Source of the DNA: Paratractidigestivibacter faecalis
GTDB lineage: Bacteria > Actinomycetota > Coriobacteriia > Coriobacteriales > Atopobiaceae
Direction of reading: 5' to 3'
Length of the DNA stretch: 64,000 nt
NCBI RefSeq assembly: GCF_003416765.1
Contig: NZ_QSNG01000001.1
Location: 336,742-400,741 of the forward strand
The position numbers and the translations under genes were made by a program. Of the stretch, positions 1 to 64,000 are shown one piece after another (within the stretch, counting starts at the first letter, position 1; the number at the start of each line of letters is the position of its first letter). The notes beneath the pieces were generated by a model that did not search any database, had not been told where the DNA came from, and was given only the letters and a program-made list of their open reading frames with translations.

Positions 1-1
1 G

Positions 2-823
2 CGCTCCGGCTGGAAGATCGTCGACCCACGCGAGAACGCCTCCCCCACGGAGGCCGCCGACGAGGCGCAGTCCTATGTGGATCAGGGGGTCGACCTCATC
101 ATCGCTGCCGGCACGCAGTTTCCCGACTCACTGAGGAAGGTCGTCGCCGACGCCGCAAAGAAGCGCCCGGAGGTGAAGTTCCTCTTCACTAACGTCTCCG
201 CGGACGACCTTGCGGGGTACGACTCCGTCGAGAACCTCGAGACGGTCCTTCCCGACAACGTGCAGCTCGGGCAGCTCGCGGGCGTCGTTGCGGGCCTCAT
301 GACGAGCACCAACAAGATCGGCTTCGTGGCAGGCATGGAGCTCTCCTCCTCCAAGGAGAAGTTCGACGCCTACCTTGCCGCCGCCAAGAAGGTCAACGCA
401 TCGGTCGAGGGCTTTGCGGACTACACCGCGGGCTACACCGAGGCCTCGCAGGGCCGCTCCGTTGCGGCGACGCTCATTGCCCGAGACGGCGTTGACGTCA
501 TCTGGGGCGATGCCTCTGCGGCCGAGAACGGCGTGCGCAGCGCTCTTGAGCAGGCTGGCGCGGACTCCCACTTCAACATCGCGCAGCCCGTGGACATCGC
601 CGGCTCCGGCCAGCCCACGGTCATTGCCTCCACGGTCGTGGACTGGATGATTGGCCAGGCCATGGACCGCATCGAGTCGGGGGAGTACGGCCGCGGCCAC
701 GTCACCGAGGCAAACCTCGACAACGGCGGCGTCTTTCTGGGCGAGCTCTCGATCAAGGTCCCCAATGACGTCAAGGAGAAGATCGAGGGCTACGTCTCCC
801 AGATCAGGGACGGCAAGTTCTAG
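2..823 (+). CDS. BMP-family (PnrA-like) substrate-binding lipoprotein, 5' truncated
   Basis: The reading frame is open from base 2, so the true start lies upstream of the window. From about residue 1 the visible part aligns with the middle and end of the next gene: both have SYVDQ-VDLIIAAG, AGVVAGLMT, DASA-NGVR-ALE-AGADSHFNIAQP and DNGGV-LG. It is therefore a paralogue of the BMP/PnrA family of ABC-transporter substrate-binding lipoproteins, whose known members bind purine nucleosides. The signal peptide and lipobox are outside the window. It ends KF without the roughly 15-residue C-terminal extension of its neighbour. The ligand is inferred only from family and from the purine genes downstream. 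Confidence 0.85.
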   Translation, partial: RSGWKIVDPRENASPTEAADEAQSYVDQGVDLIIAAGTQFPDSLRKVVADAAKKRPEVKFLFTNVSADDLAGYDSVENLETVLPDNVQLGQLAGVVAGLMTSTNKIGFVAGMELSSSKEKFDAYLAAAKKVNASVEGFADYTAGYTEASQGRSVAATLIARDGVDVIWGDASAAENGVRSALEQAGADSHFNIAQPVDIAGSGQPTVIASTVVDWMIGQAMDRIESGEYGRGHVTEANLDNGGVFLGELSIKVPNDVKEKIEGYVSQIRDGKF

Positions 824-953
824 CAGTTACGTACCGTTTGCTGCCGTTTGCCGAGTTCTTCTTGGCAAAGCAACAGTTGTTGGTAGAGTCAAACCCATTG
901 GTTCTAACAGGGACCGGTTTGCTATCTAAGGCATGACAAGAAGGGGAGAAACA

Positions 954-2060
954 ATGAGGGATTCCATGAACGTTACGAGGCGTGACGCCATCAAGCTCGG
1001 CGCCGGCACCATGGCCGCTGCCGCTGCCGTCTCGCTGGCCGCCTGCGGCGGTTCTTCTTCGTCCGACTCCAGCTCCAGCGCCTCCGGCAGCGAGGAGAAG
1101 TCCAGCTACAAGGTCGCCATCGTCATCTCCGGCCCCGCCCTCGACGGCGGCTGGGGCCAGGGCCACTACGAGTCCCTGAAGAAGGCCTGCGAGGGCCACT
1201 CCAAGTGGGAGATGCTTGAGCCCAAGGAGAACACCGCCGCCTCCGACGCCGCCACCGCCGCCCAGTCCTACGTCGACCAGGACGTCGACCTCATCATCGC
1301 TGCCGGCAACGAGTTTGCCTCCGACTGGGCCGAGGTTGTCACCGAGGCCGCCGAGAGCCACCCCGACGTGCACTTCCTCATGACCAACACCGACCCCAAG
1401 ACCGACCTCGCCGACTACGAGGACCTGTCTCACCTCGAGACCGTCCAGGTCAACCTCAAGCAGTCCGGCGCCCTCGCAGGTGTCGTCGCCGGCCTCATGA
1501 CCGCCAGCAACTGCATCGGCTTCGTTGGGGGCATGAGGATCCCGACGACCCTCACCAAGTACTCCGCCTACCTTGCCGCCGCCCAGAAGGTCAACCCGTC
1601 CGTCAAGGGCGTCTACAACTTCGAGGCCGGCTTCACGGATGCCTCCGCGGGCGTCAAGCTAACCGAGTCATGGATTGGCACCGACAACGTCGACGTCATG
1701 TGGTGCGATGCCTCCGCCGTCGACGGCGGCGTGCGCCAGGCCCTCGAGAACGCCGGCGCCGACAGCCACTTCAACATCGCCCAGCCGATCGACTGCGTGG
1801 GCGCCGACCACCCCTGCGTGATCACCTCCACCGTCACCAACTGGATGATGGGCGAGGCCATGGACGCCATCGAGTCCGGCTCCTACGGCGATGGCAAGGT
1901 CATCGAGGCCAACATCGACAACGGCGGCGTCTATCTTGGCAAGTTCTCCGACAAGGTCCCGGCTGACGTCCAGTCCAAGGTCGAGGAGTACACCGAGCAG
2001 ATCAAGGCCGACACCTTCATCACCGACGACGAGGTGGCCGCCATCAAGAGCGGCCTGTAG
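954..2060 (+). CDS. BMP-family (PnrA-like) substrate-binding lipoprotein with Tat-type signal
   Basis: 368-residue extracytoplasmic binding protein of the BMP/PnrA family, a second copy of the gene just upstream. The start at 954 is preceded by AAGGGGAGAAACA. An in-frame ATG at 933 lacks such a site, and another at 966 is possible. The N-terminus carries a twin-arginine stretch (NVTRRDAIKLG) followed by an Ala-rich hydrophobic core and the lipobox LAAC, so it is probably Tat-exported and lipid-anchored. A Ser/Gly/Glu linker leads into the two-lobed binding domain. Known family members bind purine nucleosides for ABC uptake. No permease or ATPase partner is in the window, but one could lie upstream. 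Its place directly before a purine-degrading island fits purine salvage; the ligand is not proven. Confidence 0.88.
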   Translation: MRDSMNVTRRDAIKLGAGTMAAAAAVSLAACGGSSSSDSSSSASGSEEKSSYKVAIVISGPALDGGWGQGHYESLKKACEGHSKWEMLEPKENTAASDAATAAQSYVDQDVDLIIAAGNEFASDWAEVVTEAAESHPDVHFLMTNTDPKTDLADYEDLSHLETVQVNLKQSGALAGVVAGLMTASNCIGFVGGMRIPTTLTKYSAYLAAAQKVNPSVKGVYNFEAGFTDASAGVKLTESWIGTDNVDVMWCDASAVDGGVRQALENAGADSHFNIAQPIDCVGADHPCVITSTVTNWMMGEAMDAIESGSYGDGKVIEANIDNGGVYLGKFSDKVPADVQSKVEEYTEQIKADTFITDDEVAAIKSGL

Positions 2061-2104
2061 GACCGCCAGGCCCCCTCAAAGGCCCCATCCGCATCATCCC
2101 CAGA

Positions 2105-2137
2105 GGGCGTCCCGCGCATGCGGGGCGCCCTTTGTTT
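2105..2137 (+). terminator. Rho-independent terminator after the BMP gene
   Basis: GC-rich hairpin (GGGCGtCCCGC, loop GCAT, GCGGGGCGCCC) followed by TTTGTTT. It closes the BMP transcript about 45 bases after the stop codon. Confidence 0.75.
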
Positions 2138-2347
2138 ATAGGGGCCTCCGTGGGGCATAAGGGACGGCAAAGAGACGTGTAGCGTTGCATTTTAGATAGA
2201 ATAACGGCAGCTCAGAGGGTATAAGTTAAAGAATCTTGATGCATACATGGGCAAAATCAGTCCGCTCGCGGAATCCTGAGCGACATGAGTCACTTGCTAG
2301 ATAATAATTTATTGCCAAAGTGGTTCTGCTCTCCCTAAGGAGGGGGT

Positions 2348-4708
2348 ATGGAAAAGCTCAAGGAGGTCGGCCGTCCCATCAAGCGCGTGGACGCCGCCGA
2401 CAAGGTCACGGGCCGTGCCAAGTTCACGGACGACCTGTGCCCAAAGCCGTGCCTGGAGGCAAAGATTCTGCACTCCACCATCGGCAACGGACGCGTCGTC
2501 TCCATGGACACGAGCGAGGCACTCAAGGTGCCGGGCGTCGTGGCCGTCTTCACGTGCTTCGACGTGCCTGACATCGTCTACCCGGTGGGCGGCCACCCCT
2601 GGTACGCGGACCGCGACGCCTCGCACCGAGACATCGCCGACCGCAAGCTCCTGGACGACCGCGTGCGCATCTACGGCGACAACATCGGCGTCGTGGTGGC
2701 CGAGGACACCGTGGCATGCGACCGCGCCCTCAAGCTCATCAAGGTGGAGTACGAGGAGTGGCCCGTGGTCTACGACCCCAAGGAGTCCCTGGCCCTTGGT
2801 GCCGCAGAGGGCGGCGCGGAGCACCCCGTGCAGGACCGCAAGCCCGACAACCTGGTGGCCCACACCCTCGCGGTGACCTCCGACGACAAGCTGGCCGCCC
2901 TCGGCTACTCCTCCGTGGAGGACGCCATCAACGACCCGGCCTACCACCACGTGAGCCTCCACATGGAGAGCCGCGAGCAGTCCCAGGTGCACATCGAGAC
3001 CTGCACCTCCTACTGCTACATGGAGAACAACAAGATTGTGTGCGTCTCGTCCACGCAGATCCCGCACGTCGTGCGCCGCGTCATCGGCCAGGCGCTGGGC
3101 ATCCCCTGGGGAGACGTGCGCGTCATCAAGCCCTACATCGGCGGAGGCTTTGGCACCAAGCAAGACGTGCACTACGAGCCGCTCAACGCCTGGGTCTGCA
3201 AGATGGTGGGCGGCCGCTGCGTGCGCATGGAGATCAGCCGCGAGGAGCTGTTCTGGGACACCTCGGGACGCCAGCCCAAGAGCTTTGACGTCGAGGCCTC
3301 CTGGGACGATGACATGAACCTCCATGCCCGCAAGATCTGCGCGTACTCCAACACGGGCGGCTACGGCCACCACGGCCACGCCCTTGTCCTCAACTCCGTA
3401 AACTCCTTCCGCTGGCTCTACCACACCCAGGAGAAGGCCGTTCGCTGCGAGGCGTACACCGCCTACACCAACGGCCCGCACACCGGCGCCATGCGCGCCT
3501 ACGGCGTGCCCGAGGGCAACTGGGCGGCCGAGTGCCTCATGGGCGACATCGCCTACGACATGGGCTGGGACGGCGTGGAGTTCCGCCTCAAGAACGTCTA
3601 CACCGACCAGTTCGTCGACGAGTTCACGCCGGGCGGCGTCATCGCGGCCCACACGTGCGCCATCCCGGAGTGCGTGGAGAAGGGCAAGGCCTACATCGAG
3701 TGGGACAAGAAGAAGCGCGAGTACGCCAACGAGACCGGCCCCATCCGCCATGGCGTGGGCGTCTCCTTCTTCGTGTACAAGACGGCCGTCGCGCCGTTTG
3801 CGCTGGAGACCGCCACGGCCGCGGTGACGCTCAACCAGGACGGCACCATCCAGCTGCAGATGGGTGCCACCGAGATCGGCCAGGGCGCCGACACGGTCTT
3901 CTCGCAGATGGCTGCCGAGGCCATCGGCGTGCGCACCGAGGACGTCCACATCGTGAGCTTCCAGGACACCGACGTCACGCCCTACGACACGGGCGCCTAC
4001 GCCTCCCGCCAGACCTACGTCAGCGGCACGGCCGTCAAGAAGGCCGGAGAGACGCTGCGCAAGAAGATCCTGGACTACGCGCGCTTTGTGTACCCCAACG
4101 CGCAGGGTGAGCTCACGCTGGAGGACGGCGTGGTGCTGGACGCCCTGGGCCACAAGGTGGTTGACCTGGCAACGCTGGGTCTGGACTCCTACTACAACAT
4201 GGACCACGCCTGCCAGCTCCACGCGCGCGAGACCATCAACGTTCACACCAACGCCATCGCCGGCGGCTGCACCTTCGCCGACGTCACGGTCGACATGCCC
4301 CTGGGCAAGGTGACGGTCAACAAGATCATCAACGTCCAGGACTCCGGCCGCCTCATCAACCCCAAGCTGGTGGAGCAGCAGATTCACGGCGGCATGGCCC
4401 AGGGCATTGGCTACGGCCTCTTCGAGGAGCTGCAGGTTGACCCCAAGACCGGCCGCGTGCTCAACCCCACGCTGCTTGACTACAAGATCCCGACCATGAT
4501 GGACCTGCCTGACCTGGCCGCGGACTTCGTCGAGAAGCCTGACCCCACGGGCCCCTACGGCAACAAGGCGGTGGGTGAGACGCCGGCCATCAGCCCGGCG
4601 GCCGCCATCCGCGACGCCATCCTGGATGCGACTGGCTGCAAGTTCTACGTCGAGCCCATGACGCCCCAGCGTCTCTTCGAGGGCTTCAAGGAAGCGGGGC
4701 TGATCTAG
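2348..4708 (+). CDS. xdhA: Molybdenum hydroxylase large subunit (xanthine dehydrogenase family, XdhA-like)
   Basis: 786-residue molybdopterin-binding subunit of the xanthine dehydrogenase/aldehyde oxidase family, expected to hydroxylate purines such as hypoxanthine or xanthine. Visible family motifs are GGGFGTKQD (Mo-cofactor contact), GAMRAYGVPEG, the Q-loop GATEIGQGADT and KAVGETPAISPAAA, where Glu744 matches the catalytic glutamate. The start is preceded by AAGGAGGGGG. FAD and 2Fe-2S subunit genes follow without a gap in E. coli xdhABC order. The 210 bases upstream are AT-rich for this genome and must hold the promoter, but I could not fix it. No in-frame UGA is present, so any selenium would be a labile ligand rather than selenocysteine. 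The exact substrate is inferred from context. Confidence 0.9.
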   Translation: MEKLKEVGRPIKRVDAADKVTGRAKFTDDLCPKPCLEAKILHSTIGNGRVVSMDTSEALKVPGVVAVFTCFDVPDIVYPVGGHPWYADRDASHRDIADRKLLDDRVRIYGDNIGVVVAEDTVACDRALKLIKVEYEEWPVVYDPKESLALGAAEGGAEHPVQDRKPDNLVAHTLAVTSDDKLAALGYSSVEDAINDPAYHHVSLHMESREQSQVHIETCTSYCYMENNKIVCVSSTQIPHVVRRVIGQALGIPWGDVRVIKPYIGGGFGTKQDVHYEPLNAWVCKMVGGRCVRMEISREELFWDTSGRQPKSFDVEASWDDDMNLHARKICAYSNTGGYGHHGHALVLNSVNSFRWLYHTQEKAVRCEAYTAYTNGPHTGAMRAYGVPEGNWAAECLMGDIAYDMGWDGVEFRLKNVYTDQFVDEFTPGGVIAAHTCAIPECVEKGKAYIEWDKKKREYANETGPIRHGVGVSFFVYKTAVAPFALETATAAVTLNQDGTIQLQMGATEIGQGADTVFSQMAAEAIGVRTEDVHIVSFQDTDVTPYDTGAYASRQTYVSGTAVKKAGETLRKKILDYARFVYPNAQGELTLEDGVVLDALGHKVVDLATLGLDSYYNMDHACQLHARETINVHTNAIAGGCTFADVTVDMPLGKVTVNKIINVQDSGRLINPKLVEQQIHGGMAQGIGYGLFEELQVDPKTGRVLNPTLLDYKIPTMMDLPDLAADFVEKPDPTGPYGNKAVGETPAISPAAAIRDAILDATGCKFYVEPMTPQRLFEGFKEAGLI

Positions 4709-5590
4709 ATGTACGACATCGAGTCTCTGTACGAGGCCACGAGCGTGGCCGACGCCTGCCGCGCCCTGGCCGCCGACCCCACGGCCGAGGTCATCGCCGG
4801 CGGCACCGACGTGCTGGTGAAGCTGCGCGAGGGCAAGGGTGCCCCCGCCCACCTGGTCTCCATCCACGAACTGCACGACGAGCTCGACGGCGTCACGCTC
4901 GCCGAAGACGGCACGGTGGAGATCGGCCCCATCACGTGGTTCCACCACGTGACCACGAGTCCCGTGATCCAGGCCACCGTCCCCACGCTGGGCGACGCCT
5001 GCGACACGCCCGGCGGCCCGCAGCTGCGCGTCTCGGGCACCATCGGCGGCAACGTCTGCACGGCGGCCACCTCGGGCGACTCCGCCTCCACGCTCTTTGC
5101 CTACGGCGCCCTCCTGGACGTGGCGAGCGTCCGCGGCACCCGCACCATCCCCATCGAGGAGTGGTACGCGGGCCCCGGCCGCTCCCACAAGGAGCGCGAC
5201 GAGCTTCTCGTCAAGATCCGCATCCCACGCAGCCACTACGAGGGCTTCACGGGTCACTACTTCAAGTACGGCAAGCGCAACGCCCTCGAGATCACCACCA
5301 TGGGCTGCTGCTGCCTGGTCAAGCTGGCGGCCGACAAGAGCATCATCGAGGACATCCGCCTGGCCTTTGGCGTGGCTGGCCCCACGCCCATGCGCGCGCT
5401 TGCCGCCGAGGACGCCGTGCGCGGCCTGCCCGTGGCCGAGGCCGCCGAGAAGGTCGGCGAGCTCGCGGCCGGCTGCACCAACCCGCGCGACTCCTGGCGT
5501 GCGTCCAAGGAGTTCCGCCTGCAGCTCATCAAGGAAATGTCGAAGCGCTCCCTCATCTATGCGGCGCGCAGGGGAGGGGCTGATATCTAA
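4709..5590 (+). CDS. xdhB: Molybdenum hydroxylase FAD-binding subunit (XdhB-like)
   Basis: 293-residue FAD subunit that passes electrons from the 2Fe-2S clusters to the acceptor. The FAD-binding stretches AGGTDVLVKLREG (residues about 30-43) and TIGGNVCTAATSGDSAS (about 112-128) are clear. The C-terminal part matches the CO-dehydrogenase flavoprotein C-terminal domain. The ATG starts on the base after the TAG of the large subunit gene, so the two are translationally coupled. Length and order match XdhB. This separate FAD subunit is typical of three-component bacterial enzymes. Confidence 0.9.
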   Translation: MYDIESLYEATSVADACRALAADPTAEVIAGGTDVLVKLREGKGAPAHLVSIHELHDELDGVTLAEDGTVEIGPITWFHHVTTSPVIQATVPTLGDACDTPGGPQLRVSGTIGGNVCTAATSGDSASTLFAYGALLDVASVRGTRTIPIEEWYAGPGRSHKERDELLVKIRIPRSHYEGFTGHYFKYGKRNALEITTMGCCCLVKLAADKSIIEDIRLAFGVAGPTPMRALAAEDAVRGLPVAEAAEKVGELAAGCTNPRDSWRASKEFRLQLIKEMSKRSLIYAARRGGADI

Positions 5591-6078
5591 TGGACATGAA
5601 GGTCCTCAAGTGCACCGTCAACGGCAAGCCCGTGCAGGTGGGCTATGACCCGCGCGAGTCGCTGCTGGACACGCTGCGCAACCGCCTCGGCCTCACGAGC
5701 GTCAAGCGCGGCTGCGAGGTTGGCGAGTGCGGCGCCTGCACCGTGCTCATCGACGGCGTGGCCACTGACACCTGCCTGTACCTCACCGACTGGGCCCAGG
5801 GCAAGGAGATCCTGACCGTCGAGGGCCTACAGGCCCCAGACGGCACGCTCAACCCCGTCCAGCAGGCGTTTGTCGACGAGTTTGCCGTCCAGTGCGGCTT
5901 CTGCATCCCGGGCATCATCATGAGCGCCATGGAGATGGTCGACTCGGGCAAGACGTTCACGAGGGACGAGATCCGCAAGAACCTCTCTGGCCACCTGTGC
6001 CGCTGCACCGGCTACCAGAACGTGATCAACGGCGTCGAGAAGGCCATCGAGATAGTCCACGAGAAGGTCGGCGAGTAG
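5590..6078 (+). CDS. xdhC: Molybdenum hydroxylase 2Fe-2S subunit (XdhC-like)
   Basis: 162-residue iron-sulfur subunit carrying both 2Fe-2S domains of the family. The plant-ferredoxin-type cluster is CEVGECGACTV plus a cysteine at TDTC. The second four-Cys cluster is CGFC and CRC in the helical domain (QCGFCIPG, HLCRCTGYQN). The start overlaps the previous stop by one base (TAATG); an ATG two codons later is an alternative. It completes a three-gene operon that ends before the large palindrome at 6095. XdhC is used here in the E. coli sense of the Fe-S subunit, not the MoCo-insertion XdhC chaperone. Confidence 0.92.
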   Translation: MDMKVLKCTVNGKPVQVGYDPRESLLDTLRNRLGLTSVKRGCEVGECGACTVLIDGVATDTCLYLTDWAQGKEILTVEGLQAPDGTLNPVQQAFVDEFAVQCGFCIPGIIMSAMEMVDSGKTFTRDEIRKNLSGHLCRCTGYQNVINGVEKAIEIVHEKVGE

Positions 6079-6094
6079 GGCATTCCCGGCCACC

Positions 6095-6170
6095 GCGAGA
6101 AGGGCCCCTCCTTCCATGCAAAGCTACGCTTCGCAAAGAGCTTTGCCATGGAAGGAGGGGCCCTTCTCGC
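6095..6170. terminator. Long perfect inverted repeat between convergent genes
   Basis: 24-bp perfect arms (6095-6118 and 6147-6170) beginning GCGAGAAGGGCCCC, continued by CAAAGCT/AGCTTTG with one bulged base, giving a stem of about 31 bp. It lies between xdhC (plus) and the 6195 gene (minus), 16 bases after the xdhC stop. It probably terminates both transcripts, although there is no long T-run on either side. The tips belong to the GCGAGAAG motif family seen elsewhere in the window. Confidence 0.7.
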
Positions 6171-6194
6171 TGCGTTGGCGCTGGTGCCCTCCGG

Positions 6195-6677
6195 CTATGC
6201 CCAGCTCACGATGATTGTTGAGTCGTCGAGGGCGGCGCCCTGGCGGCTGGCGGCCTCGTCGCCCACGGTGACGTCGTAGCCCATGCGCGTGAGGTCGTTC
6301 ACGAACTTTGCGGCCTTGGCGCTGAAGGTGTTGAGCAGGCGCGCCGTCTCGTAGTCGGAGATCACGCTCTGCTCGCGGTTGTAGATGATGGCGCAGATGG
6401 CGTCTGCCACCTGCGTGTTGCTGTTTGCCAGCAGATCGTTGTAGAAGGAGTTGCCCGTGCCCTTGCCGTCCAGCTCGCCGGGGGCAAACTTCACCGCCAG
6501 CGAGGTGCGGCCGTACTTGGCGTACATGCGCACGCGCGTGTTGGTACGAGCCATCGCGTTGCGCGTGGCCCAGCCCATCGCGTTCTCGGCCAGGGTGTCG
6601 GCCTCGGCGTGCTCCTCCTCGGGGTTTGCGCTCGCGGCGATCTGCCTTGCCTCTTCGGCGCGAATCATGTCAAGCAT
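6195..6677 (-). CDS. Hypothetical protein, unrecognised
   Basis: 160 residues from an ATG with AAGGGAGAATAGC in front. I do not recognise the family. The N-terminal third is rich in Ala/Glu and looks helical (RAEEARQIAAS, EEEHAEADTLAENA). The middle contains RVRMYAKYGRTSLAVKF and the C-terminus ends in a short hydrophobic strand (STIIVSWA). There is no signal peptide, membrane segment or cysteine cluster, so it is probably cytoplasmic. It is transcribed towards xdhC and divergently from the YheO-type regulator, with 143 bases between the two starts, which could place it under that regulator. Codon use matches its neighbours. Confidence 0.7.
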   Translation of the reverse strand: MLDMIRAEEARQIAASANPEEEHAEADTLAENAMGWATRNAMARTNTRVRMYAKYGRTSLAVKFAPGELDGKGTGNSFYNDLLANSNTQVADAICAIIYNREQSVISDYETARLLNTFSAKAAKFVNDLTRMGYDVTVGDEAASRQGAALDDSTIIVSWA

Positions 6678-6820
6678 GCTATTCTCCCTTGCTTGTTGGC
6701 GCGTTGTCGCGCGTGGTGGCTTTCCCGGCCGCCGATTCCATCGGTTGGGCCTGCGCGCCCGCGCCGTCCTCCTGCCCATATAATAGGGGAGAACAACGTC
6801 AAGCACCCAAGGGGTTGAGC

Positions 6821-7513
6821 ATGAATAGCAAGATCGCGGCGCTCATGCCGTTCGTGGACTTTCTCGGCGCGGCGCTGGGGTCGGCTACCGAGGTCGTCCT
6901 GCACGACCTCACCGAGCCCGAGAACTCTGTGGTCAAGATCGTGAACGGCCACGTCTCCGGCAGAAACGTCGGGGCGCCCGCAACGGACTTCGCCCGCGCC
7001 ATCGTGCGCGAGTACGGCGACTCAAACATCAACTTTGTGACCGACTACGTCTGCAAGACCGTTGACGGCCGCCCGCTCCAGGGCTCCTCGTACTTCATCC
7101 GCGACGAGGGCGAGGTCGTGGGCATGATCTGCGTGAACATTGACCCGCAGCCCTTCCGCTCCCTGGAGGACGCGCTCAACGTCTTTATGGAGGCCTACCG
7201 CCATGGCGGCTCCGAGGAGTACCGCGACGCCAACCTGGACGCCGTCCGCGCCGCGTACAGCTCCTCCAGCGTGGAGACGCTGTCCCTGGGCGGCAACGAC
7301 GCCGGCGTGGTCGAGCAGGTTCGCGCCCTCATGGCCTCCATGGGCAAGACGCCCTCGGAGCTTGACCAGGCCGGCCGCATGGAGGTCGTCCGCAAGCTCG
7401 AGGAGACGGGTGCTTTCCTCATCAAGGGCGCGGCGGCAGACGTGGCCTGCGAGCTGCACGTCTCGGTGCCCAGCATCTACCGCTACCTCCAGAAGGTCCG
7501 CCGGGAGGGCTAG
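6821..7513 (+). CDS. YheO/DauR-type transcriptional regulator (PAS-like domain plus HTH)
   Basis: 230-residue regulator of the YheO/DauR type. Residues about 5-115 form the PAS-like sensor (LMPFVDFLGAALGSATEVVLHD, then GRPLQGSSYFIRDEGEVVGMICVN). Residues about 175-228 form a C-terminal helix-turn-helix (GAAADVACELHVSVPSIYRYLQKVR). Known relatives include DauR, which responds to amino-acid-derived ligands. The ATG at 6821 follows CAAGGGGTTGAGC; longer in-frame starts run into the divergent gene. It sits between the molybdenum hydroxylase and guanine deaminase genes and is the only complete transcription factor within the island, so it is the likely switch for purine catabolism. Its ligand is unknown. 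Confidence 0.85.
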   Translation: MNSKIAALMPFVDFLGAALGSATEVVLHDLTEPENSVVKIVNGHVSGRNVGAPATDFARAIVREYGDSNINFVTDYVCKTVDGRPLQGSSYFIRDEGEVVGMICVNIDPQPFRSLEDALNVFMEAYRHGGSEEYRDANLDAVRAAYSSSSVETLSLGGNDAGVVEQVRALMASMGKTPSELDQAGRMEVVRKLEETGAFLIKGAAADVACELHVSVPSIYRYLQKVRREG

Positions 7514-7548
7514 GCCGTTGGCGTCACGGCGATAATTTCTTCTCGCCA

Positions 7549-7584
7549 AGTTGCCCCGGGCGCCGCGGCGCGTCTGGGGCAACT
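7549..7584 (+). terminator. Terminator-like hairpin after the YheO-type regulator
   Basis: AGTTGCCCC (7549-7557) pairs with GGGGCAACT (7576-7584) around a GC-rich loop. There is no clear T-tract, so it may be an attenuator or a weak terminator. The rest of the gap to 7778 shows no gene. Confidence 0.4.
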
Positions 7585-7778
7585 GGTCTGCACAGCGTTG
7601 TATTTACCCAGCTATATCGTCTAAAACGACAGCTCGCGACAAACGCCCGCCGCTTGCGCCACCGTTCCTACCGCTGGCGAGACTGGGCATCGTCTGCGAG
7701 CTCTGCGGCATCTACGTGCCCGACGCGGCCGCGCCAAGCCTCGTCACAGTTCCCGGCATAGGGAGAAGTGATTCCAAG

Positions 7779-9068
7779 ATGGATTCCAAGACCGACTCCA
7801 AGTCCTTCGTCATCAAGGGTGACGTCTGCTACAGCACGAGCCCGCAGGAGGTCTCCTGCACCCAGGACGGCTACCTGGTCTGCGTCGACGGCAGGTCCGC
7901 CGGCGTCTTCGCCGAGCTCCCGCAGAGCTACGCCGACCTGCCCCTTATTGACTGCACCGGCCAGCTCGTGGTCCCCGGCATGAGCGACATCCACGTCCAC
8001 GCGCCCCAGTACGCCTTCCGCGGCCTGGGCATGGACCTGGAGCTCCTTGACTGGCTGAACACCCACACCTTCCCCGAGGAGTCCAAGTACGCGGACCTCG
8101 CCTACGCCGGCGACGCCTACGAGATCTTTGCGGACGACCTGCGCCACAGCGCCACCACCCGCGCCGTCGTCTTCGGCACGCTGCACGTGCCCGCAACGGA
8201 GCTTCTCATGGACGACCTTGAGGCCACGGGCCTGGTCACCTACGTCGGCAAGGTCAACATGGACCGCAACAGCCCCGACAACCTGGTCGAGGGCTCCGAG
8301 GAGTCCGCCGAGGCCACCCGCGGGTGGGTGGCGGAAGTCGCCGGCCGCTACGAGCGCACGCACTCCATCATCACGCCTCGCTTCACGCCCAGCGTGACCG
8401 ACGGCCTCATGGCCGAGCTCGCCGACATCGCCCACCAGAACGACCTGCCCGTCCAGAGCCACCTCTCCGAGAACCTCTCCGAGATCGGCTGGGTCAAGGA
8501 GCTCTGCCCCTGGTCCACCTGCTACGGCGACGCCTACGACCACTTCGGCCTCCTCGGCGAGAAGACCATCATGGCCCACTGCGTCTACTCCACCGACGAG
8601 GAGGTGGACCTGCTGCGCCGCACGGGCACCTACGTCGCCCACTGCCCGCAGTCAAACGCCCAGCTGGCAAGCGGTATCGCGCCCATCAGGCGCTACCTCG
8701 ACCTCGGCATGAACGTGGGCCTGGCCACCGACGTGGCCGGCGGTGCCGACCTCTCCATGTGGCGCTGCATGGCCGACGCCGTGGCCGTCTCCAAGCTGCG
8801 CTGGCGCCTGGTCGACCAGTCGCTCTCGCCCCTCACCACGCAGGAGGCCTTCTGGATGGCCACCATGGGCGGCGGCTCCTTCTTCGGCAAGGTCGGCTCC
8901 TTCGCCGGGGGCTACGAGCTCGACGCCCTGGTCCTTGATGACTCCGCCATCCGCACCCCGCGAGACCTCACCGTCTGGGAGCGCCTGGAGCGCTACGTCT
9001 ACCTGGCGGAGGAGGGCGGCTACCTCACCCGCAAGTTCGTCGCCGGCAGGCAGATCGACCTGGACTAG
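7779..9068 (+). CDS. guaD: Guanine deaminase (amidohydrolase superfamily)
   Basis: 429-residue metal-dependent deaminase converting guanine to xanthine, the substrate of the xanthine dehydrogenase upstream. The signature SDIHVHAPQYAFRG, then LLDWLNTHTFPEE, is that of guanine deaminases. Zinc ligands appear as HVH, SHLSEN, MAHCVY and ATDVAGG. The ATG at 7779 is preceded by GGGAGAAG at a longish spacing; the frame extends upstream, but that part has no family similarity. The first residues (MDSKTDSKS) are a short non-conserved tail. In gut purine clusters the related slot is called ssnA; this protein looks closer to GuaD. Hairpin 9096-9131 follows. Confidence 0.88.
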   Translation: MDSKTDSKSFVIKGDVCYSTSPQEVSCTQDGYLVCVDGRSAGVFAELPQSYADLPLIDCTGQLVVPGMSDIHVHAPQYAFRGLGMDLELLDWLNTHTFPEESKYADLAYAGDAYEIFADDLRHSATTRAVVFGTLHVPATELLMDDLEATGLVTYVGKVNMDRNSPDNLVEGSEESAEATRGWVAEVAGRYERTHSIITPRFTPSVTDGLMAELADIAHQNDLPVQSHLSENLSEIGWVKELCPWSTCYGDAYDHFGLLGEKTIMAHCVYSTDEEVDLLRRTGTYVAHCPQSNAQLASGIAPIRRYLDLGMNVGLATDVAGGADLSMWRCMADAVAVSKLRWRLVDQSLSPLTTQEAFWMATMGGGSFFGKVGSFAGGYELDALVLDDSAIRTPRDLTVWERLERYVYLAEEGGYLTRKFVAGRQIDLD

Positions 9069-9095
9069 GCAACATAAGACCGGCCCTGCGCCAAT

Positions 9096-9131
9096 GCGCC
9101 CGGCGAGAAGCACGCACTTCTCGCCGGGCGC
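9096..9131 (+). terminator. Perfect 15-bp-arm hairpin after guanine deaminase (GGCGAGAAG family)
   Basis: GCGCCCGGCGAGAAG (9096-9110), loop CACGCA, CTTCTCGCCGGGCGC (9117-9131), then CTACTCTTAA. It is a strong terminator-like stem and a clean example of the recurrent GGCGAGAAG/CTTCTCGCC palindrome. Confidence 0.65.
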
Positions 9132-9311
9132 TACTCTTAAGGGAGGGCGGGACCGTCGGGGGGCCGTCGGGGCCTTGGAAGGGGTCTCGGTGAGCGGTCG
9201 AGAAGGACCGTTCGCCGAATATGCGCACACGCCTCCTTCATTTGGGGAAGCCAAACCACAAGGGTCCGCAGGTCAGGACCCGGTGCCCGTCAGGCCCCCT
9301 AAAATCCTCCC
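9132..9311 (+). other. Unexplained structured non-coding stretch upstream of the ygeX promoter
   Basis: No credible gene. A 12-bp stem with two G-U pairs (9189-9200 with 9207-9218, loop GAGAAG) and GGGTCC/GGACCC around 9268-9287 can form. The strand is drawn as plus by analogy with the genes around it. I compared it by eye with common riboswitch consensus cores and found no match. Confidence 0.35.
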
Positions 9312-9340
9312 TTGAATCTGGCAAAAAGTGTGCTTATATA
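9312..9340 (+). promoter_or_regulatory. Sigma-70-type promoter for ygeX
   Basis: TTGAAT (9312-9317), a 17-bp spacer and TATATA (9335-9340). This is one of the best promoter matches in the window and would give a leader of about 90 bases before the ygeX GTG. Confidence 0.6.
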
Positions 9341-9355
9341 TCGAGTAACAAACGA

Positions 9356-9422
9356 TTTGTTTGGCTTTCAAACAAAAAGTCGAATCCGCGTCAGAAAGAC
9401 GCGGTGGATAGCGCGAAAGCGC
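9356..9422 (+). promoter_or_regulatory. Three consecutive hairpins in the ygeX 5' leader
   Basis: TTTGTTTG-GCTTT-CAAACAAA (9356-9376), CCGCGTC-AGAAA-GACGCGG (9386-9404) and GCGC-GAAA-GCGC (9111+300 to 9422, that is 9411-9422) stand in a row. The last has a GNRA tetraloop and abuts the ribosome binding site at 9423. The first could be a DNA operator; the other two look like RNA elements controlling access to the start. Confidence 0.5.
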
Positions 9423-9438
9423 GGAGGGGAGTCCTTCA

Positions 9439-10653
9439 GTGAGCGAGAAGATCCAGTGGGCCATCAACCAGATGCCCAAGAGCGATGATGCCCACCTCGG
9501 CATCATGTCCCTGGATAACGTTTCCAAGGCGCGTGCTTTCCACAAGAGCTTCCCCCAGTACTCCGTGACCCCGCTTGCCCGTCTTGACGGCCAGGCGGCT
9601 CGCCTGGGTCTGGGCAACCTCTGCGTCAAGGACGAGAGCTACCGCTTTGGCCTCAACGCGTTCAAGGTCCTGGGCGGCTCCTTCGCCATGGCCAACTACA
9701 TTGCCGACGAGACCGGCAAGGACGTTGCCGACTGCACCTACGACTACCTGACCTCCGACGAGCTCGCCTCCGACTTTGGCCAGGCCACCTTCTTCACCGC
9801 CACCGACGGCAACCACGGCCGCGGCGTGGCATGGGCCGCCAACAAGCTCGGCCAGAAGGCCGTCGTGCACATGCCCAAGGGTTCCACCAAGCCCCGCTTC
9901 GACAACATCGCCGCCGAGGGCGCCACGGTGACCATCGAGGAGGTCAACTACGACGAGTGCGTCCGCATGGCGGCCGCCGAGGCCGACGCCTGCGAGCGCG
10001 GCGTCATCGTCCAGGACACCGCCTGGGAGGGCTACGAGAAGATCCCGTCCTGGATCATGGAGGGCTACGGCACCATGGCCTCCGAGGCTGCCGAGCAGCT
10101 CCGCGAGATGGCCATCAACCGCCCGACGCACGTCTTCGTGCAGGCTGGCGTGGGCTCGCTCGCCGGCGCCGTGGTCGGCTACTTCACCAACCTCTACCCC
10201 GACAACCCGCCCACCTTCGTCGTGGCCGAGTGCGCCCCTGCCGCCTGCCTCTACAAGGGCGCCGCTGCCGGTGACGGCGAGCCGCGCATCGTCGACGGCG
10301 ACATGCCCTCCATCATGGCCGGCCTCTGCTGCGGCGAGCCCAACATCCTGGGCTGGGACATCCTGCGCAACCACGTGACCGCCTTCGTGTCCTGCCCGGA
10401 CTGGGTCACCGCCCGCGGCATGCGCACCCTCGGCGCCCCCGAGAAGGGCGACCCGCGCGTCATCTCCGGCGAGTCCGGCGCCGTCACCACGGGCCTCGTC
10501 GAGACCCTCATGATGGACCCGGAGTACGCCGAGCTCAAGGAGGCCATCGGCCTGGACAAGACCAGCTCCGTGCTGTGCTTCTCCACCGAGGGCGACACCG
10601 ACCCGGAGCAGTACCGCCGCATCGTGTGGGAGGGCGAGTACCCCACCTGCTAG
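9439..10653 (+). CDS. ygeX: 2,3-Diaminopropionate ammonia-lyase (YgeX)
   Basis: 404-residue PLP enzyme that splits 2,3-diaminopropionate into pyruvate and two ammonia, the last carbon-yielding step of the anaerobic purine route. The fold-type II signature is clear: Lys76 in FGLNAFKVLGGSFA is the PLP lysine, and FTATDGNHGRGVAW binds the cofactor phosphate. Length fits DAPAL enzymes. The start is GTG with GGAGGGGAG seven bases upstream, behind its own promoter and structured leader. The reaction passes through 2-aminoacrylate, which explains the RidA gene at 17009. It is followed by ygeY and ygeW in the E. coli gene set, with the order W and Y changed. Confidence 0.93.
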   Translation: MSEKIQWAINQMPKSDDAHLGIMSLDNVSKARAFHKSFPQYSVTPLARLDGQAARLGLGNLCVKDESYRFGLNAFKVLGGSFAMANYIADETGKDVADCTYDYLTSDELASDFGQATFFTATDGNHGRGVAWAANKLGQKAVVHMPKGSTKPRFDNIAAEGATVTIEEVNYDECVRMAAAEADACERGVIVQDTAWEGYEKIPSWIMEGYGTMASEAAEQLREMAINRPTHVFVQAGVGSLAGAVVGYFTNLYPDNPPTFVVAECAPAACLYKGAAAGDGEPRIVDGDMPSIMAGLCCGEPNILGWDILRNHVTAFVSCPDWVTARGMRTLGAPEKGDPRVISGESGAVTTGLVETLMMDPEYAELKEAIGLDKTSSVLCFSTEGDTDPEQYRRIVWEGEYPTC

Positions 10654-10769
10654 CTACCTGCTGGGGGCGACAAGAACCTCTCGCCGCCGGAGAGGCAGTT
10701 GGGATAGTGCCGCCTGTAATGCCAAAATGTGTGTAAGAGTGGCCATCGAGAACAGAAAGGTTCAACAAA

Positions 10770-12155
10770 ATGGCTAAGGATCTGGATTTCGAGCTCATCA
10801 AGAAGACCGCCCAGGACTATGGCAAGGACATGACCGCGTTCCTGCGCGCCATGATCTCCCACCCGTCCGAGTCCTGCGAGGAGGGCGAGGTCGTCGCCTG
10901 CATCAAGGCCGAGATGGAGAAGCTCGGCTTTGACGAGGTCAAGGTTGACGGCCTGGGCAACGTCATGGGCTTCATGGGCGACGGCGACAAGATCATCGCC
11001 ATCGACTCCCACATCGACACCGTGGGCATCGGCAACCGCGACAACTGGGACTTCGACCCCTACGAGGGCTTTGAGGACGACCAGCTGATCGGCGGCCGCG
11101 GCGGCTCCGACCAGGAGGGCGGCATGGCCTCCGCCACCTACGCTGCCAAGATGATGAAGGACATGGACCTCATCCCCGAGGGTTACAAGGTCATGGTCGT
11201 CGGCACGGTCCAGGAGGAGGACTGCGACGGCATGTGCTGGCAGTACATCTACAACGTCGACGGCATCAAGCCCGAGTTCGTCATCTCCACCGAGCCCACC
11301 GACGGCGGCATCTATCGTGGCCACCGCGGCCGCATGGAGATCCGCGTTGACGTCCACGGCACCTCCTGCCACGGCTCCGCTCCCGAGCGCGGCGACAACG
11401 CCATCTACAAGATGGCTGACATCATCGCCGACGTCCGCTCCCTCAACAACAACGGCTGCGACGAGTCCACCGACATCAAGGGCCTCGTCAAGATGCTCGA
11501 CCCCAAGTACAACCCCGAGCACTACGAGGACGCCCGCTTCCTGGGCCGCGGCACCTGCACCGTCTCCCAGATCTTCTACACCTCCCCGTCCCGCTGCGCC
11601 GTCGCTGACTCCTGCGCCATCTCCATCGACCGCCGCATGACCGCCGGCGAGACCTACAAGTCCTGCCTGGCCGAGGTCGAGAACCTGCCGTCCGTCAAGA
11701 AGTACGGCGACGACGTCAAGGTCTCCATGTACATGTACGACCGTCCGTCCTGGACCGGCGAGGTCTACGAGACCGAGGCCTACTTCCCGACGTGGATCAA
11801 CAAGGAGTCCGCTCCTCACGTCAAAGCCCTCGTGGACGCCCACAAGGCCCTCTTCGGCGACGAGCGCATCGGCTGCGAGAAGTCCATGGACAAGCGCGCC
11901 GGCCGCCCGCTGTGCGACAAGTGGACCTTCTCCACTAACTGCGTCTCCATCCAGGGCCGCTACGGCATCCCCTGCGTCGGCTTTGGCCCCGGCGCCGAGT
12001 CCCAGGCCCACGCCCCCAACGAGGTGACCTACAAGCAGGACCTGCCGACCTGCGCCGCCCTCTACGTGGCCGCCCTCAACCTCTACGATCCCTCCCAGGC
12101 TGACGGCAACGCCACCACGTATCGTGCCGAGCTCACGGACAACGACATCCGCTAG
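10770..12155 (+). CDS. ygeY: YgeY-type M20 family hydrolase of the purine/selenium cluster
   Basis: 461-residue M20-family zinc hydrolase. Metal-site motifs visible are [11 protein letters not shown] (first His/Asp), [19 protein letters not shown] (bridging Asp), VQEEDCDG (Glu pair) and, near the end, [13 protein letters not shown]. YgeY is known as a selenium-metabolism-linked hydrolase and is assigned to deacylation of a ureido/diaminopropionate intermediate in purine breakdown. The exact bond it cuts is inferred from the pathway. ATG with GAAAGG upstream; 116 bases separate it from ygeX, containing a CCTCTC/GAGAGG hairpin. Confidence 0.88.
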
Positions 12156-12234
12156 CGTCACAATGAGGTTTGGCGGGGCCCGCACGGGCTGCGGGTCCCG
12201 CACCATCCGCAATTCCAACAAGGAGAGGAACAAC

Positions 12235-13434
12235 ATGAGCGAGATCCAGCAGTACATCGACGTGCTGAACGGCCTTGACTTCAAGGGCATGTACGGCAGC
12301 GACTTCCTGCACACCTGGGACAAGACCACCGACGAGCTGAAGGCCCTCTACGCCACCGCCGCTGCCCTGCGCAACCTGCGCGAGCGCAACATCTCCTCCA
12401 AGATCTTCGACTCCGGCCTGGCTGTGTCGCTCTTCCGCGACAACTCCACCCGCACCCGCTTCTCCTTCTCCAAGGCCTCCAACCTGCTCGGCCTCGAGCT
12501 TCAGGACCTGGACGAGAAGAAGTCCCAGATCGCCCACGGCGAGACCGTCCGCGAGACCGCTACCATGATCTCCTTCATGGCTGACGTCATCGGCATCCGC
12601 GACGACATGTACATCGGCAAGGGCGACGCCTACATGGCCGAGGTCTCCGAGTCCGTGCAGCAGGCCTACAACGACGGCGTTCTCGATCACCGTCCGACCC
12701 TGATCTCCCTGCAGTCCGACTCCGACCACCCCACCCAGTCCTCCGCCGACATGCTCTACCTCATCGAGGAGTTCGGTGGCCTGGAGAACCTCAAGGGCAA
12801 GAAGGTCGCCGTCACCTGGGCCTACTCTCCCTCCTACGGCAAGCCGCTGTCCTGCCCGCAGTCCCTCATCTCCCTGCTGCCACGCTTTGGCATGGACGTG
12901 ACCCTGGCTCACCCCGAGGGCTACGACCTCATGCCCGAGGTCGTCGAGCGCGCCAAGGGCTACGCCGCCGAGAACGGCACCACCTTCAAGCAGGTCAGCA
13001 CCATGGCCGAGGCCTTCGAGGGCGCTGACATCGTCATCCCCAAGTCCTGGGCTCCCTACGCCGCCATGGAGAAGCGCACCAACCTGTACGCCGAGGGCGA
13101 CGACGCCGGCATCGCCGCTCTTGAGAAGGAGCTGCTCGCCCAGAACGCCACCCACAAGGACTGGTGCTCCACGACCGAGCTCATGGCCAAGACCGCCAAG
13201 GGCCAGCAGACCATCTTCATGCACCCGCTGCCTGCCGACATCTCCGGCGTCTCCTGCGAGCACGGCGAGGTCATGGCTGACGTCTTTGACATGCACCGCG
13301 ACGGCATGTACAAGGAGGCCAGCTACAAGCCCTACGCCATTGCTGCCATGATGTTCCTCCAGAAGGTCGCCGATCCGGCCGCCACGCTGAAGGCCCTCGA
13401 GGAGCGCGCCACCGCTCGCTGGTACCAGGCCTAG
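12235..13434 (+). CDS. ygeW: YgeW, knotted carbamoyltransferase-like protein
   Basis: 399-residue member of the aspartate/ornithine carbamoyltransferase superfamily. The carbamoyl-phosphate loop STRTRFSF is at residues 71-78, HPTQSSADM follows, and HPLPADISGVSCEHGEV closes the second domain. The long insertions fit YgeW. In the purine pathway it is thought to run in the phosphorolytic direction, releasing carbamoyl phosphate from a ureido compound for the carbamate kinase downstream. ATG with AAGGAGAGGAACAAC upstream. A GGGGCCCGCA/TGCGGGTCCC hairpin (12175-12199) lies just before the ribosome site. Followed by a strong terminator. Confidence 0.9.
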   Translation: MSEIQQYIDVLNGLDFKGMYGSDFLHTWDKTTDELKALYATAAALRNLRERNISSKIFDSGLAVSLFRDNSTRTRFSFSKASNLLGLELQDLDEKKSQIAHGETVRETATMISFMADVIGIRDDMYIGKGDAYMAEVSESVQQAYNDGVLDHRPTLISLQSDSDHPTQSSADMLYLIEEFGGLENLKGKKVAVTWAYSPSYGKPLSCPQSLISLLPRFGMDVTLAHPEGYDLMPEVVERAKGYAAENGTTFKQVSTMAEAFEGADIVIPKSWAPYAAMEKRTNLYAEGDDAGIAALEKELLAQNATHKDWCSTTELMAKTAKGQQTIFMHPLPADISGVSCEHGEVMADVFDMHRDGMYKEASYKPYAIAAMMFLQKVADPAATLKALEERATARWYQA

Positions 13435-13469
13435 TTCCAACGGGGCCTAGGGCCCAAAGAGATGGCTCC

Positions 13470-13517
13470 GCGGGCCCGTCCAAAAGCTCTTGCTTAGGGG
13501 CGGGCCCGCGTGTTTTT
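13470..13517 (+). terminator. Rho-independent terminator after ygeW
   Basis: GCGGGCCCGTCC pairs with GGGCGGGCCCGC around a 16-base loop, followed by GTGTTTTT. It ends the ygeX-ygeY-ygeW transcript. A GCGAGAA/TTCTCGC repeat follows at 13521-13541. Confidence 0.8.
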
Positions 13518-13609
13518 CCGGCGAGAAGAACGTGTTTCTCGCTGAACATCAATTGTTGAAGTAAAAGCGCCGCCACGGGGGAGGCTGGCGCGAGAGGAGA
13601 GATGGCCCC

Positions 13610-14551
13610 ATGGGCAAGCGCATCGTCATCGCCCTCGGCGGAAACGCCCTCGGCAAGAACCTTCCTGAGCAGATGGAGGCGGTCCAGCACACCGCCCGCG
13701 CCATCGTTGACCTCATCGAGCAGGGCAACGAGGTCATCGTCGTCCACGGCAACGGCCCGCAGGTGGGCATGATCGCCAACGCCATGACCGAGCTCACCCG
13801 CTCCGACCCTCAGAAGTACATTCCGTGCCCGCTGTCCGTCTGCGGCGCCATGAGCCAGGGCTACATTGGCTACGACCTGCAGAACGCCCTGCGTGAGGAG
13901 ATGGAGCGCCGCAACATCACGCGTGGCGTCGCCACCGTCCTGACGCAGGTCGAGGTCGACCCCGCCGACCCCGCCTTCCAGAACCCCACCAAGCCCATCG
14001 GCTCCTTCATGACCGAGGACGAGGCCGAGCAGCTCAAGCGCGACCGCGGCTATGACTTCGTCGAGGACTCCGGGCGCGGCTACCGCCGCGTCGTTGCCTC
14101 CCCCAAGCCTCGCCGCATCGTCGAGCTGGACACCATCTCCTCCCTCGTCGCGGCCGACCACGTGGTCATCGCCTGCGGTGGCGGCGGCATCCCGGTGCTG
14201 CCCACCGGCAACCACCACCTCAAGGGCGCCGCTGCCGTCATCGACAAGGACTTTGCCGCTGAGCTTTTGGCCGAGTCCTTGGACGCCGACTACCTCGTGA
14301 TCCTCACCGCCGTGGAGAAGGTCGCCGTCAACTTTGGCAAGCCCGACCAGCAGTGGCTCGACGAGCTCACGCCCGAGACTGCCGGCAAGTACGTGGACGA
14401 GGGCCAGTTTGCCCCCGGCTCCATGCGGCCCAAGGTCCAGGCTGCCGTGAAGTTTGCCGAGTCCAAGCCCGGCCGCAGCGCGCTCATCACGCTTCTTGAC
14501 CGCGCCGCCGACGGAATCGCCGGCAAGACGGGTACCATCGTTCGTGCGTAG
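13610..14551 (+). CDS. arcC: Carbamate kinase (ArcC/YqeA type)
   Basis: 313-residue amino-acid-kinase-family enzyme making ATP from carbamoyl phosphate and ADP. Motifs are VIALGGNALGKN at the N-terminus, VVHGNGPQVGM, the PCPLSVCGAMSQGYIGY insert, VIACGGGGIPV and the C-terminal DKDFAAELLAESLDADYLVILTA split over 14251-14310. Length is standard. The ATG at 13610 follows GAGAGGAGAG; an upstream ATG at 13602 is out of frame. Sitting after ygeW, it most likely harvests the carbamoyl phosphate that YgeW releases, as proposed for YqeA; arginine deiminase genes are absent here. Confidence 0.92.
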   Translation: MGKRIVIALGGNALGKNLPEQMEAVQHTARAIVDLIEQGNEVIVVHGNGPQVGMIANAMTELTRSDPQKYIPCPLSVCGAMSQGYIGYDLQNALREEMERRNITRGVATVLTQVEVDPADPAFQNPTKPIGSFMTEDEAEQLKRDRGYDFVEDSGRGYRRVVASPKPRRIVELDTISSLVAADHVVIACGGGGIPVLPTGNHHLKGAAAVIDKDFAAELLAESLDADYLVILTAVEKVAVNFGKPDQQWLDELTPETAGKYVDEGQFAPGSMRPKVQAAVKFAESKPGRSALITLLDRAADGIAGKTGTIVRA

Positions 14552-14590
14552 CGTTTGCATGCCAGTTTGATCGAAAGGGGGCCGAGTCCT

Positions 14591-15580
14591 TTGAAGCCAG
14601 ACCTGAGAGCGTACCTTCTGGGGTTCGAGGGTGCGCGCGTCTTTGGACCCGGCCCTCGCGAGCTCCTTGAGCGCGTGGAGTCCGAAGGCAGCCTTCGAGC
14701 TGCCGCCATCAGCATGGGCATGGCCTACACCAAGGCCAGCCGCATGGTGAAGGCGGCGGAGGCTTCCTTCGGATTTCCGCTTACGGAGCGCACCATCGGC
14801 GGCGTCGGCGGCGGCGGGAGCCGCCTGACCACCGAGGCGCGCGATCTTCTCGACCGCTACGAGGCCTTCGAGGCCGCTTGCGAGGACGACCTGCGCCGTA
14901 ACTTCTCGGAGTGCTTCTCGGGCTTTGCCGACGTGCCGCGCATCGGCTGCGTGGTCATGGCCTCCGGCCTGGGGCGCCGCTTCAGGCATGCCGCCGGCGC
15001 CGCCCAGACCGATGCCCTGCCGGGCGCCGACGAGGACAAGCTCCTGCAGCCGCTCCTGGGCGTGCCGGTGCTGCAGCACACGCTCTCCTCGCTTCCCGAG
15101 AACATCCTCAACATCGTGGTGGTCACTCGCTCCGAGGCCGTCGAGGGCCTCTGCGAGGACCTTGGCGTGCGCTGTGTCCGCCACGCGGGCGCCTACCAGA
15201 GCGACACCATCCGCCAGGGCCTCCGTGCCCTCTCCGGCGTGCCCGGGTGCCTCTTCGTCCCCGGCGACCAGCCCATGGTCACCGAGGCCAGCGTGCGCGC
15301 CCTGGTGGGGGAGTACCAGCTTCACCCCGGCAGCATCGTCCGCCTGGCCTGGCGCGGCGTCCCGGCAAGCCCCATACTGTGGCCAAGCGAGGACCTGCCG
15401 GCCCTTGCCGCCCTGGAGGGTGACGCCGGCGGAAGCGCGCTTCTCGCCCGCCGAGAGGAGCTCGGGAGGAGGGTGCGCCTGGTCGAGGCTACCCACGAGC
15501 TGGAGGTTGCCGACGTCGACACCCCCGACGACCTGGAACGGATTGAGACACTGGTCCGAGATTGGGAGGAGCTGGTATGA
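14591..15580 (+). CDS. ModE-type HTH fused to MocA/YgfJ-like nucleotidyltransferase
   Basis: 329 residues in two parts. Residues about 1-105 are a ModE-like winged helix (GSLRAAAISMGMAYTKASRM, then RTIGGVGGGGSRLTTEARDLL, with the Gly-rich wing typical of ModE). Residues about 115-325 are a MobA/MocA-type NTP transferase (VVMASGLGRRF, DKLLQPLLG, FVPGDQPMV). MocA adds CMP to molybdopterin for xanthine-dehydrogenase-family enzymes, and E. coli YgfJ occupies this slot in the purine cluster. A TTG start at 14591 is chosen because GAAAGGGGG precedes it; a TTG 12 codons earlier is possible. The gene overlaps hyuA by four bases. DNA binding by the fusion is inferred. Confidence 0.82.
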   Translation: MKPDLRAYLLGFEGARVFGPGPRELLERVESEGSLRAAAISMGMAYTKASRMVKAAEASFGFPLTERTIGGVGGGGSRLTTEARDLLDRYEAFEAACEDDLRRNFSECFSGFADVPRIGCVVMASGLGRRFRHAAGAAQTDALPGADEDKLLQPLLGVPVLQHTLSSLPENILNIVVVTRSEAVEGLCEDLGVRCVRHAGAYQSDTIRQGLRALSGVPGCLFVPGDQPMVTEASVRALVGEYQLHPGSIVRLAWRGVPASPILWPSEDLPALAALEGDAGGSALLARREELGRRVRLVEATHELEVADVDTPDDLERIETLVRDWEELV

Positions 15581-16944
15581 GGATTCTTGCCAACGGAACG
15601 CTTGTCACGCCGGAGGGGCTGCGCCACGGCGACGTTGCCCTGGACGGCGACAAGATCGCCCGCATTGCCGCGCACATCGAGCCGGCCGACGGCGACGAGG
15701 TGGAGGACGTCCGCGGCTGCTGGGTGTTTCCCGGCTTCATCGACGGTCACACGCACATGCAGTGCTGGACCGGAATAGACTGGACGGCCGACAGCTTCGA
15801 GACGGGCACGCGTGCCGCCGCCTGCGGCGGAACTACGACCATCGTTGACTACGCCACGGCCGACCGCGGCGTGACCATGCCCGATGCCCTTGACGAGTGG
15901 CACCGCCGCGCGGACGGCACCTGCACGGCAAACTATGCCTTCCACATGGCCCTGGCCGAGTGGAACGAGCGCAACCGCGAGGACCTGGCCGTCATGCGCG
16001 AGCGTGGCGTCTGCTCCTTCAAGACCTACTTTGCCTACGACCACCTGCGCCTCGACGACGCCGAGACCCTGGCCGTCATGGAGAGCCTGGAGCCCCTGGG
16101 CGGCACGCTCTGCGTCCACTGCGAGAACGGCACCCTCGTCAACGAGCTGCAGCGCCGCGTGTACGACGAGGGCATCCACGGGCCTGAGGGCCACCCCCTG
16201 AGCCGCCCCGTCGAGTGCGAGGCCGAGGCCATTAGCCGCCTGCTCTACCTGGCGCACCTGGCCGGCGACGCCCGCGTGAACGTGGTGCACCTCTCCACCA
16301 AGATGGGGCTGGACGCCATCCGCGCCGCCAAGGCCCGCGGCCAGCGCAACATCTTCGTGGAGACCTGCCCGCAGTACCTGCTGCTTGACGACACCTGCTT
16401 CCTTGAGCAGGGGGAGGACGGCCTTGCGGGCCTGGCCTACGTCATGAGTCCGCCGCCGCGCAAGCCCGTCGACCGCGCCGCCCTGCGCGAGGCGCTCCTG
16501 GCCGGCGAGATTGACACCATCGCCACCGACCACTGCTCCTTCAACATCCACGGCCAGAAGGACCGCGGCGCCGAGGACTTCCGCAAGGTGCCCAATGGCG
16601 GCGCCGGCGTGGAGCACCGTCCCGCCCTGGTGGCCACCACCTTCGAGGGCCAGCTTGGCCCGGAGGACCTGTGCCGCCTCATGAGCGAGAACCCCGCGCG
16701 CGTCTTTGGGATGTTCCCGCGCAAGGGCGCGCTCGTCGAGGGCGCCGACGCCGACGTCTGCGTCTGGGACCCCAAGGCAACCTGGACCATCAGCGCCGCC
16801 ACCCAGCACCAGAACGTCGACCACACTCCCTACGAGGGCTTCGAGTGCCACGGCCGCGCGCACTTGGTCTACGTCAATGGCGATCTTGCCGCCCGTGACG
16901 GCGAGCCCACCGGTGCCATGCCCGGCCGCTATGTGGCAAGATAG
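15577..16944 (+). CDS. hyuA: D-hydantoinase / dihydropyrimidinase family amidohydrolase (HyuA)
   Basis: 455-residue cyclic-amide hydrolase with the binuclear metal site of the family: GHTHMQ (HxH), the probable carbamylated lysine in CSFKTYFAY, CVHCENG, VNVVHLST and ATDHCSF. It would open a hydantoin- or ureido-ring intermediate made from reduced purines. It starts at ATGA overlapping the stop of the previous gene, with GGGAGGAG upstream, so it is co-translated with the MocA fusion. The assignment to purine ring cleavage comes from the cluster; the sequence alone gives only the hydantoinase family. Confidence 0.9.
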   Translation: MRILANGTLVTPEGLRHGDVALDGDKIARIAAHIEPADGDEVEDVRGCWVFPGFIDGHTHMQCWTGIDWTADSFETGTRAAACGGTTTIVDYATADRGVTMPDALDEWHRRADGTCTANYAFHMALAEWNERNREDLAVMRERGVCSFKTYFAYDHLRLDDAETLAVMESLEPLGGTLCVHCENGTLVNELQRRVYDEGIHGPEGHPLSRPVECEAEAISRLLYLAHLAGDARVNVVHLSTKMGLDAIRAAKARGQRNIFVETCPQYLLLDDTCFLEQGEDGLAGLAYVMSPPPRKPVDRAALREALLAGEIDTIATDHCSFNIHGQKDRGAEDFRKVPNGGAGVEHRPALVATTFEGQLGPEDLCRLMSENPARVFGMFPRKGALVEGADADVCVWDPKATWTISAATQHQNVDHTPYEGFECHGRAHLVYVNGDLAARDGEPTGAMPGRYVAR

Positions 16945-17008
16945 GTTCCACGCGCCCGCCGGCACGTGCCCGCGGGCGTCAAGATACGACTTCGCAAAGG
17001 AGAACAGC

Positions 17009-17389
17009 ATGTCCAACAAGGCCATCGTCACCGAGAAGGCCCCCGCCGCCGTCGGTCCCTACTCCGCCGCCATCCAGGCCGGCAACTGCATCCACGTCTC
17101 TGGTCAGCTGCCCATCGACCCCGCCACCGGCGCCTTCGCCGGCGAGGACATCGCCAGCCAGACCCGCCAGAGCCTGACCAACATCAAGAACATCCTCGAG
17201 GCCGCCGGCGCCTCCATGGCCAACGTCGCCGAGGTCACCGTCCTTCTCGACGACATCAACGACTTCGGCGCCATGAACGAGGTCTACGGCGAGTTCTTCT
17301 CCGAGCCGTACCCCTCCCGCGCCGCCTTCGAGGTTGCCGCCCTCCCCAAGGCCGCCAAGGTCGAGATCAAGGCCGTCGCCTACCTGTAA
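17009..17389 (+). CDS. ridA: RidA-family enamine/imine deaminase
   Basis: 126-residue YjgF/YER057c/UK114 protein. It has the typical N-terminal VGPYSAAIQAG, VSGQLPIDPATGAF, QTRQSLTNIKNILEAAGA and the C-terminal YPSRAAFEVAALPKAAKVEIKAVA with the conserved arginine. RidA hydrolyses 2-aminoacrylate and similar enamines. Placed in the island, it would clear the aminoacrylate made by YgeX and speed pyruvate release. ATG with AAAGGAGAACAGC upstream. It is the last gene of the arcC-hyuA run before a strong terminator. Confidence 0.93.
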   Translation: MSNKAIVTEKAPAAVGPYSAAIQAGNCIHVSGQLPIDPATGAFAGEDIASQTRQSLTNIKNILEAAGASMANVAEVTVLLDDINDFGAMNEVYGEFFSEPYPSRAAFEVAALPKAAKVEIKAVAYL

Positions 17390-17428
17390 GGGCAAGGCCT
17401 CACCTATCCGGGTCTCATCCGGGCTCCT

Positions 17429-17470
17429 GCGACACCTATGCGCCCCTCGCGGCCATAGGTGTCGCTTTTT
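17429..17470 (+). terminator. Rho-independent terminator after ridA
   Basis: GCGACACCTATG (17429-17440) pairs perfectly with CATAGGTGTCGC (17454-17465), followed by TTTTT. The same CATAGGTGTCGC word returns in a hairpin at 38570-38615. Confidence 0.85.
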
Positions 17471-17500
17471 GTTGGGTGAGCTGAATAATGGTGTCTGGAG

Positions 17501-17932
17501 CTACTCCTGTGGGAGCTCGCTTCCGCAGTGCGGGCAGCGGGTGGCGCCGGGCTTGTGCTCCTCCAGGCAGAAGGGGCAGACGGGCACGGGCTCCTCGGCG
17601 GCCTGCTCGGCTGCGGCCCCGGTGAGCTTCTCGCTGAGGTCCTTTGCCTTGTTGAGAGCCTTGACCAGGCAGAACACCACAAACGCAACAATCAGGAAGT
17701 TGATGCAGGCACTGATGAACGCGCCGAAGTCGATGTCGGTGCCGGGAACCACCAGTCCCGAGATCTCTCCCGCGCCGCCGCCCGCCACCACGCTGATCAG
17801 CGGGTTGATGATGTTGTTGGTGAGCGCCGTCACGATGGACGTGAACGCGCCGCCGATGATGACGCCGACGGCCATGTCCATGACGTTGCCGCGGTTGATG
17901 AACTCCTTGAACTCGTTGATGAACTTGCGCAC
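17501..17932 (-). CDS. mscL: Large-conductance mechanosensitive channel with C-terminal zinc ribbon
   Basis: 143-residue channel that releases solutes on hypo-osmotic shock. The classic N-terminus FINEFKEFINRGNVMDMAVGV is followed by TM1 (VIIGGAFTSIVTALTNNII) and TM2 (FGAFISACINFLIVAFVVFCLVKAL). The usual C-terminal helix is extended by a rubredoxin-like ribbon, CPFC, ten residues, CPHC, not part of standard MscL. A GTG at 17932 is preferred because AGAGGAG lies in front of it and it gives the normal family N-terminus; an ATG at 17950 is the alternative. It faces away from the selenium genes and probably has no functional link to them. Confidence 0.9.
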   Translation of the reverse strand: MRKFINEFKEFINRGNVMDMAVGVIIGGAFTSIVTALTNNIINPLISVVAGGGAGEISGLVVPGTDIDFGAFISACINFLIVAFVVFCLVKALNKAKDLSEKLTGAAAEQAAEEPVPVCPFCLEEHKPGATRCPHCGSELPQE

Positions 17933-17998
17933 GGGCGCTCCTCTCCCCATCCGGTGACCAAACCCCTCAAGTTTACGTCGCCCTCAACCCCGCCGCCT

Positions 17999-18022
17999 GG
18001 CGAGAAGCGCGCGCTTCTCGCC
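17999..18022. repeat. 24-bp perfect palindrome of the GGCGAGAAG family
   Basis: GGCGAGAAGCGC followed directly by GCGCTTCTCGCC with no loop. It lies between the divergent mscL and yedE genes, so it is a DNA site or cruciform rather than an end-of-gene terminator. Confidence 0.7.
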
Positions 18023-18171
18023 GCCCGAATCCCACCGCTCGCCCGAGCGTTGGGTCAATGCGGATATAACGCCAAACAAAAAGTATGGTCAAATCAAACC
18101 CAGTCTTGAAGCACGGTCGAGAGTGGAGGCGCAGACGTGCGCTTCTCGGCGCGGCTAGGGAAAGGAGAGGT

Positions 18172-19260
18172 ATGGACCTCAAGAAGGAGAGGGTCGCCAT
18201 CGTTGCCGCCGGCGCGGTCATCGGTGTCATTGCGGCCATGCTGGTGTTCTTCGGGAACCCGGCCAACATGGGCTTCTGCATAGCCTGCTTCATCCGCGAC
18301 ACGGTGGGTGGCCTGGGCCTTCACCGCGCCGAGGCCGTGCAGTACATCAGGCCCGAGATCGTGGGCCTCGTGCTGGGCAGCTTCCTCATCGCCATCGGAA
18401 AGGGCGAGTGGCAGGCCCGCGGCGGCTCCGCCCCGCTCACCCGCTTCGTGCTGGGCTTCTGCGTCATGGTGGGCTGCCTCATGTTCCTGGGCTGCCCCTT
18501 CCGCATGATCTTGCGCATCGCCGGCGGAGACCTCAACGCCGTCGTTGGCCTCGTGGGCTTTGCCTGCGGCATCCTGACCGGCACCTGGTTCCTCAACCAC
18601 GGCTACTCGCTCGGCCGCACCTACAGGCTTCCCGCCTCCGAGGGCGCCGCGTGGCCCATCATCCAGGTCGCCATCCTGGTGCTGCTCGTCGTGGCCCCCG
18701 CGTTCATCTTCTTTAGCCCCGAGGGCTCCGGCCCCGGAGCCAAGCACGCCGCCATCGCCATCTCCCTGGCTGCCGGCGTCATCGTGGGCGCCCTGGCCCA
18801 GCGCACCCGCCTCTGCATGGTCGGCGGCATCCGCGACATGATCCTCTTCCGCGAGCCCAAGCTCCTCATGGGCTTCGGCGCCATTCTCGTTGGTGCCCTG
18901 GTGACCAACCTCGTGCTCACCGCCACCACCGGCAACGCCTACTTCAACCTGGGCTTCGAGGGCCAGCCCGTGGCCCACAACGACGCCGTCTGGAACTTCC
19001 TCGGCATGGCCCTGGCCGGCCTCGGCTGCGTCCTTCTGGGCGGCTGTCCGCTGCGTCAGCTCGTCCTTTCCGGCGAGGGCAACGGCGACTCCGCCATGGC
19101 CATCCTCGGCCTTGCCGTGGGCGCCGCGTTCTGCCACAACTTTGGCCTGGCTTCCAGCGCCAAGGGCGCCACGCCCGCCGGCCAGGTGGCCGTCGTCATC
19201 GGCCTCGTGGTGGTCGTCGCCATCGCCTGCGCCAACAGCATCTGCAAGAAGAAGGCCTAG
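18172..19260 (+). CDS. yedE: YedE-type selenium-metabolism membrane transporter
   Basis: 362-residue polytopic membrane protein of the YeeE/YedE (Sulf_transp) family with about nine to ten membrane segments. It has paired, internally repeated motifs with cysteines next to arginines: FCIACFIRD, LGCPFRMILR, RLCMVGGIRD and GGCPLRQL. Members beside selD, tusA-like and DUF3343 genes are annotated as selenium-metabolism YedE (FdhT), proposed to import a selenium or sulfur species. ATG at 18172 follows AAAGGAGAGGT. The downstream order yedE, tusA-like, DUF3343, selD, all on one strand with short gaps, supports that role; the transported form is not established. Confidence 0.87.
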   Translation: MDLKKERVAIVAAGAVIGVIAAMLVFFGNPANMGFCIACFIRDTVGGLGLHRAEAVQYIRPEIVGLVLGSFLIAIGKGEWQARGGSAPLTRFVLGFCVMVGCLMFLGCPFRMILRIAGGDLNAVVGLVGFACGILTGTWFLNHGYSLGRTYRLPASEGAAWPIIQVAILVLLVVAPAFIFFSPEGSGPGAKHAAIAISLAAGVIVGALAQRTRLCMVGGIRDMILFREPKLLMGFGAILVGALVTNLVLTATTGNAYFNLGFEGQPVAHNDAVWNFLGMALAGLGCVLLGGCPLRQLVLSGEGNGDSAMAILGLAVGAAFCHNFGLASSAKGATPAGQVAVVIGLVVVVAIACANSICKKKA

Positions 19261-19271
19261 GGGAGAAGAAC

Positions 19272-19481
19272 ATGGAGACTTTGGATGCACGTGGGCTTTC
19301 CTGCCCGGAGCCGGTTGTCATGATGCGCCAGGCGCTCTTCGAGAAGCCGGCGGCCGCCCGCATGATCGTGGACGCCGTCGCCGCGCGCGAGAACGTCACT
19401 CGCTACGCAAAGAGTCAGGGCTACGACGTCGCCGTCACCGAGGGCGACGGCGAGTGGACCCTCGACGTCACCCGCGTCTAG
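19272..19481 (+). CDS. TusA/SirA-like sulfur or selenium carrier
   Basis: 69-residue TusA-fold protein with the active-site motif LSCPEPVV (Cys11). It corresponds to the N-terminal domain of the selenium protein YedF but lacks the C-terminal DsrE-like half that YedF usually has. It starts 11 bases after yedE with GGGGAGAAGAAC as ribosome site. Between a YedE transporter and SelD it most likely relays selenium as a persulfide/perselenide on the cysteine; this is inference from context. Confidence 0.88.
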   Translation: METLDARGLSCPEPVVMMRQALFEKPAAARMIVDAVAARENVTRYAKSQGYDVAVTEGDGEWTLDVTRV

Positions 19482-19495
19482 GACGGTTCCCTCAC

Positions 19496-19750
19496 ATGGC
19501 CAGGATAGCGACGTTCTTCTCGCACTTTGGCGCCGTGAGATTCCGGCGGCTGTGCCGGGCCCGTGGCGTCGAGGTGGAGCTCATGCCCGTGCCGAGGTCC
19601 CTCTCAAGCAGCTGCGGGACGTGTGCCCGCTTTGAGGGAGACCCACTCGCGCCGGGGGAGGCTTGGCCCGAGGAGGTCGAGCTCGTGGCGGAGGAGACCG
19701 GCTCCGCCGCGCTACCCTATGAGGTGACCTGGCGCGCTGAGGGCGCGTAA
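19496..19750 (+). CDS. DUF3343 protein, putative Se/S carrier
   Basis: 84-residue small protein of the DUF3343 type: an N-terminal ATFFSHFGAVRFRRLCRARG followed by ELMPVPRSLSSSCGTCARF with a CxxC pair (CGTC). This family is regularly found with selenium-trait genes and is called a putative selenium/sulfur carrier. The start at 19496 has only a weak ribosome site, 14 bases after the tusA-like stop, which suggests translational coupling. No structure-based function is known to me. Confidence 0.78.
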   Translation: MARIATFFSHFGAVRFRRLCRARGVEVELMPVPRSLSSSCGTCARFEGDPLAPGEAWPEEVELVAEETGSAALPYEVTWRAEGA

Positions 19751-19822
19751 CGCAAACAGACAAGTACCCAGCGGGGCGTCCGTCCAGGTGACGGGCGCCC
19801 CAAGCCAAAAAGGGAGAAAGAC

Positions 19823-20863
19823 ATGGACATGACGGGCGTGCGTCTGACCGAGCTGGTGGAGGCCGCCGGCTGCGCGGCAAAGATCGCGCCGGGCGCGCTG
19901 GCAAAGGTGCTGGGGGACCTTCCCCGCACGGAGGACCCCAACCTGCTCGTGGGCTTCGACGCCTCCGACGATGCGTGCGTCTATGACCTGGGCGACGGTC
20001 GCGGCCTGGTGCAGACCTGCGACTTTTTCCCGCCCATGGTGGACGACCCCTTCCTGTTTGGCCAGGTGGCGGCCGCAAACGCGCTTTCTGACGTCTATGC
20101 CATGGGCGGCGAGCCCAAGCTGGCGCTCAACCTGCTGTGCTTTCCCAACTGCCTGGGCATAGAGGTCGCGGGGCAGATCCTGGCCGGCGGCGCCGACCGC
20201 TGCCAGCTGGCGGGCTGCGTGGTCGCCGGCGGCCACTCCATCAACGACCACGAGCCCAAGTACGGCCTCTCCGTCACGGGCTTCGTCCAGCTTGACGGGC
20301 TTCTCGCCAACGCGGGGGCCAAGGTGGGGGACGCCCTGGTGCTCACCAAGGCCCTGGGCACGGGCGTCATCACCACGGCGTACAAGGGCGGCCTGCTTGA
20401 CGAGGCCGGCGTCCGCGTGGCGACGGACTCCATGATCCGCCTGAACGACACGGTCGGCCGCGTGGGCGGAGACATCGTCCGCCACGCCTGCACCGACGTC
20501 ACGGGCTTCTCGCTCATGGGCCACTCCTGCGAGATGGCCGAGGCCTCGGGCGTCACGCTCCAGATCGACGCCGACGCGGTGCCCATGCTTGACGGTGCGC
20601 GCGAGATGGCCCGCATGGGCATGCTGCCTGCGGGCGCCTACCGCAACCGCGACTTCTTTGGGCCGCGCGTTCAGATGGGTCCCGACGTGCCGCTTGACCT
20701 GGCGGACGTCCTGTTTGACCCCCAGACCTCCGGCGGCCTGCTGGTGAGCGTCGACGCCTCGCAGGCAGACGCGCTCGTCTCTCGCCTGCGCGACGAGGGC
20801 CTGCCTGCGGCCGTCATCGGCCAGGTGGCCGAGCGCGGTCAGAAGAGCGTCGAGGTCAGGTAG
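19823..20863 (+). CDS. selD: Selenide, water dikinase (selenophosphate synthetase)
   Basis: 346-residue ATP-dependent enzyme making selenophosphate. The N-terminal glycine-rich loop has Cys17 and Lys20 at the E. coli positions (AAGCAAKIAP), but the second loop cysteine, position 19, is alanine. Other motifs: VGFDASDDACVYDLG, QTCDFFPPMVDDPFLFGQVAAANALSDVYAMGG broken at 20026-20110, DVTGFSLMGH and FDPQTSGGLL. Cys17 is cysteine, not selenocysteine. RBS GGGAGAAAGAC. No selA, selB or tRNA-Sec is in the window, so this may be an orphan selD serving the labile selenium cofactor of the molybdenum hydroxylase. Confidence 0.94.
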   Translation: MDMTGVRLTELVEAAGCAAKIAPGALAKVLGDLPRTEDPNLLVGFDASDDACVYDLGDGRGLVQTCDFFPPMVDDPFLFGQVAAANALSDVYAMGGEPKLALNLLCFPNCLGIEVAGQILAGGADRCQLAGCVVAGGHSINDHEPKYGLSVTGFVQLDGLLANAGAKVGDALVLTKALGTGVITTAYKGGLLDEAGVRVATDSMIRLNDTVGRVGGDIVRHACTDVTGFSLMGHSCEMAEASGVTLQIDADAVPMLDGAREMARMGMLPAGAYRNRDFFGPRVQMGPDVPLDLADVLFDPQTSGGLLVSVDASQADALVSRLRDEGLPAAVIGQVAERGQKSVEVR

Positions 20864-20902
20864 CCCATCTGGCCTGGCACGGCACCCGCGTCAGGTCAGC
20901 TT

Positions 20903-21126
20903 TTGCACAGAAATCCCCTTCGTGTGAGCATTTCGGAAAACTCTGTGCAGAAGCCCCCTTCGTGTGAGCCTGTTTTCGGCCTCGGTTGAGTAGCTCAAAT
21001 TTGCCAACTGGCCTTTTGTCGGCGATTGGGTCTCAAAACCAGCAAAACCGGCAAAAATGGGCTCACACGAAGGGGGCTTCTGCACAAGATTTTCCGAAAC
21101 ACTCACACGAAGGGTGGTTCTGCGCA
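20903..21126. repeat. Large inverted element with four copies of a 25-26-bp motif between selD and ligA
   Basis: The motif GTGCAGAAGCCCCCTTCG followed by TGTGAGCC occurs at 20945-20970 and, exactly inverted, at 21060-21085. Diverged copies lie outside at 20905-20930 and inverted at 21100-21124. The linkers between the copies in each arm (TTTCGGAAAA and its inverse TTTTCCGAAA) are also inverted, so the arms are about 67 bp with a spacer of about 90 bp. No gene lies in the 371-base gap. Confidence 0.75.
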
Positions 21127-21177
21127 AGACGTGCGGCCCCAACGGGCCTGGGGCCGCCTCCAACCCCTTCTTGCTAG

Positions 21178-23391
<2,214 letters not shown>

Positions 23392-23421
23392 CCAGGCGGC
23401 AAAGCCGATGGACAAAAGCAA

Positions 23422-23502
23422 GCCCCCTGGGTCTCTCGCCGGCAACATCCTCAGCCGCGCAAAGAGCGTCGAGGACTGAGTCGGCGAGAGGCTCAGGGGG
23501 GC
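23422..23502 (+). terminator. Long hairpin after ligA
   Basis: GCCCCCTGGGTCTCTCGCCG (23422-23441) pairs with CGGCGAGAGGCTCAGGGGGGC (23482-23502) with one or two mismatches. It lies between ligA and the convergent SDR gene and may serve both. The loop of about 40 bases is long. Confidence 0.6.
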
Positions 23503-23524
23503 AAGCCTCGCTATTTGCTGGTTA

Positions 23525-24301
23525 CTAGTTGACGCTCACGCCGCCGTCGACCTTGACGCATGCACCCGTCATGAAGGACGCCTCGTCGCTGGCCACAAAG
23601 AGAACCGCCGCGGCGAGCTCCTCCGGCTTGCCGGTGCGAATCTCCTTGTCCAGGCCGGCCATGGCGCGGCCCATGCCAAACTGGTTGATGCCGCTGCCGG
23701 ACATCATGGAGCCGCTGATCTCGGTCTCGACGCCGCCCGGGCAGATGGCGTTGCAGCGAATGCCCTCGTGCGCATACATGTAGCCGGTGTTCTCCGTCAT
23801 GCCAACGAGCGCGTGCTTGGAGGCGGTGTACGCCGCGCCGGCGCGGGCTCCGTTGGTGCCGCCGATCGAGGCCACGTTGACGATGTTTCCGCGGGTCTTC
23901 TGGCCAAGCATCACCTGGACGGCCTTGCGCATGGCAAACATGGGGCCCTTGACGTTGACCGCAAAGACCTGGTCCCAGCGCTCGTCGGAGATGTCGCCGA
24001 TGGCCTCAAAGCCGTCCATGATGCCGGCGTTGTTGACAAGGACGTCCAGCTTGCCGCACTTCTCCACGGCAAAGTCGATCATGCCCTCGTTGACCTCGCG
24101 GTTGCAGACGTCGCCCACGTAGGGGAGGACCTTGCCGGGGAGGCCGTCGGACTCGACCTGGCCCGCAAGCTCCTCGAGGCGCTCGGCGCGACGCGCCACG
24201 GCCACGACCGTCGCGCCCTCCTTGGCAAAGTCGTACGCAATCTGGCGACCCATGCCCGAGCTCGCACCGGTGACCACGACGCTCTTTCCCTCAAACCTCA
24301 T
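23525..24301 (-). CDS. Short-chain dehydrogenase/reductase (SDR)
   Basis: 258-residue classical SDR. The nucleotide loop is TGASSGMGRQIA, NNAGIMDG follows, and the catalytic serine and YxxxK sit in AAYTASKHAL. The C-terminal GACVKVDGGVSVN is typical of FabG-like members. ATG at 24301 with AGAGGAGATTTGC upstream; a longer TTG start is less likely. The substrate cannot be told from sequence, and the neighbours (DNA ligase, XRE regulator) give no clue. It is transcribed divergently from the XRE gene. Confidence 0.9.
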   Translation of the reverse strand: MRFEGKSVVVTGASSGMGRQIAYDFAKEGATVVAVARRAERLEELAGQVESDGLPGKVLPYVGDVCNREVNEGMIDFAVEKCGKLDVLVNNAGIMDGFEAIGDISDERWDQVFAVNVKGPMFAMRKAVQVMLGQKTRGNIVNVASIGGTNGARAGAAYTASKHALVGMTENTGYMYAHEGIRCNAICPGGVETEISGSMMSGSGINQFGMGRAMAGLDKEIRTGKPEELAAAVLFVASDEASFMTGACVKVDGGVSVN

Positions 24302-24494
24302 GCAAATCTCCTCTCTGGTCAAAACTCAGCCCATACCCTCACGTATCCCCGCCAGCCTCGCCTCTTACCCAAGCCCCTCGGCTGGCGGCTCCCTTTCAAC
24401 CCCAAACGGCCTTGCGCCCCCGTGACTTTTTGTCTTCACATCTTCTGCGCAACCCAAACTGGGATATTCGGAACCGGAATCTACAGTTCAGGCC

Positions 24495-24776
24495 ATGGAT
24501 GTGGAGACCAACAAAGCCATCGGCCGGTGCCTGCGCAACGAGCGCAAAGCGCGCAAGCTGCAGCAGCAGGACGTGGCTGCCGCCATGGGCCGCCCGCAGT
24601 CCTTTGTATCCAAGCTCGAGAACGGCGAGCGCAAGTTCGTCCTCGCCGAGATCTTTGCCTACGCCCGTGCCCTTGGCATGTCAGCGCACGATCTCCTCGA
24701 CGACGTAGAGGGTGCCCTCACCCTGCCCGAGCCGTCCTCCAAGGTTTCCCCTGGCGGCGAGAAGGACCAGCGCTAG
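24495..24776 (+). CDS. Small XRE-family transcriptional regulator
   Basis: 93-residue protein that is almost entirely a Cro/C1-type helix-turn-helix: LRNERKARKLQQQDVAAAMG, then RPQSFVSKLENGERK, followed by EIFAYARALGMSAHDLL. The short tail is polar. It is divergent to the SDR gene (193-base gap without another gene) and could control it. No ribosome site is obvious before the ATG (CAGTTCAGGCC). Confidence 0.85.
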   Translation: MDVETNKAIGRCLRNERKARKLQQQDVAAAMGRPQSFVSKLENGERKFVLAEIFAYARALGMSAHDLLDDVEGALTLPEPSSKVSPGGEKDQR

Positions 24777-24792
24777 CATCTGGATCCCAAAG

Positions 24793-24845
24793 CAAAAAAG
24801 GCGGCACCGACCTGGGAATCACCCAAGGTCGGTGCCGCCTTCTTC
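24793..24845. terminator. Bidirectional terminator between XRE and M20 genes
   Basis: Perfect 16-bp arms AAGGCGGCACCGACCT / AGGTCGGTGCCGCCTT (24798-24813 and 24826-24841). An A-run on the left and TCTTC on the right make it usable from both strands. Confidence 0.88.
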
Positions 24846-24868
24846 GTGGCGTGACCAATGCCGTCCTC

Positions 24869-26290
24869 CTACGCGAGGTCAAGCTCCATCAGGCGCGCGA
24901 TGGTCACGATGTAGATCTTGAGCGCACGCTTGAGGTCGTTCTCGGAGATGCCCTCGTCGGGACCGTGCTCCATGCCCACCCAGGCGGGCTCGTCCTCGTG
25001 CTCCTCGTGGGGACCAAAGGCGCAGGCGCGCTTAAAGTGGCGGGCGTAGGTGCCGCCGCCGATGCAGAACGCCTCGGCCCTCTTGCCGGTGTACTCGCCG
25101 TAGGTGTCGAGCAGGGTGCGAATCTCCGGGGAGGTCGGCTCGATGTAGAAGGGCACGGCGTCGCCCAGAAGGCGATAAGAGCATGCGTGCTCGGCGCCGA
25201 TCTGCGTCATGCGCGCGGTGATAGCCTCGCCGGTCGTGGTGGTGGGGTAGCGGGAGTCCACGGTCTGCACGAAGCGGCCGTCCTTGGTGCGGACGGTGCC
25301 CGCAATGCAGGTGAGCGGACCAAACTTGTCGTCGGCGCTCTCGATGCCCGTGGCCTTTCCGCATGTGTCCTCGGTGAGAAGCGCCTGCAGCTCCAGGAAC
25401 CGGCGCTGCTCGGGCGCGCAGAGGCCGTCCACCCCAAGCAGATAGCGGGCCAGGATGCCGATGGCGTTCACGGTGCCTGCGGGAAGGGACGCATGGCCTC
25501 CCTTGCCGTGCGCGCTCACGCGGACAAGGCCCTCACCGGCGTCCTCGAGGGTGATGCCCTCGCCGCAGGGCAGCTCGGAGGCTTCCGCCTTCACGAGTGC
25601 GCAGGCCAGGCCGGGGATGGCGTTGGCAACGGTGCCGCCGTCAAGCTCGACGAGCCTTCCGCCGGCAAGCGGCTCGGAGCAGAACTCGCCGTGATAGACG
25701 CCCTTCTCGCCGCAGATGACCGGGAAGTCGGCGTCGGGAGAGAAGCAGAACGCGGGCTCGGGGTAGCGGTCCAGGTAGTAGGGCACGTCACCCATGCCCG
25801 TCTCCTCGTTGTTGCCAATGATGCAGCGGAGGGTGTACGGGAGCTTCTCGCCCGTCTCCTCAACCTGACGGCGGAAGAAGTTGGCCGCGTAGAGGGAGAG
25901 GACGAAGGGGCCTTTGTCGTCCAGGACGCCACGGCCGATGAGGTAGCCGTCCTTGCGGGTGACGTCCAGCGCGGGGAAGGTCCAGCCCAGGCCAAGCGGC
26001 ACGATGTCGGTGTGGGCGATGGTGGCTATATATGTGTCGGATTTGCCGGGCACGTCTCCAAAGCCGATGTAGCCGTCAAGGTCGGTGACCTCAAGGCCAA
26101 GACGGGAGGCAATGCCCTCGGCGGTAACGAGGGCCTCGTTTGCCTTGGGACCAAAGGGCTTGCCGGGCTCGGCCGCCTCGAGGTCCTCGACGGACTCGAT
26201 CTTGACCAGGGAGCGGATATCCTCGACGACGTCCTCCCAGACCTCCTCGACATATTGGTCAACCTGCTGCTTTAGCTGCTCGTCAGCCAT
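24869..26290 (-). CDS. M20-family dipeptidase-like metallopeptidase (PepV/Sapep type)
   Basis: 473-residue zinc peptidase. Metal-site motifs are IATIAHTDIVPLG, LIGRGVLDDKGPFVLSLY, IGNNEETGMGDVPYYL and, at the C-terminus, CIGGGTYARHFKRACAFGPH. The tandem of a catalytic part and a lid domain and the length fit the PepV/Sapep dipeptidases, cytoplasmic enzymes cleaving dipeptides. The ATG at 26290 has AGGAGG eight bases upstream; the frame extends further but without similarity. The next gene upstream on the same strand is the HIRAN protein, 46 bases away. Confidence 0.88.
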   Translation of the reverse strand: MADEQLKQQVDQYVEEVWEDVVEDIRSLVKIESVEDLEAAEPGKPFGPKANEALVTAEGIASRLGLEVTDLDGYIGFGDVPGKSDTYIATIAHTDIVPLGLGWTFPALDVTRKDGYLIGRGVLDDKGPFVLSLYAANFFRRQVEETGEKLPYTLRCIIGNNEETGMGDVPYYLDRYPEPAFCFSPDADFPVICGEKGVYHGEFCSEPLAGGRLVELDGGTVANAIPGLACALVKAEASELPCGEGITLEDAGEGLVRVSAHGKGGHASLPAGTVNAIGILARYLLGVDGLCAPEQRRFLELQALLTEDTCGKATGIESADDKFGPLTCIAGTVRTKDGRFVQTVDSRYPTTTTGEAITARMTQIGAEHACSYRLLGDAVPFYIEPTSPEIRTLLDTYGEYTGKRAEAFCIGGGTYARHFKRACAFGPHEEHEDEPAWVGMEHGPDEGISENDLKRALKIYIVTIARLMELDLA

Positions 26291-26336
26291 GCGCGTCCTC
26301 CTAGCGAAAATCCGGTAACTGCAGATCTCGCCAATC

Positions 26337-26669
26337 TTACCGCGCATCCACTACATATATGCCCACGCGGACCTGCTCCCACGGGTCCTTCTCGGGAGCC
26401 ACCTGAAGCACGCGGCACTCAAAGACGCCCGTGTGCCCAAAGAAGGCGAGCGTGGAGATGAGCCCGTTCTTGTCGGCGGGAACGTAGCCGATCTTGACCC
26501 CATCTATATATAGAGCGATGGCCTCTGGGTCGTGGGGGTTGTCAAACTCGGGGACAAGGTCCAGCTGGCATCCGGGGGAGAGCTTGGAAAGGACGGTCGC
26601 TCCGTCCCAGTGCTGGAAGCCCGCAACATGGAAGGAGATGAGGTGGCGCGAGGGCTCGTAGGACTTCAT
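26337..26669 (-). CDS. Stand-alone HIRAN domain protein
   Basis: 110 residues, nearly all a HIRAN domain: FHVAGFQHWDGATVLSKLSPG, LVPEFDNPHDPEAIALYIDG, KIGYVPADKNGLIS. HIRAN domains bind 3' DNA ends in eukaryotic helicases and also occur as single-domain proteins in bacteria near phage or repair genes. Here it stands beside an M20 peptidase and upstream of an rRNA operon, which gives no pathway. It has GAAAGGCAGGCTGTC before the ATG. Confidence 0.85.
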   Translation of the reverse strand: MKSYEPSRHLISFHVAGFQHWDGATVLSKLSPGCQLDLVPEFDNPHDPEAIALYIDGVKIGYVPADKNGLISTLAFFGHTGVFECRVLQVAPEKDPWEQVRVGIYVVDAR

Positions 26670-26690
26670 GACAGCCTGCCTTTCAACGGT

Positions 26691-27081
26691 TGCTTCTCTA
26701 TGGAAGAGACCCTAGCCCCGCCACCGGACAATAATCGGAGCCCTCCCCAGCCGAGAAGTGCATTGCGTCCCCGAGTTGTGTAGGAACCGTGAACCCGCCG
26801 ATTCCCGCCCCGGCCCGGCGGGAGGGAGCGTATATTAACTCCTCGCGCGGCGGCGGGGCACAGAGCCCGGCACGAGCGCGGCGAACCTTGAAAACCGGAT
26901 ACCGCGGCCCGAGAGGGCCGACAACCAGGACAGACTATAGGACAGGTTCTTGATACATGAGTGGAGTGTCATATCACTCCCGTCGAGTTCCTTGTCCCAA
27001 GGGATCCGAGTTAAACGACATGGCGCTCACCGGCCGGGACGGCTCGAAGCGAAAACTTATCCAGGCCCTAGGCCTGGTTCT
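26691..27081 (+). promoter_or_regulatory. rrn: rRNA operon upstream region and 16S leader
   Basis: Non-coding stretch of about 390 bases. A TATATT box at 26831-26836 followed by a GC-rich discriminator is a candidate rRNA promoter, although no good -35 is visible. CCTTGAAAACCGGATA at 26886 resembles leader sequences of other rRNA operons. A perfect CCAGGCC-CTA-GGCCTGG hairpin (27061-27077) and a boxA-like TGGTTCTTTGAAC stand just before the mature 16S. Confidence 0.55.
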
Positions 27082-28602
<1,521 letters not shown>

Positions 28603-28879
28603 GGGAGAGACAAGTCTCATCTAGAGAATCGATTATGACGACGGGCCGTCCCGTCAGGCCGAGGCGCCATGCCTCGGGTCCCTTCCGTCCCCTGGTTGCT
28701 CGCGGGCCTGCGCCCGCGCGGTGTCCGGTCCCCGGGGCTCGCCCTGGCCGTACCTTGAGAGCTGCATAGCGTGACCAACGAAGATTTTCTTCTAGAAGAT
28801 CGCATCTCATGCAATATGACACCCAAGGCCCCACCAAGTGGGGCCGTATGAGTCGTTTAACCATACCGTCTGAGATAGA
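28603..28879 (+). other. 16S-23S internal transcribed spacer without tRNA
   Basis: 277-base spacer. I find no tRNA cloverleaf. It has GC-rich processing stems, CTTGAGAGCTGCATAG near 28755 and the GGCCCCACC/AGTGGGGCC hairpin around 28828-28847 that leads into the 23S gene. Confidence 0.75.
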
Positions 28880-31815
<2,936 letters not shown>

Positions 31816-31915
31816 TCCTTCGCGACCTTCTGGAGAGGCTTCGATCCCGGTCACGCTGTGCGGCCCTGAGGGCACGGCCACGCGGCCCGCCCGTAAATCG
31901 CAGAACGCCCCTTGG

Positions 31916-32036
31916 CGGCCGGCGGCCATGGCAGGGGAGGCACACCCGGACCCATCCCGAACCCGGAAGTTAAGCCCCCGAGCGCCGATGGTACTGCGGA
32001 GTAAGTCCGTGGGAGAGCAGGACGCCGCCGGCCACC
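31916..32036 (+). rRNA. rrf: 5S ribosomal RNA
   Basis: About 120 bases: GGCCGGCGGCCATGGCAGGG, CACACCCGGACCCATCCCGA, ACCCGGAAGTTAAGCCC and a closing GGACGCCGCCGGCC that pairs with the 5' end. It is the last gene of the rRNA operon. Confidence 0.95.
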
Positions 32037-32055
32037 AAGGGGCATTTTGCCAGGG

Positions 32056-32092
32056 GAGGCCCCCTCCGCGAGAGCGGAGGGGGCCTCTCTGC
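32056..32092 (+). terminator. rRNA operon terminator
   Basis: GAGGCCCCCTCCGC and GCGGAGGGGGCCTC form a 14-bp perfect stem (32056-32069 and 32074-32087) with a 4-base loop about 20 bases after 5S, followed by TCTG. Confidence 0.85.
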
Positions 32093-32143
32093 GTATGTGC
32101 GGAGTATCTTTCAGAGATTTGGGTTTCTCGCCTAGGAGGGCTG

Positions 32144-32653
32144 ATGGAGGACTACCAGGACAAGAGGACTTCTGAGGCCAAGGCGGAGAGACGAAGCGTC
32201 AGGCGTTCGAAGAGGGAGTACTGCGAGTACCTCAAGAAGATCGGGCGCTGGGACGAGTATTACTCCTGCGCTAGGAAGCGCAGGTACCGGACTCGCTCCG
32301 AGGCCTTGGACAGCGCCAGGTGGCGCTCTGGCCAGATCAATTCTCCTTTGTATTGCTACGAGTGCAGGTACTGTGGTGGATGGCACGTCTCTCACAAGGA
32401 TGGGCGCGACGGAAGGTACCAGCGCATGTTCAAGGAGCGCAAGTACAGAGGGGGAGTCGACCCTAATTCCCGCAAGGTGCAGCGCTCTGCCGCTTTTGGC
32501 GTTGGCGACTCCGTGCTTGATTCCCTGACGTGCGAGATATGCTCGATTGGGGACATCGACATGAGCCACGGAGAGACGCTCTATGGCCTTTACTCTACCG
32601 TTGACGCTGCTTGGGTTCGCTGGGCATCTGAGGGTGACCTTGAGCTTCTCTAG
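32144..32653 (+). CDS. Hypothetical protein with a small zinc-ribbon-like motif
   Basis: 169 residues from an ATG behind TAGGAGGGCTG. The first 60 residues are very basic (KAERRSVRRSKREY, ARKRRYRTRSEAL). In the centre is LYCYECRYCGGWHVSHK, a CxxCxxC-GxxH pattern like the short zinc ribbons of phage and mobile-element proteins. The remainder (LTCEICSIGDIDMSHGE) has another CxxC. I do not know its function; nucleic-acid binding is plausible from charge and motif. Arg codons AGG and many A/T-ending codons set it apart from housekeeping genes here, so it may be acquired. Confidence 0.7.
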   Translation: MEDYQDKRTSEAKAERRSVRRSKREYCEYLKKIGRWDEYYSCARKRRYRTRSEALDSARWRSGQINSPLYCYECRYCGGWHVSHKDGRDGRYQRMFKERKYRGGVDPNSRKVQRSAAFGVGDSVLDSLTCEICSIGDIDMSHGETLYGLYSTVDAAWVRWASEGDLELL

Positions 32654-32659
32654 GGCTTT

Positions 32660-33730
32660 CTAGGACAGCTTTAGAAGGCGTAGAAGCTTGCTTCTGGTCA
32701 GCTGGTCGAATAAGACGACTACGCAGACGTCAGCCAGGCTCAATGCTATTCCGCACATAATCAGGGACGGCGCACCTCCTGCGAGGGCTGCCCTTGCACA
32801 TGCGTGCTCGAATGCTGGCCGCCAAATGTCTGCGGTCATGGACTGCGAGATATAGAAGCCAAGAATGCTGGAAGCGGCTGCCAAGAGCCAGGACGGGGCA
32901 TTTATCCGCACCCCGGTTGACTGCCTGGCGTAGGCCAGGGATGCTACGGCAAGAAGAAACGAGAGGAGCGACGTCGACTTGAATGACGTCGCCGCAACCA
33001 GGTCTGGACTGCCTGCCGCCGCCAGTCCCCCTTCAATGAAAGCGCTGGCCAGAATGCATCCAACGAGAAGCCGCTTTGCCTTGGCTGGTCTGGTCTGCTC
33101 ATAGGAAAGCGCCGCGCCTGTTAGGTACGCAACAAGGTACGAGGCCGCACTCATGAGCTTTCTCCACTCAAGAAGGCCTCGGTCCACCTCTCCTGGAGAG
33201 ACGAATGCGATGTAGGCGTTAAGGCCGAACACGACGCCTGCCAGAACCAGAACGGCCCTTCTCCACTGAGGAAGCTTCCTTGCCACTTGGGCCATGAGGG
33301 GCGTGAGGAGCACGAGGGCGAGGTAGACCCAGATGAACTCGAGGCCGCCAAGGAGCCATCCGGTTTGGTGCAGGGAGACGCTTTCCATTGTCACAATGCG
33401 CCCGAGCAGCAAGCTCAGAGTTGCGTAGAAAAGCACGGAGACCAGAATGACCATGACCTTGCGGCCGGTTCTTAGTGGCCTGCCGGAAATGGCCGAGGGC
33501 AGCAGGAAGTAGCCTGAGATGAGGTAGAAGACGTGGTTGCCGTAGGCGCCCAGCAGGTTGAGCCAGCCGAGAACTGCAAGACAGCCGGTGTTGCCCAACC
33601 ATGGGAAGGACAAGGCAAGCTCCGAGCTTGCGTCCGCCGCTGCCGCAAACCAGGGCTGAAAGGTGTGGAAGACCGCGATGGCGACGATGGCCACAAGGCG
33701 AAGGGCCTCGATGCGCGGGTTGCGGGGCAT
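32660..33730 (-). CDS. Acyltransferase-3 family membrane protein
   Basis: 356-residue integral membrane acyltransferase (OatA/NodX superfamily) with about ten membrane segments. It opens with RNPRIEALRLVAIVAIAVFH, where the conserved Arg and His are in place, then NHVFYLISGYFLL. Such proteins O-acylate surface glycans or peptidoglycan; this one lacks an extracellular SGNH domain, so it resembles polysaccharide O-acyltransferases. No glycan operon adjoins it. It is convergent with the zinc-ribbon gene with only six bases between stops, and shares its lower-GC, AGG-rich codon use. Confidence 0.85.
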   Translation of the reverse strand: MPRNPRIEALRLVAIVAIAVFHTFQPWFAAAADASSELALSFPWLGNTGCLAVLGWLNLLGAYGNHVFYLISGYFLLPSAISGRPLRTGRKVMVILVSVLFYATLSLLLGRIVTMESVSLHQTGWLLGGLEFIWVYLALVLLTPLMAQVARKLPQWRRAVLVLAGVVFGLNAYIAFVSPGEVDRGLLEWRKLMSAASYLVAYLTGAALSYEQTRPAKAKRLLVGCILASAFIEGGLAAAGSPDLVAATSFKSTSLLSFLLAVASLAYARQSTGVRINAPSWLLAAASSILGFYISQSMTADIWRPAFEHACARAALAGGAPSLIMCGIALSLADVCVVVLFDQLTRSKLLRLLKLS

Positions 33731-33833
33731 TTTGACGGTCTTCTCTATGGCTTTTCTCCTTGGCCGTGTCTTCTCAACAAGGTCTTCTCAACAAGTATAG
33801 AGAAGGGCACGAACGGTCACTTGCGCGTCACAA

Positions 33834-33884
33834 CTTACAAAAGCTGACAGACGCCTTACAAACGCCGCGCATTACCCCCATAAT
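33834..33884 (+). promoter_or_regulatory. Promoter of the phosphate transporter operon with CTTACAA direct repeats
   Basis: TTACAA (33856-33861), 17 bp, CATAAT (33879-33884) form a sigma-70-type promoter. CTTACAA also occurs 21 bp upstream (33834-33840) and again at 33947-33953. Two copies spaced by two helical turns overlapping the -35 region look like a response-regulator box, possibly a Pho box. Confidence 0.5.
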
Positions 33885-33990
33885 CGCAGGTAGGAATTAC
33901 GGTATCCTTATCGAGCTTTTATGAGATTGTGACAAGTCCGTCGTGCCTTACAACTGAATGAGGTTGGGGCCTGCAGGGAAGAGAGAGCAT

Positions 33991-35040
33991 TTGGTTACCC
34001 TTGCACAGTTCTTCGAGCTGCTCGCGTCAAATCCGTTCCTAGCGCTCGTAATTCTCCTGGTTCTTGGAACCATCTTCGTGAACGGCGCCACGGACGCCGC
34101 AAACGCCATCGCCGAGGTCGTGGGCACCCGCTCCATGGACATCGACTCGGCCATCACGATGAGCGTCATCTGCAACTTCATTGGCCTTATTGGCATGACG
34201 TTCATCTCTACCGCCGTTGCGGACACCATCTCTGGCATGGTGGACTTTGGCGGAGACTCTCACCTGGCCATGATCGCCCTTGCGGCGTCCACCGTGGGCA
34301 TTGTCACCTGGGGCGTCGTGACCTGGATCTTTGGCATTCCCACGTCTGAGTCCCACGCGCTTATCGCCGGCCTTACGGGCAGCGCGCTTGCCGTCTCCGG
34401 CGGCCTTGACGGCGTCAACATGGGCGAGTGGGTCAAGGTCATCTATGGCCTGGTCTTCTCCACGGTCTTGGGCTTCCTGGCCGGCTGGGTTATTGCCAAG
34501 GTCATCCCCATTGCCTGCAAGGACTCCGACCGTCGCCGCGCCAACAACTTCTTTGGCAAGATGCAGATTGCCGGTGCCGCGGGCGTGGCCCTCATGCACG
34601 GCGCGCAGGACGGCCAGAAGTTCATGTCCACCGCCATGCTGGCCATTGCGCTCACCGTGGGCAAGTCCGTGGGCGACATGGGCGGCTTCCCGCTGTGGCT
34701 TGAGGTGCTCTGCGCCGGCGTGATGGCCATCGGCACCGCCATCGGCGGCAAGAAGATCATCAAGAAGGTCGGCATGGAGATGGTTCAGCTGGACAAGTAC
34801 CAGGGCTTCTCCGCCTCCATCAGCGCCACGGTCTCCCTGTTCATCGCAACCGTGACGGGCCTTCCCGTCTCCACCACCCACACCAAGACGGCCGCCATCA
34901 TGGGCGCCGGCGCCGCCAAGGACCCGCGCTCCGTCAACTGGGGCGTCTGCAAGGAGATGGTCCTCACCTGGATCTTCACCTTCCCCGGCTGCGGCCTCAT
35001 CGGCTTTGTCCTGGCCAAGCTGTTCCTCGTGATCTTCTAG
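33991..35040 (+). CDS. pit: PiT-family inorganic phosphate transporter
   Basis: 349-residue membrane protein with about ten segments that imports phosphate (metal-phosphate) with a cation. The PiT signature repeats are present twice: FVNGATDAANAIAEVVGTRSM near the start and ALMHGAQDGQKFMS in the middle; GIPTSESHALIAGL and LPVSTTHTKTAAIMG are the paired re-entrant motifs. A TTG start at 33991 is chosen because GGGAAGAGAGAG precedes it; an ATG at 33958 would add 11 non-conserved residues. Followed by its DUF47 partner. Confidence 0.92.
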   Translation: MVTLAQFFELLASNPFLALVILLVLGTIFVNGATDAANAIAEVVGTRSMDIDSAITMSVICNFIGLIGMTFISTAVADTISGMVDFGGDSHLAMIALAASTVGIVTWGVVTWIFGIPTSESHALIAGLTGSALAVSGGLDGVNMGEWVKVIYGLVFSTVLGFLAGWVIAKVIPIACKDSDRRRANNFFGKMQIAGAAGVALMHGAQDGQKFMSTAMLAIALTVGKSVGDMGGFPLWLEVLCAGVMAIGTAIGGKKIIKKVGMEMVQLDKYQGFSASISATVSLFIATVTGLPVSTTHTKTAAIMGAGAAKDPRSVNWGVCKEMVLTWIFTFPGCGLIGFVLAKLFLVIF

Positions 35041-35095
35041 AACCACCGCACGCACTTCTCACCCGTTTGAAAGACCCCGAGCTAAGGAGCCCGAA

Positions 35096-35728
35096 ATGGC
35101 ACGCATCAAGAAGGAAGACGAGTTCTACACCCTGCTCAAGGAGTTTGCCGCCCTCATCGTGGAGACCTCCGAGGAGTACGCCGGCATCGTGCACGACTTC
35201 CCCCACTCCATGAGCCGCATCCCGCAGATGAAGGTCTTCGAGACCAACTGCGACGAGCGCGTGAAGACCATCATGGGCAAGCTCTACACCTCCTTCATCA
35301 CGCCGCTTGACCGCGAGGACATCTCCGACCTGGCGCTTGCCATGGACAACGTGACCGACGCCATGTACGGCGTGACCATGCGCCTGGACCTCTTCAACCT
35401 GAGCGACATGCGCCTTGAGGCCGAGCAGATCGCCGACCTCACCGTGCGCGCGGTCAAGGAGATGCAGGAGATGATCAACCGCCTGCCCGAGTACAACAAG
35501 AAGCCCGAGCCGGTCATGGAGAAGGCCATCTCGCTGGGCGACATCGAGGACGAGGGCGATACGGTCTATCAGAACGCCCTGCGTCGCCTCTTCCGCGAGG
35601 AGGACGCTGCCGCCGATGGCAAGTACGCCGTGACCTGGCTGCGCATCTTCGACCGCATGGAGCAGGTCCTCGATGCCTGCGACGACGCGGCGGGCATCGT
35701 GCGTGCGGTCATCATGAAGAGCGCGTAG
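35096..35728 (+). CDS. DUF47/PhoU-like protein, partner of the PiT transporter
   Basis: 210-residue all-helical protein of the DUF47 (TIGR00153, PhoU-related) family, with DCDE-type metal-binding residues spread over the helices (ITPLDREDISDLALAMDNVTD, RMEQVLDACDDAAG). Family members are nearly always encoded beside PiT transporters and are thought to regulate them. RBS TAAGGAGCCCGAA, 55 bases after pit, so one operon. The gap that follows, to 36089, contains only repeats. Confidence 0.9.
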   Translation: MARIKKEDEFYTLLKEFAALIVETSEEYAGIVHDFPHSMSRIPQMKVFETNCDERVKTIMGKLYTSFITPLDREDISDLALAMDNVTDAMYGVTMRLDLFNLSDMRLEAEQIADLTVRAVKEMQEMINRLPEYNKKPEPVMEKAISLGDIEDEGDTVYQNALRRLFREEDAAADGKYAVTWLRIFDRMEQVLDACDDAAGIVRAVIMKSA

Positions 35729-35749
35729 GCGAGAAGTTCACAGGCTCCG

Positions 35750-35860
35750 ACGGGCCTCCCGCCCCTTTGCTGAAAACTCGAGCAGTCCTTTTCGCACGAA
35801 GGCCCCGTTTAGGGGCCTTCGGCTCATGCAGAACTCGTTTTCAGCAAAGGGGCGGGAGGC
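35750..35860. repeat. 111-bp nested palindrome after the DUF47 gene
   Basis: Outer perfect 26-bp arms (35750-35775 and 35835-35860, starting GGGCCTCCCGCCCC) enclose a second hairpin CGAAGGCCC/GGGCCTTCG (35795-35803 and 35811-35819). Further out, GGCGAGAAG (35727) and CTTCTCGCC (35878) form a third layer, making a nested structure of about 160 bp. It may terminate both converging transcripts, but its size and layering exceed an ordinary terminator. Confidence 0.75.
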
Positions 35861-35930
35861 CCTGCTGCGTTGCGGCTCTTCTCGCCAAGCGCGGCGGGAT
35901 GCCTAAATAGGGAAGAGGGCGTTGATACGG

Positions 35931-36085
35931 GCGCGCAAGTTGGGCTTCCAGCGGAAGCGAAAAGTGCGCAAGGGGTCTGAGGGCGCAGTTTGGCGTTCCA
36001 GTGGAAGCGGAAATTGCGCGGAAGTGCGGCGTGCGCAGAGGCGCGTTCCAGTGGATGAGAAATCTGCGCGCAAGAAGACCCCGTC
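35931..36085. repeat. Three tandem 50-bp-period repeats
   Basis: TTCCA recurs at 35946, 35996 and 36046, exactly 50 bp apart. Each unit reads roughly GCGCAgttTGGCGTTCCAG then TGGAAGCGGAAATTGCGCG, so each is itself a palindrome (GCGCA...TGCGC outside, TTCCAgTGGAA inside). Units are 60-80% alike by eye; the 13 or so bases between them differ. Confidence 0.75.
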
Positions 36086-36089
36086 TCGT

Positions 36090-37145
36090 CTAGGCCAGCG
36101 TCTTGGCGAGGGCCAGGAGCTCGTCGACGTCTGAGGGCTGGGTGGCCCAGGACGTGACGAAGCGGATGACGCGGCGGCCGTCGGGCAGGGTGAAGAAGGT
36201 CTCGCAGTTGCAGGCCGCCTCGAAGGCCTGCTGCTGGGAAGTGCTCACCGTGAAGAACTGCTGGTTGGAGTCGGAGTGACGGTAGGGCTCAAAGCCCAGC
36301 CCGACCATGCCGTCGCGCAGCTTCAGGGCGCAGTTGTTGGCGCTTCTGGCCAGCTGCCAGTAGAGGGCCTCGTCGCCGTCGGCGGGCTGGGCGAAGGCGG
36401 TCTCGAACTGGACGCCCAGCAGGCGGCCCTTGGCAAGCAGGCCGCCGCGCTCCTTCTGCACGTAGGGGAAGGCGGCCTTGAGCTTGGGGTCGGTGATGAC
36501 CATGGCCTCGCCCATGAGCATGCCGTTCTTGGTCCCGCCCAGGTAGAAGGCCGAGCAGCGGGCTGCGATGTGCTCAAGCGTGAGGCCGTCCACCGCCGGC
36601 GAGGTGAGGCCGCTCGCGATGCGGGCGCCGTCGAGGAAGATCTTGAGGCCGCGCTCGTCTGCCCAGTCGCAGATGGCGTCAAAGCGCGCGAGGTCCCAGA
36701 CGCCGCCAGACTCCGTGGTGTTTGAGATGTAGATGGCGCCGGGACGGGTCATGTGGCGGCCGCAGGAGGTCTGGAACTGCCAGACGCGCTCGGCCGCCTC
36801 GGGGGAGAGGAAGCCGTCGGCGTCGTCGGTGGGCAGCACCGTGCGGCCGCAGGCCGCCACGGCGCCGGTCTCGTGGACGTTGATGTGGCCGTCGGGCGTG
36901 CAGATGGCACCCTCCCAGTCCTCGAGGAGTCCGGTCACGCCGATGACGTTGGCCGAGGTGCCGCCGATGCAGAACTCGACGTCTACGTCATCGCGCCCGC
37001 AGGCGGCGCGGATGAGCTCGCGGGCGTGCTTGCAGTGGGGGTCTCCCTCGGTGTAGCCGACGCACTGCTCGCCGTTGGTGGCGAGAAGCGCGTCCATGAT
37101 CTGGGGGCAGGCACCCTCGGAGTAGTCGTTCATGAACATGCGCAT
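36090..37145 (-). CDS. ltaE: Low-specificity threonine aldolase family protein
   Basis: 351-residue fold-type I PLP enzyme of the beta-eliminating lyase/threonine aldolase family, cleaving L-threonine or allo-threonine to glycine and acetaldehyde. The PLP lysine sits in YLGGTKNGMLMGEA; the aspartate that holds the cofactor nitrogen is in KIFLDGARIASG; NDYSEGACPQIMDAL is the usual N-terminus. The ATG at 37145 follows GAAAGGCCCAGCC. Exact stereospecificity cannot be read. It is divergent to ilvE with a 240-base gap that has no other gene. Confidence 0.88.
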   Translation of the reverse strand: MRMFMNDYSEGACPQIMDALLATNGEQCVGYTEGDPHCKHARELIRAACGRDDVDVEFCIGGTSANVIGVTGLLEDWEGAICTPDGHINVHETGAVAACGRTVLPTDDADGFLSPEAAERVWQFQTSCGRHMTRPGAIYISNTTESGGVWDLARFDAICDWADERGLKIFLDGARIASGLTSPAVDGLTLEHIAARCSAFYLGGTKNGMLMGEAMVITDPKLKAAFPYVQKERGGLLAKGRLLGVQFETAFAQPADGDEALYWQLARSANNCALKLRDGMVGLGFEPYRHSDSNQQFFTVSTSQQQAFEAACNCETFFTLPDGRRVIRFVTSWATQPSDVDELLALAKTLA

Positions 37146-37385
37146 GGCTGGGCCTTTCTGTGGTGGTGTGACGTTGATAGGCTATCACGGGCGGGGCGTG
37201 CGGGTGGTGTGGCCGGAGCGAGCGGATCTGCGGGCTTCTCGCCGATTGCTCGCCGCCGGCCAATGTTAAAAGCTCGGCATAGCCCGGACGCGACCCGGCA
37301 ATGCGTCCGTCAAAGGTCTAACCTAGCGCCTTACGTACCAGAAGGAACGACGGCGCCTGGCGCCAACGCAAGGAGATGTTCTCGC

Positions 37386-38417
37386 ATGGAGAAGAAGGAC
37401 CTGGACTGGGGCAACCTCAGCTTTGCTTACATGCACACGGACTACAGCTACGTGTGCAACTACAAGGATGGCGCCTGGGAAGAGGGCGGCCTTACCTCCG
37501 ACCACACCGTCACGCTGTCCGAGTGCGCCGGCCTTCTCCACTACTGCCAGGAGGTCTTTGAGGGTCTGAAGGCCTACACCACCGAGAACGGCGACATCGT
37601 CTGCTTCCGTCCCGACATGAACGCCCAGCGCATGTACGACTCCGCTGCCCGCCTCGAGATGCCGAGCTTCCCCAAGGACAAGTTCGTCGAGGCCGTCGAG
37701 ATGGTCGTCCGCGCCAACGCCGCCTGGGTGCCGCCCTTTGGCTCCGGCGCCACGCTCTACATCCGTCCGTTCATGTTCGCCACGGGCGACGTCATTGGCG
37801 TGAAGCCCGCCACCGAGTACCAGTTCCGCATCCTCGTGACCCCCGTGGGCCCCTACTACAAGGGTGGCGTCAAGCCCGTCAAGCTGCAGGTCCCCGAGTT
37901 CGACCGCGCCGCTCCCCACGGTACCGGCAACATCAAGGCCGGCCTGAACTACGCCATGTCGCTGCACCCCAGCGTCATCGCCCACTCCAAGGGCTACGCC
38001 GACAACCTCTTCCTTGACCCGCAGACCCGTACCTACGTCGAGGAGACCGGTGGCGCCAACGTGCTCTTCGTCAAGAAGGACGGCACCCTCGTGGTCCCGC
38101 AGTCCTTCACCGACTCCATCCTGCCCTCCATCACCCGCCGCTCCCTCGTGGACGTGGCCGAGAAGATGCTTGGCATGACCGTCGAGCAGCGCCCGGTGCG
38201 CTTTGACGAGATCGACCAGTTCGTCGAGTGCGGCATGTGCGGCACCGCCGCCGTCATCTCCCCGGTCGGTCAGATTGACAACGGCGACCAGAGCATCGTC
38301 TACGGCATGGAGCACGTCGGCCCCGTCATGAAGAAGCTCCGCGAGACCCTCACCGGCATCCAGTCCGGCGCCATCGAGGACCAGTTCGGTTGGGTCCACA
38401 AGATCGACGTGGAGTAG
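37386..38417 (+). CDS. ilvE: Branched-chain amino acid aminotransferase
   Basis: 343-residue fold-type IV PLP enzyme for the last step of Leu/Ile/Val synthesis or the first of their breakdown. LHYCQEVFEGLKAY, the PLP lysine in GTGNIKAGLNYAMSL, EETGGANVLFVKKDGTLV and CGTAAVISPVG are the bacterial BCAT-II motifs. ATG at 37386 with AAGGAGATGTTCTCGC upstream. It is monocistronic, ending in a good terminator at 38467. Confidence 0.95.
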   Translation: MEKKDLDWGNLSFAYMHTDYSYVCNYKDGAWEEGGLTSDHTVTLSECAGLLHYCQEVFEGLKAYTTENGDIVCFRPDMNAQRMYDSAARLEMPSFPKDKFVEAVEMVVRANAAWVPPFGSGATLYIRPFMFATGDVIGVKPATEYQFRILVTPVGPYYKGGVKPVKLQVPEFDRAAPHGTGNIKAGLNYAMSLHPSVIAHSKGYADNLFLDPQTRTYVEETGGANVLFVKKDGTLVVPQSFTDSILPSITRRSLVDVAEKMLGMTVEQRPVRFDEIDQFVECGMCGTAAVISPVGQIDNGDQSIVYGMEHVGPVMKKLRETLTGIQSGAIEDQFGWVHKIDVE

Positions 38418-38466
38418 GTCGCGCGTAGGCGCGATTCCGCGAAACAGCTCCTCAACAGCTCTCGTA

Positions 38467-38498
38467 GGGGGCGTCCGTCTTTGGCGGGCGCCCCTTTT
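38467..38498 (+). terminator. Rho-independent terminator after ilvE
   Basis: GGGGCGTCCG and CGGGCGCCCC around TCTTTGG, followed by TTTTAT. Confidence 0.82.
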
Positions 38499-38569
38499 AT
38501 GCATGCGTCTTCTAGTGGCGCGGGCTTCTCGCCGGGTTCTTCTTGACTGCAAGGTCTGCTGACCTTAGG

Positions 38570-38615
38570 CTTCGCGACGTTTATGGCGCCTCTGAGACGC
38601 ATAGGTGTCGCGAAG
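38570..38615. repeat. Hairpin sharing the CATAGGTGTCGC word with the ridA terminator
   Basis: CTTCGCGACGTTTATGGCGCC pairs imperfectly with GACGCATAGGTGTCGCGAAG. It has no T-run and lies 70 bases after the ilvE terminator, so it is not simply a terminator. CTTCTCGCC motifs flank it at 38525 and 38660. Confidence 0.5.
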
Positions 38616-38729
38616 TCTGAGCTTGATGGGGCTAGGCTACCCGGTGCCCGCAGCCGGGCATGTCCTTCTCGCCGCGCTATACTGAGAGTTTGACCAATTG
38701 AACCAAGCACGAGCGAGAAGGAGCCCAGG

Positions 38730-40043
38730 ATGGGACAGAAGGTTCAGGGAACCGAGGACCTCTACGGCGGCTACATGCGCGCCTGGCAGCACATGCAGGA
38801 CGTGGCGCGCGAGCTGTTTGGCGCCTACGGCTTCGACATGATCGAGACGCCGGCCATCGAGCAGGTGGACACCTTCGTCCATGGTATCGGCGAGTCCACC
38901 GACGTGGTTCGCAAGGAGATGTTCCGCGTGGTCTCCGGCGCCCTCTTCGGCGACCTTCTTGAGGCGGGCACCGAGGCGGGCCTGAAGCCGCGCCAGCGCA
39001 TGGCCATGCGTCCGGAGGGAACCGCCGGCGTGGTTCGTGCCGCCGTGGAGAACAACCTGGTGCCGCAGGGCGCCGCGCCGGCCAAGCTCTGGTACGCCGA
39101 GGCCATGTTCCGCGGCGAGCGCCCGCAGAAGGGCCGCCTGCGCCAGTTCCACCAGGTGGGCGTGGAGTGGCTGGGCGCCTCGGACCCTGCGTCTGACGCC
39201 GAGTGCATCATCATGCTCATGGAGTTCTTCAAGCGCCTGGGCTTTGACCCCTCCAAGCTGCACCTCTACATCAACTCCATGGGTGACGGCGCGTGCCGCC
39301 CGGCCTACCGCGAGAAGGTCCGCCAGTTCATCCTCGACCACAAGGACGAGATGTGCGAGGACTGCCTCGAGCGCGCCGAGATTAACCCGCTGCGCGCCTT
39401 CGACTGCAAGAACCCGCACTGCCACGAGGTCATGGCCGGCGCGCCGCTGGTAAACGACCACCTCTGCGGCGACTGCGCGGAGCACTACGCCGCGGTCAAG
39501 CGCTACCTGGACGAGGCAGGCGTCTCCTACACCGAGGACCCCACGCTCGTGCGTGGTCTTGACTACTACACCCGCACTGTCTTTGAGGTCGAGGTTGCGG
39601 ATGCCGGCGTCGGTGCCATCGGCGGCGGCGGCCGCTACGACGGCCTTATGGAGCTCGAGGGCGGCAAGCCCACCCCGGGCATCGGCTTTGCCGTGGGCTT
39701 CGAGCGCATTGCGCTGGCGCTGGCCTCCCAGGGCGTGGAGCTTGCCACGCCGGAGCCCACCTGCGTCTACGTTGCCGGCACGTCCGCCGAGGAGCGCGAC
39801 GCCGTCTTTGCCGCCACGCTCGCGCTGCGCGGCGCTGGTATCCGTACCGAGGCCGACTATCAGGGTCGCAGCTTGAAGTCCCAGTTCAAGCAGGCCGACA
39901 AGCTGCACGCCACCTACTGCGTGGTGCTTGGTCCCGAGGAGGTGGCCGCCGGCGTGGCAACCATTCGCGACATGGCCACCCATGAGCAGGTGCAGGTCCC
40001 CATGGCCGACCTCGCCGCTGAGGTCGCCGCCCGCCTGGCGTAA
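38730..40043 (+). CDS. hisS: Histidyl-tRNA synthetase
   Basis: 437-residue class II aminoacyl-tRNA synthetase. Motif 1 around YGFDMIETPAIEQVDTF, motif 2 RPQKGRLRQFHQVGVE, histidine-specific LVRGLDYYTRTVFEVE and AIGGGGRYDGL, and motif 3 GIGFAVGFERIAL are all intact; the C-terminal anticodon-binding domain ends the protein. A CxxC-like insert (EMCEDCLERAEINPLRAFDC, then CGDC) matches a zinc-ribbon insertion known in some HisRS. ATG with GAGAAGGAGCCCAGG upstream. Confidence 0.97.
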   Translation: MGQKVQGTEDLYGGYMRAWQHMQDVARELFGAYGFDMIETPAIEQVDTFVHGIGESTDVVRKEMFRVVSGALFGDLLEAGTEAGLKPRQRMAMRPEGTAGVVRAAVENNLVPQGAAPAKLWYAEAMFRGERPQKGRLRQFHQVGVEWLGASDPASDAECIIMLMEFFKRLGFDPSKLHLYINSMGDGACRPAYREKVRQFILDHKDEMCEDCLERAEINPLRAFDCKNPHCHEVMAGAPLVNDHLCGDCAEHYAAVKRYLDEAGVSYTEDPTLVRGLDYYTRTVFEVEVADAGVGAIGGGGRYDGLMELEGGKPTPGIGFAVGFERIALALASQGVELATPEPTCVYVAGTSAEERDAVFAATLALRGAGIRTEADYQGRSLKSQFKQADKLHATYCVVLGPEEVAAGVATIRDMATHEQVQVPMADLAAEVAARLA

Positions 40044-40073
40044 GCTCGAGGCAACACGCGAACCGCCAACGAG

Positions 40074-40104
40074 ACCCCCTGCCTTACGGCAGGGGGTTTC
40101 TTTG
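40074..40104 (+). terminator. Rho-independent terminator after hisS
   Basis: ACCCCCTGCC, loop TTAC, GGCAGGGGGT, then TTCTTTG. Confidence 0.88.
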
Positions 40105-40112
40105 TATACAGC

Positions 40113-40162
40113 TGAACCAAATAAACCAGCCACTCACGACTTAATTCGGTTCTCTTGGTTCA
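40113..40162 (+). promoter_or_regulatory. Inverted TGAACCAA/TTGGTTCA pair before the PTS operon
   Basis: TGAACCAA (40113-40120) and TTGGTTCA (40155-40162) are inverted copies in the AT-rich gap ahead of the PTS genes. They are a candidate operator for the RpiR-family regulator at the end of that operon. I could not place -35/-10 boxes with confidence in the remaining 80 bases. Confidence 0.4.
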
Positions 40163-40242
40163 TTTCAATCCGCGTTGTGCCATTGTATCGTCGGAGGCCT
40201 TCCTTACAGACATTGAATCCGGAATTGGAGAGGGGTATTGAA

Positions 40243-40728
40243 TTGATTGCTCACTATCGCGTGGACAGTCGTGTGGTGCATGGCCAGACGACAACGAGGG
40301 TGACGAAAGAGAACCCGGTCGATGACGTGATCATCGTCGATGATGAGATCTCTCGGGACAAGTTCATGCTCGGAGTCTTCGCAAACACGCTCGGATCCAT
40401 TCGCGTGCTCGGTTTTTCTGTCAAGAAAGCTCTCGAGAAGCTGCCCCAGGCATCTGCGTCAAAGAAGCGCTATCTCGTGATCTTCAAGACGCCCGAGACT
40501 GCTCAGGAGCTCGTGGAGCAGGGCTTTGAGTTCGACGGCGTCCTCAACTGCGGTCCGCAGCCCAACTGTGACGGCGCAAAGCTCGTCGAAAAGATGTTGT
40601 ACCTCACGGAGCCTCAGATCGATGCGCTGAATTATCTGGATTCCCGCGGCGTCAAGCTGATCATCAATCCTGCGTTCACTACCCCTGATCTTTCCTGGCC
40701 CGAGGCAAAGAGAAAGGCTGGCATCTAA
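40243..40728 (+). CDS. PTS mannose/fructose/sorbose family IIB component
   Basis: 161-residue cytoplasmic phosphocarrier that moves phosphate from IIA to the incoming sugar. His13 in RVVHGQ is the expected phosphorylation site. A TTG start at 40243 is chosen since GGAGAGGGG lies eight bases before it and the protein then begins at the usual family position (MIAHYRVDSR). The aromatic residue that normally follows HGQ is missing here (HGQTTTRV), a mild oddity. First gene of a seven-gene operon with lower GC than its surroundings. Confidence 0.88.
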   Translation: MIAHYRVDSRVVHGQTTTRVTKENPVDDVIIVDDEISRDKFMLGVFANTLGSIRVLGFSVKKALEKLPQASASKKRYLVIFKTPETAQELVEQGFEFDGVLNCGPQPNCDGAKLVEKMLYLTEPQIDALNYLDSRGVKLIINPAFTTPDLSWPEAKRKAGI

Positions 40729-40729
40729 C

Positions 40730-41542
40730 ATGGCTTATTTCGTTCAGGTACTTCTTGTCGCGCTTCTTTATCACCTCACAAATACGTTTGCTTCCTTCGG
40801 GGGAATGGTGTTCGGGCGCTATACGCTCCAGAGACCGCTTGTGGGAGGCCTCCTTGTGGGACTTCTTTTTGGCGATGTGCAAAAGGGCCTTGAGCTTGGA
40901 GTTGCGTTTCAGCTTGCCTACATGGGTGCCTTCGCGGTTGGCGGAGCAGTTTCCATTGACGTGGGCGTTGTTTCTTATCCTGTTATGGCCATCGCGATTA
41001 TCAACGGTCTGGATACCGGTACCGCCCTTGCGATCGCGGCGCCGATCTCCATCCTTACCGCAAACCTTACTCACGTGATGCGTGCCTTCAACACGGTGTG
41101 CACCGGAATCGTCCGTAAGGGCATCGAGGAGGTCGACTACAAGAAGATCGAGCTCGGCAACGTCATTCTTCCTCAGGCATTCCTGGCGGCCATGAACTTC
41201 GCGGTCGTTTTCGTCCTGATGTACCTGGGCACCGGCGCTGTGGACAGCCTGCTTGCCGTCGTCCCGCAGAACGTCATGCACGCGCTTGGCCTTCTTGGAG
41301 GCGTCCTGCCCGCCGTCGGTATGGCCATGCTGCTCAAGTTCAACATTGTCGGCAACTGGATGTTCATCTTCTTTGTCCTGGGCTTCATGATGGTTTCCTC
41401 CATGGGCATGGGCTTCATCCCCATTGCCATCTTTGCCGCCGCCCTGGCGTTCCTGTACTGGAAGATCGACTCTCGTCCTGAGGCATCGACTGCAAGCGCA
41501 AGCGCGAACGTGTTCACCGACGATGACGAAGTGGAGCTGTAA
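40730..41542 (+). CDS. PTS mannose/fructose/sorbose family IIC component
   Basis: 270-residue membrane permease half of a mannose-type PTS. GRYTLQRPLVGGLLVGLLFGD and ELGVAFQLAYMGAFAVGGA are the IIC family motifs; about six to eight hydrophobic segments. It starts two bases after the IIB stop. The C-terminal acidic tail (FTDDDEVEL) is cytoplasmic. Together with IID it forms the sugar channel; specificity cannot be read. Confidence 0.9.
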   Translation: MAYFVQVLLVALLYHLTNTFASFGGMVFGRYTLQRPLVGGLLVGLLFGDVQKGLELGVAFQLAYMGAFAVGGAVSIDVGVVSYPVMAIAIINGLDTGTALAIAAPISILTANLTHVMRAFNTVCTGIVRKGIEEVDYKKIELGNVILPQAFLAAMNFAVVFVLMYLGTGAVDSLLAVVPQNVMHALGLLGGVLPAVGMAMLLKFNIVGNWMFIFFVLGFMMVSSMGMGFIPIAIFAAALAFLYWKIDSRPEASTASASANVFTDDDEVEL

Positions 41543-41545
41543 ACA

Positions 41546-42412
41546 ATGAGCGACATCATCAAAAACGAGGCCGAGCAGAGCTCCGAGCCCATCTGCAGCG
41601 AGCCGTTGACCAAAGAAGAGCTCGACCGCCTCTTTTGGCGCTACCAGCTCAGGTATCTGACCTGCTGCAACCTCGAGAACTGGCACGGTAACTGCTATGC
41701 CTACGATATGGCCCCTCTTTACAAGAAGTACTACGACAAGGACGGCCAGCGCGAGGGCATGCTTCGCATGTTCGACTTCATCAACACCGAGCAGACGACG
41801 GCGAGCGTGCTGTGGGGAATACTCGTCGGCATGGAGGAGCAGAAGGCCCTGGGCAAGCCGGTAAGCGACGAGATGATCCGAACCGTTAAATCCTCGCTTA
41901 TGGGCCCGCTCGCCGGCGTGGGCGATTCCCTTGTCCAGGCGACGATCCTTCCGCTGCTCACCACCATCGCCATCTCGCTTACCGGCGCGGGCGATGTCCT
42001 GAGCCCGCTTGGCGTCGTGCTCTTCATCATTGCGACCCCGATTCTGCTGTGGGCCTATGCGCGCGTCCTCTTCAACAACGGTTACACCCTCGGTAAGGAC
42101 GCCGTTTCGACGCTGATGGGCACTGCGATGGACCGCATCAAGACCGCGGTCCAGCTCTTCGGAATCATCGTCATCGGCGCGCTGTCCGCGTCCTACGTGA
42201 AGCTGTCCACGCCGCTGTCGTTCGCGGCTTCCGCCGACGCAACGCCCGTGGTGTTGCAGGACGTCATCAACGGCATCTTTCCCAACCTGCTGAGCCTGCT
42301 TCTGGTCATCGGCTGCTGGTATTTGCTCTCCAAGAAGGGCATGTCCGTAACCAAGGTGATTTTCGGCCTTATGGGCATCGTCGTGGTGCTCGGCCTCGTC
42401 GGAATTCTGTAG
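41546..42412 (+). CDS. PTS mannose/fructose/sorbose family IID component
   Basis: 288-residue partner of IIC. The N-terminal cytoplasmic part with LTKEELDRLFWRYQLRYLTC and NWHGNCYAYDMAPLYKKYY is diagnostic, followed by SSLMGPLAGVGDSLVQATILP and about five membrane segments. It starts four bases after IIC. Complete and standard length. Confidence 0.92.
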   Translation: MSDIIKNEAEQSSEPICSEPLTKEELDRLFWRYQLRYLTCCNLENWHGNCYAYDMAPLYKKYYDKDGQREGMLRMFDFINTEQTTASVLWGILVGMEEQKALGKPVSDEMIRTVKSSLMGPLAGVGDSLVQATILPLLTTIAISLTGAGDVLSPLGVVLFIIATPILLWAYARVLFNNGYTLGKDAVSTLMGTAMDRIKTAVQLFGIIVIGALSASYVKLSTPLSFAASADATPVVLQDVINGIFPNLLSLLLVIGCWYLLSKKGMSVTKVIFGLMGIVVVLGLVGIL

Positions 42413-42427
42413 CAGAGAGGGCAACCT

Positions 42428-43387
42428 ATGGAGATAAGCAATCACTCCGTATACCGCATCGAGCCCCTGTACAAGTCCTTTGTGTGGGCAGGCCATAAGC
42501 TCATCGACCGCTTTGGCCTGAAGACCGATCTGGAAAACGTCGGCACGATCTACAGCGTTCTTGCGCTTCCCGGCGAGCTCGATAACCCGGTGACGGGCAT
42601 GGGCATGACGCTCTCCGAGCTTTACCAGACGCACCGCGAGCTCTTCGGCTGCTCCGACGAGGTGTTCCCCGTAAGGATGACGATCACGTGCAACGAGGGC
42701 TTCCAGTCCTACCAGTCCCACCCCGGCGATGAATACGCCATGGCGCATGAAGGTTGTCGCGGAAAGGTCTCCGGCGCGATCACCCTGGACGAGTCCGACG
42801 AGAAGGGCATGTGGCTCTTTGGCCATAAGCCCATGGACGCTAAGGAGTTCAGGCGCTGCATCGACGAGAAGGACTGGGACGCGCTCTTCACGAAGCTCGA
42901 GGTCAAAGACGGCGACTTCGTCCACACGCCCGCCGGCGTGATCCATGGCGGCTGGGGCTCCGGCAAGGTCTCCGCGACCTTCGGCACGAACAGCGACATC
43001 ACGTACCGTTTCTATGACAACGACCGCAACGACCCCGCCCGCCCGCTCAGCATCGACGACGTCTGCGCCTGCGCGAGCTTCCCGGAGCTCCCCTTTAAGG
43101 CGGAGCGTCCGGAGGGCGTCAAGAAGGACGGCGTGACTCGATTTGTGTATCACGACGTCCCCGGCGAATACGTCGCCCTGCGTTACAAGGTCGACGGCGA
43201 GGCGTCTTTTGAGCACGACAGCTTCCTCTTTGTGACGTGCGTTGGCGGGAACGGCACCGTGTGCGGCGAGCCCATCTCGTTGGGGGAGACGCTCTTCATC
43301 CCTGTTGGGTACGGCCCGCTTGTGCTTTCCGGAAAGATGGACTGTATCGCAATCAGCTATCACGAAAAGAATGAGTGCGTCAAATGA
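42428..43387 (+). CDS. Mannose-6-phosphate isomerase-like cupin enzyme
   Basis: 319-residue type I phosphomannose-isomerase-family protein. The zinc-site remnants are YQSHPGDEYA (His and Glu) and VHTPAGVIHGGWG (His); the usual GK-E-WY signature is replaced by GKVSGAITLD, so it is a divergent branch. It likely interconverts a phosphorylated aldose and ketose brought in by the PTS. RBS AGAGAGGGCAACCT. Its last four bases overlap the next gene. Confidence 0.78.
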   Translation: MEISNHSVYRIEPLYKSFVWAGHKLIDRFGLKTDLENVGTIYSVLALPGELDNPVTGMGMTLSELYQTHRELFGCSDEVFPVRMTITCNEGFQSYQSHPGDEYAMAHEGCRGKVSGAITLDESDEKGMWLFGHKPMDAKEFRRCIDEKDWDALFTKLEVKDGDFVHTPAGVIHGGWGSGKVSATFGTNSDITYRFYDNDRNDPARPLSIDDVCACASFPELPFKAERPEGVKKDGVTRFVYHDVPGEYVALRYKVDGEASFEHDSFLFVTCVGGNGTVCGEPISLGETLFIPVGYGPLVLSGKMDCIAISYHEKNECVK

Positions 43388-44616
43388 GAAAGGTGACGAT
43401 CATCGGCGCCGGCCGCACAGGCCGAGGGACATTCGGCGAGCTGTTTTTCTCTGAGGGCGGATTCGATATCGCCTTTGCGGACATCAACGCCGACCTCGTG
43501 CGCGCTCTCTGCGAGCAGGGATACTTCGTCACCAAACAGACCAATCTTGACACGGGCACGTTTAAGCAGGTTCGCGTCGAGGGTTTTGAGGCATATGATG
43601 TCCGGGCGGACCGTGGGGCCTATCTGCGCAGGCTTGCCGACTCGGAGTTCGTTGCGGTTGCGGTCTTCCCCGCTTCCTTTGACGCCGTGGCTCAAGACCT
43701 TGCCGATATGATTCGCCTACGAATTGATGAGGGCATGGCCCATAAGGCGGCGGTGATCATCGGCGGCAACTTTGTCGGGCTTCGCAGCTATTTCGAGGGT
43801 GCCTTGGAGAAGCTGCTTGACGCAGACGAGCTCGCCGTGCTCGACGATCAAGTCGCCCTCATTACCTCAAAGGCCAACCGTAAGGTGACCTTCTCGTCCG
43901 ACCCGGACGCGGAGCCGCTCGCCCTTGAGGGGGACGATAAGCCCATTCTTCCGGTCGAGGACCGCTTCTTCTTCGACGAGGGGTATGAGTACCCGTCCTT
44001 TTTCCAGCGCTCGAATGATGTCGAGCTGAGCATGGCCGAGAAGATCTGGAGCGAGAATCTCCTTCACTGCTCGCTTGGCTTCATGGGTGCTTACAAGGGC
44101 TGCGAATACCTTAACGACGCTGCGTCCGACGAGCTCTGCGCTGACCTTGCGGGAAAAGCCTGGAGAGAGGGAAGGCGAGCCCTTGAGGCTGAGTTCGGCA
44201 TCCCCGTGCCGGACGACTCGCTGCTCGAGACCATGCTGGGCAAGTTCAGCAGCCCTTATTTCCGCGATCGCATCGAGCGCGTTGTTAGACAGCCCATCCG
44301 TAAGCTCTGCAGGGGTGAGCGCTTCCTCGGTCCTGCACTGCTTTGCTTGAAGCACGGCATCATGCCTTTCTTTATTCTTCGCGCCGCCGCCTATGGGTTC
44401 TTTGTTCCCAATACGGGCGACGAGCAGGCCGCAAAGATCGAGGAGATTCTCGCTTCGATGCCGCTCGAGAATGCAGTCGTCACTATTACGGGTTTGAATC
44501 CGTCCGTTCCCGACGAGGCAATCGCCTGCCGTCTCTTGGTCGGTTTTGTCCAGGAAATTCAATGTTTGGAGGGGGCTGAGAAGCCCAAGCCTGCAGAAGG
44601 AGAGATAACCCGATGA
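43384..44616 (+). CDS. Mannitol-1-phosphate 5-dehydrogenase-like polyol phosphate dehydrogenase
   Basis: 410-residue long-chain NAD(P)-dependent dehydrogenase of the MtlD/mannitol dehydrogenase family. The Rossmann loop is VTIIGAGRTGRGTFGE. The catalytic K-xxxx-N-xx-H pattern appears in KIWSENLLHCSLGFMGAYKG. It would oxidise a polyol phosphate or reduce a keto-sugar phosphate. ATGA overlap with the ManA-like gene and with the IIA gene after it. It is more distant from typical MtlD than the motif suggests, so the substrate is open. Confidence 0.75.
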   Translation: MRKVTIIGAGRTGRGTFGELFFSEGGFDIAFADINADLVRALCEQGYFVTKQTNLDTGTFKQVRVEGFEAYDVRADRGAYLRRLADSEFVAVAVFPASFDAVAQDLADMIRLRIDEGMAHKAAVIIGGNFVGLRSYFEGALEKLLDADELAVLDDQVALITSKANRKVTFSSDPDAEPLALEGDDKPILPVEDRFFFDEGYEYPSFFQRSNDVELSMAEKIWSENLLHCSLGFMGAYKGCEYLNDAASDELCADLAGKAWREGRRALEAEFGIPVPDDSLLETMLGKFSSPYFRDRIERVVRQPIRKLCRGERFLGPALLCLKHGIMPFFILRAAAYGFFVPNTGDEQAAKIEEILASMPLENAVVTITGLNPSVPDEAIACRLLVGFVQEIQCLEGAEKPKPAEGEITR

Positions 44617-45035
44617 GATTGGTACTTGCTGGGCACGGGCATTACGCTTCGGGCGTTGCATCTGCCGTCGCTATGCTTTCTGGTAATGAGGAAGCTGTAT
44701 CGTTTGCCGATTTCACCCCGGTCGACTCGCCGGATGAGTTCGGTTCCCGCCTGAGAAACATCGCAGAATGTGGCGAGGCGGTTGTGATTATCTGCGATCT
44801 GGTCGGCGGCACCCCCTACAACCGTGCCTGCATGATTGCGCATGAGAACGACCAGGTTAAGGTCGTTGCCGGAATGAACTTGGCTGCGATCCTGGAAGCG
44901 GCCCTGAGCATTGAGGATGGGCCGAAGGCTTCGGAAGTCGTGGACCTTCTTTGCGCGTCGGTTCCCGGAGGAGTCGGGTTTTTTGAGGAAAGCGCCGGCC
45001 GGTCGGATATGATTGATGAGGAAGAGGACCTCTAG
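44613..45035 (+). CDS. PTS mannose-family IIA component
   Basis: 140-residue EIIA-Man domain with His8 in LVLAGHGHYASG as the phosphorylation site and VIICDLVGGTPYNRACMIA, the second family motif. It is a separate protein here, not fused to IIB. The ATG overlaps the stop of the dehydrogenase gene by four bases. Last structural gene before the operon terminator. Confidence 0.92.
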   Translation: MRLVLAGHGHYASGVASAVAMLSGNEEAVSFADFTPVDSPDEFGSRLRNIAECGEAVVIICDLVGGTPYNRACMIAHENDQVKVVAGMNLAAILEAALSIEDGPKASEVVDLLCASVPGGVGFFEESAGRSDMIDEEEDL

Positions 45036-45059
45036 CATTGCCTCTGGTAGTACGCCTAT

Positions 45060-45092
45060 GCCGGGGAAGTCGATCTTCCCCGGCCTTTTTTA
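45060..45092 (+). terminator. Rho-independent terminator inside the PTS operon
   Basis: GCCGGGGAAG, loop TCGAT, CTTCCCCGGC, then TTTTTTATTT. A strong terminator between IIA and the regulator, ending only eight bases before the regulator start. Confidence 0.9.
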
Positions 45093-45100
45093 TTTGGACG

Positions 45101-45940
45101 GTGATTGCGCTGTTCACCACAAGGGTCAAGAGTCTCTACCCTAAATTCACCATGGCGGAGAGAAAGGTCGCCGACTATCTCATCATGAACGGCGACGAGA
45201 TTGAGGACGTGACCTCGCACGAGCTCGCGCGGCGTCTCGACGTGGGGCAGTCGACTGTCATGCGCTTCTCGAAAAAGATGGGGTACTCGATGTTCGGCGA
45301 GATGATCGCCGATATCAAAAGCTCCGGTGATTTGAGCACCGAGATACAGAATGACGACGGGTTATTCACCGTTATGAGCAAGATCGAAGCAAAGTATCAC
45401 GAGCTTCTAAAAGGCGTCGTAAGAAGCAATACCGAGGATAATCTGGCCCAGGCGGCCCGTCTTGTCGATGGGGCGGACACCATCATTTGCTATGGATGCA
45501 TGGAGAGCGGTTTGTTGACGTCCCGCTTGTGTTGGTCGTTGGTCGGGCTTGGAAAGAACGCCTACTGCGATGCTGAGATTATCCAGGTTAAGCGACGCCT
45601 GCGGACGCTCGACCCGAACAAAGATCTGCTGGTTGTCGTCTCAAAATCGGGAGACAAAGTCGAACCGGTGGGGGTGGCGAAGGCCGCTGTGGCCAAGGGA
45701 ATCCCCGTGTTAGCAATCTGCGACGCGTCGGATAACCCTCTCTCGAGGCTTGCGACCTCGAGCCTGCGCGTTATCGAGGTCGCCGACCGCTCGACGCCGA
45801 TGACGTCAATGGGAGTGGACGCGGGCGTGATGCTCATGACCGATACGCTGGTCGCAAGCGTTTATCAGCAAGACCGCAAAAAGTATGCCGCCGCGTATCG
45901 CGGGGGCATTGTGGCGGCGTTCTCCGAGCGCCGCGAATAG
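45101..45940 (+). CDS. RpiR/MurR-family transcriptional regulator
   Basis: 279-residue regulator: an N-terminal RpiR-type HTH (SLYPKFTMAERKVADYLI, ELARRLDVGQSTVMRFSKKMGY) and a C-terminal SIS sugar-phosphate-binding domain (DTIICYGCMESGLLTSRLCW, VVVSKSGDKVEPVGVAKAA). It most likely senses a sugar phosphate made by the PTS operon. GTG at 45101 gives the usual N-terminus; there is no ribosome site before it, because the operon terminator stands there. An internal ATG at 45152 would cut the HTH. Codon use is the least GC-rich of this operon. Confidence 0.85.
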   Translation: MIALFTTRVKSLYPKFTMAERKVADYLIMNGDEIEDVTSHELARRLDVGQSTVMRFSKKMGYSMFGEMIADIKSSGDLSTEIQNDDGLFTVMSKIEAKYHELLKGVVRSNTEDNLAQAARLVDGADTIICYGCMESGLLTSRLCWSLVGLGKNAYCDAEIIQVKRRLRTLDPNKDLLVVVSKSGDKVEPVGVAKAAVAKGIPVLAICDASDNPLSRLATSSLRVIEVADRSTPMTSMGVDAGVMLMTDTLVASVYQQDRKKYAAAYRGGIVAAFSERRE

Positions 45941-46047
45941 CCGTCCGCCTTCCCACAAACCTATCAAGAAGAATCAGCCCCTGCACGGCGGACGCATCGG
46001 GGCCGAAAAAGCCCGGAATGTATCCGCCGTGGGGGAGTTGGGCACAA

Positions 46048-46080
46048 GGAAGGGCGCCGACCGCGGCAGAGCGCCCTTCC
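46048..46080. terminator. Terminator between the RpiR gene and the convergent ABC permease
   Basis: GGAAGGGCGC (46048-46057) pairs with GCGCCCTTCC (46071-46080). It lies three bases before the permease stop codon on the minus strand and serves converging transcripts. Confidence 0.6.
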
Positions 46081-46083
46081 TAG

Positions 46084-47322
46084 TTACTGGTAGCGCAGCG
46101 CCTCCACGGGGTCGAGGCGGGCGGCGCGCCGGGCGGGGTAGAACCCGAACAGCACGCCGATGCCGCAGCAGATGCCCGCCGCCAGAAGCGCGGTCTGCGG
46201 TGTGATCACGGGGACGAGGCTCTCGTAGCCGAGGCTCGACCCGGCGAAGCCCGCGAGCAGCCATGCCGCGCCGTAGCCCACGGCGACGCCGATGACGCCG
46301 CCCGCGATGCAGATCGCGATGCTCTCGAGCAGGAACTGCGCTGTGATGTCCGCTCGCTTGGCGCCGAGCGCCTTGCGCAGGCCGATCTCGCGGATCCTCT
46401 CGGTCACATTGGTGAGCATCATGTTCATGATGCCGATGCCGCCGACTAGAAGCGAGATTCCCGCCACGGCGAACGCCATCAGGCGGAAAGACGACATCGT
46501 GCTCTCCAGCTGGTCGAGCATAGACTGGGCCGTCGAGACGTGGCAGTAGCCCTCCTCCGAGCTGCCGCCCCCGTCCGGGTCGGCCTCGGGGATGTTGTAC
46601 TTCGTGCGCAGGTACGAGTCGGTGCGCTCGGCCACCCTGTAGATGTCGGCGTTCTCGCGAGCAAAGCCGAAGATACTAAGCGCGGCGTCGTCCTGCTGGC
46701 CGATCAGGCGGACTTTGGCCGTGCGGTAGGGGATGTAGGCCACGCCCCAGTCGCCCTGCATGCTGTCCGACTCGAGCGTGCCAACCACGGTATAGGTGTC
46801 GTTGCCGATGCGCACCGTCTTTCCCACGGCATCGGCGTCGGCTTGCCCAAAGAGCTTCTTTACCGAGGCCCCGCCGAGCACGACCACCATCGAGGACTCC
46901 TCGTTCTCCTCGGCGGTGAAGACCCGTCCCTTCTGGGCCTTCAGGCCCCTCGCCTCAAAGAATTTCTCGTCGCAGGCTATGATCGTCATCTCCTCGGACG
47001 AGGAGGTCGGGCTCGACACGCTCGACCAGGCGTTGGCGCAGCAGGTTATGAAGTCGTAGTCGCCGGCGAGGTCGCGGGCCATGGTCTCGACGTCTGCCTC
47101 GGTGAGCTGTCGGTTGTTCGGCGGCCAACACGTGATCTCGACCGTGCGGGCGGCGTTGAGGCCGAGCTGGCCCACAATGGCCGCGCGCATGCCGTCGATG
47201 AGCGACGTGAGCGCGATCACGGCGGCGATGCCGATTACGATGCCGAGGATGGTGAGCAGGGTCCGCATCCGGTTGGCAAGAAGTGCCGAGCCTGTCTCGT
47301 AGGCGAGGTCGCGCGCTTTCAT
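46084..47322 (-). CDS. MacB/YknZ-type ABC transporter permease
   Basis: 412-residue FtsX-like permease: TM1 at residues about 20-42 (LLTILGIVIGIAAVIALTSL), a large extracytoplasmic MacB-type core of about 250 residues, then three membrane segments at the C-terminus (AFAVAGISLLVGGIGIMNMM and following) and the closing PARRAARLDPVEALRYQ. With the ATPase and the HlyD-like adaptor upstream it forms an extrusion system of the YknXYZ/MacAB type. AAGGAGG before the ATG; four-base overlap with the ATPase gene. Confidence 0.9.
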   Translation of the reverse strand: MKARDLAYETGSALLANRMRTLLTILGIVIGIAAVIALTSLIDGMRAAIVGQLGLNAARTVEITCWPPNNRQLTEADVETMARDLAGDYDFITCCANAWSSVSSPTSSSEEMTIIACDEKFFEARGLKAQKGRVFTAEENEESSMVVVLGGASVKKLFGQADADAVGKTVRIGNDTYTVVGTLESDSMQGDWGVAYIPYRTAKVRLIGQQDDAALSIFGFARENADIYRVAERTDSYLRTKYNIPEADPDGGGSSEEGYCHVSTAQSMLDQLESTMSSFRLMAFAVAGISLLVGGIGIMNMMLTNVTERIREIGLRKALGAKRADITAQFLLESIAICIAGGVIGVAVGYGAAWLLAGFAGSSLGYESLVPVITPQTALLAAGICCGIGVLFGFYPARRAARLDPVEALRYQ

Positions 47323-48089
47323 ACGGTGGGTACCTCCTTGATTCGGCCGGGCGCGAGCCGAGCGCTTCCGACGCCGCCCGTAAGCTGCTCCTGGACGGCG
47401 CGCTCCTGTTCGTCGGTGAGCAGCCTACCGTCTCGGATGTGCACGGTTCGGTCGGCCCAGGCGGCCACCTCCGCGTCGTGGGTAATGAGCACGATGGTCT
47501 TCCCGCGCTTCTGGAGGCGGCGGAAGGTCTTCATCACGAGCTCGCCCGTGGCGGTGTCGAGGTTGCCCGTGGGCTCGTCGGCGAGGATGATCGCCGGGTC
47601 GTTCACAAGGGCGCGGGCGATGGCGACGCGCTGCATCTGGCCGCCGGAGAGCTCGTTGGCGCGGTGGAGGAAGTGTTCCTCGGGCAGGCCGACTGCGCGC
47701 AGGGCCTTCCATGCCAGCAGCTCACGCTCGCGCGGCGCGATGTCGGAGTAGACGAGCGGGAGCATCACGTTTCTGAGCACCGTGGCGCGCGGCATGAGGT
47801 TGAACGACTGGAACACGAAGCCAAGGCGAGAAGAGCGCACGTAGGCAAGGTCGTCCTCGGAGAGCTCGGAGACCTCCACGCCCTCGAGGCGGTACGAGCC
47901 AGCGGTCGGGCGGTCGAGGCAGCCGAGCGTGTTCATGAGCGTTGATTTGCCGGAGCCCGAAGGCCCCATGATGGCAAGAAACTCCCCGCGCGCGACCTGC
48001 AGCGAGACGCCGCGCAGCACGGTGGTGAGGCCGGCGGCGGACTCGTAGATGCGCCAGAGGCCGGAGATGTCGATGACGGGGGCGGCCAT
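47319..48089 (-). CDS. MacB/YknY-type ABC transporter ATP-binding protein
   Basis: 256-residue ATPase of the LolD/MacB class. Walker A GPSGSGKST, signature LSGGQMQRVAIARAL, Walker B IILADEPTGNLD and H-loop VLITHDAEVA are intact. The ATG at 48089 is four bases after the stop of the adaptor gene. The C-terminal 30 residues after the H-loop (RDGRLLTDEQERAVQEQ) are longer than usual. It powers the permease encoded next; the substrate may be a peptide or antibiotic, inferred from family only. Confidence 0.93.
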   Translation of the reverse strand: MAAPVIDISGLWRIYESAAGLTTVLRGVSLQVARGEFLAIMGPSGSGKSTLMNTLGCLDRPTAGSYRLEGVEVSELSEDDLAYVRSSRLGFVFQSFNLMPRATVLRNVMLPLVYSDIAPRERELLAWKALRAVGLPEEHFLHRANELSGGQMQRVAIARALVNDPAIILADEPTGNLDTATGELVMKTFRRLQKRGKTIVLITHDAEVAAWADRTVHIRDGRLLTDEQERAVQEQLTGGVGSARLAPGRIKEVPTV

Positions 48090-48093
48090 GGCG

Positions 48094-49524
48094 CTACGCC
48101 GCCGTATCCGCCGCGGCGGTAGGCTCGGCGCCGTCGTCGGACGCGGACCCCGCGGCGTTCTCTGCGACGGGCGCTTCGCCGTCGGTCGAGACGGGGCCCG
48201 AGCCGTCGTTGGTACCCATGTCGGGGTCGGGCACCGAGTACGGGTCAAGAAGGACCTTGTCGCCCTCGTCGACGTTGCCTTCGATGGCAGCGGTCGTCTG
48301 GTTCGATGCCCTGACGCTCACAGACCTGCGCTCGGCGGCGCCCGTCTCGTAATCGGTGACGACCATGACGTAGGAGCCGCCCGCCTCGTCCATAGCCACG
48401 CAGCTCAAGGGGACCATGAGGGTGTCGGGCACGCTTTGGAGCATGATCTGGACGTTGGCCGTCATGCCGGGCTTGAGCTCGGCGGCAGGCTGGGGGATGA
48501 GCAGGCTGACGTCGTAGGTCACGACGCCCCCGCCGTGGCCGGAGGAGTCCTCGCCGCTGCTCGCGACGGTCGCGATGCGGGTGACCTGAGCGTCGAGCTC
48601 GACGCCGGGCAAGGCAGAGAAGGTGACCTTGGCCATCTGCCCGACCGAGACCTTCGAGATGTCGACCTCGTTGACCTGGACCTTGACCGTCATCTGCGAG
48701 AGGTCGGCGATCTGGATGAGGCCGCCGGCGTTTGCGGCGGAGTCGGTCGAGGCGCCGACCTGCGCGTTCATGGCCACTACCGAGCCGCCCTTGGGCGCGC
48801 GCACCGTGCGCTTCTCGGCGTTTGCGACGGCGATGCTGTAGGCCTCCTGGGCGTCGGAGAGGGAGTTGTTGGCGGACTCTACGGCGAACGCGGCCGAGTC
48901 GACGTCGCGGCCCTCCGCGCCGCGTTTGTACTCGACGACGTTTCCTGCTTCGTCCTTTACCTCCTCGACCTTGTTGTACGCCTCGAGCGTCGTGGCGTAG
49001 GCCGACTGAGCCTGCGAGACGCCGAGCTTTGCGTTGCGCACGCCCATCTCCGCGTCGCGAATCGCCTTGTCCAGCTCGTCGTTCTTTACGGTAAGGAGCA
49101 CGTCGCCCTCCTGGACGGTGTCCCCTTCCGCGACGTTCACGGACTCGATGGTGCCGCCGACCTCGGGGTTCACGACGACGGAGGTCACGGGCTTGACTGC
49201 GCCGGAGGTCTCGACCGCCTCGGTAAAGTCGCCGCGGTCGACGAAGGTCGTCATGAGCTGGGGCGAGTCGCCGCCCCCGGCGTTCCCTGTGAACCTCGAG
49301 ATGCCCCACGCGACGGCGCCCACGAGCACGATCACGCCGACGATGCCTCTCACGATCAGCTTCTTGCGCCTGCGCGCGCGGCGATGGCGCATGAGGCTTT
49401 CCATGGCAAGGCGCGCCTCCATGTCCTCCTCGGACTCGCCGAGGGTCCCGTCCGGGCGCAGCGTCTGCAGCGTTTCCTGGCTATCGTCGGGGGAAGTTCT
49501 CATTTGCGCGGGGTGTCCTGGCAT
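48094..49524 (-). CDS. HlyD/MacA-type efflux adaptor subunit
   Basis: 476-residue membrane-fusion-type protein. A cytoplasmic N-terminus rich in Arg (RHRRARRRKK) precedes a single membrane anchor (LIVRGIVGVIVLVGAVAWGI), then half-lipoyl motifs (VNVAEGDTVQEGDVLLTV and TVRAPKGGSVVAMNAQVGAS), a helical hairpin and beta-barrel domains. The C-terminal tail is Ala/Asp/Glu rich and probably disordered. Start: ATG 49524 is used, with GAGGAGG twelve bases upstream; ATG 49503 is an alternative. First gene of the three-gene efflux operon. Confidence 0.85.
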   Translation of the reverse strand: MPGHPAQMRTSPDDSQETLQTLRPDGTLGESEEDMEARLAMESLMRHRRARRRKKLIVRGIVGVIVLVGAVAWGISRFTGNAGGGDSPQLMTTFVDRGDFTEAVETSGAVKPVTSVVVNPEVGGTIESVNVAEGDTVQEGDVLLTVKNDELDKAIRDAEMGVRNAKLGVSQAQSAYATTLEAYNKVEEVKDEAGNVVEYKRGAEGRDVDSAAFAVESANNSLSDAQEAYSIAVANAEKRTVRAPKGGSVVAMNAQVGASTDSAANAGGLIQIADLSQMTVKVQVNEVDISKVSVGQMAKVTFSALPGVELDAQVTRIATVASSGEDSSGHGGGVVTYDVSLLIPQPAAELKPGMTANVQIMLQSVPDTLMVPLSCVAMDEAGGSYVMVVTDYETGAAERRSVSVRASNQTTAAIEGNVDEGDKVLLDPYSVPDPDMGTNDGSGPVSTDGEAPVAENAAGSASDDGAEPTAAADTAA

Positions 49525-49638
49525 CGTGCATGGCGACCTCCTCGGTACCGAGCATTGATGAGGGAAGCATACTTTTGGCATCCCTGACGCGGTATGCTGA
49601 GTGCTTGGCCTTCGGCGGCGAGAGGACGGTATGGCGCC

Positions 49639-50322
49639 ATGAACGGTATTTCTCACAAAAACATCGCCGTGGTCTACGAGGACGACGTCCTGCTCGCGGT
49701 GGACAAGCCGGCGGGCATCCTGGTGCACGGGGACGGCACCGGCACGCAGACGCTGACCGACCTCGTGGCGGACCACCTTGTCACGACGGGCCGTCCCGAC
49801 GCGCGCCCCCAGGCCGTGCAGCGTCTTGACGTGGGCACCTCCGGCCTCGTGCTCTTCTCGCTAGACAAGGCCACGCAGCCGGCGCTTGACGCGCAGGTGG
49901 CTGGTCACGCCATGGCAAAGCGCTACCTCGCCGTGGTCCAGGGACGCTTTCCCTCTGGCGAGAAGGTCATAGAGCAGCCGCTCGGCCGCGACCGCCACGA
50001 CGCGCGTCGCATGCGCGTCTGTGCCCCCGGCAGGGGAAAGCCCGCCCTCACGCGCGTGCGTCGCCTGGCCTACGCGAGCGGGCGCAGCCTCCTGGCCGTG
50101 GAGCTCGGCAGCGGCCGCAAGCACCAGATCCGCGTTCACCTTGCCCACCGGGGCTTTCCCATTGTGGGAGACACGCTCTACAACGGGGCGAGAAGTGCCT
50201 CGGGCCTCCTGCTCCACGCCTTCGAGGAGGAGCTCGAGCACCCGAGCACCCATGAGCGCCTGCGCCTGCGGACGGCCTGGCCCGCCCGCCTGGGTGCGTG
50301 GGACCCCGCGCTCTGGGGCTAG
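49639..50322 (+). CDS. RluA-family RNA pseudouridine synthase
   Basis: 227-residue pseudouridine synthase with the catalytic aspartate in VQRLDVGTSGLVLF. AVDKPAGILVHGDG, GKPALTRVRRL and GSGRKHQIRVHLAHRGFPIVGDTLY are further RluA-family motifs. No S4 domain is present, so it is a short RluA/TruC-like member. Target RNA (23S or tRNA) cannot be told. ATG at 49639 follows AGAGGACGG. It is divergent to the efflux operon. Confidence 0.9.
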   Translation: MNGISHKNIAVVYEDDVLLAVDKPAGILVHGDGTGTQTLTDLVADHLVTTGRPDARPQAVQRLDVGTSGLVLFSLDKATQPALDAQVAGHAMAKRYLAVVQGRFPSGEKVIEQPLGRDRHDARRMRVCAPGRGKPALTRVRRLAYASGRSLLAVELGSGRKHQIRVHLAHRGFPIVGDTLYNGARSASGLLLHAFEEELEHPSTHERLRLRTAWPARLGAWDPALWG

Positions 50323-50479
50323 CGCCACGAGCGGCGCGGGCTTCTCGCATGCTGTGCCAATACGGTGCCGTTGTAGCCGCATGCCGTCAGTTTGGGCCAT
50401 ACTTGTGGGGTGCGGCCGCTTCTGAGGGGGAGCTCCGCCTGGCAAGAAAATCGCAACCAAAAGGGGAGAGGGATTTCAC

Positions 50480-52099
50480 ATGCCTGGCACTATGCGTGGT
50501 GTCTACACCAACCTTACCGAGATTCGCCGAAAGGTCTTTGCGGGCGTCGCCCGCATCGCCTACGAGCAGGGGGAGGACTCCGAGGGAGATCTCCAGCGCC
50601 TGCCCTACGAGATCGTCCCCGGCGAGATCGCGACCTACCGCGAGTCCGTCTTCCTTGAGCGCGCTATCGTGTCTGAGCGCATCCGCCTGGCCATGGGCCT
50701 GCCGCTGCAGGGCGTCGACAAGCCGCAAAGCATGACCGACGGCATCATCGACGCCTCGGTTCCCGAGACCTACTACCAGCCGCCGCTGATCAACGTCATC
50801 AAGTTTGCCTGCAACGCCTGCAAAGACAACGTCTATGAGGTGAGCAACGCCTGCCAGGGTTGCCTCGCGCACCCCTGCCGCGAGATTTGCCCCAAGGGCG
50901 CCATCACCTTCAAGGACAAGAAGGCCTATATCGACCAGGAGAAGTGCGTCCACTGCGGCCTGTGCGCCAAGACCTGCCCCTACCACGCCATCCACCACTT
51001 CGAGCGGCCCTGCGCCGCGGCGTGCGGCATGGGCGCCATCGGCTCCGACGAGCACGGCCGCGCAAAGATCGACTACGAGAAGTGCGTGAGCTGCGGCCAG
51101 TGCCTGGTCAACTGCCCCTTCGGCGCCATCGCCGACAAGAGCCAGATCTTCCAGGTGATCATGGCCATCAACGCCGGGGACGAGGTCATCGCCGAGGTCG
51201 CGCCCGCCTTTGTCGGCCAGTTCGGCGGCAAGGGCAACGTCGACAAGCTCCGCGAGGCCTTCAAGCAGCTCGGCTTCTCCGGCATGGAGGAGGTCGCTCT
51301 CGGCGCCGACCTGTGCACCATCCAGGAGTCCGAGGACTTCCTCGAGGAGGTGCCCGAAAAGATCCCGTTCATGGGCACTTCTTGCTGCCCGGCATGGTCG
51401 GTCATGGCAAAGAAGGAGTTCCCCAAGAACGCCGATTGCATCAGCATGGCCCTTACGCCCATGACGCTCACCGCGCGCCTTATCCGCAAGCAGCACCCCA
51501 ACGCAAAGATCGTCTTTGTCGGGCCGTGCTCCGCAAAGAAGCTCGAGGCCATGCGCGAGTCCGTGCGCTCCGAGGTCGACTTCGTCCTCACCTTCGAGGA
51601 GATGGCGGGCATGATGAGCGCCAAGCAGATCGACTACACCAAGCTTGCGGGCGAGGGGGGCGACTTCGACGTGGCTTCCGCCGACGGCCGCGGCTTTGCC
51701 GTGGCGGGCGGCGTGGCGACGGCCGTGGCCAACGCCATTCACAAGCGCTACCCCGAGCGCGAGGTCAAGGTGGCCAACGCCGAGGGCCTCGAGGAGTGCC
51801 GCAAGCTGATGAAGGACGCCGTCAAGGGCAAGTACAATGGCTACCTGCTCGAGGGTATGGCCTGCCCGGGCGGCTGCGTCGCCGGTGCCGGCACCCTCAC
51901 CGCGGTGAACAAGACCGCCGCCGCGGTCAAGCGCTACGCGAAGACCTCGCCGCGCAAGAACGCCAACGAGAACTCCTACCGCATGCTCATCCCGGCCCTC
52001 GAGCGCGACGCCGACGGCAAGCACGCCGCCGACATCGACGAGGTCGCCGAGACCTTCGAGGCGGCCACGCCCGCAAGCCAGAACCAGGATACGGAGTAG
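50480..52099 (+). CDS. Group B [FeFe] hydrogenase
   Basis: 539-residue single-subunit iron hydrogenase. The N-terminal third binds Fe-S clusters (CNACKDNV, CQGCLAHPCREICPKGA, CVHCGLCAKTCPYHA, CVSCGQCLVNCPFGA). The H-cluster motifs are L1 TSCCPAW at about residue 298, L2 VGPCSAKKLEA at about 346 and L3 EGMACPGGCVAGAG at about 457. L2 begins GPC rather than MPC, a mark of group B enzymes. Such hydrogenases occur in anaerobes and are thought to exchange electrons with ferredoxin; their direction in vivo is unclear. RBS GGGGAGAGGG. HydEFG maturases are not in the window. Six bases separate it from the next gene. Confidence 0.92.
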   Translation: MPGTMRGVYTNLTEIRRKVFAGVARIAYEQGEDSEGDLQRLPYEIVPGEIATYRESVFLERAIVSERIRLAMGLPLQGVDKPQSMTDGIIDASVPETYYQPPLINVIKFACNACKDNVYEVSNACQGCLAHPCREICPKGAITFKDKKAYIDQEKCVHCGLCAKTCPYHAIHHFERPCAAACGMGAIGSDEHGRAKIDYEKCVSCGQCLVNCPFGAIADKSQIFQVIMAINAGDEVIAEVAPAFVGQFGGKGNVDKLREAFKQLGFSGMEEVALGADLCTIQESEDFLEEVPEKIPFMGTSCCPAWSVMAKKEFPKNADCISMALTPMTLTARLIRKQHPNAKIVFVGPCSAKKLEAMRESVRSEVDFVLTFEEMAGMMSAKQIDYTKLAGEGGDFDVASADGRGFAVAGGVATAVANAIHKRYPEREVKVANAEGLEECRKLMKDAVKGKYNGYLLEGMACPGGCVAGAGTLTAVNKTAAAVKRYAKTSPRKNANENSYRMLIPALERDADGKHAADIDEVAETFEAATPASQNQDTE

Positions 52100-52105
52100 A
52101 ACCAC

Positions 52106-53161
52106 ATGCTCAAGGTCAGTCAGGCAATCCTGCACGTCTTCGACTTCGAGGAGGGCTCCGCCTACCTCTCAGACCAGCCCCTGGACCTGGAGTCGCGCGC
52201 CACGCGCTCCTACGTCCAGAGGCGCCTGCGCCGCATCGTGGCCAACGCGGAGTCAAAGCACGGCGAGTTCTCCCCGGAGTCGGGCTTTGCCGGCGAGCTT
52301 GAGCACTACCTTGGCGGAGGCACGGACTTCGTGTCCTTCTCCACGCAGATCGCGCAGTGGTTCTGGGAGGAGCTGCGCCGCGCGGAGGAGCTCGAGCAGT
52401 GCGACCTCCTGGTGGCGGACTTCCGCGACACCGACGAGGGCAAGGTCGACGCCGCCTCCACCGACGAGCAGGTGGATGCCGCCTTTGACGGCCCCGCGGG
52501 CAAGCGCTTCTTTGCCGTGGTGCTGCTGCCGCGCAAGCAGGCCTTCATGCACGAGGTGGGCGGCTCCACCAACGACATCACGCGCGTGGACACCACGCTG
52601 CCCAGCCCCACCCAGAAGGTGGACTCCTACGTGCTCGTCGACTGCGAGGCCATGACCATAGACTTCCACGACAAGGAGCGCTCCATCGGCGGCGCCGCGT
52701 CCATGGTCATCCCCGAGAAGTTCCTCCAGTGCGTGTCCTCCGCCTCTAGCCACGAGGTCATCGACGAAGTCAGCGTCATTGTGAGCGACATTGCCGAGGA
52801 GTACGGCCTCACGCCGGCCGTGGAGGTCTCCCGCGCCAAGGCCTACGTCGCCGAGAAGGCCGACCAGGACGAGGTCATCGAGCCCGCCGAGGTCGGACGC
52901 CAGATCTTCGAGGACAGGCCCGACGTGCAGCAGGTCTACGAGGAGCGCGTCCGCGAGGCAAGGCTTCCCGAGGAGGCCCCCGTGCGCCGCGGCGTGGCAA
53001 ACCGCCTGACCAAGAGCCACAAGATCCGCACGGACACCGGGGTTGAGATCAGCTTCCCGTCCGAGCTTGCCGACAAGCCCGGCTACCTCGACTTCACCAC
53101 CGATTCAGAGGGCCGCATCACCATCAGCATCGGCAACGTGGCCCAGATAGAGAATCGCTAG
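52106..53161 (+). CDS. Nucleoid-associated protein (NdpA/YejK family)
   Basis: 351-residue protein of the 37-kDa nucleoid-associated family. It opens with SQAILHVFDFEEGSAYLSDQPLDL, and the diagnostic C-terminal stretch SHKIRTDTGVEISFPSEL is present. E. coli YejK is nucleoid-bound; the biochemical role is poorly known. It follows the hydrogenase gene by six bases, so both are probably co-transcribed, which is an unusual pair. Confidence 0.82.
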   Translation: MLKVSQAILHVFDFEEGSAYLSDQPLDLESRATRSYVQRRLRRIVANAESKHGEFSPESGFAGELEHYLGGGTDFVSFSTQIAQWFWEELRRAEELEQCDLLVADFRDTDEGKVDAASTDEQVDAAFDGPAGKRFFAVVLLPRKQAFMHEVGGSTNDITRVDTTLPSPTQKVDSYVLVDCEAMTIDFHDKERSIGGAASMVIPEKFLQCVSSASSHEVIDEVSVIVSDIAEEYGLTPAVEVSRAKAYVAEKADQDEVIEPAEVGRQIFEDRPDVQQVYEERVREARLPEEAPVRRGVANRLTKSHKIRTDTGVEISFPSELADKPGYLDFTTDSEGRITISIGNVAQIENR

Positions 53162-53162
53162 C

Positions 53163-53199
53163 CGAGAAGGGCCTCGGACGCGCCAGCCCTTCTCCCGGC
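53163..53199. repeat. Inverted GAGAAGGGC/GCCCTTCTC repeat after the YejK-like gene
   Basis: CCGAGAAGGGC at 53162 and GCCCTTCTCCCGG at 53186 frame a 13-base loop directly after the stop. A further GAGAAG-family hairpin, terminator-like but without a T-run. Confidence 0.55.
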
Positions 53200-53233
53200 G
53201 TAGCGTGACGCGTGTTGCCATGGGCGTGTGGTT

Positions 53234-53263
53234 TTGGTCAAAGTGAGTCTTCTCGGCTAGAAT
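53234..53263 (+). promoter_or_regulatory. Sigma-70-type promoter for the cell-wall hydrolase gene
   Basis: TTGGTC (53234-53239), 18-bp spacer containing TCTTCTCGG, TAGAAT (53258-53263). A CTTCTCG motif sits inside the spacer, which could allow regulation by whatever binds this repeated word. Confidence 0.5.
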
Positions 53264-53316
53264 TGGAACGCATTCAGCTCAACCACACGCAGCTTCACCG
53301 TATCCAAGGAGACCGA

Positions 53317-54567
53317 ATGTCGCGCAAGCGTATTGACTCTTCCGAGGTCGGACTGACCCCTAGGACCGTTACCCGCAGGGACGCCCTGCGCATCCTCATT
53401 GGCGCCGGCATGTGCGCCGTCCTTTCTCCCGCCATCGCCCGCGCCGCCACCACGCAGGAGAAGCTCGACGCGGCGCAGCTGAGCTACGACGAGGCCCAGT
53501 CAAAGCTTGACCAGATTGGCCAGGAGTACTCGGCCATTGCGGACCAGCTGAGCCAGACCCAGGCCCAGGTGGGGGACCTCTCCTCGCAGATTGACGCCAA
53601 GCAGGCCGAGATCGAGCAGAAGCAGACCGAGATTGACGCCAAGCAGGCCGAGGTCGAGGCAAAGCAGCAGCAGCTGGGCGAGCGCATGTGCTCTGCCTAC
53701 AAGTCCGGCGGCTCCTCCGTGCTGGACATCCTGCTCTCCTCCGCGACCTTTGAGGAGCTCACGAGCAACATCTACTACCTCGACAAGATCAGTGCCGCCG
53801 ACCAGGCCATGATCTCCGAGGTCAAGGACCTGAAGGCAGAGCTCGAGAGCCAGAAGAGCTCGCTTGAGACCGAGAAGGCCGAGCTCGAGAGCCAGAAGAG
53901 CGAGCTGGAGACCCTGCAGGCCCAGCAGGAGCAGCAGCTCGAGGAGGCCCAGGCCAAGCAGGCCGAGGCCCAGGAGCTGGTGAGCAACCTCAGCTCTGAG
54001 GTCAAGGAGCTCATGGCCCAGCGTGACGCCGAGCTCCTGGCCGCCCAAAAGGCCGCCGAGGAGGCCGCCCGCCAGGAGGAGCGCAGGAAGGCCGCCGCCG
54101 CGGCTGCCGCGAACAAGAACAACGGAAGCTCCGGCGGCTCCAGCTCCGGCGGCTCCAGCTCGGGCGGTAGCCAGACCATCACGGGCAACGGTAGCCTTGC
54201 CGCCGTGCAGTCGGCCGCCTACTCCGTGCCGTCCCCGGGCTCCGGCCTGTGCGCCGCATGGGTCACGCGCGTGTTTGCCGCGGCGGGCCTGAATGTCGGC
54301 GGCGGCAACGCATGCGACATGTACAACTGGTACTGCTACACGTCCGTCTCCAACATCCAGCCGGGCATGATCGTCGCATGCCCGTCCGCCCCGTACAGCT
54401 CTGCGGCCGTGATCTACGGTCACGTGGGCATCTACCTGGGCAACAACACGGTGCGCGACAACGCGAGCGGCCGTCTGCGCACGAGCAGCCTCTCTGCCTG
54501 GGTGAGCGAGTACAGCGTCACGTCCACCGTGCGCTGCGGCTGGCTGGGCGGCGTGGCGCTCTCGTAG
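53317..54567 (+). CDS. Tat-exported coiled-coil peptidoglycan hydrolase (PcsB/CwlO-like, CHAP/NlpC-type Cys domain)
   Basis: 416 residues. Tat signal TRRDALRILIGAG followed by a hydrophobic core and AxA site (ARA). Residues about 45-265 are a long coiled coil with near-heptad repeats (QAEIEQKQTEIDAKQAEVEAK; ELESQKS repeated). A Ser/Gly linker leads to a C-terminal cysteine-peptidase-like domain: GSGLCAAWVTRVFAAAG (Cys), GMIVACPS and YGHVGIYLGN (His). The build is that of cell-division hydrolases such as PcsB, RipA or CwlO that cut peptidoglycan and are held off by the coiled coil. ATG follows CAAGGAGACCGA. Confidence 0.85.
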   Translation: MSRKRIDSSEVGLTPRTVTRRDALRILIGAGMCAVLSPAIARAATTQEKLDAAQLSYDEAQSKLDQIGQEYSAIADQLSQTQAQVGDLSSQIDAKQAEIEQKQTEIDAKQAEVEAKQQQLGERMCSAYKSGGSSVLDILLSSATFEELTSNIYYLDKISAADQAMISEVKDLKAELESQKSSLETEKAELESQKSELETLQAQQEQQLEEAQAKQAEAQELVSNLSSEVKELMAQRDAELLAAQKAAEEAARQEERRKAAAAAAANKNNGSSGGSSSGGSSSGGSQTITGNGSLAAVQSAAYSVPSPGSGLCAAWVTRVFAAAGLNVGGGNACDMYNWYCYTSVSNIQPGMIVACPSAPYSSAAVIYGHVGIYLGNNTVRDNASGRLRTSSLSAWVSEYSVTSTVRCGWLGGVALS

Positions 54568-54595
54568 CCCTCCCAAAAGGTTCGCACGACTCGGA

Positions 54596-54630
54596 CGGCC
54601 CGAGCCCCTGCTGGTGGCTCGGGCCGTTTG
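54596..54630 (+). terminator. Rho-independent terminator after the hydrolase gene
   Basis: CGGCCCGAGCC and GGCTCGGGCCG (54596-54606 and 54616-54626), followed by TTTG. Confidence 0.75.
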
Positions 54631-54765
54631 CCGCAACTCGCGTGCCTTATCTCGCCGGGCGCTTGCATATGGCCCCCAGACCATTTACGGTGGCAGAAGA
54701 CTTGAGGTTTCCCGAAAGGACCGGGCCGCCTTCCCGCAATCGACCCAAGAACTGGAGCAAGGGAA

Positions 54766-55731
54766 ATGTCAGTGAGAAGAGCCGACCGCCGTGGCACGCC
54801 GCGCGGAAGGGACGGGCATGTGGCGCGCGTCGCTGCTGCGGCGCTTGTCGCCGTCTTGGTGCTGGGAGTGTGCGCCGGCGTGGCCGTTGCCGTGTCCGCG
54901 TCCTTCTCGGCTGCGCCTCCGGCGTCGGGCAACGGAGGCGGTAGGGAAGTGGTGAGCGACAAGGCGCAGCCCGAGGAGCCGGAGGCTCCCGCCGCCGATG
55001 ACAGCTCCGGCGAGCAACAGCTTCCCTCCGACGACGAGCGCGCCGCCGACCTCGCCCTTGACCCCAACCGCCAGACCGACTGGCTCGACCACAGCAACGG
55101 CGAGAAGACCCTCTACCTCACGTTTGACGACGGCCCCTCCGCCAACACCGAGAAGGTCCTGGACATCCTTGACAAGTACGGCGCCAAGGCGACGTTCTTT
55201 GTGACGGGGCACGAGCCGGAGTATCGCCCGATGATCGCGGAGGCGTACCGCCGCGGCAACACCATCGGCATGCACTCCTACACGCATGACTACGCCACCA
55301 TCTACCAGTCCGAGGACGCCTTCTTCGGCGACCTCTCCCAGGTGGCGGATGTGGTCAAGGAGCAGATTGGCTACGTGCCGTACCTCACGCGCTTCCCCGG
55401 TGGCGTCTCCAACACGGTGTCCGAGTCCTACTGCCCGGGCATCATGACGGCGCTTGCCTCCGACCTGCAGGCCAAGGGGTACCAGTACTATGACTGGAAC
55501 GTGAGCTCGAGCGACGCCTCGGGCAACCACGTGCCCGTCGACACCATCGTGCAGTCCTCCTGTGCCTACGGCAGCTTCACCAACGTGATCTTGCTCTGCC
55601 ACGACTCCGGCGCAAAGACCACCACCGTGGAGGCCCTGCCGCAGATCATCGAGTACTATCAGTCCCAGGGCTTCGTCTGCAAGGCCATCGACCGCTCGAC
55701 CGTCGTGGTACACCATCACATCAATAACTAG
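54766..55731 (+). CDS. Polysaccharide deacetylase (NodB domain), membrane-anchored
   Basis: 321-residue CE4-family enzyme. A basic N-terminus and one membrane helix (AAAALVAVLVLGVCAGVAVAV) anchor it outside; a Pro/Glu/Ser linker follows. The NodB motifs are TFDDGPS, HSYTHDYA (zinc His residues), RFPGGVSN, DWNVSSSDA and LLCHD. Likely N-deacetylates peptidoglycan GlcNAc or MurNAc and so raises lysozyme resistance; the sugar is inferred from family. It follows the cell-wall hydrolase, suggesting a small cell-envelope group. Confidence 0.92.
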   Translation: MSVRRADRRGTPRGRDGHVARVAAAALVAVLVLGVCAGVAVAVSASFSAAPPASGNGGGREVVSDKAQPEEPEAPAADDSSGEQQLPSDDERAADLALDPNRQTDWLDHSNGEKTLYLTFDDGPSANTEKVLDILDKYGAKATFFVTGHEPEYRPMIAEAYRRGNTIGMHSYTHDYATIYQSEDAFFGDLSQVADVVKEQIGYVPYLTRFPGGVSNTVSESYCPGIMTALASDLQAKGYQYYDWNVSSSDASGNHVPVDTIVQSSCAYGSFTNVILLCHDSGAKTTTVEALPQIIEYYQSQGFVCKAIDRSTVVVHHHINN

Positions 55732-55791
55732 CGAACCCAAAACGTGCGGGAAGGCGGGTCCGAGAGCCTTGCTCCGCGCGTTTTGGGTTCG
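55732..55791. repeat. Inverted CGAACCCAAAACG pair after the deacetylase gene
   Basis: CGAACCCAAAACG (55732-55744) and CGTTTTGGGTTCG (55779-55791), exact inverted copies beginning right after the deacetylase stop. It may act as its terminator, but the same word reappears five more times around the next gene. Confidence 0.65.
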
Positions 55792-55845
55792 GGAAATCGC
55801 GCGTGTCCGGCGCAATCCTGGGCCTATGTCAGCCGGAAGTTCAAG

Positions 55846-55882
55846 CCCCGAACCCAAATCGATATCCGTTTTGGGTTCGGGG
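55846..55882. repeat. Palindrome CCCCGAACCCAAA...TTTGGGTTCGGGG
   Basis: 13-bp perfect arms around TCGATATCCGT. Its 31-bp core (55849-55879) matches the core at 57288-57318 on the other side of the nuclease-like gene with only three differences. Confidence 0.7.
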
Positions 55883-56138
55883 CACTTTCATGCACGAAGA
55901 AACATTCATACCTTGATATGTACCAAAATTGTTGTTCCAACGCCGCCCAGTGGGCGCCGTTTGGCGCCAAACGGTATGCAATATCAAGATAGCAAATAAA
56001 AAATGAGATTCACTCTGATGGATTTACCACCGTTTAGCTGCTAAATCATCGTTTGCTGTCAAACATCCGTCAGCGTTCTGAAAGCTTGCCGCAAGGGTCT
56101 CGGCGGCGGGAAGACGCCGATTCCGCTAGGCTCTTCCC
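55883..56138 (+). promoter_or_regulatory. AT-rich upstream region of the nuclease-like gene with an 18-bp palindrome
   Basis: No gene. Contains the perfect palindrome CCGTTTGGCGCCAAACGG (55957-55974), enclosed by CTTGATAT (55914) and ATATCAAG (55981). Its base composition is far more AT-rich than the genome. A likely operator region, with the palindrome as the core site. Confidence 0.45.
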
Positions 56139-57161
56139 ATGTCGATTCTTGTCTCACATACCAGCGCGTTGCAGCTCATGAGGCTGCGTGGGTACCCCGC
56201 CCGGGTCAAGGAGTGGAGCGAGTCAACCTCCTATGTTCCTCCCAAGCTGCCGGGGCACCAGAAGGTCATGCGCATCATCTCAGCCGACGACCTTCTGCGT
56301 GAGCTGCCCATGCCGCTCGATCTTCTCGTTCGCACCGACAACAACAGCCATACAACCGCCTTGGCCGACAAGCACGTGACGAGAAGCGCCTTCCCCCGCG
56401 ATGCATTCGTGCGCCTCTCCGAGGACCTCTACTGCGTCGCGCCCGAGCTCATTGCCTTCCAGATGGCAAGGGGAGCTAGTGTCGAGCAGGTTGCCCTGTT
56501 ACTCTACGAGCTCGTTGGCACCTATGCGCTTGATTGCGGCTCTTCCTATGGCATGACGCAGAGAAAAGAGCCACTGACAACCATCGAGGCGATATCCGAA
56601 ATGCTGCTCAGGAGAGGTTCCACTCATGGCTCGAGGAAGGTCGGCGCGGCGCTGCCCCTCGTCGCCCCGGACTCGGGATCGCCGATGGAGAGCAAGCTTG
56701 CGCTGCGCATCAAGGCGCCCGTCGACCAGGGCGGGTGGGGCATGCAGTTTACCTCGATGAACCACAGCATGTGGCTTGGGCGGCTCTCCGGGCGCTTCGA
56801 GGAGCTCAAGCTGAGAAAGCCGGACATCCTGTTTTGCGGTACTCGAGAAGGCTCGGGGCCGAGGTTCGTTGCGCTCGAGTACCATGGAGCTTGGCACCTG
56901 CAGGACGAGCAGGTCAAAAAAGACGAGGTCAGGCGTAACGAATTTGCCGCAAACGGCATAAAGGACTACACGATCTTCAAAGATCAGTACGATGACCTCG
57001 ACTACATGGACTGGCTGATTTCCCAGATAGGGGAGGAGCTGGGCATCTGCATGGACTATCTTGCCTGGGGCAAGAACCTGCGCGAGGACCTTTACCAGCG
57101 CCTCGAGAAAGCCCGTCCCCTGGGCCTTGCCGACGATTCCGCGGTGCGCCTCTCCGCGTAG
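56139..57161 (+). CDS. Putative PD-(D/E)XK nuclease of DUF559/AbiEi-like architecture
   Basis: 340 residues. The N-terminal half resembles the AbiEi-like part of actinobacterial DUF559 proteins (SPEL-type turn here APELIAFQMARGASVEQVAL, LLYELVGTYAL). The C-terminal half has the Vsr-like nuclease layout: Glu184 (SPMESKLALRIK), Asp229 (KPDILF), Glu247-x-His249 (VALEYHGAWH), then KDEVRRNEFAANGIKDYTIF. This predicts a DNA endonuclease, but the lysine of the EXK motif is histidine, and I cannot confirm activity. ATG 56139 has only GGCTCTTCCC upstream, a poor ribosome site. Framed on both sides by CGAACCCAAA palindromes and by AT-rich DNA. Confidence 0.6.
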   Translation: MSILVSHTSALQLMRLRGYPARVKEWSESTSYVPPKLPGHQKVMRIISADDLLRELPMPLDLLVRTDNNSHTTALADKHVTRSAFPRDAFVRLSEDLYCVAPELIAFQMARGASVEQVALLLYELVGTYALDCGSSYGMTQRKEPLTTIEAISEMLLRRGSTHGSRKVGAALPLVAPDSGSPMESKLALRIKAPVDQGGWGMQFTSMNHSMWLGRLSGRFEELKLRKPDILFCGTREGSGPRFVALEYHGAWHLQDEQVKKDEVRRNEFAANGIKDYTIFKDQYDDLDYMDWLISQIGEELGICMDYLAWGKNLREDLYQRLEKARPLGLADDSAVRLSA

Positions 57162-57185
57162 GCGCCTGTCTGGGCGCCATTTTCA

Positions 57186-57420
57186 CGTTTTGGGTTCGGC
57201 GCTGTGGCCAAGCGACAAAGACTCATTTGCAAAACTGCAGGTAGAGCAGTTGCTCGCTAATCGGCGGGATGCCTCTCTCCCGAAGCGCGAACCCAAATCG
57301 ATATCTGAATTGGGTTCGTGGGCGGGGTGCAAAGAGAAAAGCCGCAGGAGAGACAAGGTCTCTACCTGCGGCTTTGTTGTGAGCGCTGTTGGCTGGGGTC
57401 AAAATCGCGAACCCAAAACG
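57186..57420. repeat. Further CGAACCCAAA-family copies after the nuclease-like gene
   Basis: CGTTTTGGGTTCG at 57186-57198, the 31-bp palindrome core at 57288-57318 (CGAACCCAAATCGATATC, then TGAATTGGGTTCG) and CGAACCCAAAACG at 57408-57420. The 288-base gap holds these and the terminator below, and no gene. Confidence 0.7.
57341..57378. terminator. Bidirectional terminator between nuclease-like gene and ABC exporter operon
   Basis: GCCGCAGG (57341) pairs with CCTGCGGC (57365-57372), continued inside by AGAC/GTCT. TTTGTTGT follows on plus and TTTTCTCTTT on minus. Confidence 0.82.
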
Positions 57421-57449
57421 CAACGGAGGCGCAAATGAGGCCCCAACCT

Positions 57450-59312
57450 CTACGCGGCGTCCTCGAACTGGGAGTTGTAGAGCTCCGCGTAGAAGCCGCC
57501 CTTGGCGAGAAGCTCCTCGTGGGTGCCCTTCTCCACGATGTCGCCGTCGCGCAGCACGAGGATGACGTCGGCGTTGCGGATGGTGCTCAGGCGGTGCGCG
57601 ATGACAAAGCTCGTGCGGCCGCGCATGAGCTCGTCCATGGCGCGCTGGATGAGCTCCTCGGTGCGGGTGTCCACGTTGGACGTGGCCTCGTCCAGGATGA
57701 GGGCGGGGCGGTCGGCCAGGATGGCTCGCGCGATGGTTACGAGCTGGCGCTGGCCCTGGGAGAGGTTGGTGCCCTCCTCGTTGATCACAAAGTCGTAGCC
57801 GTCGGCCAGCGTGTGGATGAAGTGGTCGCAGCGCGCGGCCTTGGCTGCGGCCTCGACCTCGGCGTCGGTGGCGTCGGGGCGGCCGTAGCGGATGTTCTCG
57901 CGGATGGTGCCGTTGAACAGCCACGTGTCCTGCAGGACCATGGCAAACTCCTTGCGCAGCGCCGCGCGGTCCCAGTCGCGCACGTCGATGCCCTCGACGC
58001 GCAGGTTTCCGCCGTCCACGTCGTAGAAGCGCTGGAGCAGCTTGATGAGCGTGGTCTTGCCGGCGCCCGTCGGACCCACGATGGCCACGGTCTGGCCGGG
58101 CTCGGCCACGCAGCTGAAGTCGTGGATGATGGTCTGGCCGGGCACGTACCCAAAGCGCACGTGGTCGAACTCCACCAGGCCGGGGCGCTCCTCGGCCACC
58201 TGGGCGTCTGTCGCCTGCTCCTCCTCCGGCGCAGCGAGAAACTCAAAGACGCGCTCGGTGGCGGCAGCCATGGACTGCAGCGTGTTGCCCACGTTGCCGA
58301 GCTGCTGGACCGGCTGGGTGAAGTTGCGGACGTACTGGATGAAGGACTGGATGTCGCCGGGGGTGGCGTTGCCCGTGAGGGCCAGCTGCGCGCCCACCAC
58401 GACGACGCCCACGTAGCCCATGTTGCCCACCAGGGACATGAGCGGCATCATCAGGCCGGAGAGGAACTGCGACCTCCAGCCGGAGATGAAGAGGCGGTCG
58501 TTCTTCTCGTCGAACTCGGCCACGGCGGCGTCGGCGCGGTCAAAGACCTGGATGACGTTCTGGCCGGCGAAGTCCTCCTCGATGATGCCGTTGACGGCAC
58601 CCAGGACCTGCTGCTGCTCGCGGAAGTACGGCTGCGAGAAGTGAATCATGACCATCATGATGATGGCGGCGGCCGGAAGCGTCAGCACGGTCACGCCGGT
58701 GAGCGGCAGGCTGATGGAGAGCATCATCACGAGCACGCCGAGGATCTGCGTGACCGAGGTGATGAGCTGCGTGATGGACTGGTTGAGGGACTGGCCCAGG
58801 GTGTCCACGTCGTTGGTGATGCGGCTGAGCACGTCTCCCTTGCTGTGGCCGTTGAAGTAGCTCATGGGCACGACGGAGATCTTGTGGGCGATCTCCTTGC
58901 GCATGCGGTAGCAGATCTTCTGCGTGACGCCGGTCATGAGCCAGCCCTGCACGAGGTTGCACGCGGAGCTCGCCAGGTAGAGGCCGAGCAGGAACAGCAG
59001 GGTCTTGCCGATCCAGTCAAAGTCCACGGCTCCGGTGCCGCTCACCTTGGCGACAAGCCCCTCGTAGAGCTTGGTAGTAACCTGGCCCAGCACCTTGGGG
59101 CCCACGATGTTGAAGATGACCGAGCAGATGGCAAAGGCAATGCCGAAGAGCACGGCCACCTTGTGCTGGCCCACGTAGCCCAGCAGCTTCAGCATGGTGC
59201 CCTTGAAGTCCTTGGCCTTCTCGACGGAGCGTCCGCCGCCAAAGCCGCGGCCGCCCATGGGGCCGCGCTGGCGCTGCTTGGGCATGACGGTCTTGGAGTT
59301 CTCGTCTGCCAT
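57450..59312 (-). CDS. ABC exporter half-transporter (canonical ATP site partner)
   Basis: 620-residue fused membrane/ATPase protein of the multidrug/lipid exporter class. An N-terminal cytoplasmic leader rich in Gly/Arg precedes six membrane helices (residues about 40-330) and the ATPase domain: Walker A GPTGAGKTT, signature LSQGQRQLVTIARAI (Gln for the first Gly of LSGGQ), Walker B LILDEATSNVD with catalytic Glu, H-loop IAHRLST. It pairs with the next-upstream gene as a heterodimer; the start overlaps that gene's stop by one base (TAATG). Confidence 0.93.
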   Translation of the reverse strand: MADENSKTVMPKQRQRGPMGGRGFGGGRSVEKAKDFKGTMLKLLGYVGQHKVAVLFGIAFAICSVIFNIVGPKVLGQVTTKLYEGLVAKVSGTGAVDFDWIGKTLLFLLGLYLASSACNLVQGWLMTGVTQKICYRMRKEIAHKISVVPMSYFNGHSKGDVLSRITNDVDTLGQSLNQSITQLITSVTQILGVLVMMLSISLPLTGVTVLTLPAAAIIMMVMIHFSQPYFREQQQVLGAVNGIIEEDFAGQNVIQVFDRADAAVAEFDEKNDRLFISGWRSQFLSGLMMPLMSLVGNMGYVGVVVVGAQLALTGNATPGDIQSFIQYVRNFTQPVQQLGNVGNTLQSMAAATERVFEFLAAPEEEQATDAQVAEERPGLVEFDHVRFGYVPGQTIIHDFSCVAEPGQTVAIVGPTGAGKTTLIKLLQRFYDVDGGNLRVEGIDVRDWDRAALRKEFAMVLQDTWLFNGTIRENIRYGRPDATDAEVEAAAKAARCDHFIHTLADGYDFVINEEGTNLSQGQRQLVTIARAILADRPALILDEATSNVDTRTEELIQRAMDELMRGRTSFVIAHRLSTIRNADVILVLRDGDIVEKGTHEELLAKGGFYAELYNSQFEDAA

Positions 59313-61534
59313 TAGCGGCTACCCCCTTCCATGACCGCCGTAATCTCTTCCTGCGTGAGGCCGAGCTCCTTGGCGGAAAGCTGTGACTGTGCGATCTCCA
59401 GGTAGGCGGGGCAGCTGCGCAGGAGCTCCTCGTGCGTGCCCTGGCCCACCACCTGGCCGTCGTCCAGGACGACGATCTGGTCCGCATGCATGATGGTGGC
59501 TATGCGCTGGGCCACCACCACGATGGCGGCCTCCTTCTGCGTGCGTGCGAGCTCCTCGCGCAGGCGGGCGTCGGTCTTGTAGTCAAGGGCGCTGAAGGAG
59601 TCGTCAAAGACCACGACCTCGGGGCGCTTGGCCAGGGCGCGCGCGATGGAGAGGCGCTGGCGCTGGCCGCCGGAGACGTTCCCGCCGCCCTGGCTGATCT
59701 CGGAGCCAAAGCCGCCCTCGCGCTCCTCGATGAAGTCGGTGGCCTGGGCGATTGCCGCCGCCTCGCGCATGGCGTCGTCGGTCACGGACTCGCCGGCAAA
59801 CTTGAGGTTGGACTCCACGGTGCCAGAGAAGAGCATGCCCTGCTGGGGCACGTAGCCCACGCGGCGGCGCAGCTCGGAGAGGGGAAGGTCGCGGACGTCG
59901 ATGCCGTCCAGGGTGACCTTGCCTCCCGTGACGTCGTACAGGCGCGGGATGAGCTGCACGAGCGTGGACTTGCCGCAGCCCGTGGAGCCGATGACGCCCA
60001 GCGTCTGGCCGGCGTGCACGGTGAAGCTCACGCCGCTGATGACGTCCTCGCGGGCGTCGGGGTACTGGAAGCTGACGTTCTTGAAGGCCAGCTCGCCGCG
60101 AGGGGCGTCGGCGGCGAGAAGCTGCGGGCGCTTGGGCTCCTTGATGGAGCTCTGGGTGGAGAGGACCTCCTCCACGCGCTCGGCGGCCACCTCGGCGCGC
60201 GGCAGCATGACGGAGACCATGGTGAGGATCATGAACGCCATGACGATCTGCATGGTGTAGGAGATGAAGGCCATCATGTCGCCGACCTGCATCACGCCGT
60301 CGCTGACGCCGTGGGAGCCGGCCCATACGATAAGCACGGTGACGCAGTTCATGACCAGCATCATGAGCGGCATCATGAAGCTCATGGCGCGGTTGGTGAA
60401 GAGCTGGGTGTCCATGAGGTCGCGGGAGGCGTCGTCAAAGCGCTCGAGCTCGTGGTCCTGGCGGCCAAAGGCGCGGATGGGCATGACGCCGTCGAGCATC
60501 TCGCGGGCGACGAGGTTCACGCGGTCCACGAACTTCTGCATCTTCTTGAACTTGGGCATGGTGAGGCCCATGAGCACGCCCACCACGGCGCACACGGCGA
60601 TGACGGCCACGCCGATGGTCCACTCCAGGCCCGTGTGGGTGGCAAGCACGCGCATGACGGCCACGACGCCCATGATGGGGGCCATGAGCACCATGCGGAT
60701 GAAGAGGGTCGTCGCCATCTGGATCTGCTGGATGTCGTTGGTGCAGCGCGTGATGAGGGACGCCTGGCTGAACTTTCCGACCTCTGCCGGCGAGAAGTGC
60801 ATCACGCGGTCGAAGGTCTGGCGGCGCAGGTCGCGCGCGATGGTGCAGGCAGTGTGGGAGGCCACGGCGCCCGTGAGGATGGTGGCCACCAGCGAGACGG
60901 CGCACAGGCCGAACATCTTGAGCGACATGCTGGCAAGGTAGGAGTTCTGCACGTCGGTCAGGCTGATGCCCTGGGCCTCGTACTCCTGCTGCACGTAGGT
61001 GACGGCGCGCTGCTTGACGATGGAGCCGCCCATGCTGCCCATGGAGTCGCTCATGGCGCTGGCGGCCTCGACGAGCTTCTCCTTGGGGATGATGCCCGCC
61101 TCGCAGGCGCCGCGGACGGTCTGCATGTCAAGCGTGCCCGTCATGCCGTCCGTCACGGTCGAGGCGTCCACGCCCTGCTCGAGGGAGAGGACTACGGTCT
61201 CGGGCAGGCTGATGGCGTCGCTGACGGCGCCGTCCTCGGCGCGGTCTGCCTCGGAGCCCACGTAGGTGCGGATGCCCTCTGCATCGGGCTCGGAGTAGGC
61301 GGCCTCGACGGTTGCCATGTCGTCCTCGGGCATGAAGAGCTCCAGGTCAGACAGGGACTCGGCGCGGATGGTGTCGGGCGCCGGGCCCTCTATGCCTCCC
61401 TGCTGGATGCCCACGTCCACGATCTCGCTCATGTAGGTGGGCAGCGCGAGGTCCGCGTTGCAGCTGATGACGATGAGCGCCACGGCGCACACCAGCGCAA
61501 GCACGTGGTTCTTAAAGAGCTTGACGATCCTCAT
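59312..61534 (-). CDS. ABC exporter half-transporter with large extracytoplasmic insert and degenerate Walker B
   Basis: 740-residue partner of the previous protein. TM1 (NHVLALVCAVALIVISC) is followed by an extracytoplasmic insert of about 150 residues before TM2, accounting for the extra length. The ATPase domain has Walker A GSTGCGKST, signature VSGGQRQRLSIARAL and Walker B VVVFDDSFSALD with Asp in the place of the catalytic Glu, as expected for the degenerate site of heterodimeric exporters. ATG 61534 with AAGGGAGGCCAGCCGC upstream; the marR stop lies 22 bases inside it. Drug or lipid export is inferred. Confidence 0.93.
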   Translation of the reverse strand: MRIVKLFKNHVLALVCAVALIVISCNADLALPTYMSEIVDVGIQQGGIEGPAPDTIRAESLSDLELFMPEDDMATVEAAYSEPDAEGIRTYVGSEADRAEDGAVSDAISLPETVVLSLEQGVDASTVTDGMTGTLDMQTVRGACEAGIIPKEKLVEAASAMSDSMGSMGGSIVKQRAVTYVQQEYEAQGISLTDVQNSYLASMSLKMFGLCAVSLVATILTGAVASHTACTIARDLRRQTFDRVMHFSPAEVGKFSQASLITRCTNDIQQIQMATTLFIRMVLMAPIMGVVAVMRVLATHTGLEWTIGVAVIAVCAVVGVLMGLTMPKFKKMQKFVDRVNLVAREMLDGVMPIRAFGRQDHELERFDDASRDLMDTQLFTNRAMSFMMPLMMLVMNCVTVLIVWAGSHGVSDGVMQVGDMMAFISYTMQIVMAFMILTMVSVMLPRAEVAAERVEEVLSTQSSIKEPKRPQLLAADAPRGELAFKNVSFQYPDAREDVISGVSFTVHAGQTLGVIGSTGCGKSTLVQLIPRLYDVTGGKVTLDGIDVRDLPLSELRRRVGYVPQQGMLFSGTVESNLKFAGESVTDDAMREAAAIAQATDFIEEREGGFGSEISQGGGNVSGGQRQRLSIARALAKRPEVVVFDDSFSALDYKTDARLREELARTQKEAAIVVVAQRIATIMHADQIVVLDDGQVVGQGTHEELLRSCPAYLEIAQSQLSAKELGLTQEEITAVMEGGSR

Positions 61535-62024
61535 GCGGCTGGCCTCCCTTCCTCTCTTGGTCTTGTTTGTCGGCGGCCTGCCGGGCCGCACGGTTGCCGT
61601 CTATGGTCTGGTTCACGCGACGGAGGATGCGCAGCATCTCCCGGGTGTCCTTCTCGCCGAGCTGGGCGAGAAAATCGCTGGCCAGCTCCTCGAACTCCGC
61701 CTTGTGGCGCTTGTCTTCCGCCCGTCCGGCCTCGGTGAGGCTTACGGTGACGCGACGGCGGTCGGCCTGGGAGTGCTCCCGGGTGACGAGGCCCTTCTCC
61801 TCAAGGGAGCGCAGCACGTTGGCCACGCGGGCGGAGGAGAGGTGGCCCAGCGCGGCAAGCTCGCTCGGGGTGAGCGGGCTTGCGGAACAGGCGAGCGCAT
61901 GTATGACGCCATGCTCTCCGCGGCGGGCGTTTTGCATCCTCGAGCCCATGCGGCGGCCGAGCGCCCCGAACTCCTCCAGGACCTCCTGCGCCAGTGCGCG
62001 GAAGTCCTCGGAATTCCCTTCCAC
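61512..62024 (-). CDS. MarR-family transcriptional regulator
   Basis: 170-residue winged-helix repressor. HTH at PLTPSELAALGHLSSARVANVLRSLEEKGLVTREHSQADRRRVTVSLTEAG, written here in the order recognition helix then wing, positions about 55-105 (bases 61710-61860). GTG start at 62024 with AGGAGG five bases upstream. First gene of the exporter operon and overlapping it by 22 bases, so it most likely controls the operon in response to an exported compound. Confidence 0.9.
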   Translation of the reverse strand: MEGNSEDFRALAQEVLEEFGALGRRMGSRMQNARRGEHGVIHALACSASPLTPSELAALGHLSSARVANVLRSLEEKGLVTREHSQADRRRVTVSLTEAGRAEDKRHKAEFEELASDFLAQLGEKDTREMLRILRRVNQTIDGNRAARQAADKQDQERKGGQPHEDRQAL

Positions 62025-62050
62025 TGAAACCTCCTAATACTAGAAGCAAA

Positions 62051-62061
62051 TAACGGTGTTA
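62051..62061. promoter_or_regulatory. Candidate MarR operator
   Basis: TAAC-GGT-GTTA, a short palindrome 27 bases upstream of the marR start in AT-rich DNA, within a longer partial dyad. It is a plausible autoregulatory site in the marR/glnN divergent region; weakly supported. Confidence 0.35.
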
Positions 62062-62290
62062 GATATTGCCTCGGCAGAGTGCCGCTAGTCCCGTGGCGCG
62101 CCCTTCTCCACGGGTCCCTCACATAGATGAAGGGCACCGTCCGGTCGCCGTGCGCCTCTATGTCACGCGTTTCTTGCAATTTGGGTGGTTCGCTGGGGAC
62201 ACCTGGCCTTAATGGACGTGTAACAATGGGCAACTAGAGTTTTCTCCCGTAAGCCAAGCACGCCAAACTACTAGACGGAAAGAGGCGCAC

Positions 62291-64000
62291 ATGGGCAAGG
62301 ACAAGGTCACCGAGGAGTACGGAAGCCTCCTGTTCACGGATGCCGTGATGCAGGAGAGGCTTCCCAAGCCTACCTACAAGGAGCTCAAGCAGGTCATCGA
62401 GGAGGGCAAGAAGCTCGACCTGAGCATCGCCAACGAGGTGGCCCACGCCATGAAGGAGTGGGCGCTGGAGAAGGGCGCGACGCACTACGCGCACTGGTTC
62501 CAGCCGCTGACGGGCATCACCTCCGAGAAGCACGACAGCTTCATCACGCCCAAGGACGACGGCAGCGTCCTCATGTCGTTCTCGGGCAAGGAGCTCATCC
62601 AGGGCGAGCCGGACGCCTCCTCCTTCCCCTCCGGCGGCCTGCGCGCCACCTTCGAGGCCCGCGGCTACACCGCCTGGGACCCCTCCAGCCCCGCCTTCAT
62701 CAAAGACGAGGTCCTATGCATCCCCACGGCCTTCATCTCCTACACCGGCGAGGCGCTTGACAAGAAGACCCCGCTGCTGCGCTCCCAGGTGGCCCTTGAG
62801 GGCCAGGCCAAGCGCGTGCTGGAGCTCTTCGGCCGTCCCGCCAAGCACGTCATGACCACCGTCGGCCCCGAGCAGGAGTACTTCCTCATCAAGGAGGAGG
62901 ACTTCCAGAAGCGCCCGGACCTCATCATGTGTGGCCGCACGCTCTTTGGCTGCGAGCCGGTCAAGGGCCAGGAGCTCGAGGAGCACTACTTCGGCGCCAT
63001 CCGCCCGACGGTCAACGCCTTCATGAAGGAGGTCGACGACGAGCTCTGGAAGCTCGGCGTCCCCGCCAAGACCAAGCACAACGAGGTCGCCCCCGGCCAG
63101 CACGAGCTCGCCCCCATCTTCGAGCAGGGCTCCCTTGCCATTGACGACAACCTCCTGACCATGGAGAAGCTCAAGCTCCTGGCCACCCACCACGGCCTGG
63201 CCTGCCTCGAGCACGAGAAGCCCTTCGACTACGTCAACGGCTCCGGCAAGCACAACAACTGGTCCATCTGCGCCGACGGCAAGAACCTGCTCGAGCCTGG
63301 CGCCCAGCCCAACGAGAACCTGCAGTTCCTCGTCTTCCTGGCCGCCCTCATCGCCGCCGTCGACACCCACGCCGACCTGCTGCGCATGAGCGTCGCCTCC
63401 GCCGGCAACGACCACCGTCTGGGCGCCAACGAGGCGCCCCCGGCCATTGTCTCCGTCTTCCTGGGTGATGAGCTGGACGAGATCGTCGAGGCCCTCATCC
63501 ATGACGAGGCCACCGAGGCTCACGGCCGCACCCGCATCGACCTGGGCGTTCCCTCCCTGCCCACGGTCCTGCAGGACACCACGGACCGCAACCGCACGTC
63601 TCCCTTCGCCTTCACCGGCAACAAGTTCGAGTTCCGCATGTGCGGCTCCCAGCAGAACCTGTCCGACCCCAACGTGGTACTGAACACCGCCGTGGCCGAG
63701 CAGTGCGACGAGTTCGCCTGCGCCATGGCCGGCAAGACCGGCGACGAGTTCACCGCCTGCGCCCTGGCCTGGGTCAAGCAGACGCTCAAGGATCACCACC
63801 GCATCATCTTCGAGGGCAACGGCTACTCCGAGGAGTGGGAGCAGGAGGCCGAGCGCCGCGGCCTGCCCAACCTCAAGACCACGCCGGACGCCCTGCCCAC
63901 CATGGTCAAGCCCGAGAACGTCGCCTTCTTCGACAAGTACGGCGTCCTCAACGAGGCCGAGGTCCACGCCCGCTACGTCTCCAAGGCCGAGCAGTACTCC
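62291..64000 (+). CDS. glnN: Type III glutamine synthetase, 3' truncated by window end
   Basis: The first 570 residues of a GSIII (family length about 700), forming glutamine from glutamate, ammonia and ATP. GSIII landmarks are [64 protein letters not shown] (metal/ATP ligands), [11 protein letters not shown] and [19 protein letters not shown] at 62291 with GGAAAGAGGCGC upstream. It would reassimilate ammonia; note that the purine island releases much ammonia, although the two loci are 40 kb apart. The 266-base gap before it is shared with the divergent marR operon. Confidence 0.96.

Follow-up and report, generated by a model that had tools for sequence, protein, structure and literature searches.

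A purine-degradation locus joined to selenium-supply genes in Paratractidigestivibacter faecalis, with predicted links to a selenium-dependent molybdenum hydroxylase

The enzymatic steps of a reductive uric-acid route have been published (PMC12990295 and PMC12507026). In Escherichia coli, the corresponding cluster reads xdhABC-ygeW-ygeX-ygeY-hyuA-yqeA-yqeBC-mocA-ygfK-ssnA-ygfM-xdhD-xanQ-guaD. Enterococcus faecalis offers a second point of reference: the work of Haft and Self 2008 (PMC2276186) describes an orphan selD, unaccompanied by selA or mnmH, together with yqeB, yqeC, mocA and purine genes, and places yqeB, yqeC, selD and a Sec lyase-like gene in a cluster. In C. difficile, growth on urate requires selD and yqeB; urate use is fully selD-dependent, hypoxanthine use is independent of selD, and deletion of yqeC had no clear phenotype (PMC11448449). 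A uric-acid cluster has also been reported for a coriobacterium, Collinsella aerofaciens (PMC12542679).

How does the locus of P. faecalis compare to these systems? The window analyzed here is a stretch of 64,000 nucleotides of its genome. A sequence-only reading had placed purine-degradation and selenium genes in a defined order between positions 2348 and 20863; profile searches against NCBIfam and Pfam confirmed all of them at those positions and in that order, on the plus strand except for mscL. In the following list, bit scores are given with the curated NCBIfam cut-off in parentheses; RidA, TusA, Se_S_carrier (DUF3343) and MscL passed their Pfam gathering scores.

1–823, plus strand: second of three BMP-type substrate-binding proteins (NF047927 weak, below cut-off); it starts upstream of the window, where its frame joins L010:19531
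933–2060, plus: third BMP-type substrate-binding protein (NF047927 weak, below cut-off)
2348–4708, plus: xdhA, molybdenum subunit of xanthine dehydrogenase (NF043082, 1091 bits (780))
4709–5590, plus: xdhB, FAD subunit (NF043083, 375 bits (310))
5590–6078, plus: xdhC, [2Fe-2S] subunit (NF043084, 250 bits (217))
6821–7513, plus: YheO-like transcriptional regulator, PAS_6 and HTH_22 (PF08348 and PF13309, both over cut-off)
7779–9068, plus: guanine deaminase-like amidohydrolase (TIGR02967, 341 bits, below the cut-off of 375; PF01979; 32% identity to E. coli GuaD)
9439–10653, plus: ygeX, 2,3-diaminopropionate ammonia-lyase (TIGR03528, 610 bits (532))
10770–12155, plus: ygeY, M20 hydrolase (NF009555, 617 bits (321))
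12235–13434, plus: ygeW, knotted carbamoyltransferase (TIGR03316, 717 bits (500))
13610–14551, plus: carbamate kinase, yqeA/arcC (TIGR00746, 384 bits (358); 63% identity to E. coli YqeA)
14555–15580 (start at 14555 or 14591), plus: ModE-type HTH fused to a MocA-type cytidylyltransferase (PF00126 and PF12804, both over cut-off)
15577–16944, plus: hyuA, D-hydantoinase (TIGR02033, 488 bits (393))
17009–17389, plus: ridA (PF01042)
17501–17950, minus: mscL, a bystander gene (PF01741)
18085–19260 (start at 18085 or 18172), plus: yedE, putative selenium transporter (TIGR04112, 496 bits (200))
19272–19481, plus: TusA-like sulfurtransferase (PF01206)
19496–19750, plus: DUF3343/Se_S_carrier (PF11823)
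19823–20863, plus: selD, selenophosphate synthetase, lacking an in-frame TGA (TIGR00476, 379 bits (125))

At such scores, chance is no concern for these profile-based identifications. The frame of the guanine deaminase-like protein has its first start codon at 7551. The genes had been described as interrupted by mscL and one hypothetical gene; mscL is indeed there, on the opposite strand, and the supposedly hypothetical gene is the YheO-type regulator at 6821–7513. A 362-residue frame opening at 6425 was considered as one long gene in its place and set aside: as a whole it has no NCBIfam match, and its 3' part is the PAS_6 and HTH_22 protein. A scan of the sequence for promoters and terminators gave counts no higher than in shuffled sequence, and an Rfam search of the window and of L010 returned rRNAs only, with no riboswitch reaching the gathering score.

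The island from 2348 to 20863 makes up about half of a purine locus of roughly 36 kb (C1:321.5–357.6 kb). Upstream of the window lie the importer's ATPase, two permeases and first BMP-type protein (C1:331518–336402). Farther out, 5.5–14 kb upstream, are ssnA (TIGR03314, 536 bits, cut-off 455), ygfK (TIGR03315, 1281 bits, cut-off 835), and the gene for a TIGR03311-type selenium-dependent xanthine dehydrogenase, XdhAC (1126 bits, cut-off 830), with a purine permease alongside. The gene for YgfK ends about 9 kb before the window starts. The sequence-only reading had noted ygfK and xdhD as not seen and expected them to be elsewhere or replaced. For ygfK, this was an effect of the window edge cutting the locus, and the YgfK score rules out its absence or replacement; for xdhD, an enzyme of the XdhAC type occupies its place in the locus. 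With ygfK, ssnA, yqeB and yqeC all recovered in the genome search, the case of a genome without any ygfK-like reductase does not hold.

XdhAC has no FAD subunit and is 26% identical to E. coli XdhD. On the E. coli XdhD-type model (TIGR03313, cut-off 1102), it scores 236 bits and XdhA 324, these being the proteins tested. In alignment, XdhD Glu606, the proposed urate-orienting residue, sits in an insert that XdhAC lacks. The XdhAC assayed by Liu in 2025 reportedly came from C. sporogenes; the role assigned to the P. faecalis protein is deduced from its family membership and position.

The enzyme set of P. faecalis is the same as that of E. coli, with identities of 43% for YgfK, 61% for YgeW, 59% for YgeY, 48% for YgeX, 38% for HyuA, 63% for YqeA and 32% for SsnA. 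P. faecalis differs in having XdhAC in place of XdhD-YgfM, an additional polyferredoxin, a ModE-type domain on MocA, adjoining selenium-supply genes, and yqeB and yqeC at another site. Three Flavonifractor loci (L051, L054 and L061) share the core order ygfK-xdhAC-ygeX-ygeY-ygeW-carbamate kinase, and their XdhAC proteins are about 65–66% identical to that of P. faecalis. A ferredoxin gene separates ygfK from xdhAC in L051 but not in L054 or L061; the stretches of these loci that were examined gave no match to the P. faecalis xdhABC, hyuA or selenium genes. Given that the pathway families are all present, most of them over curated cut-offs, the P. faecalis locus very probably encodes the reductive pathway already published for uric acid and purines, including a selenium-dependent molybdenum hydroxylase; systems of this kind are known and also occur in coriobacteria.

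The selenium side of this reading draws on the rest of the genome. Profile searches located yqeB and yqeC 920 kb from the purine locus, in the company of genes for MoaA, MoaC, an XdhC-like and a MoeA-like protein, and a transporter that we read as ModABC. As in the E. faecalis orphan-selD locus, selD is accompanied by yqeB, yqeC, mocA and purine genes and not by selA or mnmH; in P. faecalis, however, selD stands with yedE, tusA and DUF3343, and yqeBC with the Mod-type transporter and the molybdenum cofactor genes. The genome contains selD, yqeB and yqeC, the three genes by which the selenium-dependent molybdenum hydroxylase trait is recognized. Neither selA nor mnmH was found in this genome, which is 99% complete, and selenocysteine and selenouridine were accordingly rejected as the purpose of the selenium genes. 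SelD is thereby left with no other known customer. This, combined with the dependence of C. difficile on selD and yqeB for growth on urate, supports the use of selenium by a molybdenum hydroxylase.

Which hydroxylase receives the selenium? The sequence-only reading had predicted a selenium-activated hydroxylase, and that prediction is supported; the likely enzyme is the upstream XdhAC, and not clearly the XdhABC of the window. We regard XdhAC as a probable molybdenum hydroxylase of the selenium-dependent type. That XdhABC is the selenium enzyme instead, or that both are, seems unlikely to us. XdhABC is encoded nearer to selD; the two enzymes are members of the same family, and either could be served by the XdhC-like maturation factor. 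XdhA, however, scores best on the XdhA_XDHase model (1091 bits) and only 236 bits on TIGR03311, the model that XdhAC passes, and the split in C. difficile between selD-dependent urate use and selD-independent hypoxanthine use points the same way. It is less likely still that the purine genes are real while yedE-tusA-DUF3343-selD, beyond mscL, are an accidental neighbor supplying selenium for something else. The opposite-strand mscL does separate the two blocks, selD is on another contig in a genome of the same genus (G044), and the selD of P. faecalis is not beside yqeB, unlike that of many relatives. Against this, no other known selenium use remains in the genome, and selD tracks XdhAC across the family, as detailed below. 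The Rabinowitz pathway, in which the route would pass through xanthine and xanthinase and not through 2,8-dioxopurine, could draw on the reversibility of clostridial xanthine dehydrogenases and on the reduction of urate to xanthine that the C. difficile authors discuss (PMC11448449), but it is highly improbable in the face of the full YgfK-SsnA-HyuA-YgeW-YgeY-YgeX set.

The preferred reading, with XdhAC as the selenium enzyme, was set against 104 genomes from its family, presumably Atopobiaceae, each at least 90% complete; E-value limits differed between the searches and the counts ignore relatedness. Among them, selD was found in 59, yqeB in 58, XdhAC in 56, ygfK in 56, selA in 8 and mnmH in none. 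Thus, selD tracks XdhAC, ygfK and yqeB, an observation that is new. Both XdhAC and selD are present in 55 genomes, XdhAC alone in 1, selD alone in 4 and neither in 44 (Fisher p ~2e-23, phylogeny ignored). Three of the four selD-alone genomes have an account: xdhAC is cut by a contig end in G082, other xdh-like genes lie at the same locus in G057, and G036 has selA; the fourth, G059, has no such account. G089 contains xdhAC and a piece of ygfK, with no selD or yqeB match. In 51 of the 59 selD genomes there is no selA, and the genomes whose SelD frame contains a TGA are precisely the 8 that carry selA. Of the 55 genomes having both XdhAC and selD, 20 carry selD within 60 kb of ygfK. Neighborhoods were mapped in 22 genomes (24 sequence sets, P. 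faecalis included), picked to cover genera. The physical joining of purine and selenium genes in a coriobacterium, which had been singled out in the sequence-only reading, is real for this locus; as a special or unique feature of this strain it does not stand, as such proximity is common in the family and the Collinsella cluster was already published. The locus also occurs in Parafannyhessea umbonata (G042/L046), a closely related species available in culture.

Between ygfK and the FAD-less xdhAC lies a gene for an RnfB-like polyferredoxin with 21 Cys and four CxxCxxCxxxC motifs. Its profile best matches RnfB chains (9eri_B, E 1.7e-44; 7zc6_B, E 2.4e-41), and it falls below the cut-offs of the NCBIfam RnfB models. 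Compared to RnfB, the polyferredoxins are short (about 155–190 residues) and lack the N-terminal part: the match starts at residue 98 of a 333-residue RnfB chain, there is neither the N-terminal membrane part nor an Rnf operon, and the highest 19-residue hydropathy mean of the P. faecalis protein is 1.06. Such a gene adjoins ygfK in 45 of 56 ygfK genomes (27 full and 18 short versions) and is missing there in 11, one of which has xdhAC on another contig. With at most 36 candidates scored per genome, all 28 full-length family matches adjoin ygfK or xdhAC; 26 weaker matches lie elsewhere, mostly in frames of 270–320 residues. Outside the coriobacteria, 11 named loci have ygfK and xdhAC on the same strand less than 5 kb apart, and a clear ferredoxin lies between them in L051 only; L082 has a weak 46-residue match. 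In L055, which has no ygfK, a ferredoxin directly precedes xdhAC (this copy and the short G083 copy were left out of alignment A1). A 2025 commentary (PMC12990295) lists the physiological electron donor of XdhAC as still to be discovered. From its position, the polyferredoxin is a candidate for that donor, and the association is new.

The gene that had been called MocA-like encodes a ModE-type HTH and a MocA-type nucleotidyltransferase in a single frame. Residues 36–117 match TIGR00637 (ModE; 2.4e-14, 53 bits, below the cut-off of 98.5) and residues 160–329 match TIGR03310 (MocA; 90 bits, below the cut-off of 186). In the PDB, the HTH domain has matches to ModE-type chains (2ijl, E 1.9e-9; 1b9m, E 0.0025), and the AF2 model (pLDDT 90) matches the nucleotidyltransferase fold. 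The HTH thus resembles that of the ModE regulator; the remainder differs, as no Pfam match to the molybdate-binding C-terminal domain was found in it and NTP_transf_3 is there instead. The fusion is conserved in relatives: alignment A2 was built from 15 fused proteins of the window and named loci, out of 22 identified by then. Sets truncated at the end of the retrieved stretch, such as G057, figure in the fusion count as mocA only or none, and three contigs occur in both of its lists (G044/L013, G027/L043 and G041/L044). No title on a ModE-MocA fusion was among the open papers listed.

From gene content, order and co-occurrence, we infer the following scheme of activities. Purines would enter by the NCS2 permease and the BMP-type ABC importer; guanine would be deaminated, and XdhABC would oxidize xanthine to urate. 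XdhAC would then reduce urate to 2,8-dioxopurine, its electrons probably coming from the RnfB-like polyferredoxin. YgfK and SsnA would reduce and open the first ring, and HyuA, YgeW, carbamate kinase, YgeY and YgeX would take the remainder to pyruvate, ammonia, CO2 and ATP, with RidA clearing the enamine from YgeX. The electron count is 8 for xanthine, guanine and acetate alike and 6 for urate. YedE, TusA, DUF3343 and SelD would provide activated selenium for XdhAC, and the proteins encoded 920 kb away (YqeB, YqeC, the XdhC-like protein, the Mod-type transporter and the molybdenum cofactor proteins) would serve cofactor maturation. Were the polyferredoxin the dedicated donor, reduced ferredoxin from pyruvate oxidation would drive the first step by way of it and the urate reductase XdhAC. 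The ModE-MocA protein may tie transcription of the cluster to the final step in making the molybdenum cofactor. We offer only tentatively the combined proposal that the polyferredoxin is a former RnfB domain stripped of its membrane part and dedicated to XdhAC, that ModE-MocA is a cofactor-loading switch, and that selenium has a single use in about half of the family.

Judged against open papers, the pathway is known from other gut bacteria and its wiring in P. faecalis is partly new; no title on Atopobiaceae and purines was among the open papers listed for coriobacteria with purines or selenium. The new elements are the co-occurrence of selD, the polyferredoxin, the ModE-MocA fusion and the YheO-type regulator, with functions that are predicted. 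Because the polyferredoxin between ygfK and xdhAC is conserved, the question of the XdhAC donor becomes directly testable. The family comprises many genomes in which selD has one known use, and it thus affords a clean setting for the study of selenium delivery to molybdenum hydroxylases. More broadly, the locus ties the micronutrients molybdenum and selenium to bacterial disposal of uric acid, which bears on gout.

Profile searches of the window recovered every gene that the sequence-only reading had placed in a joined purine-degradation and selenium-supply stretch (2348-20863), in the same order and on one strand save for mscL: xdhABC, a regulator, guaD, ygeX, ygeY, ygeW, carbamate kinase, mocA, hyuA, ridA, mscL, yedE, tusA, DUF3343 and selD. 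The gene it called hypothetical is indeed coding, but belongs to a known family, the YheO-like PAS/HTH regulators; its "MocA-like" gene does encode a MocA-type nucleotidyltransferase, but one fused to a ModE-type HTH. Neither ygfK nor xdhD had been seen. A search of the whole genome (2.11 Mb, 99% complete; the window is C1:336742-400741, C1 being its contig) returned a single over-cut-off match to YgfK, at C1:324727-327717, upstream of the window, and the place of xdhD is taken by XdhAC, a FAD-less, probably selenium-dependent xanthine dehydrogenase. The upstream neighborhood was examined over C1:317000-336999 (locus L010); its genes from permease to ABC importer run in the same direction as the window cluster.

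Features upstream of the window
L010:3416-4075, minus strand, divergent: second YheO-like regulator, upstream of the permease
L010:4550-6130, same direction as the window genes: NCS2 purine permease
L010:6189-7580, same direction: SsnA
L010:7683-10727, same direction: YgfK
L010:10876-11406, same direction: polyferredoxin
L010:11422-14199, same direction: XdhAC (TIGR03311, 1126 bits)
L010:14519-19403, continuing into the window, same direction: putative BMP-type ABC importer (NCBIfam matches below cut-off)

An rRNA operon (16S, 23S, 5S) lies at window 27083-32033, about 6 kb downstream of selD.

The reductive route begins with conversion of urate to 2,8-dioxopurine by XdhD or XdhAC and proceeds through YgfK, SsnA, HyuA, YgeW with carbamate kinase, YgeY and YgeX to pyruvate (Li et al. 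2025, PMC12507026, excerpt; Percudani 2025, PMC12990295). The full member set is encoded here, with XdhAC replacing XdhD. RidA acts on the aminoacrylate from YgeX. By our computation, guanine, xanthine and acetate each hold 8 available electrons and urate holds 6: xanthine + 6 H2O -> acetate + 3 CO2 + 4 NH3 balances with no outside donor, and urate requires two extra electrons to reach acetate. This shortfall agrees with the reported need of a termite-gut isolate for formate (PMC12507026, excerpt). The donor-free balance of guanine and xanthine, as against that of urate, would explain why guaD and xdhABC are part of this locus.

What donates electrons to XdhAC? Percudani termed this donor undiscovered (PMC12990295). 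The enzyme has its own [2Fe-2S] domain and showed no match to a FAD subunit. Clustering the unexplained frames of the mapped loci revealed a small Cys-rich protein encoded between ygfK and xdhAC. In its 13 aligned copies (12 from the family, one from Flavonifractor), three CxxCxxCxxxC motifs never vary, and four more shared Cys could hold a fourth cluster; the present copy has four such motifs. The best PDB matches of the profile are RnfB chains. Among the 104 family genomes there are 28 matches of at least 209 bits, of which 27 adjoin ygfK and the last (genome G070) precedes xdhAC on a short contig that also carries part of ygfK. A short version (77–84 bits, last third of the profile) adjoins ygfK in 18 genomes; a full or short polyferredoxin thus stands beside ygfK in 45 of 56 ygfK genomes and is absent there from 11. 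In ten of these 11, the ygfK-xdhAC gap is 99–260 bases; in the eleventh (G079), the two genes are on different contigs. The remaining 26 matches (105–131 bits) are located apart from ygfK, and most of them fall in RnfB-sized frames. Outside the family, the named loci with a clear polyferredoxin are L051 and L055; L044 duplicates a contig of G041, and the RnfB-like frame of L089, 270 residues long, stands apart from xdhAC. We propose the polyferredoxin as a candidate electron donor that would pass electrons to the FAD-less XdhAC. For the enzymes of C. difficile, Li et al. put forward reduced ferredoxin (PMC12507026, excerpt). A Fer4 gene, termed iron storage, has been described for A. hallii, a Blautia and Collinsella aerofaciens as part of their uric-acid clusters (mSystems 2025, PMC12542679, excerpt); it may encode the same protein, the C. 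aerofaciens and A. hallii sequence compared stopping short of ygfK/xdhAC. An iron-only hydrogenase-like protein with ferredoxin domains, encoded at window 50480-52099, could draw on the same ferredoxin pool.

The genome has selD, and the maturation genes sought elsewhere, yqeB (342 bits; cut-off 220) and yqeC (151 bits; cut-off 73), were both found at C1:1.277 Mb; profile searches of this 99% complete genome gave no match to selA or mnmH. Beside yqeB/yqeC are genes for an XdhC-like factor, MoaA (Radical_SAM + Mob_synth_C), a MoaC-MOSC fusion (L134:4841-5812, in the genome's own Moco operon), a MoeA-like protein, and three transporter components (binding protein, permease, ATPase) that we read as ModABC. 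Haft and Self (2008) proposed that orphan selD genes of this kind serve selenium-dependent molybdenum hydroxylases (PMC2276186, excerpt). Growth of C. difficile on urate requires selD and yqeB, yqeC not clearly so (Johnstone and Self 2024, PMC11448449, excerpt); YedE and DUF3343 were described as selenium genes by Lin et al. 2015 (PMC5322559, excerpt).

The same genes were counted across the family, which is probably Atopobiaceae. In 104 of its genomes, all of at least 90% completeness and the present one included, we found ygfK in 56 (55 over cut-off), selD in 59, yqeB in 58, XdhAC in 56, selA in 8 and mnmH in none. XdhAC and selD occur together in 55 and are both missing from 44, with XdhAC alone in one (G089) and selD alone in four (Fisher's p ~2e-23, relatedness ignored). 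The counts for ygfK against selD are likewise 55 with both, one with ygfK only (G089) and four with selD only, among them G070 with its ygfK fragment at a contig end. As to selD without XdhAC, G036 has selA, G082 has an xdhAC broken off by a contig end, G057 has other xdh-like genes in its selD locus, and no second hydroxylase was found within the short stretch examined of G059. G089 holds xdhAC and a ygfK piece, with no selD or yqeB match. In G057 (L143/L154), which lacks ygfK and a TIGR03311 enzyme, other genes of xdh type stand next to a modE/mocA-ridA-yqeC-yqeB-selD-mod-moa block together with ygeX and a hyuA-like gene, perhaps another selenium-dependent hydroxylase pathway. The 51 of 59 selD genomes without selA all carry yqeB, and exactly the eight selA genomes have an in-frame TGA in selD, presumably the selenocysteine form. 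Peng et al. (2016) counted 312 selenium-cofactor users among >5200 bacteria and called selD orphan only when the selenium-cofactor trait was also missing; the selA-less genomes are thus selenium-cofactor-only users in their terms, and coriobacteria are not named in the available part of that survey's text (PMC5029168).

Layout was mapped in 24 sequence sets from 22 genomes, ours included, picked to cover genera. In 16 of 20 mapped ygfK carriers (exceptions G000, G037, G065 and G083), yqeB shares a stretch with the purine genes, and 15 of those 16 stretches also hold mod-type or Moco genes. The joined layout, uniting purine catabolism, cofactor maturation, molybdate uptake, Moco synthesis and often selD, is therefore usual among mapped genomes. 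More widely, ygfK and selD share a contig in 31 of the 55 genomes with both, at most 60 kb apart in 20. The present genome is a rearranged version, with the maturation and Moco block far away and selD beside yedE-tusA-DUF3343. Genome G044, of the same genus, has its maturation block after ridA and mscL and its selD on a separate contig; in G065, yedE-tusA-DUF3343 likewise follows ridA. In 17 of 24 sets there is a class-V aminotransferase (one copy profile-tested) that reads like a Sec lyase and is often near yqeB/selD; the present purine-selD stretch yielded none and has yedE-tusA-DUF3343 instead. Frames resembling 2-hydroxyglutaryl-CoA dehydratase and its activase by eye recur (G013, G035, G065, the G044 selD stretch and others), some near selD.

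The one-frame ModE-MocA fusion occurs in 16 of 24 mapped sets and 21 of 80 named loci, three contigs being present in both; all 21 loci are labelled actinobacterial. The clostridial loci L064 and L092 encode the two domains separately, L064 in the order hyuA-mocA-modE-selD followed by a frame resembling yqeB by eye, and 18 named loci, including that of Collinsella aerofaciens, have mocA without the ModE part. Each half scores below its NCBIfam cut-off. The HTH matches ModE chains by sequence, and the predicted structure (pLDDT 90) finds nucleotidyltransferases as its best PDB matches. From this architecture, we would guess at a cofactor-linked regulator.

On gene content, then, the sequence-only reading was right, and its prediction of purine growth with a selenium-activated hydroxylase appears right too. 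Because this pathway was already known, in coriobacteria too, the core finding is ordinary; specialist interest lies in the candidate electron donor, in the ModE-MocA fusion, and in how selD is distributed across the family and laid out with molybdenum and selenium genes.

Follow-up and report, generated by a model that had tools for sequence, protein, structure and literature searches.

The window (the whole stretch of DNA that was analysed, 64,000 nucleotides) contains a gene for a 340 amino acid protein that lies between two arrays of short CGAACCCAAA-type sites. The features of the locus were as follows.

54766-55731, plus strand: polysaccharide-deacetylase-like gene (ORF; named from our own reading of the sequence), the upstream neighbour, outside the unit.
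55732-55879, no strand: array A, with sites at +55732, -55782, +55849 and -55870, starting one base past the stop codon of the deacetylase-like gene.
55849-55879, no strand: central palindrome of array A, CGAACCCAAATCG-N5-CGTTTTGGGTTCG, read from the sequence.
56139-57161, plus strand: gene of the 340 amino acid AbiEi-like/EDxHD nuclease protein (ORF; 46 homologues support its start and catalytic residues).
56139-56672, plus strand: N-terminal domain, residues 1-178, which in the predicted model resembles the C-terminal domain of AbiEi antitoxin (AlphaFold2 pLDDT 91; VIA).
56679-57044, plus strand: predicted C-terminal Vsr/EDxHD (PD-(D/E)XK) nuclease domain, residues 181-302, with E184, D229, E247, H253 and D262 (VIA; conservation).
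57186-57420, no strand: array B, with sites at -57189, +57288, -57309 and +57408 and spacings of 99-21-99, filling the gap to the transporter gene.
57288-57318, no strand: central palindrome of array B, with three differences from that of array A, read from the sequence.
57332-57377, no strand: terminator-like hairpin AGCCGCAGG...CCTGCGGCT within the right arm of array B, read from the sequence.
57450-59312, minus strand: ABC-transporter gene (ORF), the downstream convergent neighbour, outside the unit.

The nuclease gene is free-standing, and its locus was unchanged in most pairs of orthologues. No AbiEii nucleotidyltransferase toxin gene was present beside it, the neighbours being the deacetylase-like and ABC-transporter genes. 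Upstream of the gene the AT content is 51%, compared to 35% across the window, in agreement with the AT-rich upstream region of the original prediction. The window protein matched no Pfam, PADLOC or NCBIfam family, and no Pfam, NCBIfam or PDB sequence family covered the group of homologues. MTES_1575 was weakly matched by two of the 46 family members, under the family cut-off.

An AlphaFold2 model of the whole protein had a pLDDT of 90. Foldseek by itself gave no significant structural match. Using VIA, residues 181-302 aligned to the catalytic domain of I-Bth0305I (3r3p) with a Z score of 10.2 over 94 residues at 2.3 Å. Residues 1-178 aligned to AbiEi (6y8q), Rv2827c and MenA with Z scores of 7.5, 5.2 and 4.5, respectively, of which the value for AbiEi is middling and makes this likeness a lead. 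AbiEi-family proteins were three of the nine matches listed for the N-terminal domain, and the AbiEi match covered the C-terminal domain of AbiEi only. AbiEi binds DNA via its winged-helix domain, for which no counterpart was matched in the window protein. E184 and D229 were invariant in the 46 homologues, position 247 was E or D, and H253 and D262 were nearly invariant. E184, D229 and E247 had been named beforehand as a PD-(D/E)XK core and this assignment held. In the predicted architecture of the window protein, a domain resembling AbiEi antitoxin is joined to a Vsr/EDxHD-type nuclease domain whose catalytic residues are conserved. The model thereby supports the earlier proposal that the protein is a nuclease of PD-(D/E)XK type and is partly AbiEi-like.

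The two 31-bp palindromes were present as first described, as were further copies of the repeat around the gene at 55732, 55782 (minus strand), 57189 (minus strand) and 57408. Near-matches to CGAACCCAAA numbered 11 in the window compared to a mean of 3.1 and a maximum of 8 in 100 shuffles. The 2.1-Mb genome to which the window belongs contained 41 exact copies compared to 2 for the reversed control. A chance repeat was ruled out by the window shuffles and the genome count. The genomic copies were grouped in approximately 16 arrays adjoining the 3' ends of genes. The nuclease gene had been credited with its own flanking palindromes; by the criterion set beforehand, palindromes equally common at unrelated loci, the idea of a pair private to this gene was not upheld. 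A REP-associated or solitary module had also been suggested; the REP-like organization was retained and the private pair of palindromes was not, given the 16 or so arrays.

The arrays share one plan. A central palindrome, made of two sites at a distance of 21 bp, is preceded at about 99 bp by an outward site and followed at about 99 bp by an inward one. The same plan was found in Thermophilibacter gallinarum, Olsenella sp. An270 and other Atopobiaceae. The extension of the core was lineage-specific, being AAATCG or AAACG in the window genome and AAACCC in Thermophilibacter. Spacers were unrelated between arrays of one genome, which ruled out recent MITE copying as the sole account. Array B folds strongly as RNA (z -7.5) because of its inverted repeats and terminator. 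An RNA element was rejected, as no Rfam family was found and the quantisation of 10.5-11 bp between distant sites described below argues for double-stranded DNA. A terminator-like stem with CCGCAGGT/ACCTGCGG was often enclosed by array arms, for example at 57332-57377 in the window and in L010.

A separate 9-mer, CTTCTCGCC, had 26 copies in the 64-kb window compared to 0 for the reversed control and about 0.8 expected. Copies lay within genes and, as inverted pairs, in terminators, for example at 9102/9117, 17999/18014 and 22 other places. Its density is reminiscent of DNA-uptake sequences.

Distances between facing sites were 42, 54, 65-67, 76-78, 87-88, 97-99 and 108-110 bp in 71 intervals, with nothing in between. 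For these 71 spacings a period of 10.5 bp gave a Rayleigh R of 0.85 and a period of 11 bp one of 0.89; a group of five 110-bp values was from homologous stretches and is worth about one. Central site pairs were almost always 21 bp apart. Same-strand spacings in the flanks of family loci (493 pairs) had an R of 0.6 at a period of 10.25-10.5 bp, with peaks at 31, 41-42, 52-53, 62-63, 82-84 and 123-126 bp. In 36 of 63 loci the modal spacing differed by no more than 1.1 bp from a multiple of 10.4, compared to 20% by chance. The CGAACCCAAA site spacings are quantised by 10.5-11 bp and all sites therefore lie on one side of the helix. Spacing of this kind would follow from a requirement for the sites to face the same side of double-stranded DNA.

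The window's genome encodes six further relatives of the nuclease gene and related genomes encode several each. All 13 genomes with a family match in a sample of the phylum fall in the window's order. A plasmid search gave one weak Collinsella match. A de novo scan of flanks showed most paralogues to be bracketed by different repeat families, such as CTCGTCTCA every 41-42 bp, CCTAAGCGC every 41 bp and GACAAGGGC every 31 bp. At least three 12-mers were common to both flanks in 73% of 70 nuclease loci compared to 7% of 101 other genes (p 1e-18), the control set including one actual family member (L049) which was counted against the result. All p-values given here are nominal and related loci are not independent. 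About a quarter of the nuclease loci had no clear shared flank repeat. The 101-gene control ruled out repeats of this kind around any gene, with only one non-member having strongly shared flank repeats. Whether the same palindrome flanks homologues had been proposed as a check; flank repeats were common and the motif was specific to the clade.

An outlier from outside the family, L041:3226-4341, is a 371 amino acid gene of AbiEi/nuclease-like look with no Pfam match and no significant profile match. It is bracketed by a palindromic element of about 75 bp (CGCCGAGAAA..GGTCGGATTG..TTTCTCGGCG). This element was also seen at other gene ends in the same species (L197, L201).

A flank motif was common to 32 of 35 protein pairs at 70% identity or above compared to about 1% of pairs below 50%. 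The window clade is an exception and shares its motif down to 43% identity. Related genes with the same motif were found at unrelated loci (L025 compared to L074-L077; L082 compared to L104). Motif and gene thus occur together at different loci and the link is therefore more than an inherited neighbourhood. Motifs were dispersed throughout the genome of the cognate gene in all three cases tested. GGCTCGTCTCAG had 128 copies in G132, where the paralogue L082 carries the motif, and 0-1 in most other genomes. It was also frequent in G128 and G135, which are incomplete genomes where the closest homologue found was only 55% identical. GCCACAAAN10CGGC had 41 copies in G001 and 0 in the window's own genome (G000), which is of the same genus. 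Among 40 genomes the window protein clade (at least 43% identity) was present in 7 of 8 CGAACCCAAA-rich genomes and in 0 of 32 others (Fisher p about 4e-7, with kinship between genomes ignored). The seven include G113, which has 24 CGAACCCAAA sites and a broken gene copy. In G137, 11 sites are present and the gene is absent. Several of the genomes are drafts, and assembly may be interrupted at arrays.

An IS3-like transposase gene (698 amino acid ORF) splits an array in L024:3446-4884, and in L014 another IS-like gene lies directly against an array near 1047. ISs insert into REPs in other systems. The arrays might be mobilised by another enzyme, with the nuclease gene a passenger and its protein at most autoregulating from the flanking arrays. 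Such an account would fit the two ISs and the persistence of arrays in G113 and G137. It is nevertheless improbable, as motif identity tracks the protein clade, the protein clade tracks the motif-rich genomes and strongly shared flank repeats were so rare among the 101 other genes.

Arrays of CGAACCCAAA lay at a median of 25-31 bp from stop codons and those of GGCTCGTCTCAG at a median of 89 bp. The arrays were at 3' ends, with 14 in convergent and 3 in divergent arrangements. Four orthologous arrays, compared between two species, were identical at all 160 site bases and at 635 of 722 spacer bases (p 1e-8). In another array the spacing was kept within 1 bp across three species and the spacers had diverged. 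Constrained sites and spacing with drifting spacers, and a position at 3' ends enclosing terminator-like hairpins, would also suit sites of chromosomal architecture or transcription insulation between gene ends. The protein would then be mainly a structural factor that bridges DNA, with a nuclease fold that serves binding, and the arrays would have spread by ordinary recombination. We consider this unlikely given the invariant E184 and D229, the different motif for each paralogue and the array positions, which differ between relatives. Arrays of the window's genome were not at orthologous sites in G001 and G004: of the positions checked 0 were filled in either genome and one was filled in G112. 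The 3' end of the ABC-transporter gene has orthologues without an array in both G001 and G004.

Empty sites in relatives had been proposed as a check, and filled, empty and collapsed array sites were all seen among sister species. One array was filled in G112 and G124 and empty in G111 and G122. Where the array is present, its first site overlaps the host gene's stop codon. At another place G124 has three sites compared to exactly one in G112, the difference being a 108-bp deletion between two same-strand sites. Further array losses were found at three more sites. The sister-species comparison gave no target-site duplication or fresh insertion and the sole precise event was the deletion. The gene has seldom moved recently, since most orthologous loci of gene and arrays share the same position.

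Other differences between genomes were observed. The 3' end of rho in T. gallinarum (L179) has a different 41-bp phased array, CGTCCCGGAAT, where the window's genome has a CGAACCCAAA array. Between L087 and L091, from two species, the cassette of gene and arrays has opposite orientations at the same place among its neighbours, which recombination between the mirror-image arrays at its flanks would be expected to produce. Records of Olsenella, Enorma and Atopobium (L055, L058, L066, L069, L072) have in common an almost identical stretch that carries an array, with 110-bp spacing and 93-99% protein identity, which suggests a shared mobile region.

Genome-wide dispersal, helical phasing and the different flanking repeats of each paralogue had been missed in the original prediction. 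Taken with the protein model, they make it on balance probable that an AbiEi-like/EDxHD nuclease gene and its own cognate class of repeat arrays form one member of a family of paired elements. The protein would bind phased sites cooperatively and the nuclease would drive the copying, turnover and upkeep of the arrays; we infer the binding, cleavage and mobilisation. The protein most likely recognises short sites with a core of approximately 10-13 bp, in many members within a composite of approximately 22-25 bp. On mirror-image arrays with sites on one helix face, several protomers would bind cooperatively and bend or loop the DNA. AbiEi binds inverted repeats cooperatively and bends DNA (PMC7319586), and cooperative bent or looped binding is proposed because of this behaviour and the anatomy of the arrays. 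Two arrays flank the gene and others lie just past stop codons at other chromosomal locations. The nuclease domain probably cuts in or beside the arrays. Repair from another array would then copy, shorten or remove arrays. Cutting and repair together would give REP-like spread and turnover, with the gene and motif staying together. Several observations tell against this reading, namely the rarity of recent gene movement, the negative outcome for target-site duplications and fresh insertions, the unmatched winged-helix domain, the CGAACCCAAA sites of G137 and G113 beside an absent or broken gene, the abundance of GGCTCGTCTCAG in G128 and G135, and the quarter or so of loci with no clear shared flank repeat.

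A further-reaching claim is that these are self-propagating genome repeats. Each member of the nuclease family would build, move and maintain its own phased arrays at gene ends through cutting and repair without any transposase, with dozens of specificities in one bacterial order. We hold this tentatively, as somewhat short of an even chance. Should the pairing of gene and arrays be right, the many paralogues, which each seem to read a site of their own, would amount to a natural library of protein-DNA specificities. A major group of gut bacteria would also have, for its intergenic repeats, a candidate maker and a function open to testing.

Defence systems commonly contain AbiEi-like and restriction-type domains. 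In a defence role based on self-recognition, the arrays would retain the nuclease on self DNA or mark it there, and the nuclease would attack invading DNA; several paralogues of different specificity per genome would agree with such a role. No catalogued defence protein in PADLOC matched the window protein, however, and no partner gene, methylase or toxin was common to the loci. To our knowledge dispersed arrays beside gene ends are not a layout of any defence system. Defence is accordingly a very doubtful account.

The window system was compared to known systems. I-Bth0305I, an EDxHD (Vsr-like) homing endonuclease, resembles the window protein in its catalytic fold and the E-D-x-H-D residue pattern. 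It differs in that the window gene appears to lie outside any intron or intein, is flanked by its own arrays and encodes another N-terminal domain. The AbiEi, Rv2827c and MenA antitoxins resemble the N-terminal domain in its predicted fold, and members of this kind bind inverted repeats (PMC7319586). Unlike these antitoxins the window protein has no matched winged-helix domain and no AbiEii toxin partner, is fused to a nuclease and has sites dispersed in the genome. DUF559 and MTES_1575 REase proteins belong to the same nuclease superfamily, and a literature search found no association of these families with arrays. BIMEs and MITEs are likewise interspersed palindromic composite elements at gene ends. 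Here the spacers are not copied and only the sites and the helically quantised spacing are kept.

In REP/RAYT (TnpA-REP) systems the gene is flanked by its own repeats, these are dispersed extragenically in the same genome and the protein clade matches the repeat class (PMC2817692). The window system is similarly a nuclease gene between its own dispersed repeats with a motif matched to the clade. RAYTs are Y1/HUH tyrosine transposases whose substrates are REP hairpins in single-stranded form, bearing a GT(A/G)G head. In contrast, the window protein is of AbiEi-like and EDxHD type and not a Y1 (HUH) transposase, as judged by the lack of a Pfam match, the nuclease fold and the best structural match to I-Bth0305I. 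Its repeats are CGAACCCAAA-type sites without a GT(A/G)G head and form multi-site arrays phased to the double helix. No published description of the association between this gene family and repeat arrays was found in the open-licence literature, consistent with the undescribed system that had been proposed. The system is called categorically new because no described counterpart was found for either part or for the phased-array design. More cautiously, it could be a variant of the kind formed by REPs and a partner gene. It works like REP/RAYT and is not a member, the protein fold and repeat design being unrelated. If this is right, it is a second and independent partnership of a gene with dispersed repeats besides RAYT/REP, built on another nuclease fold and on double-stranded, phased binding sites.
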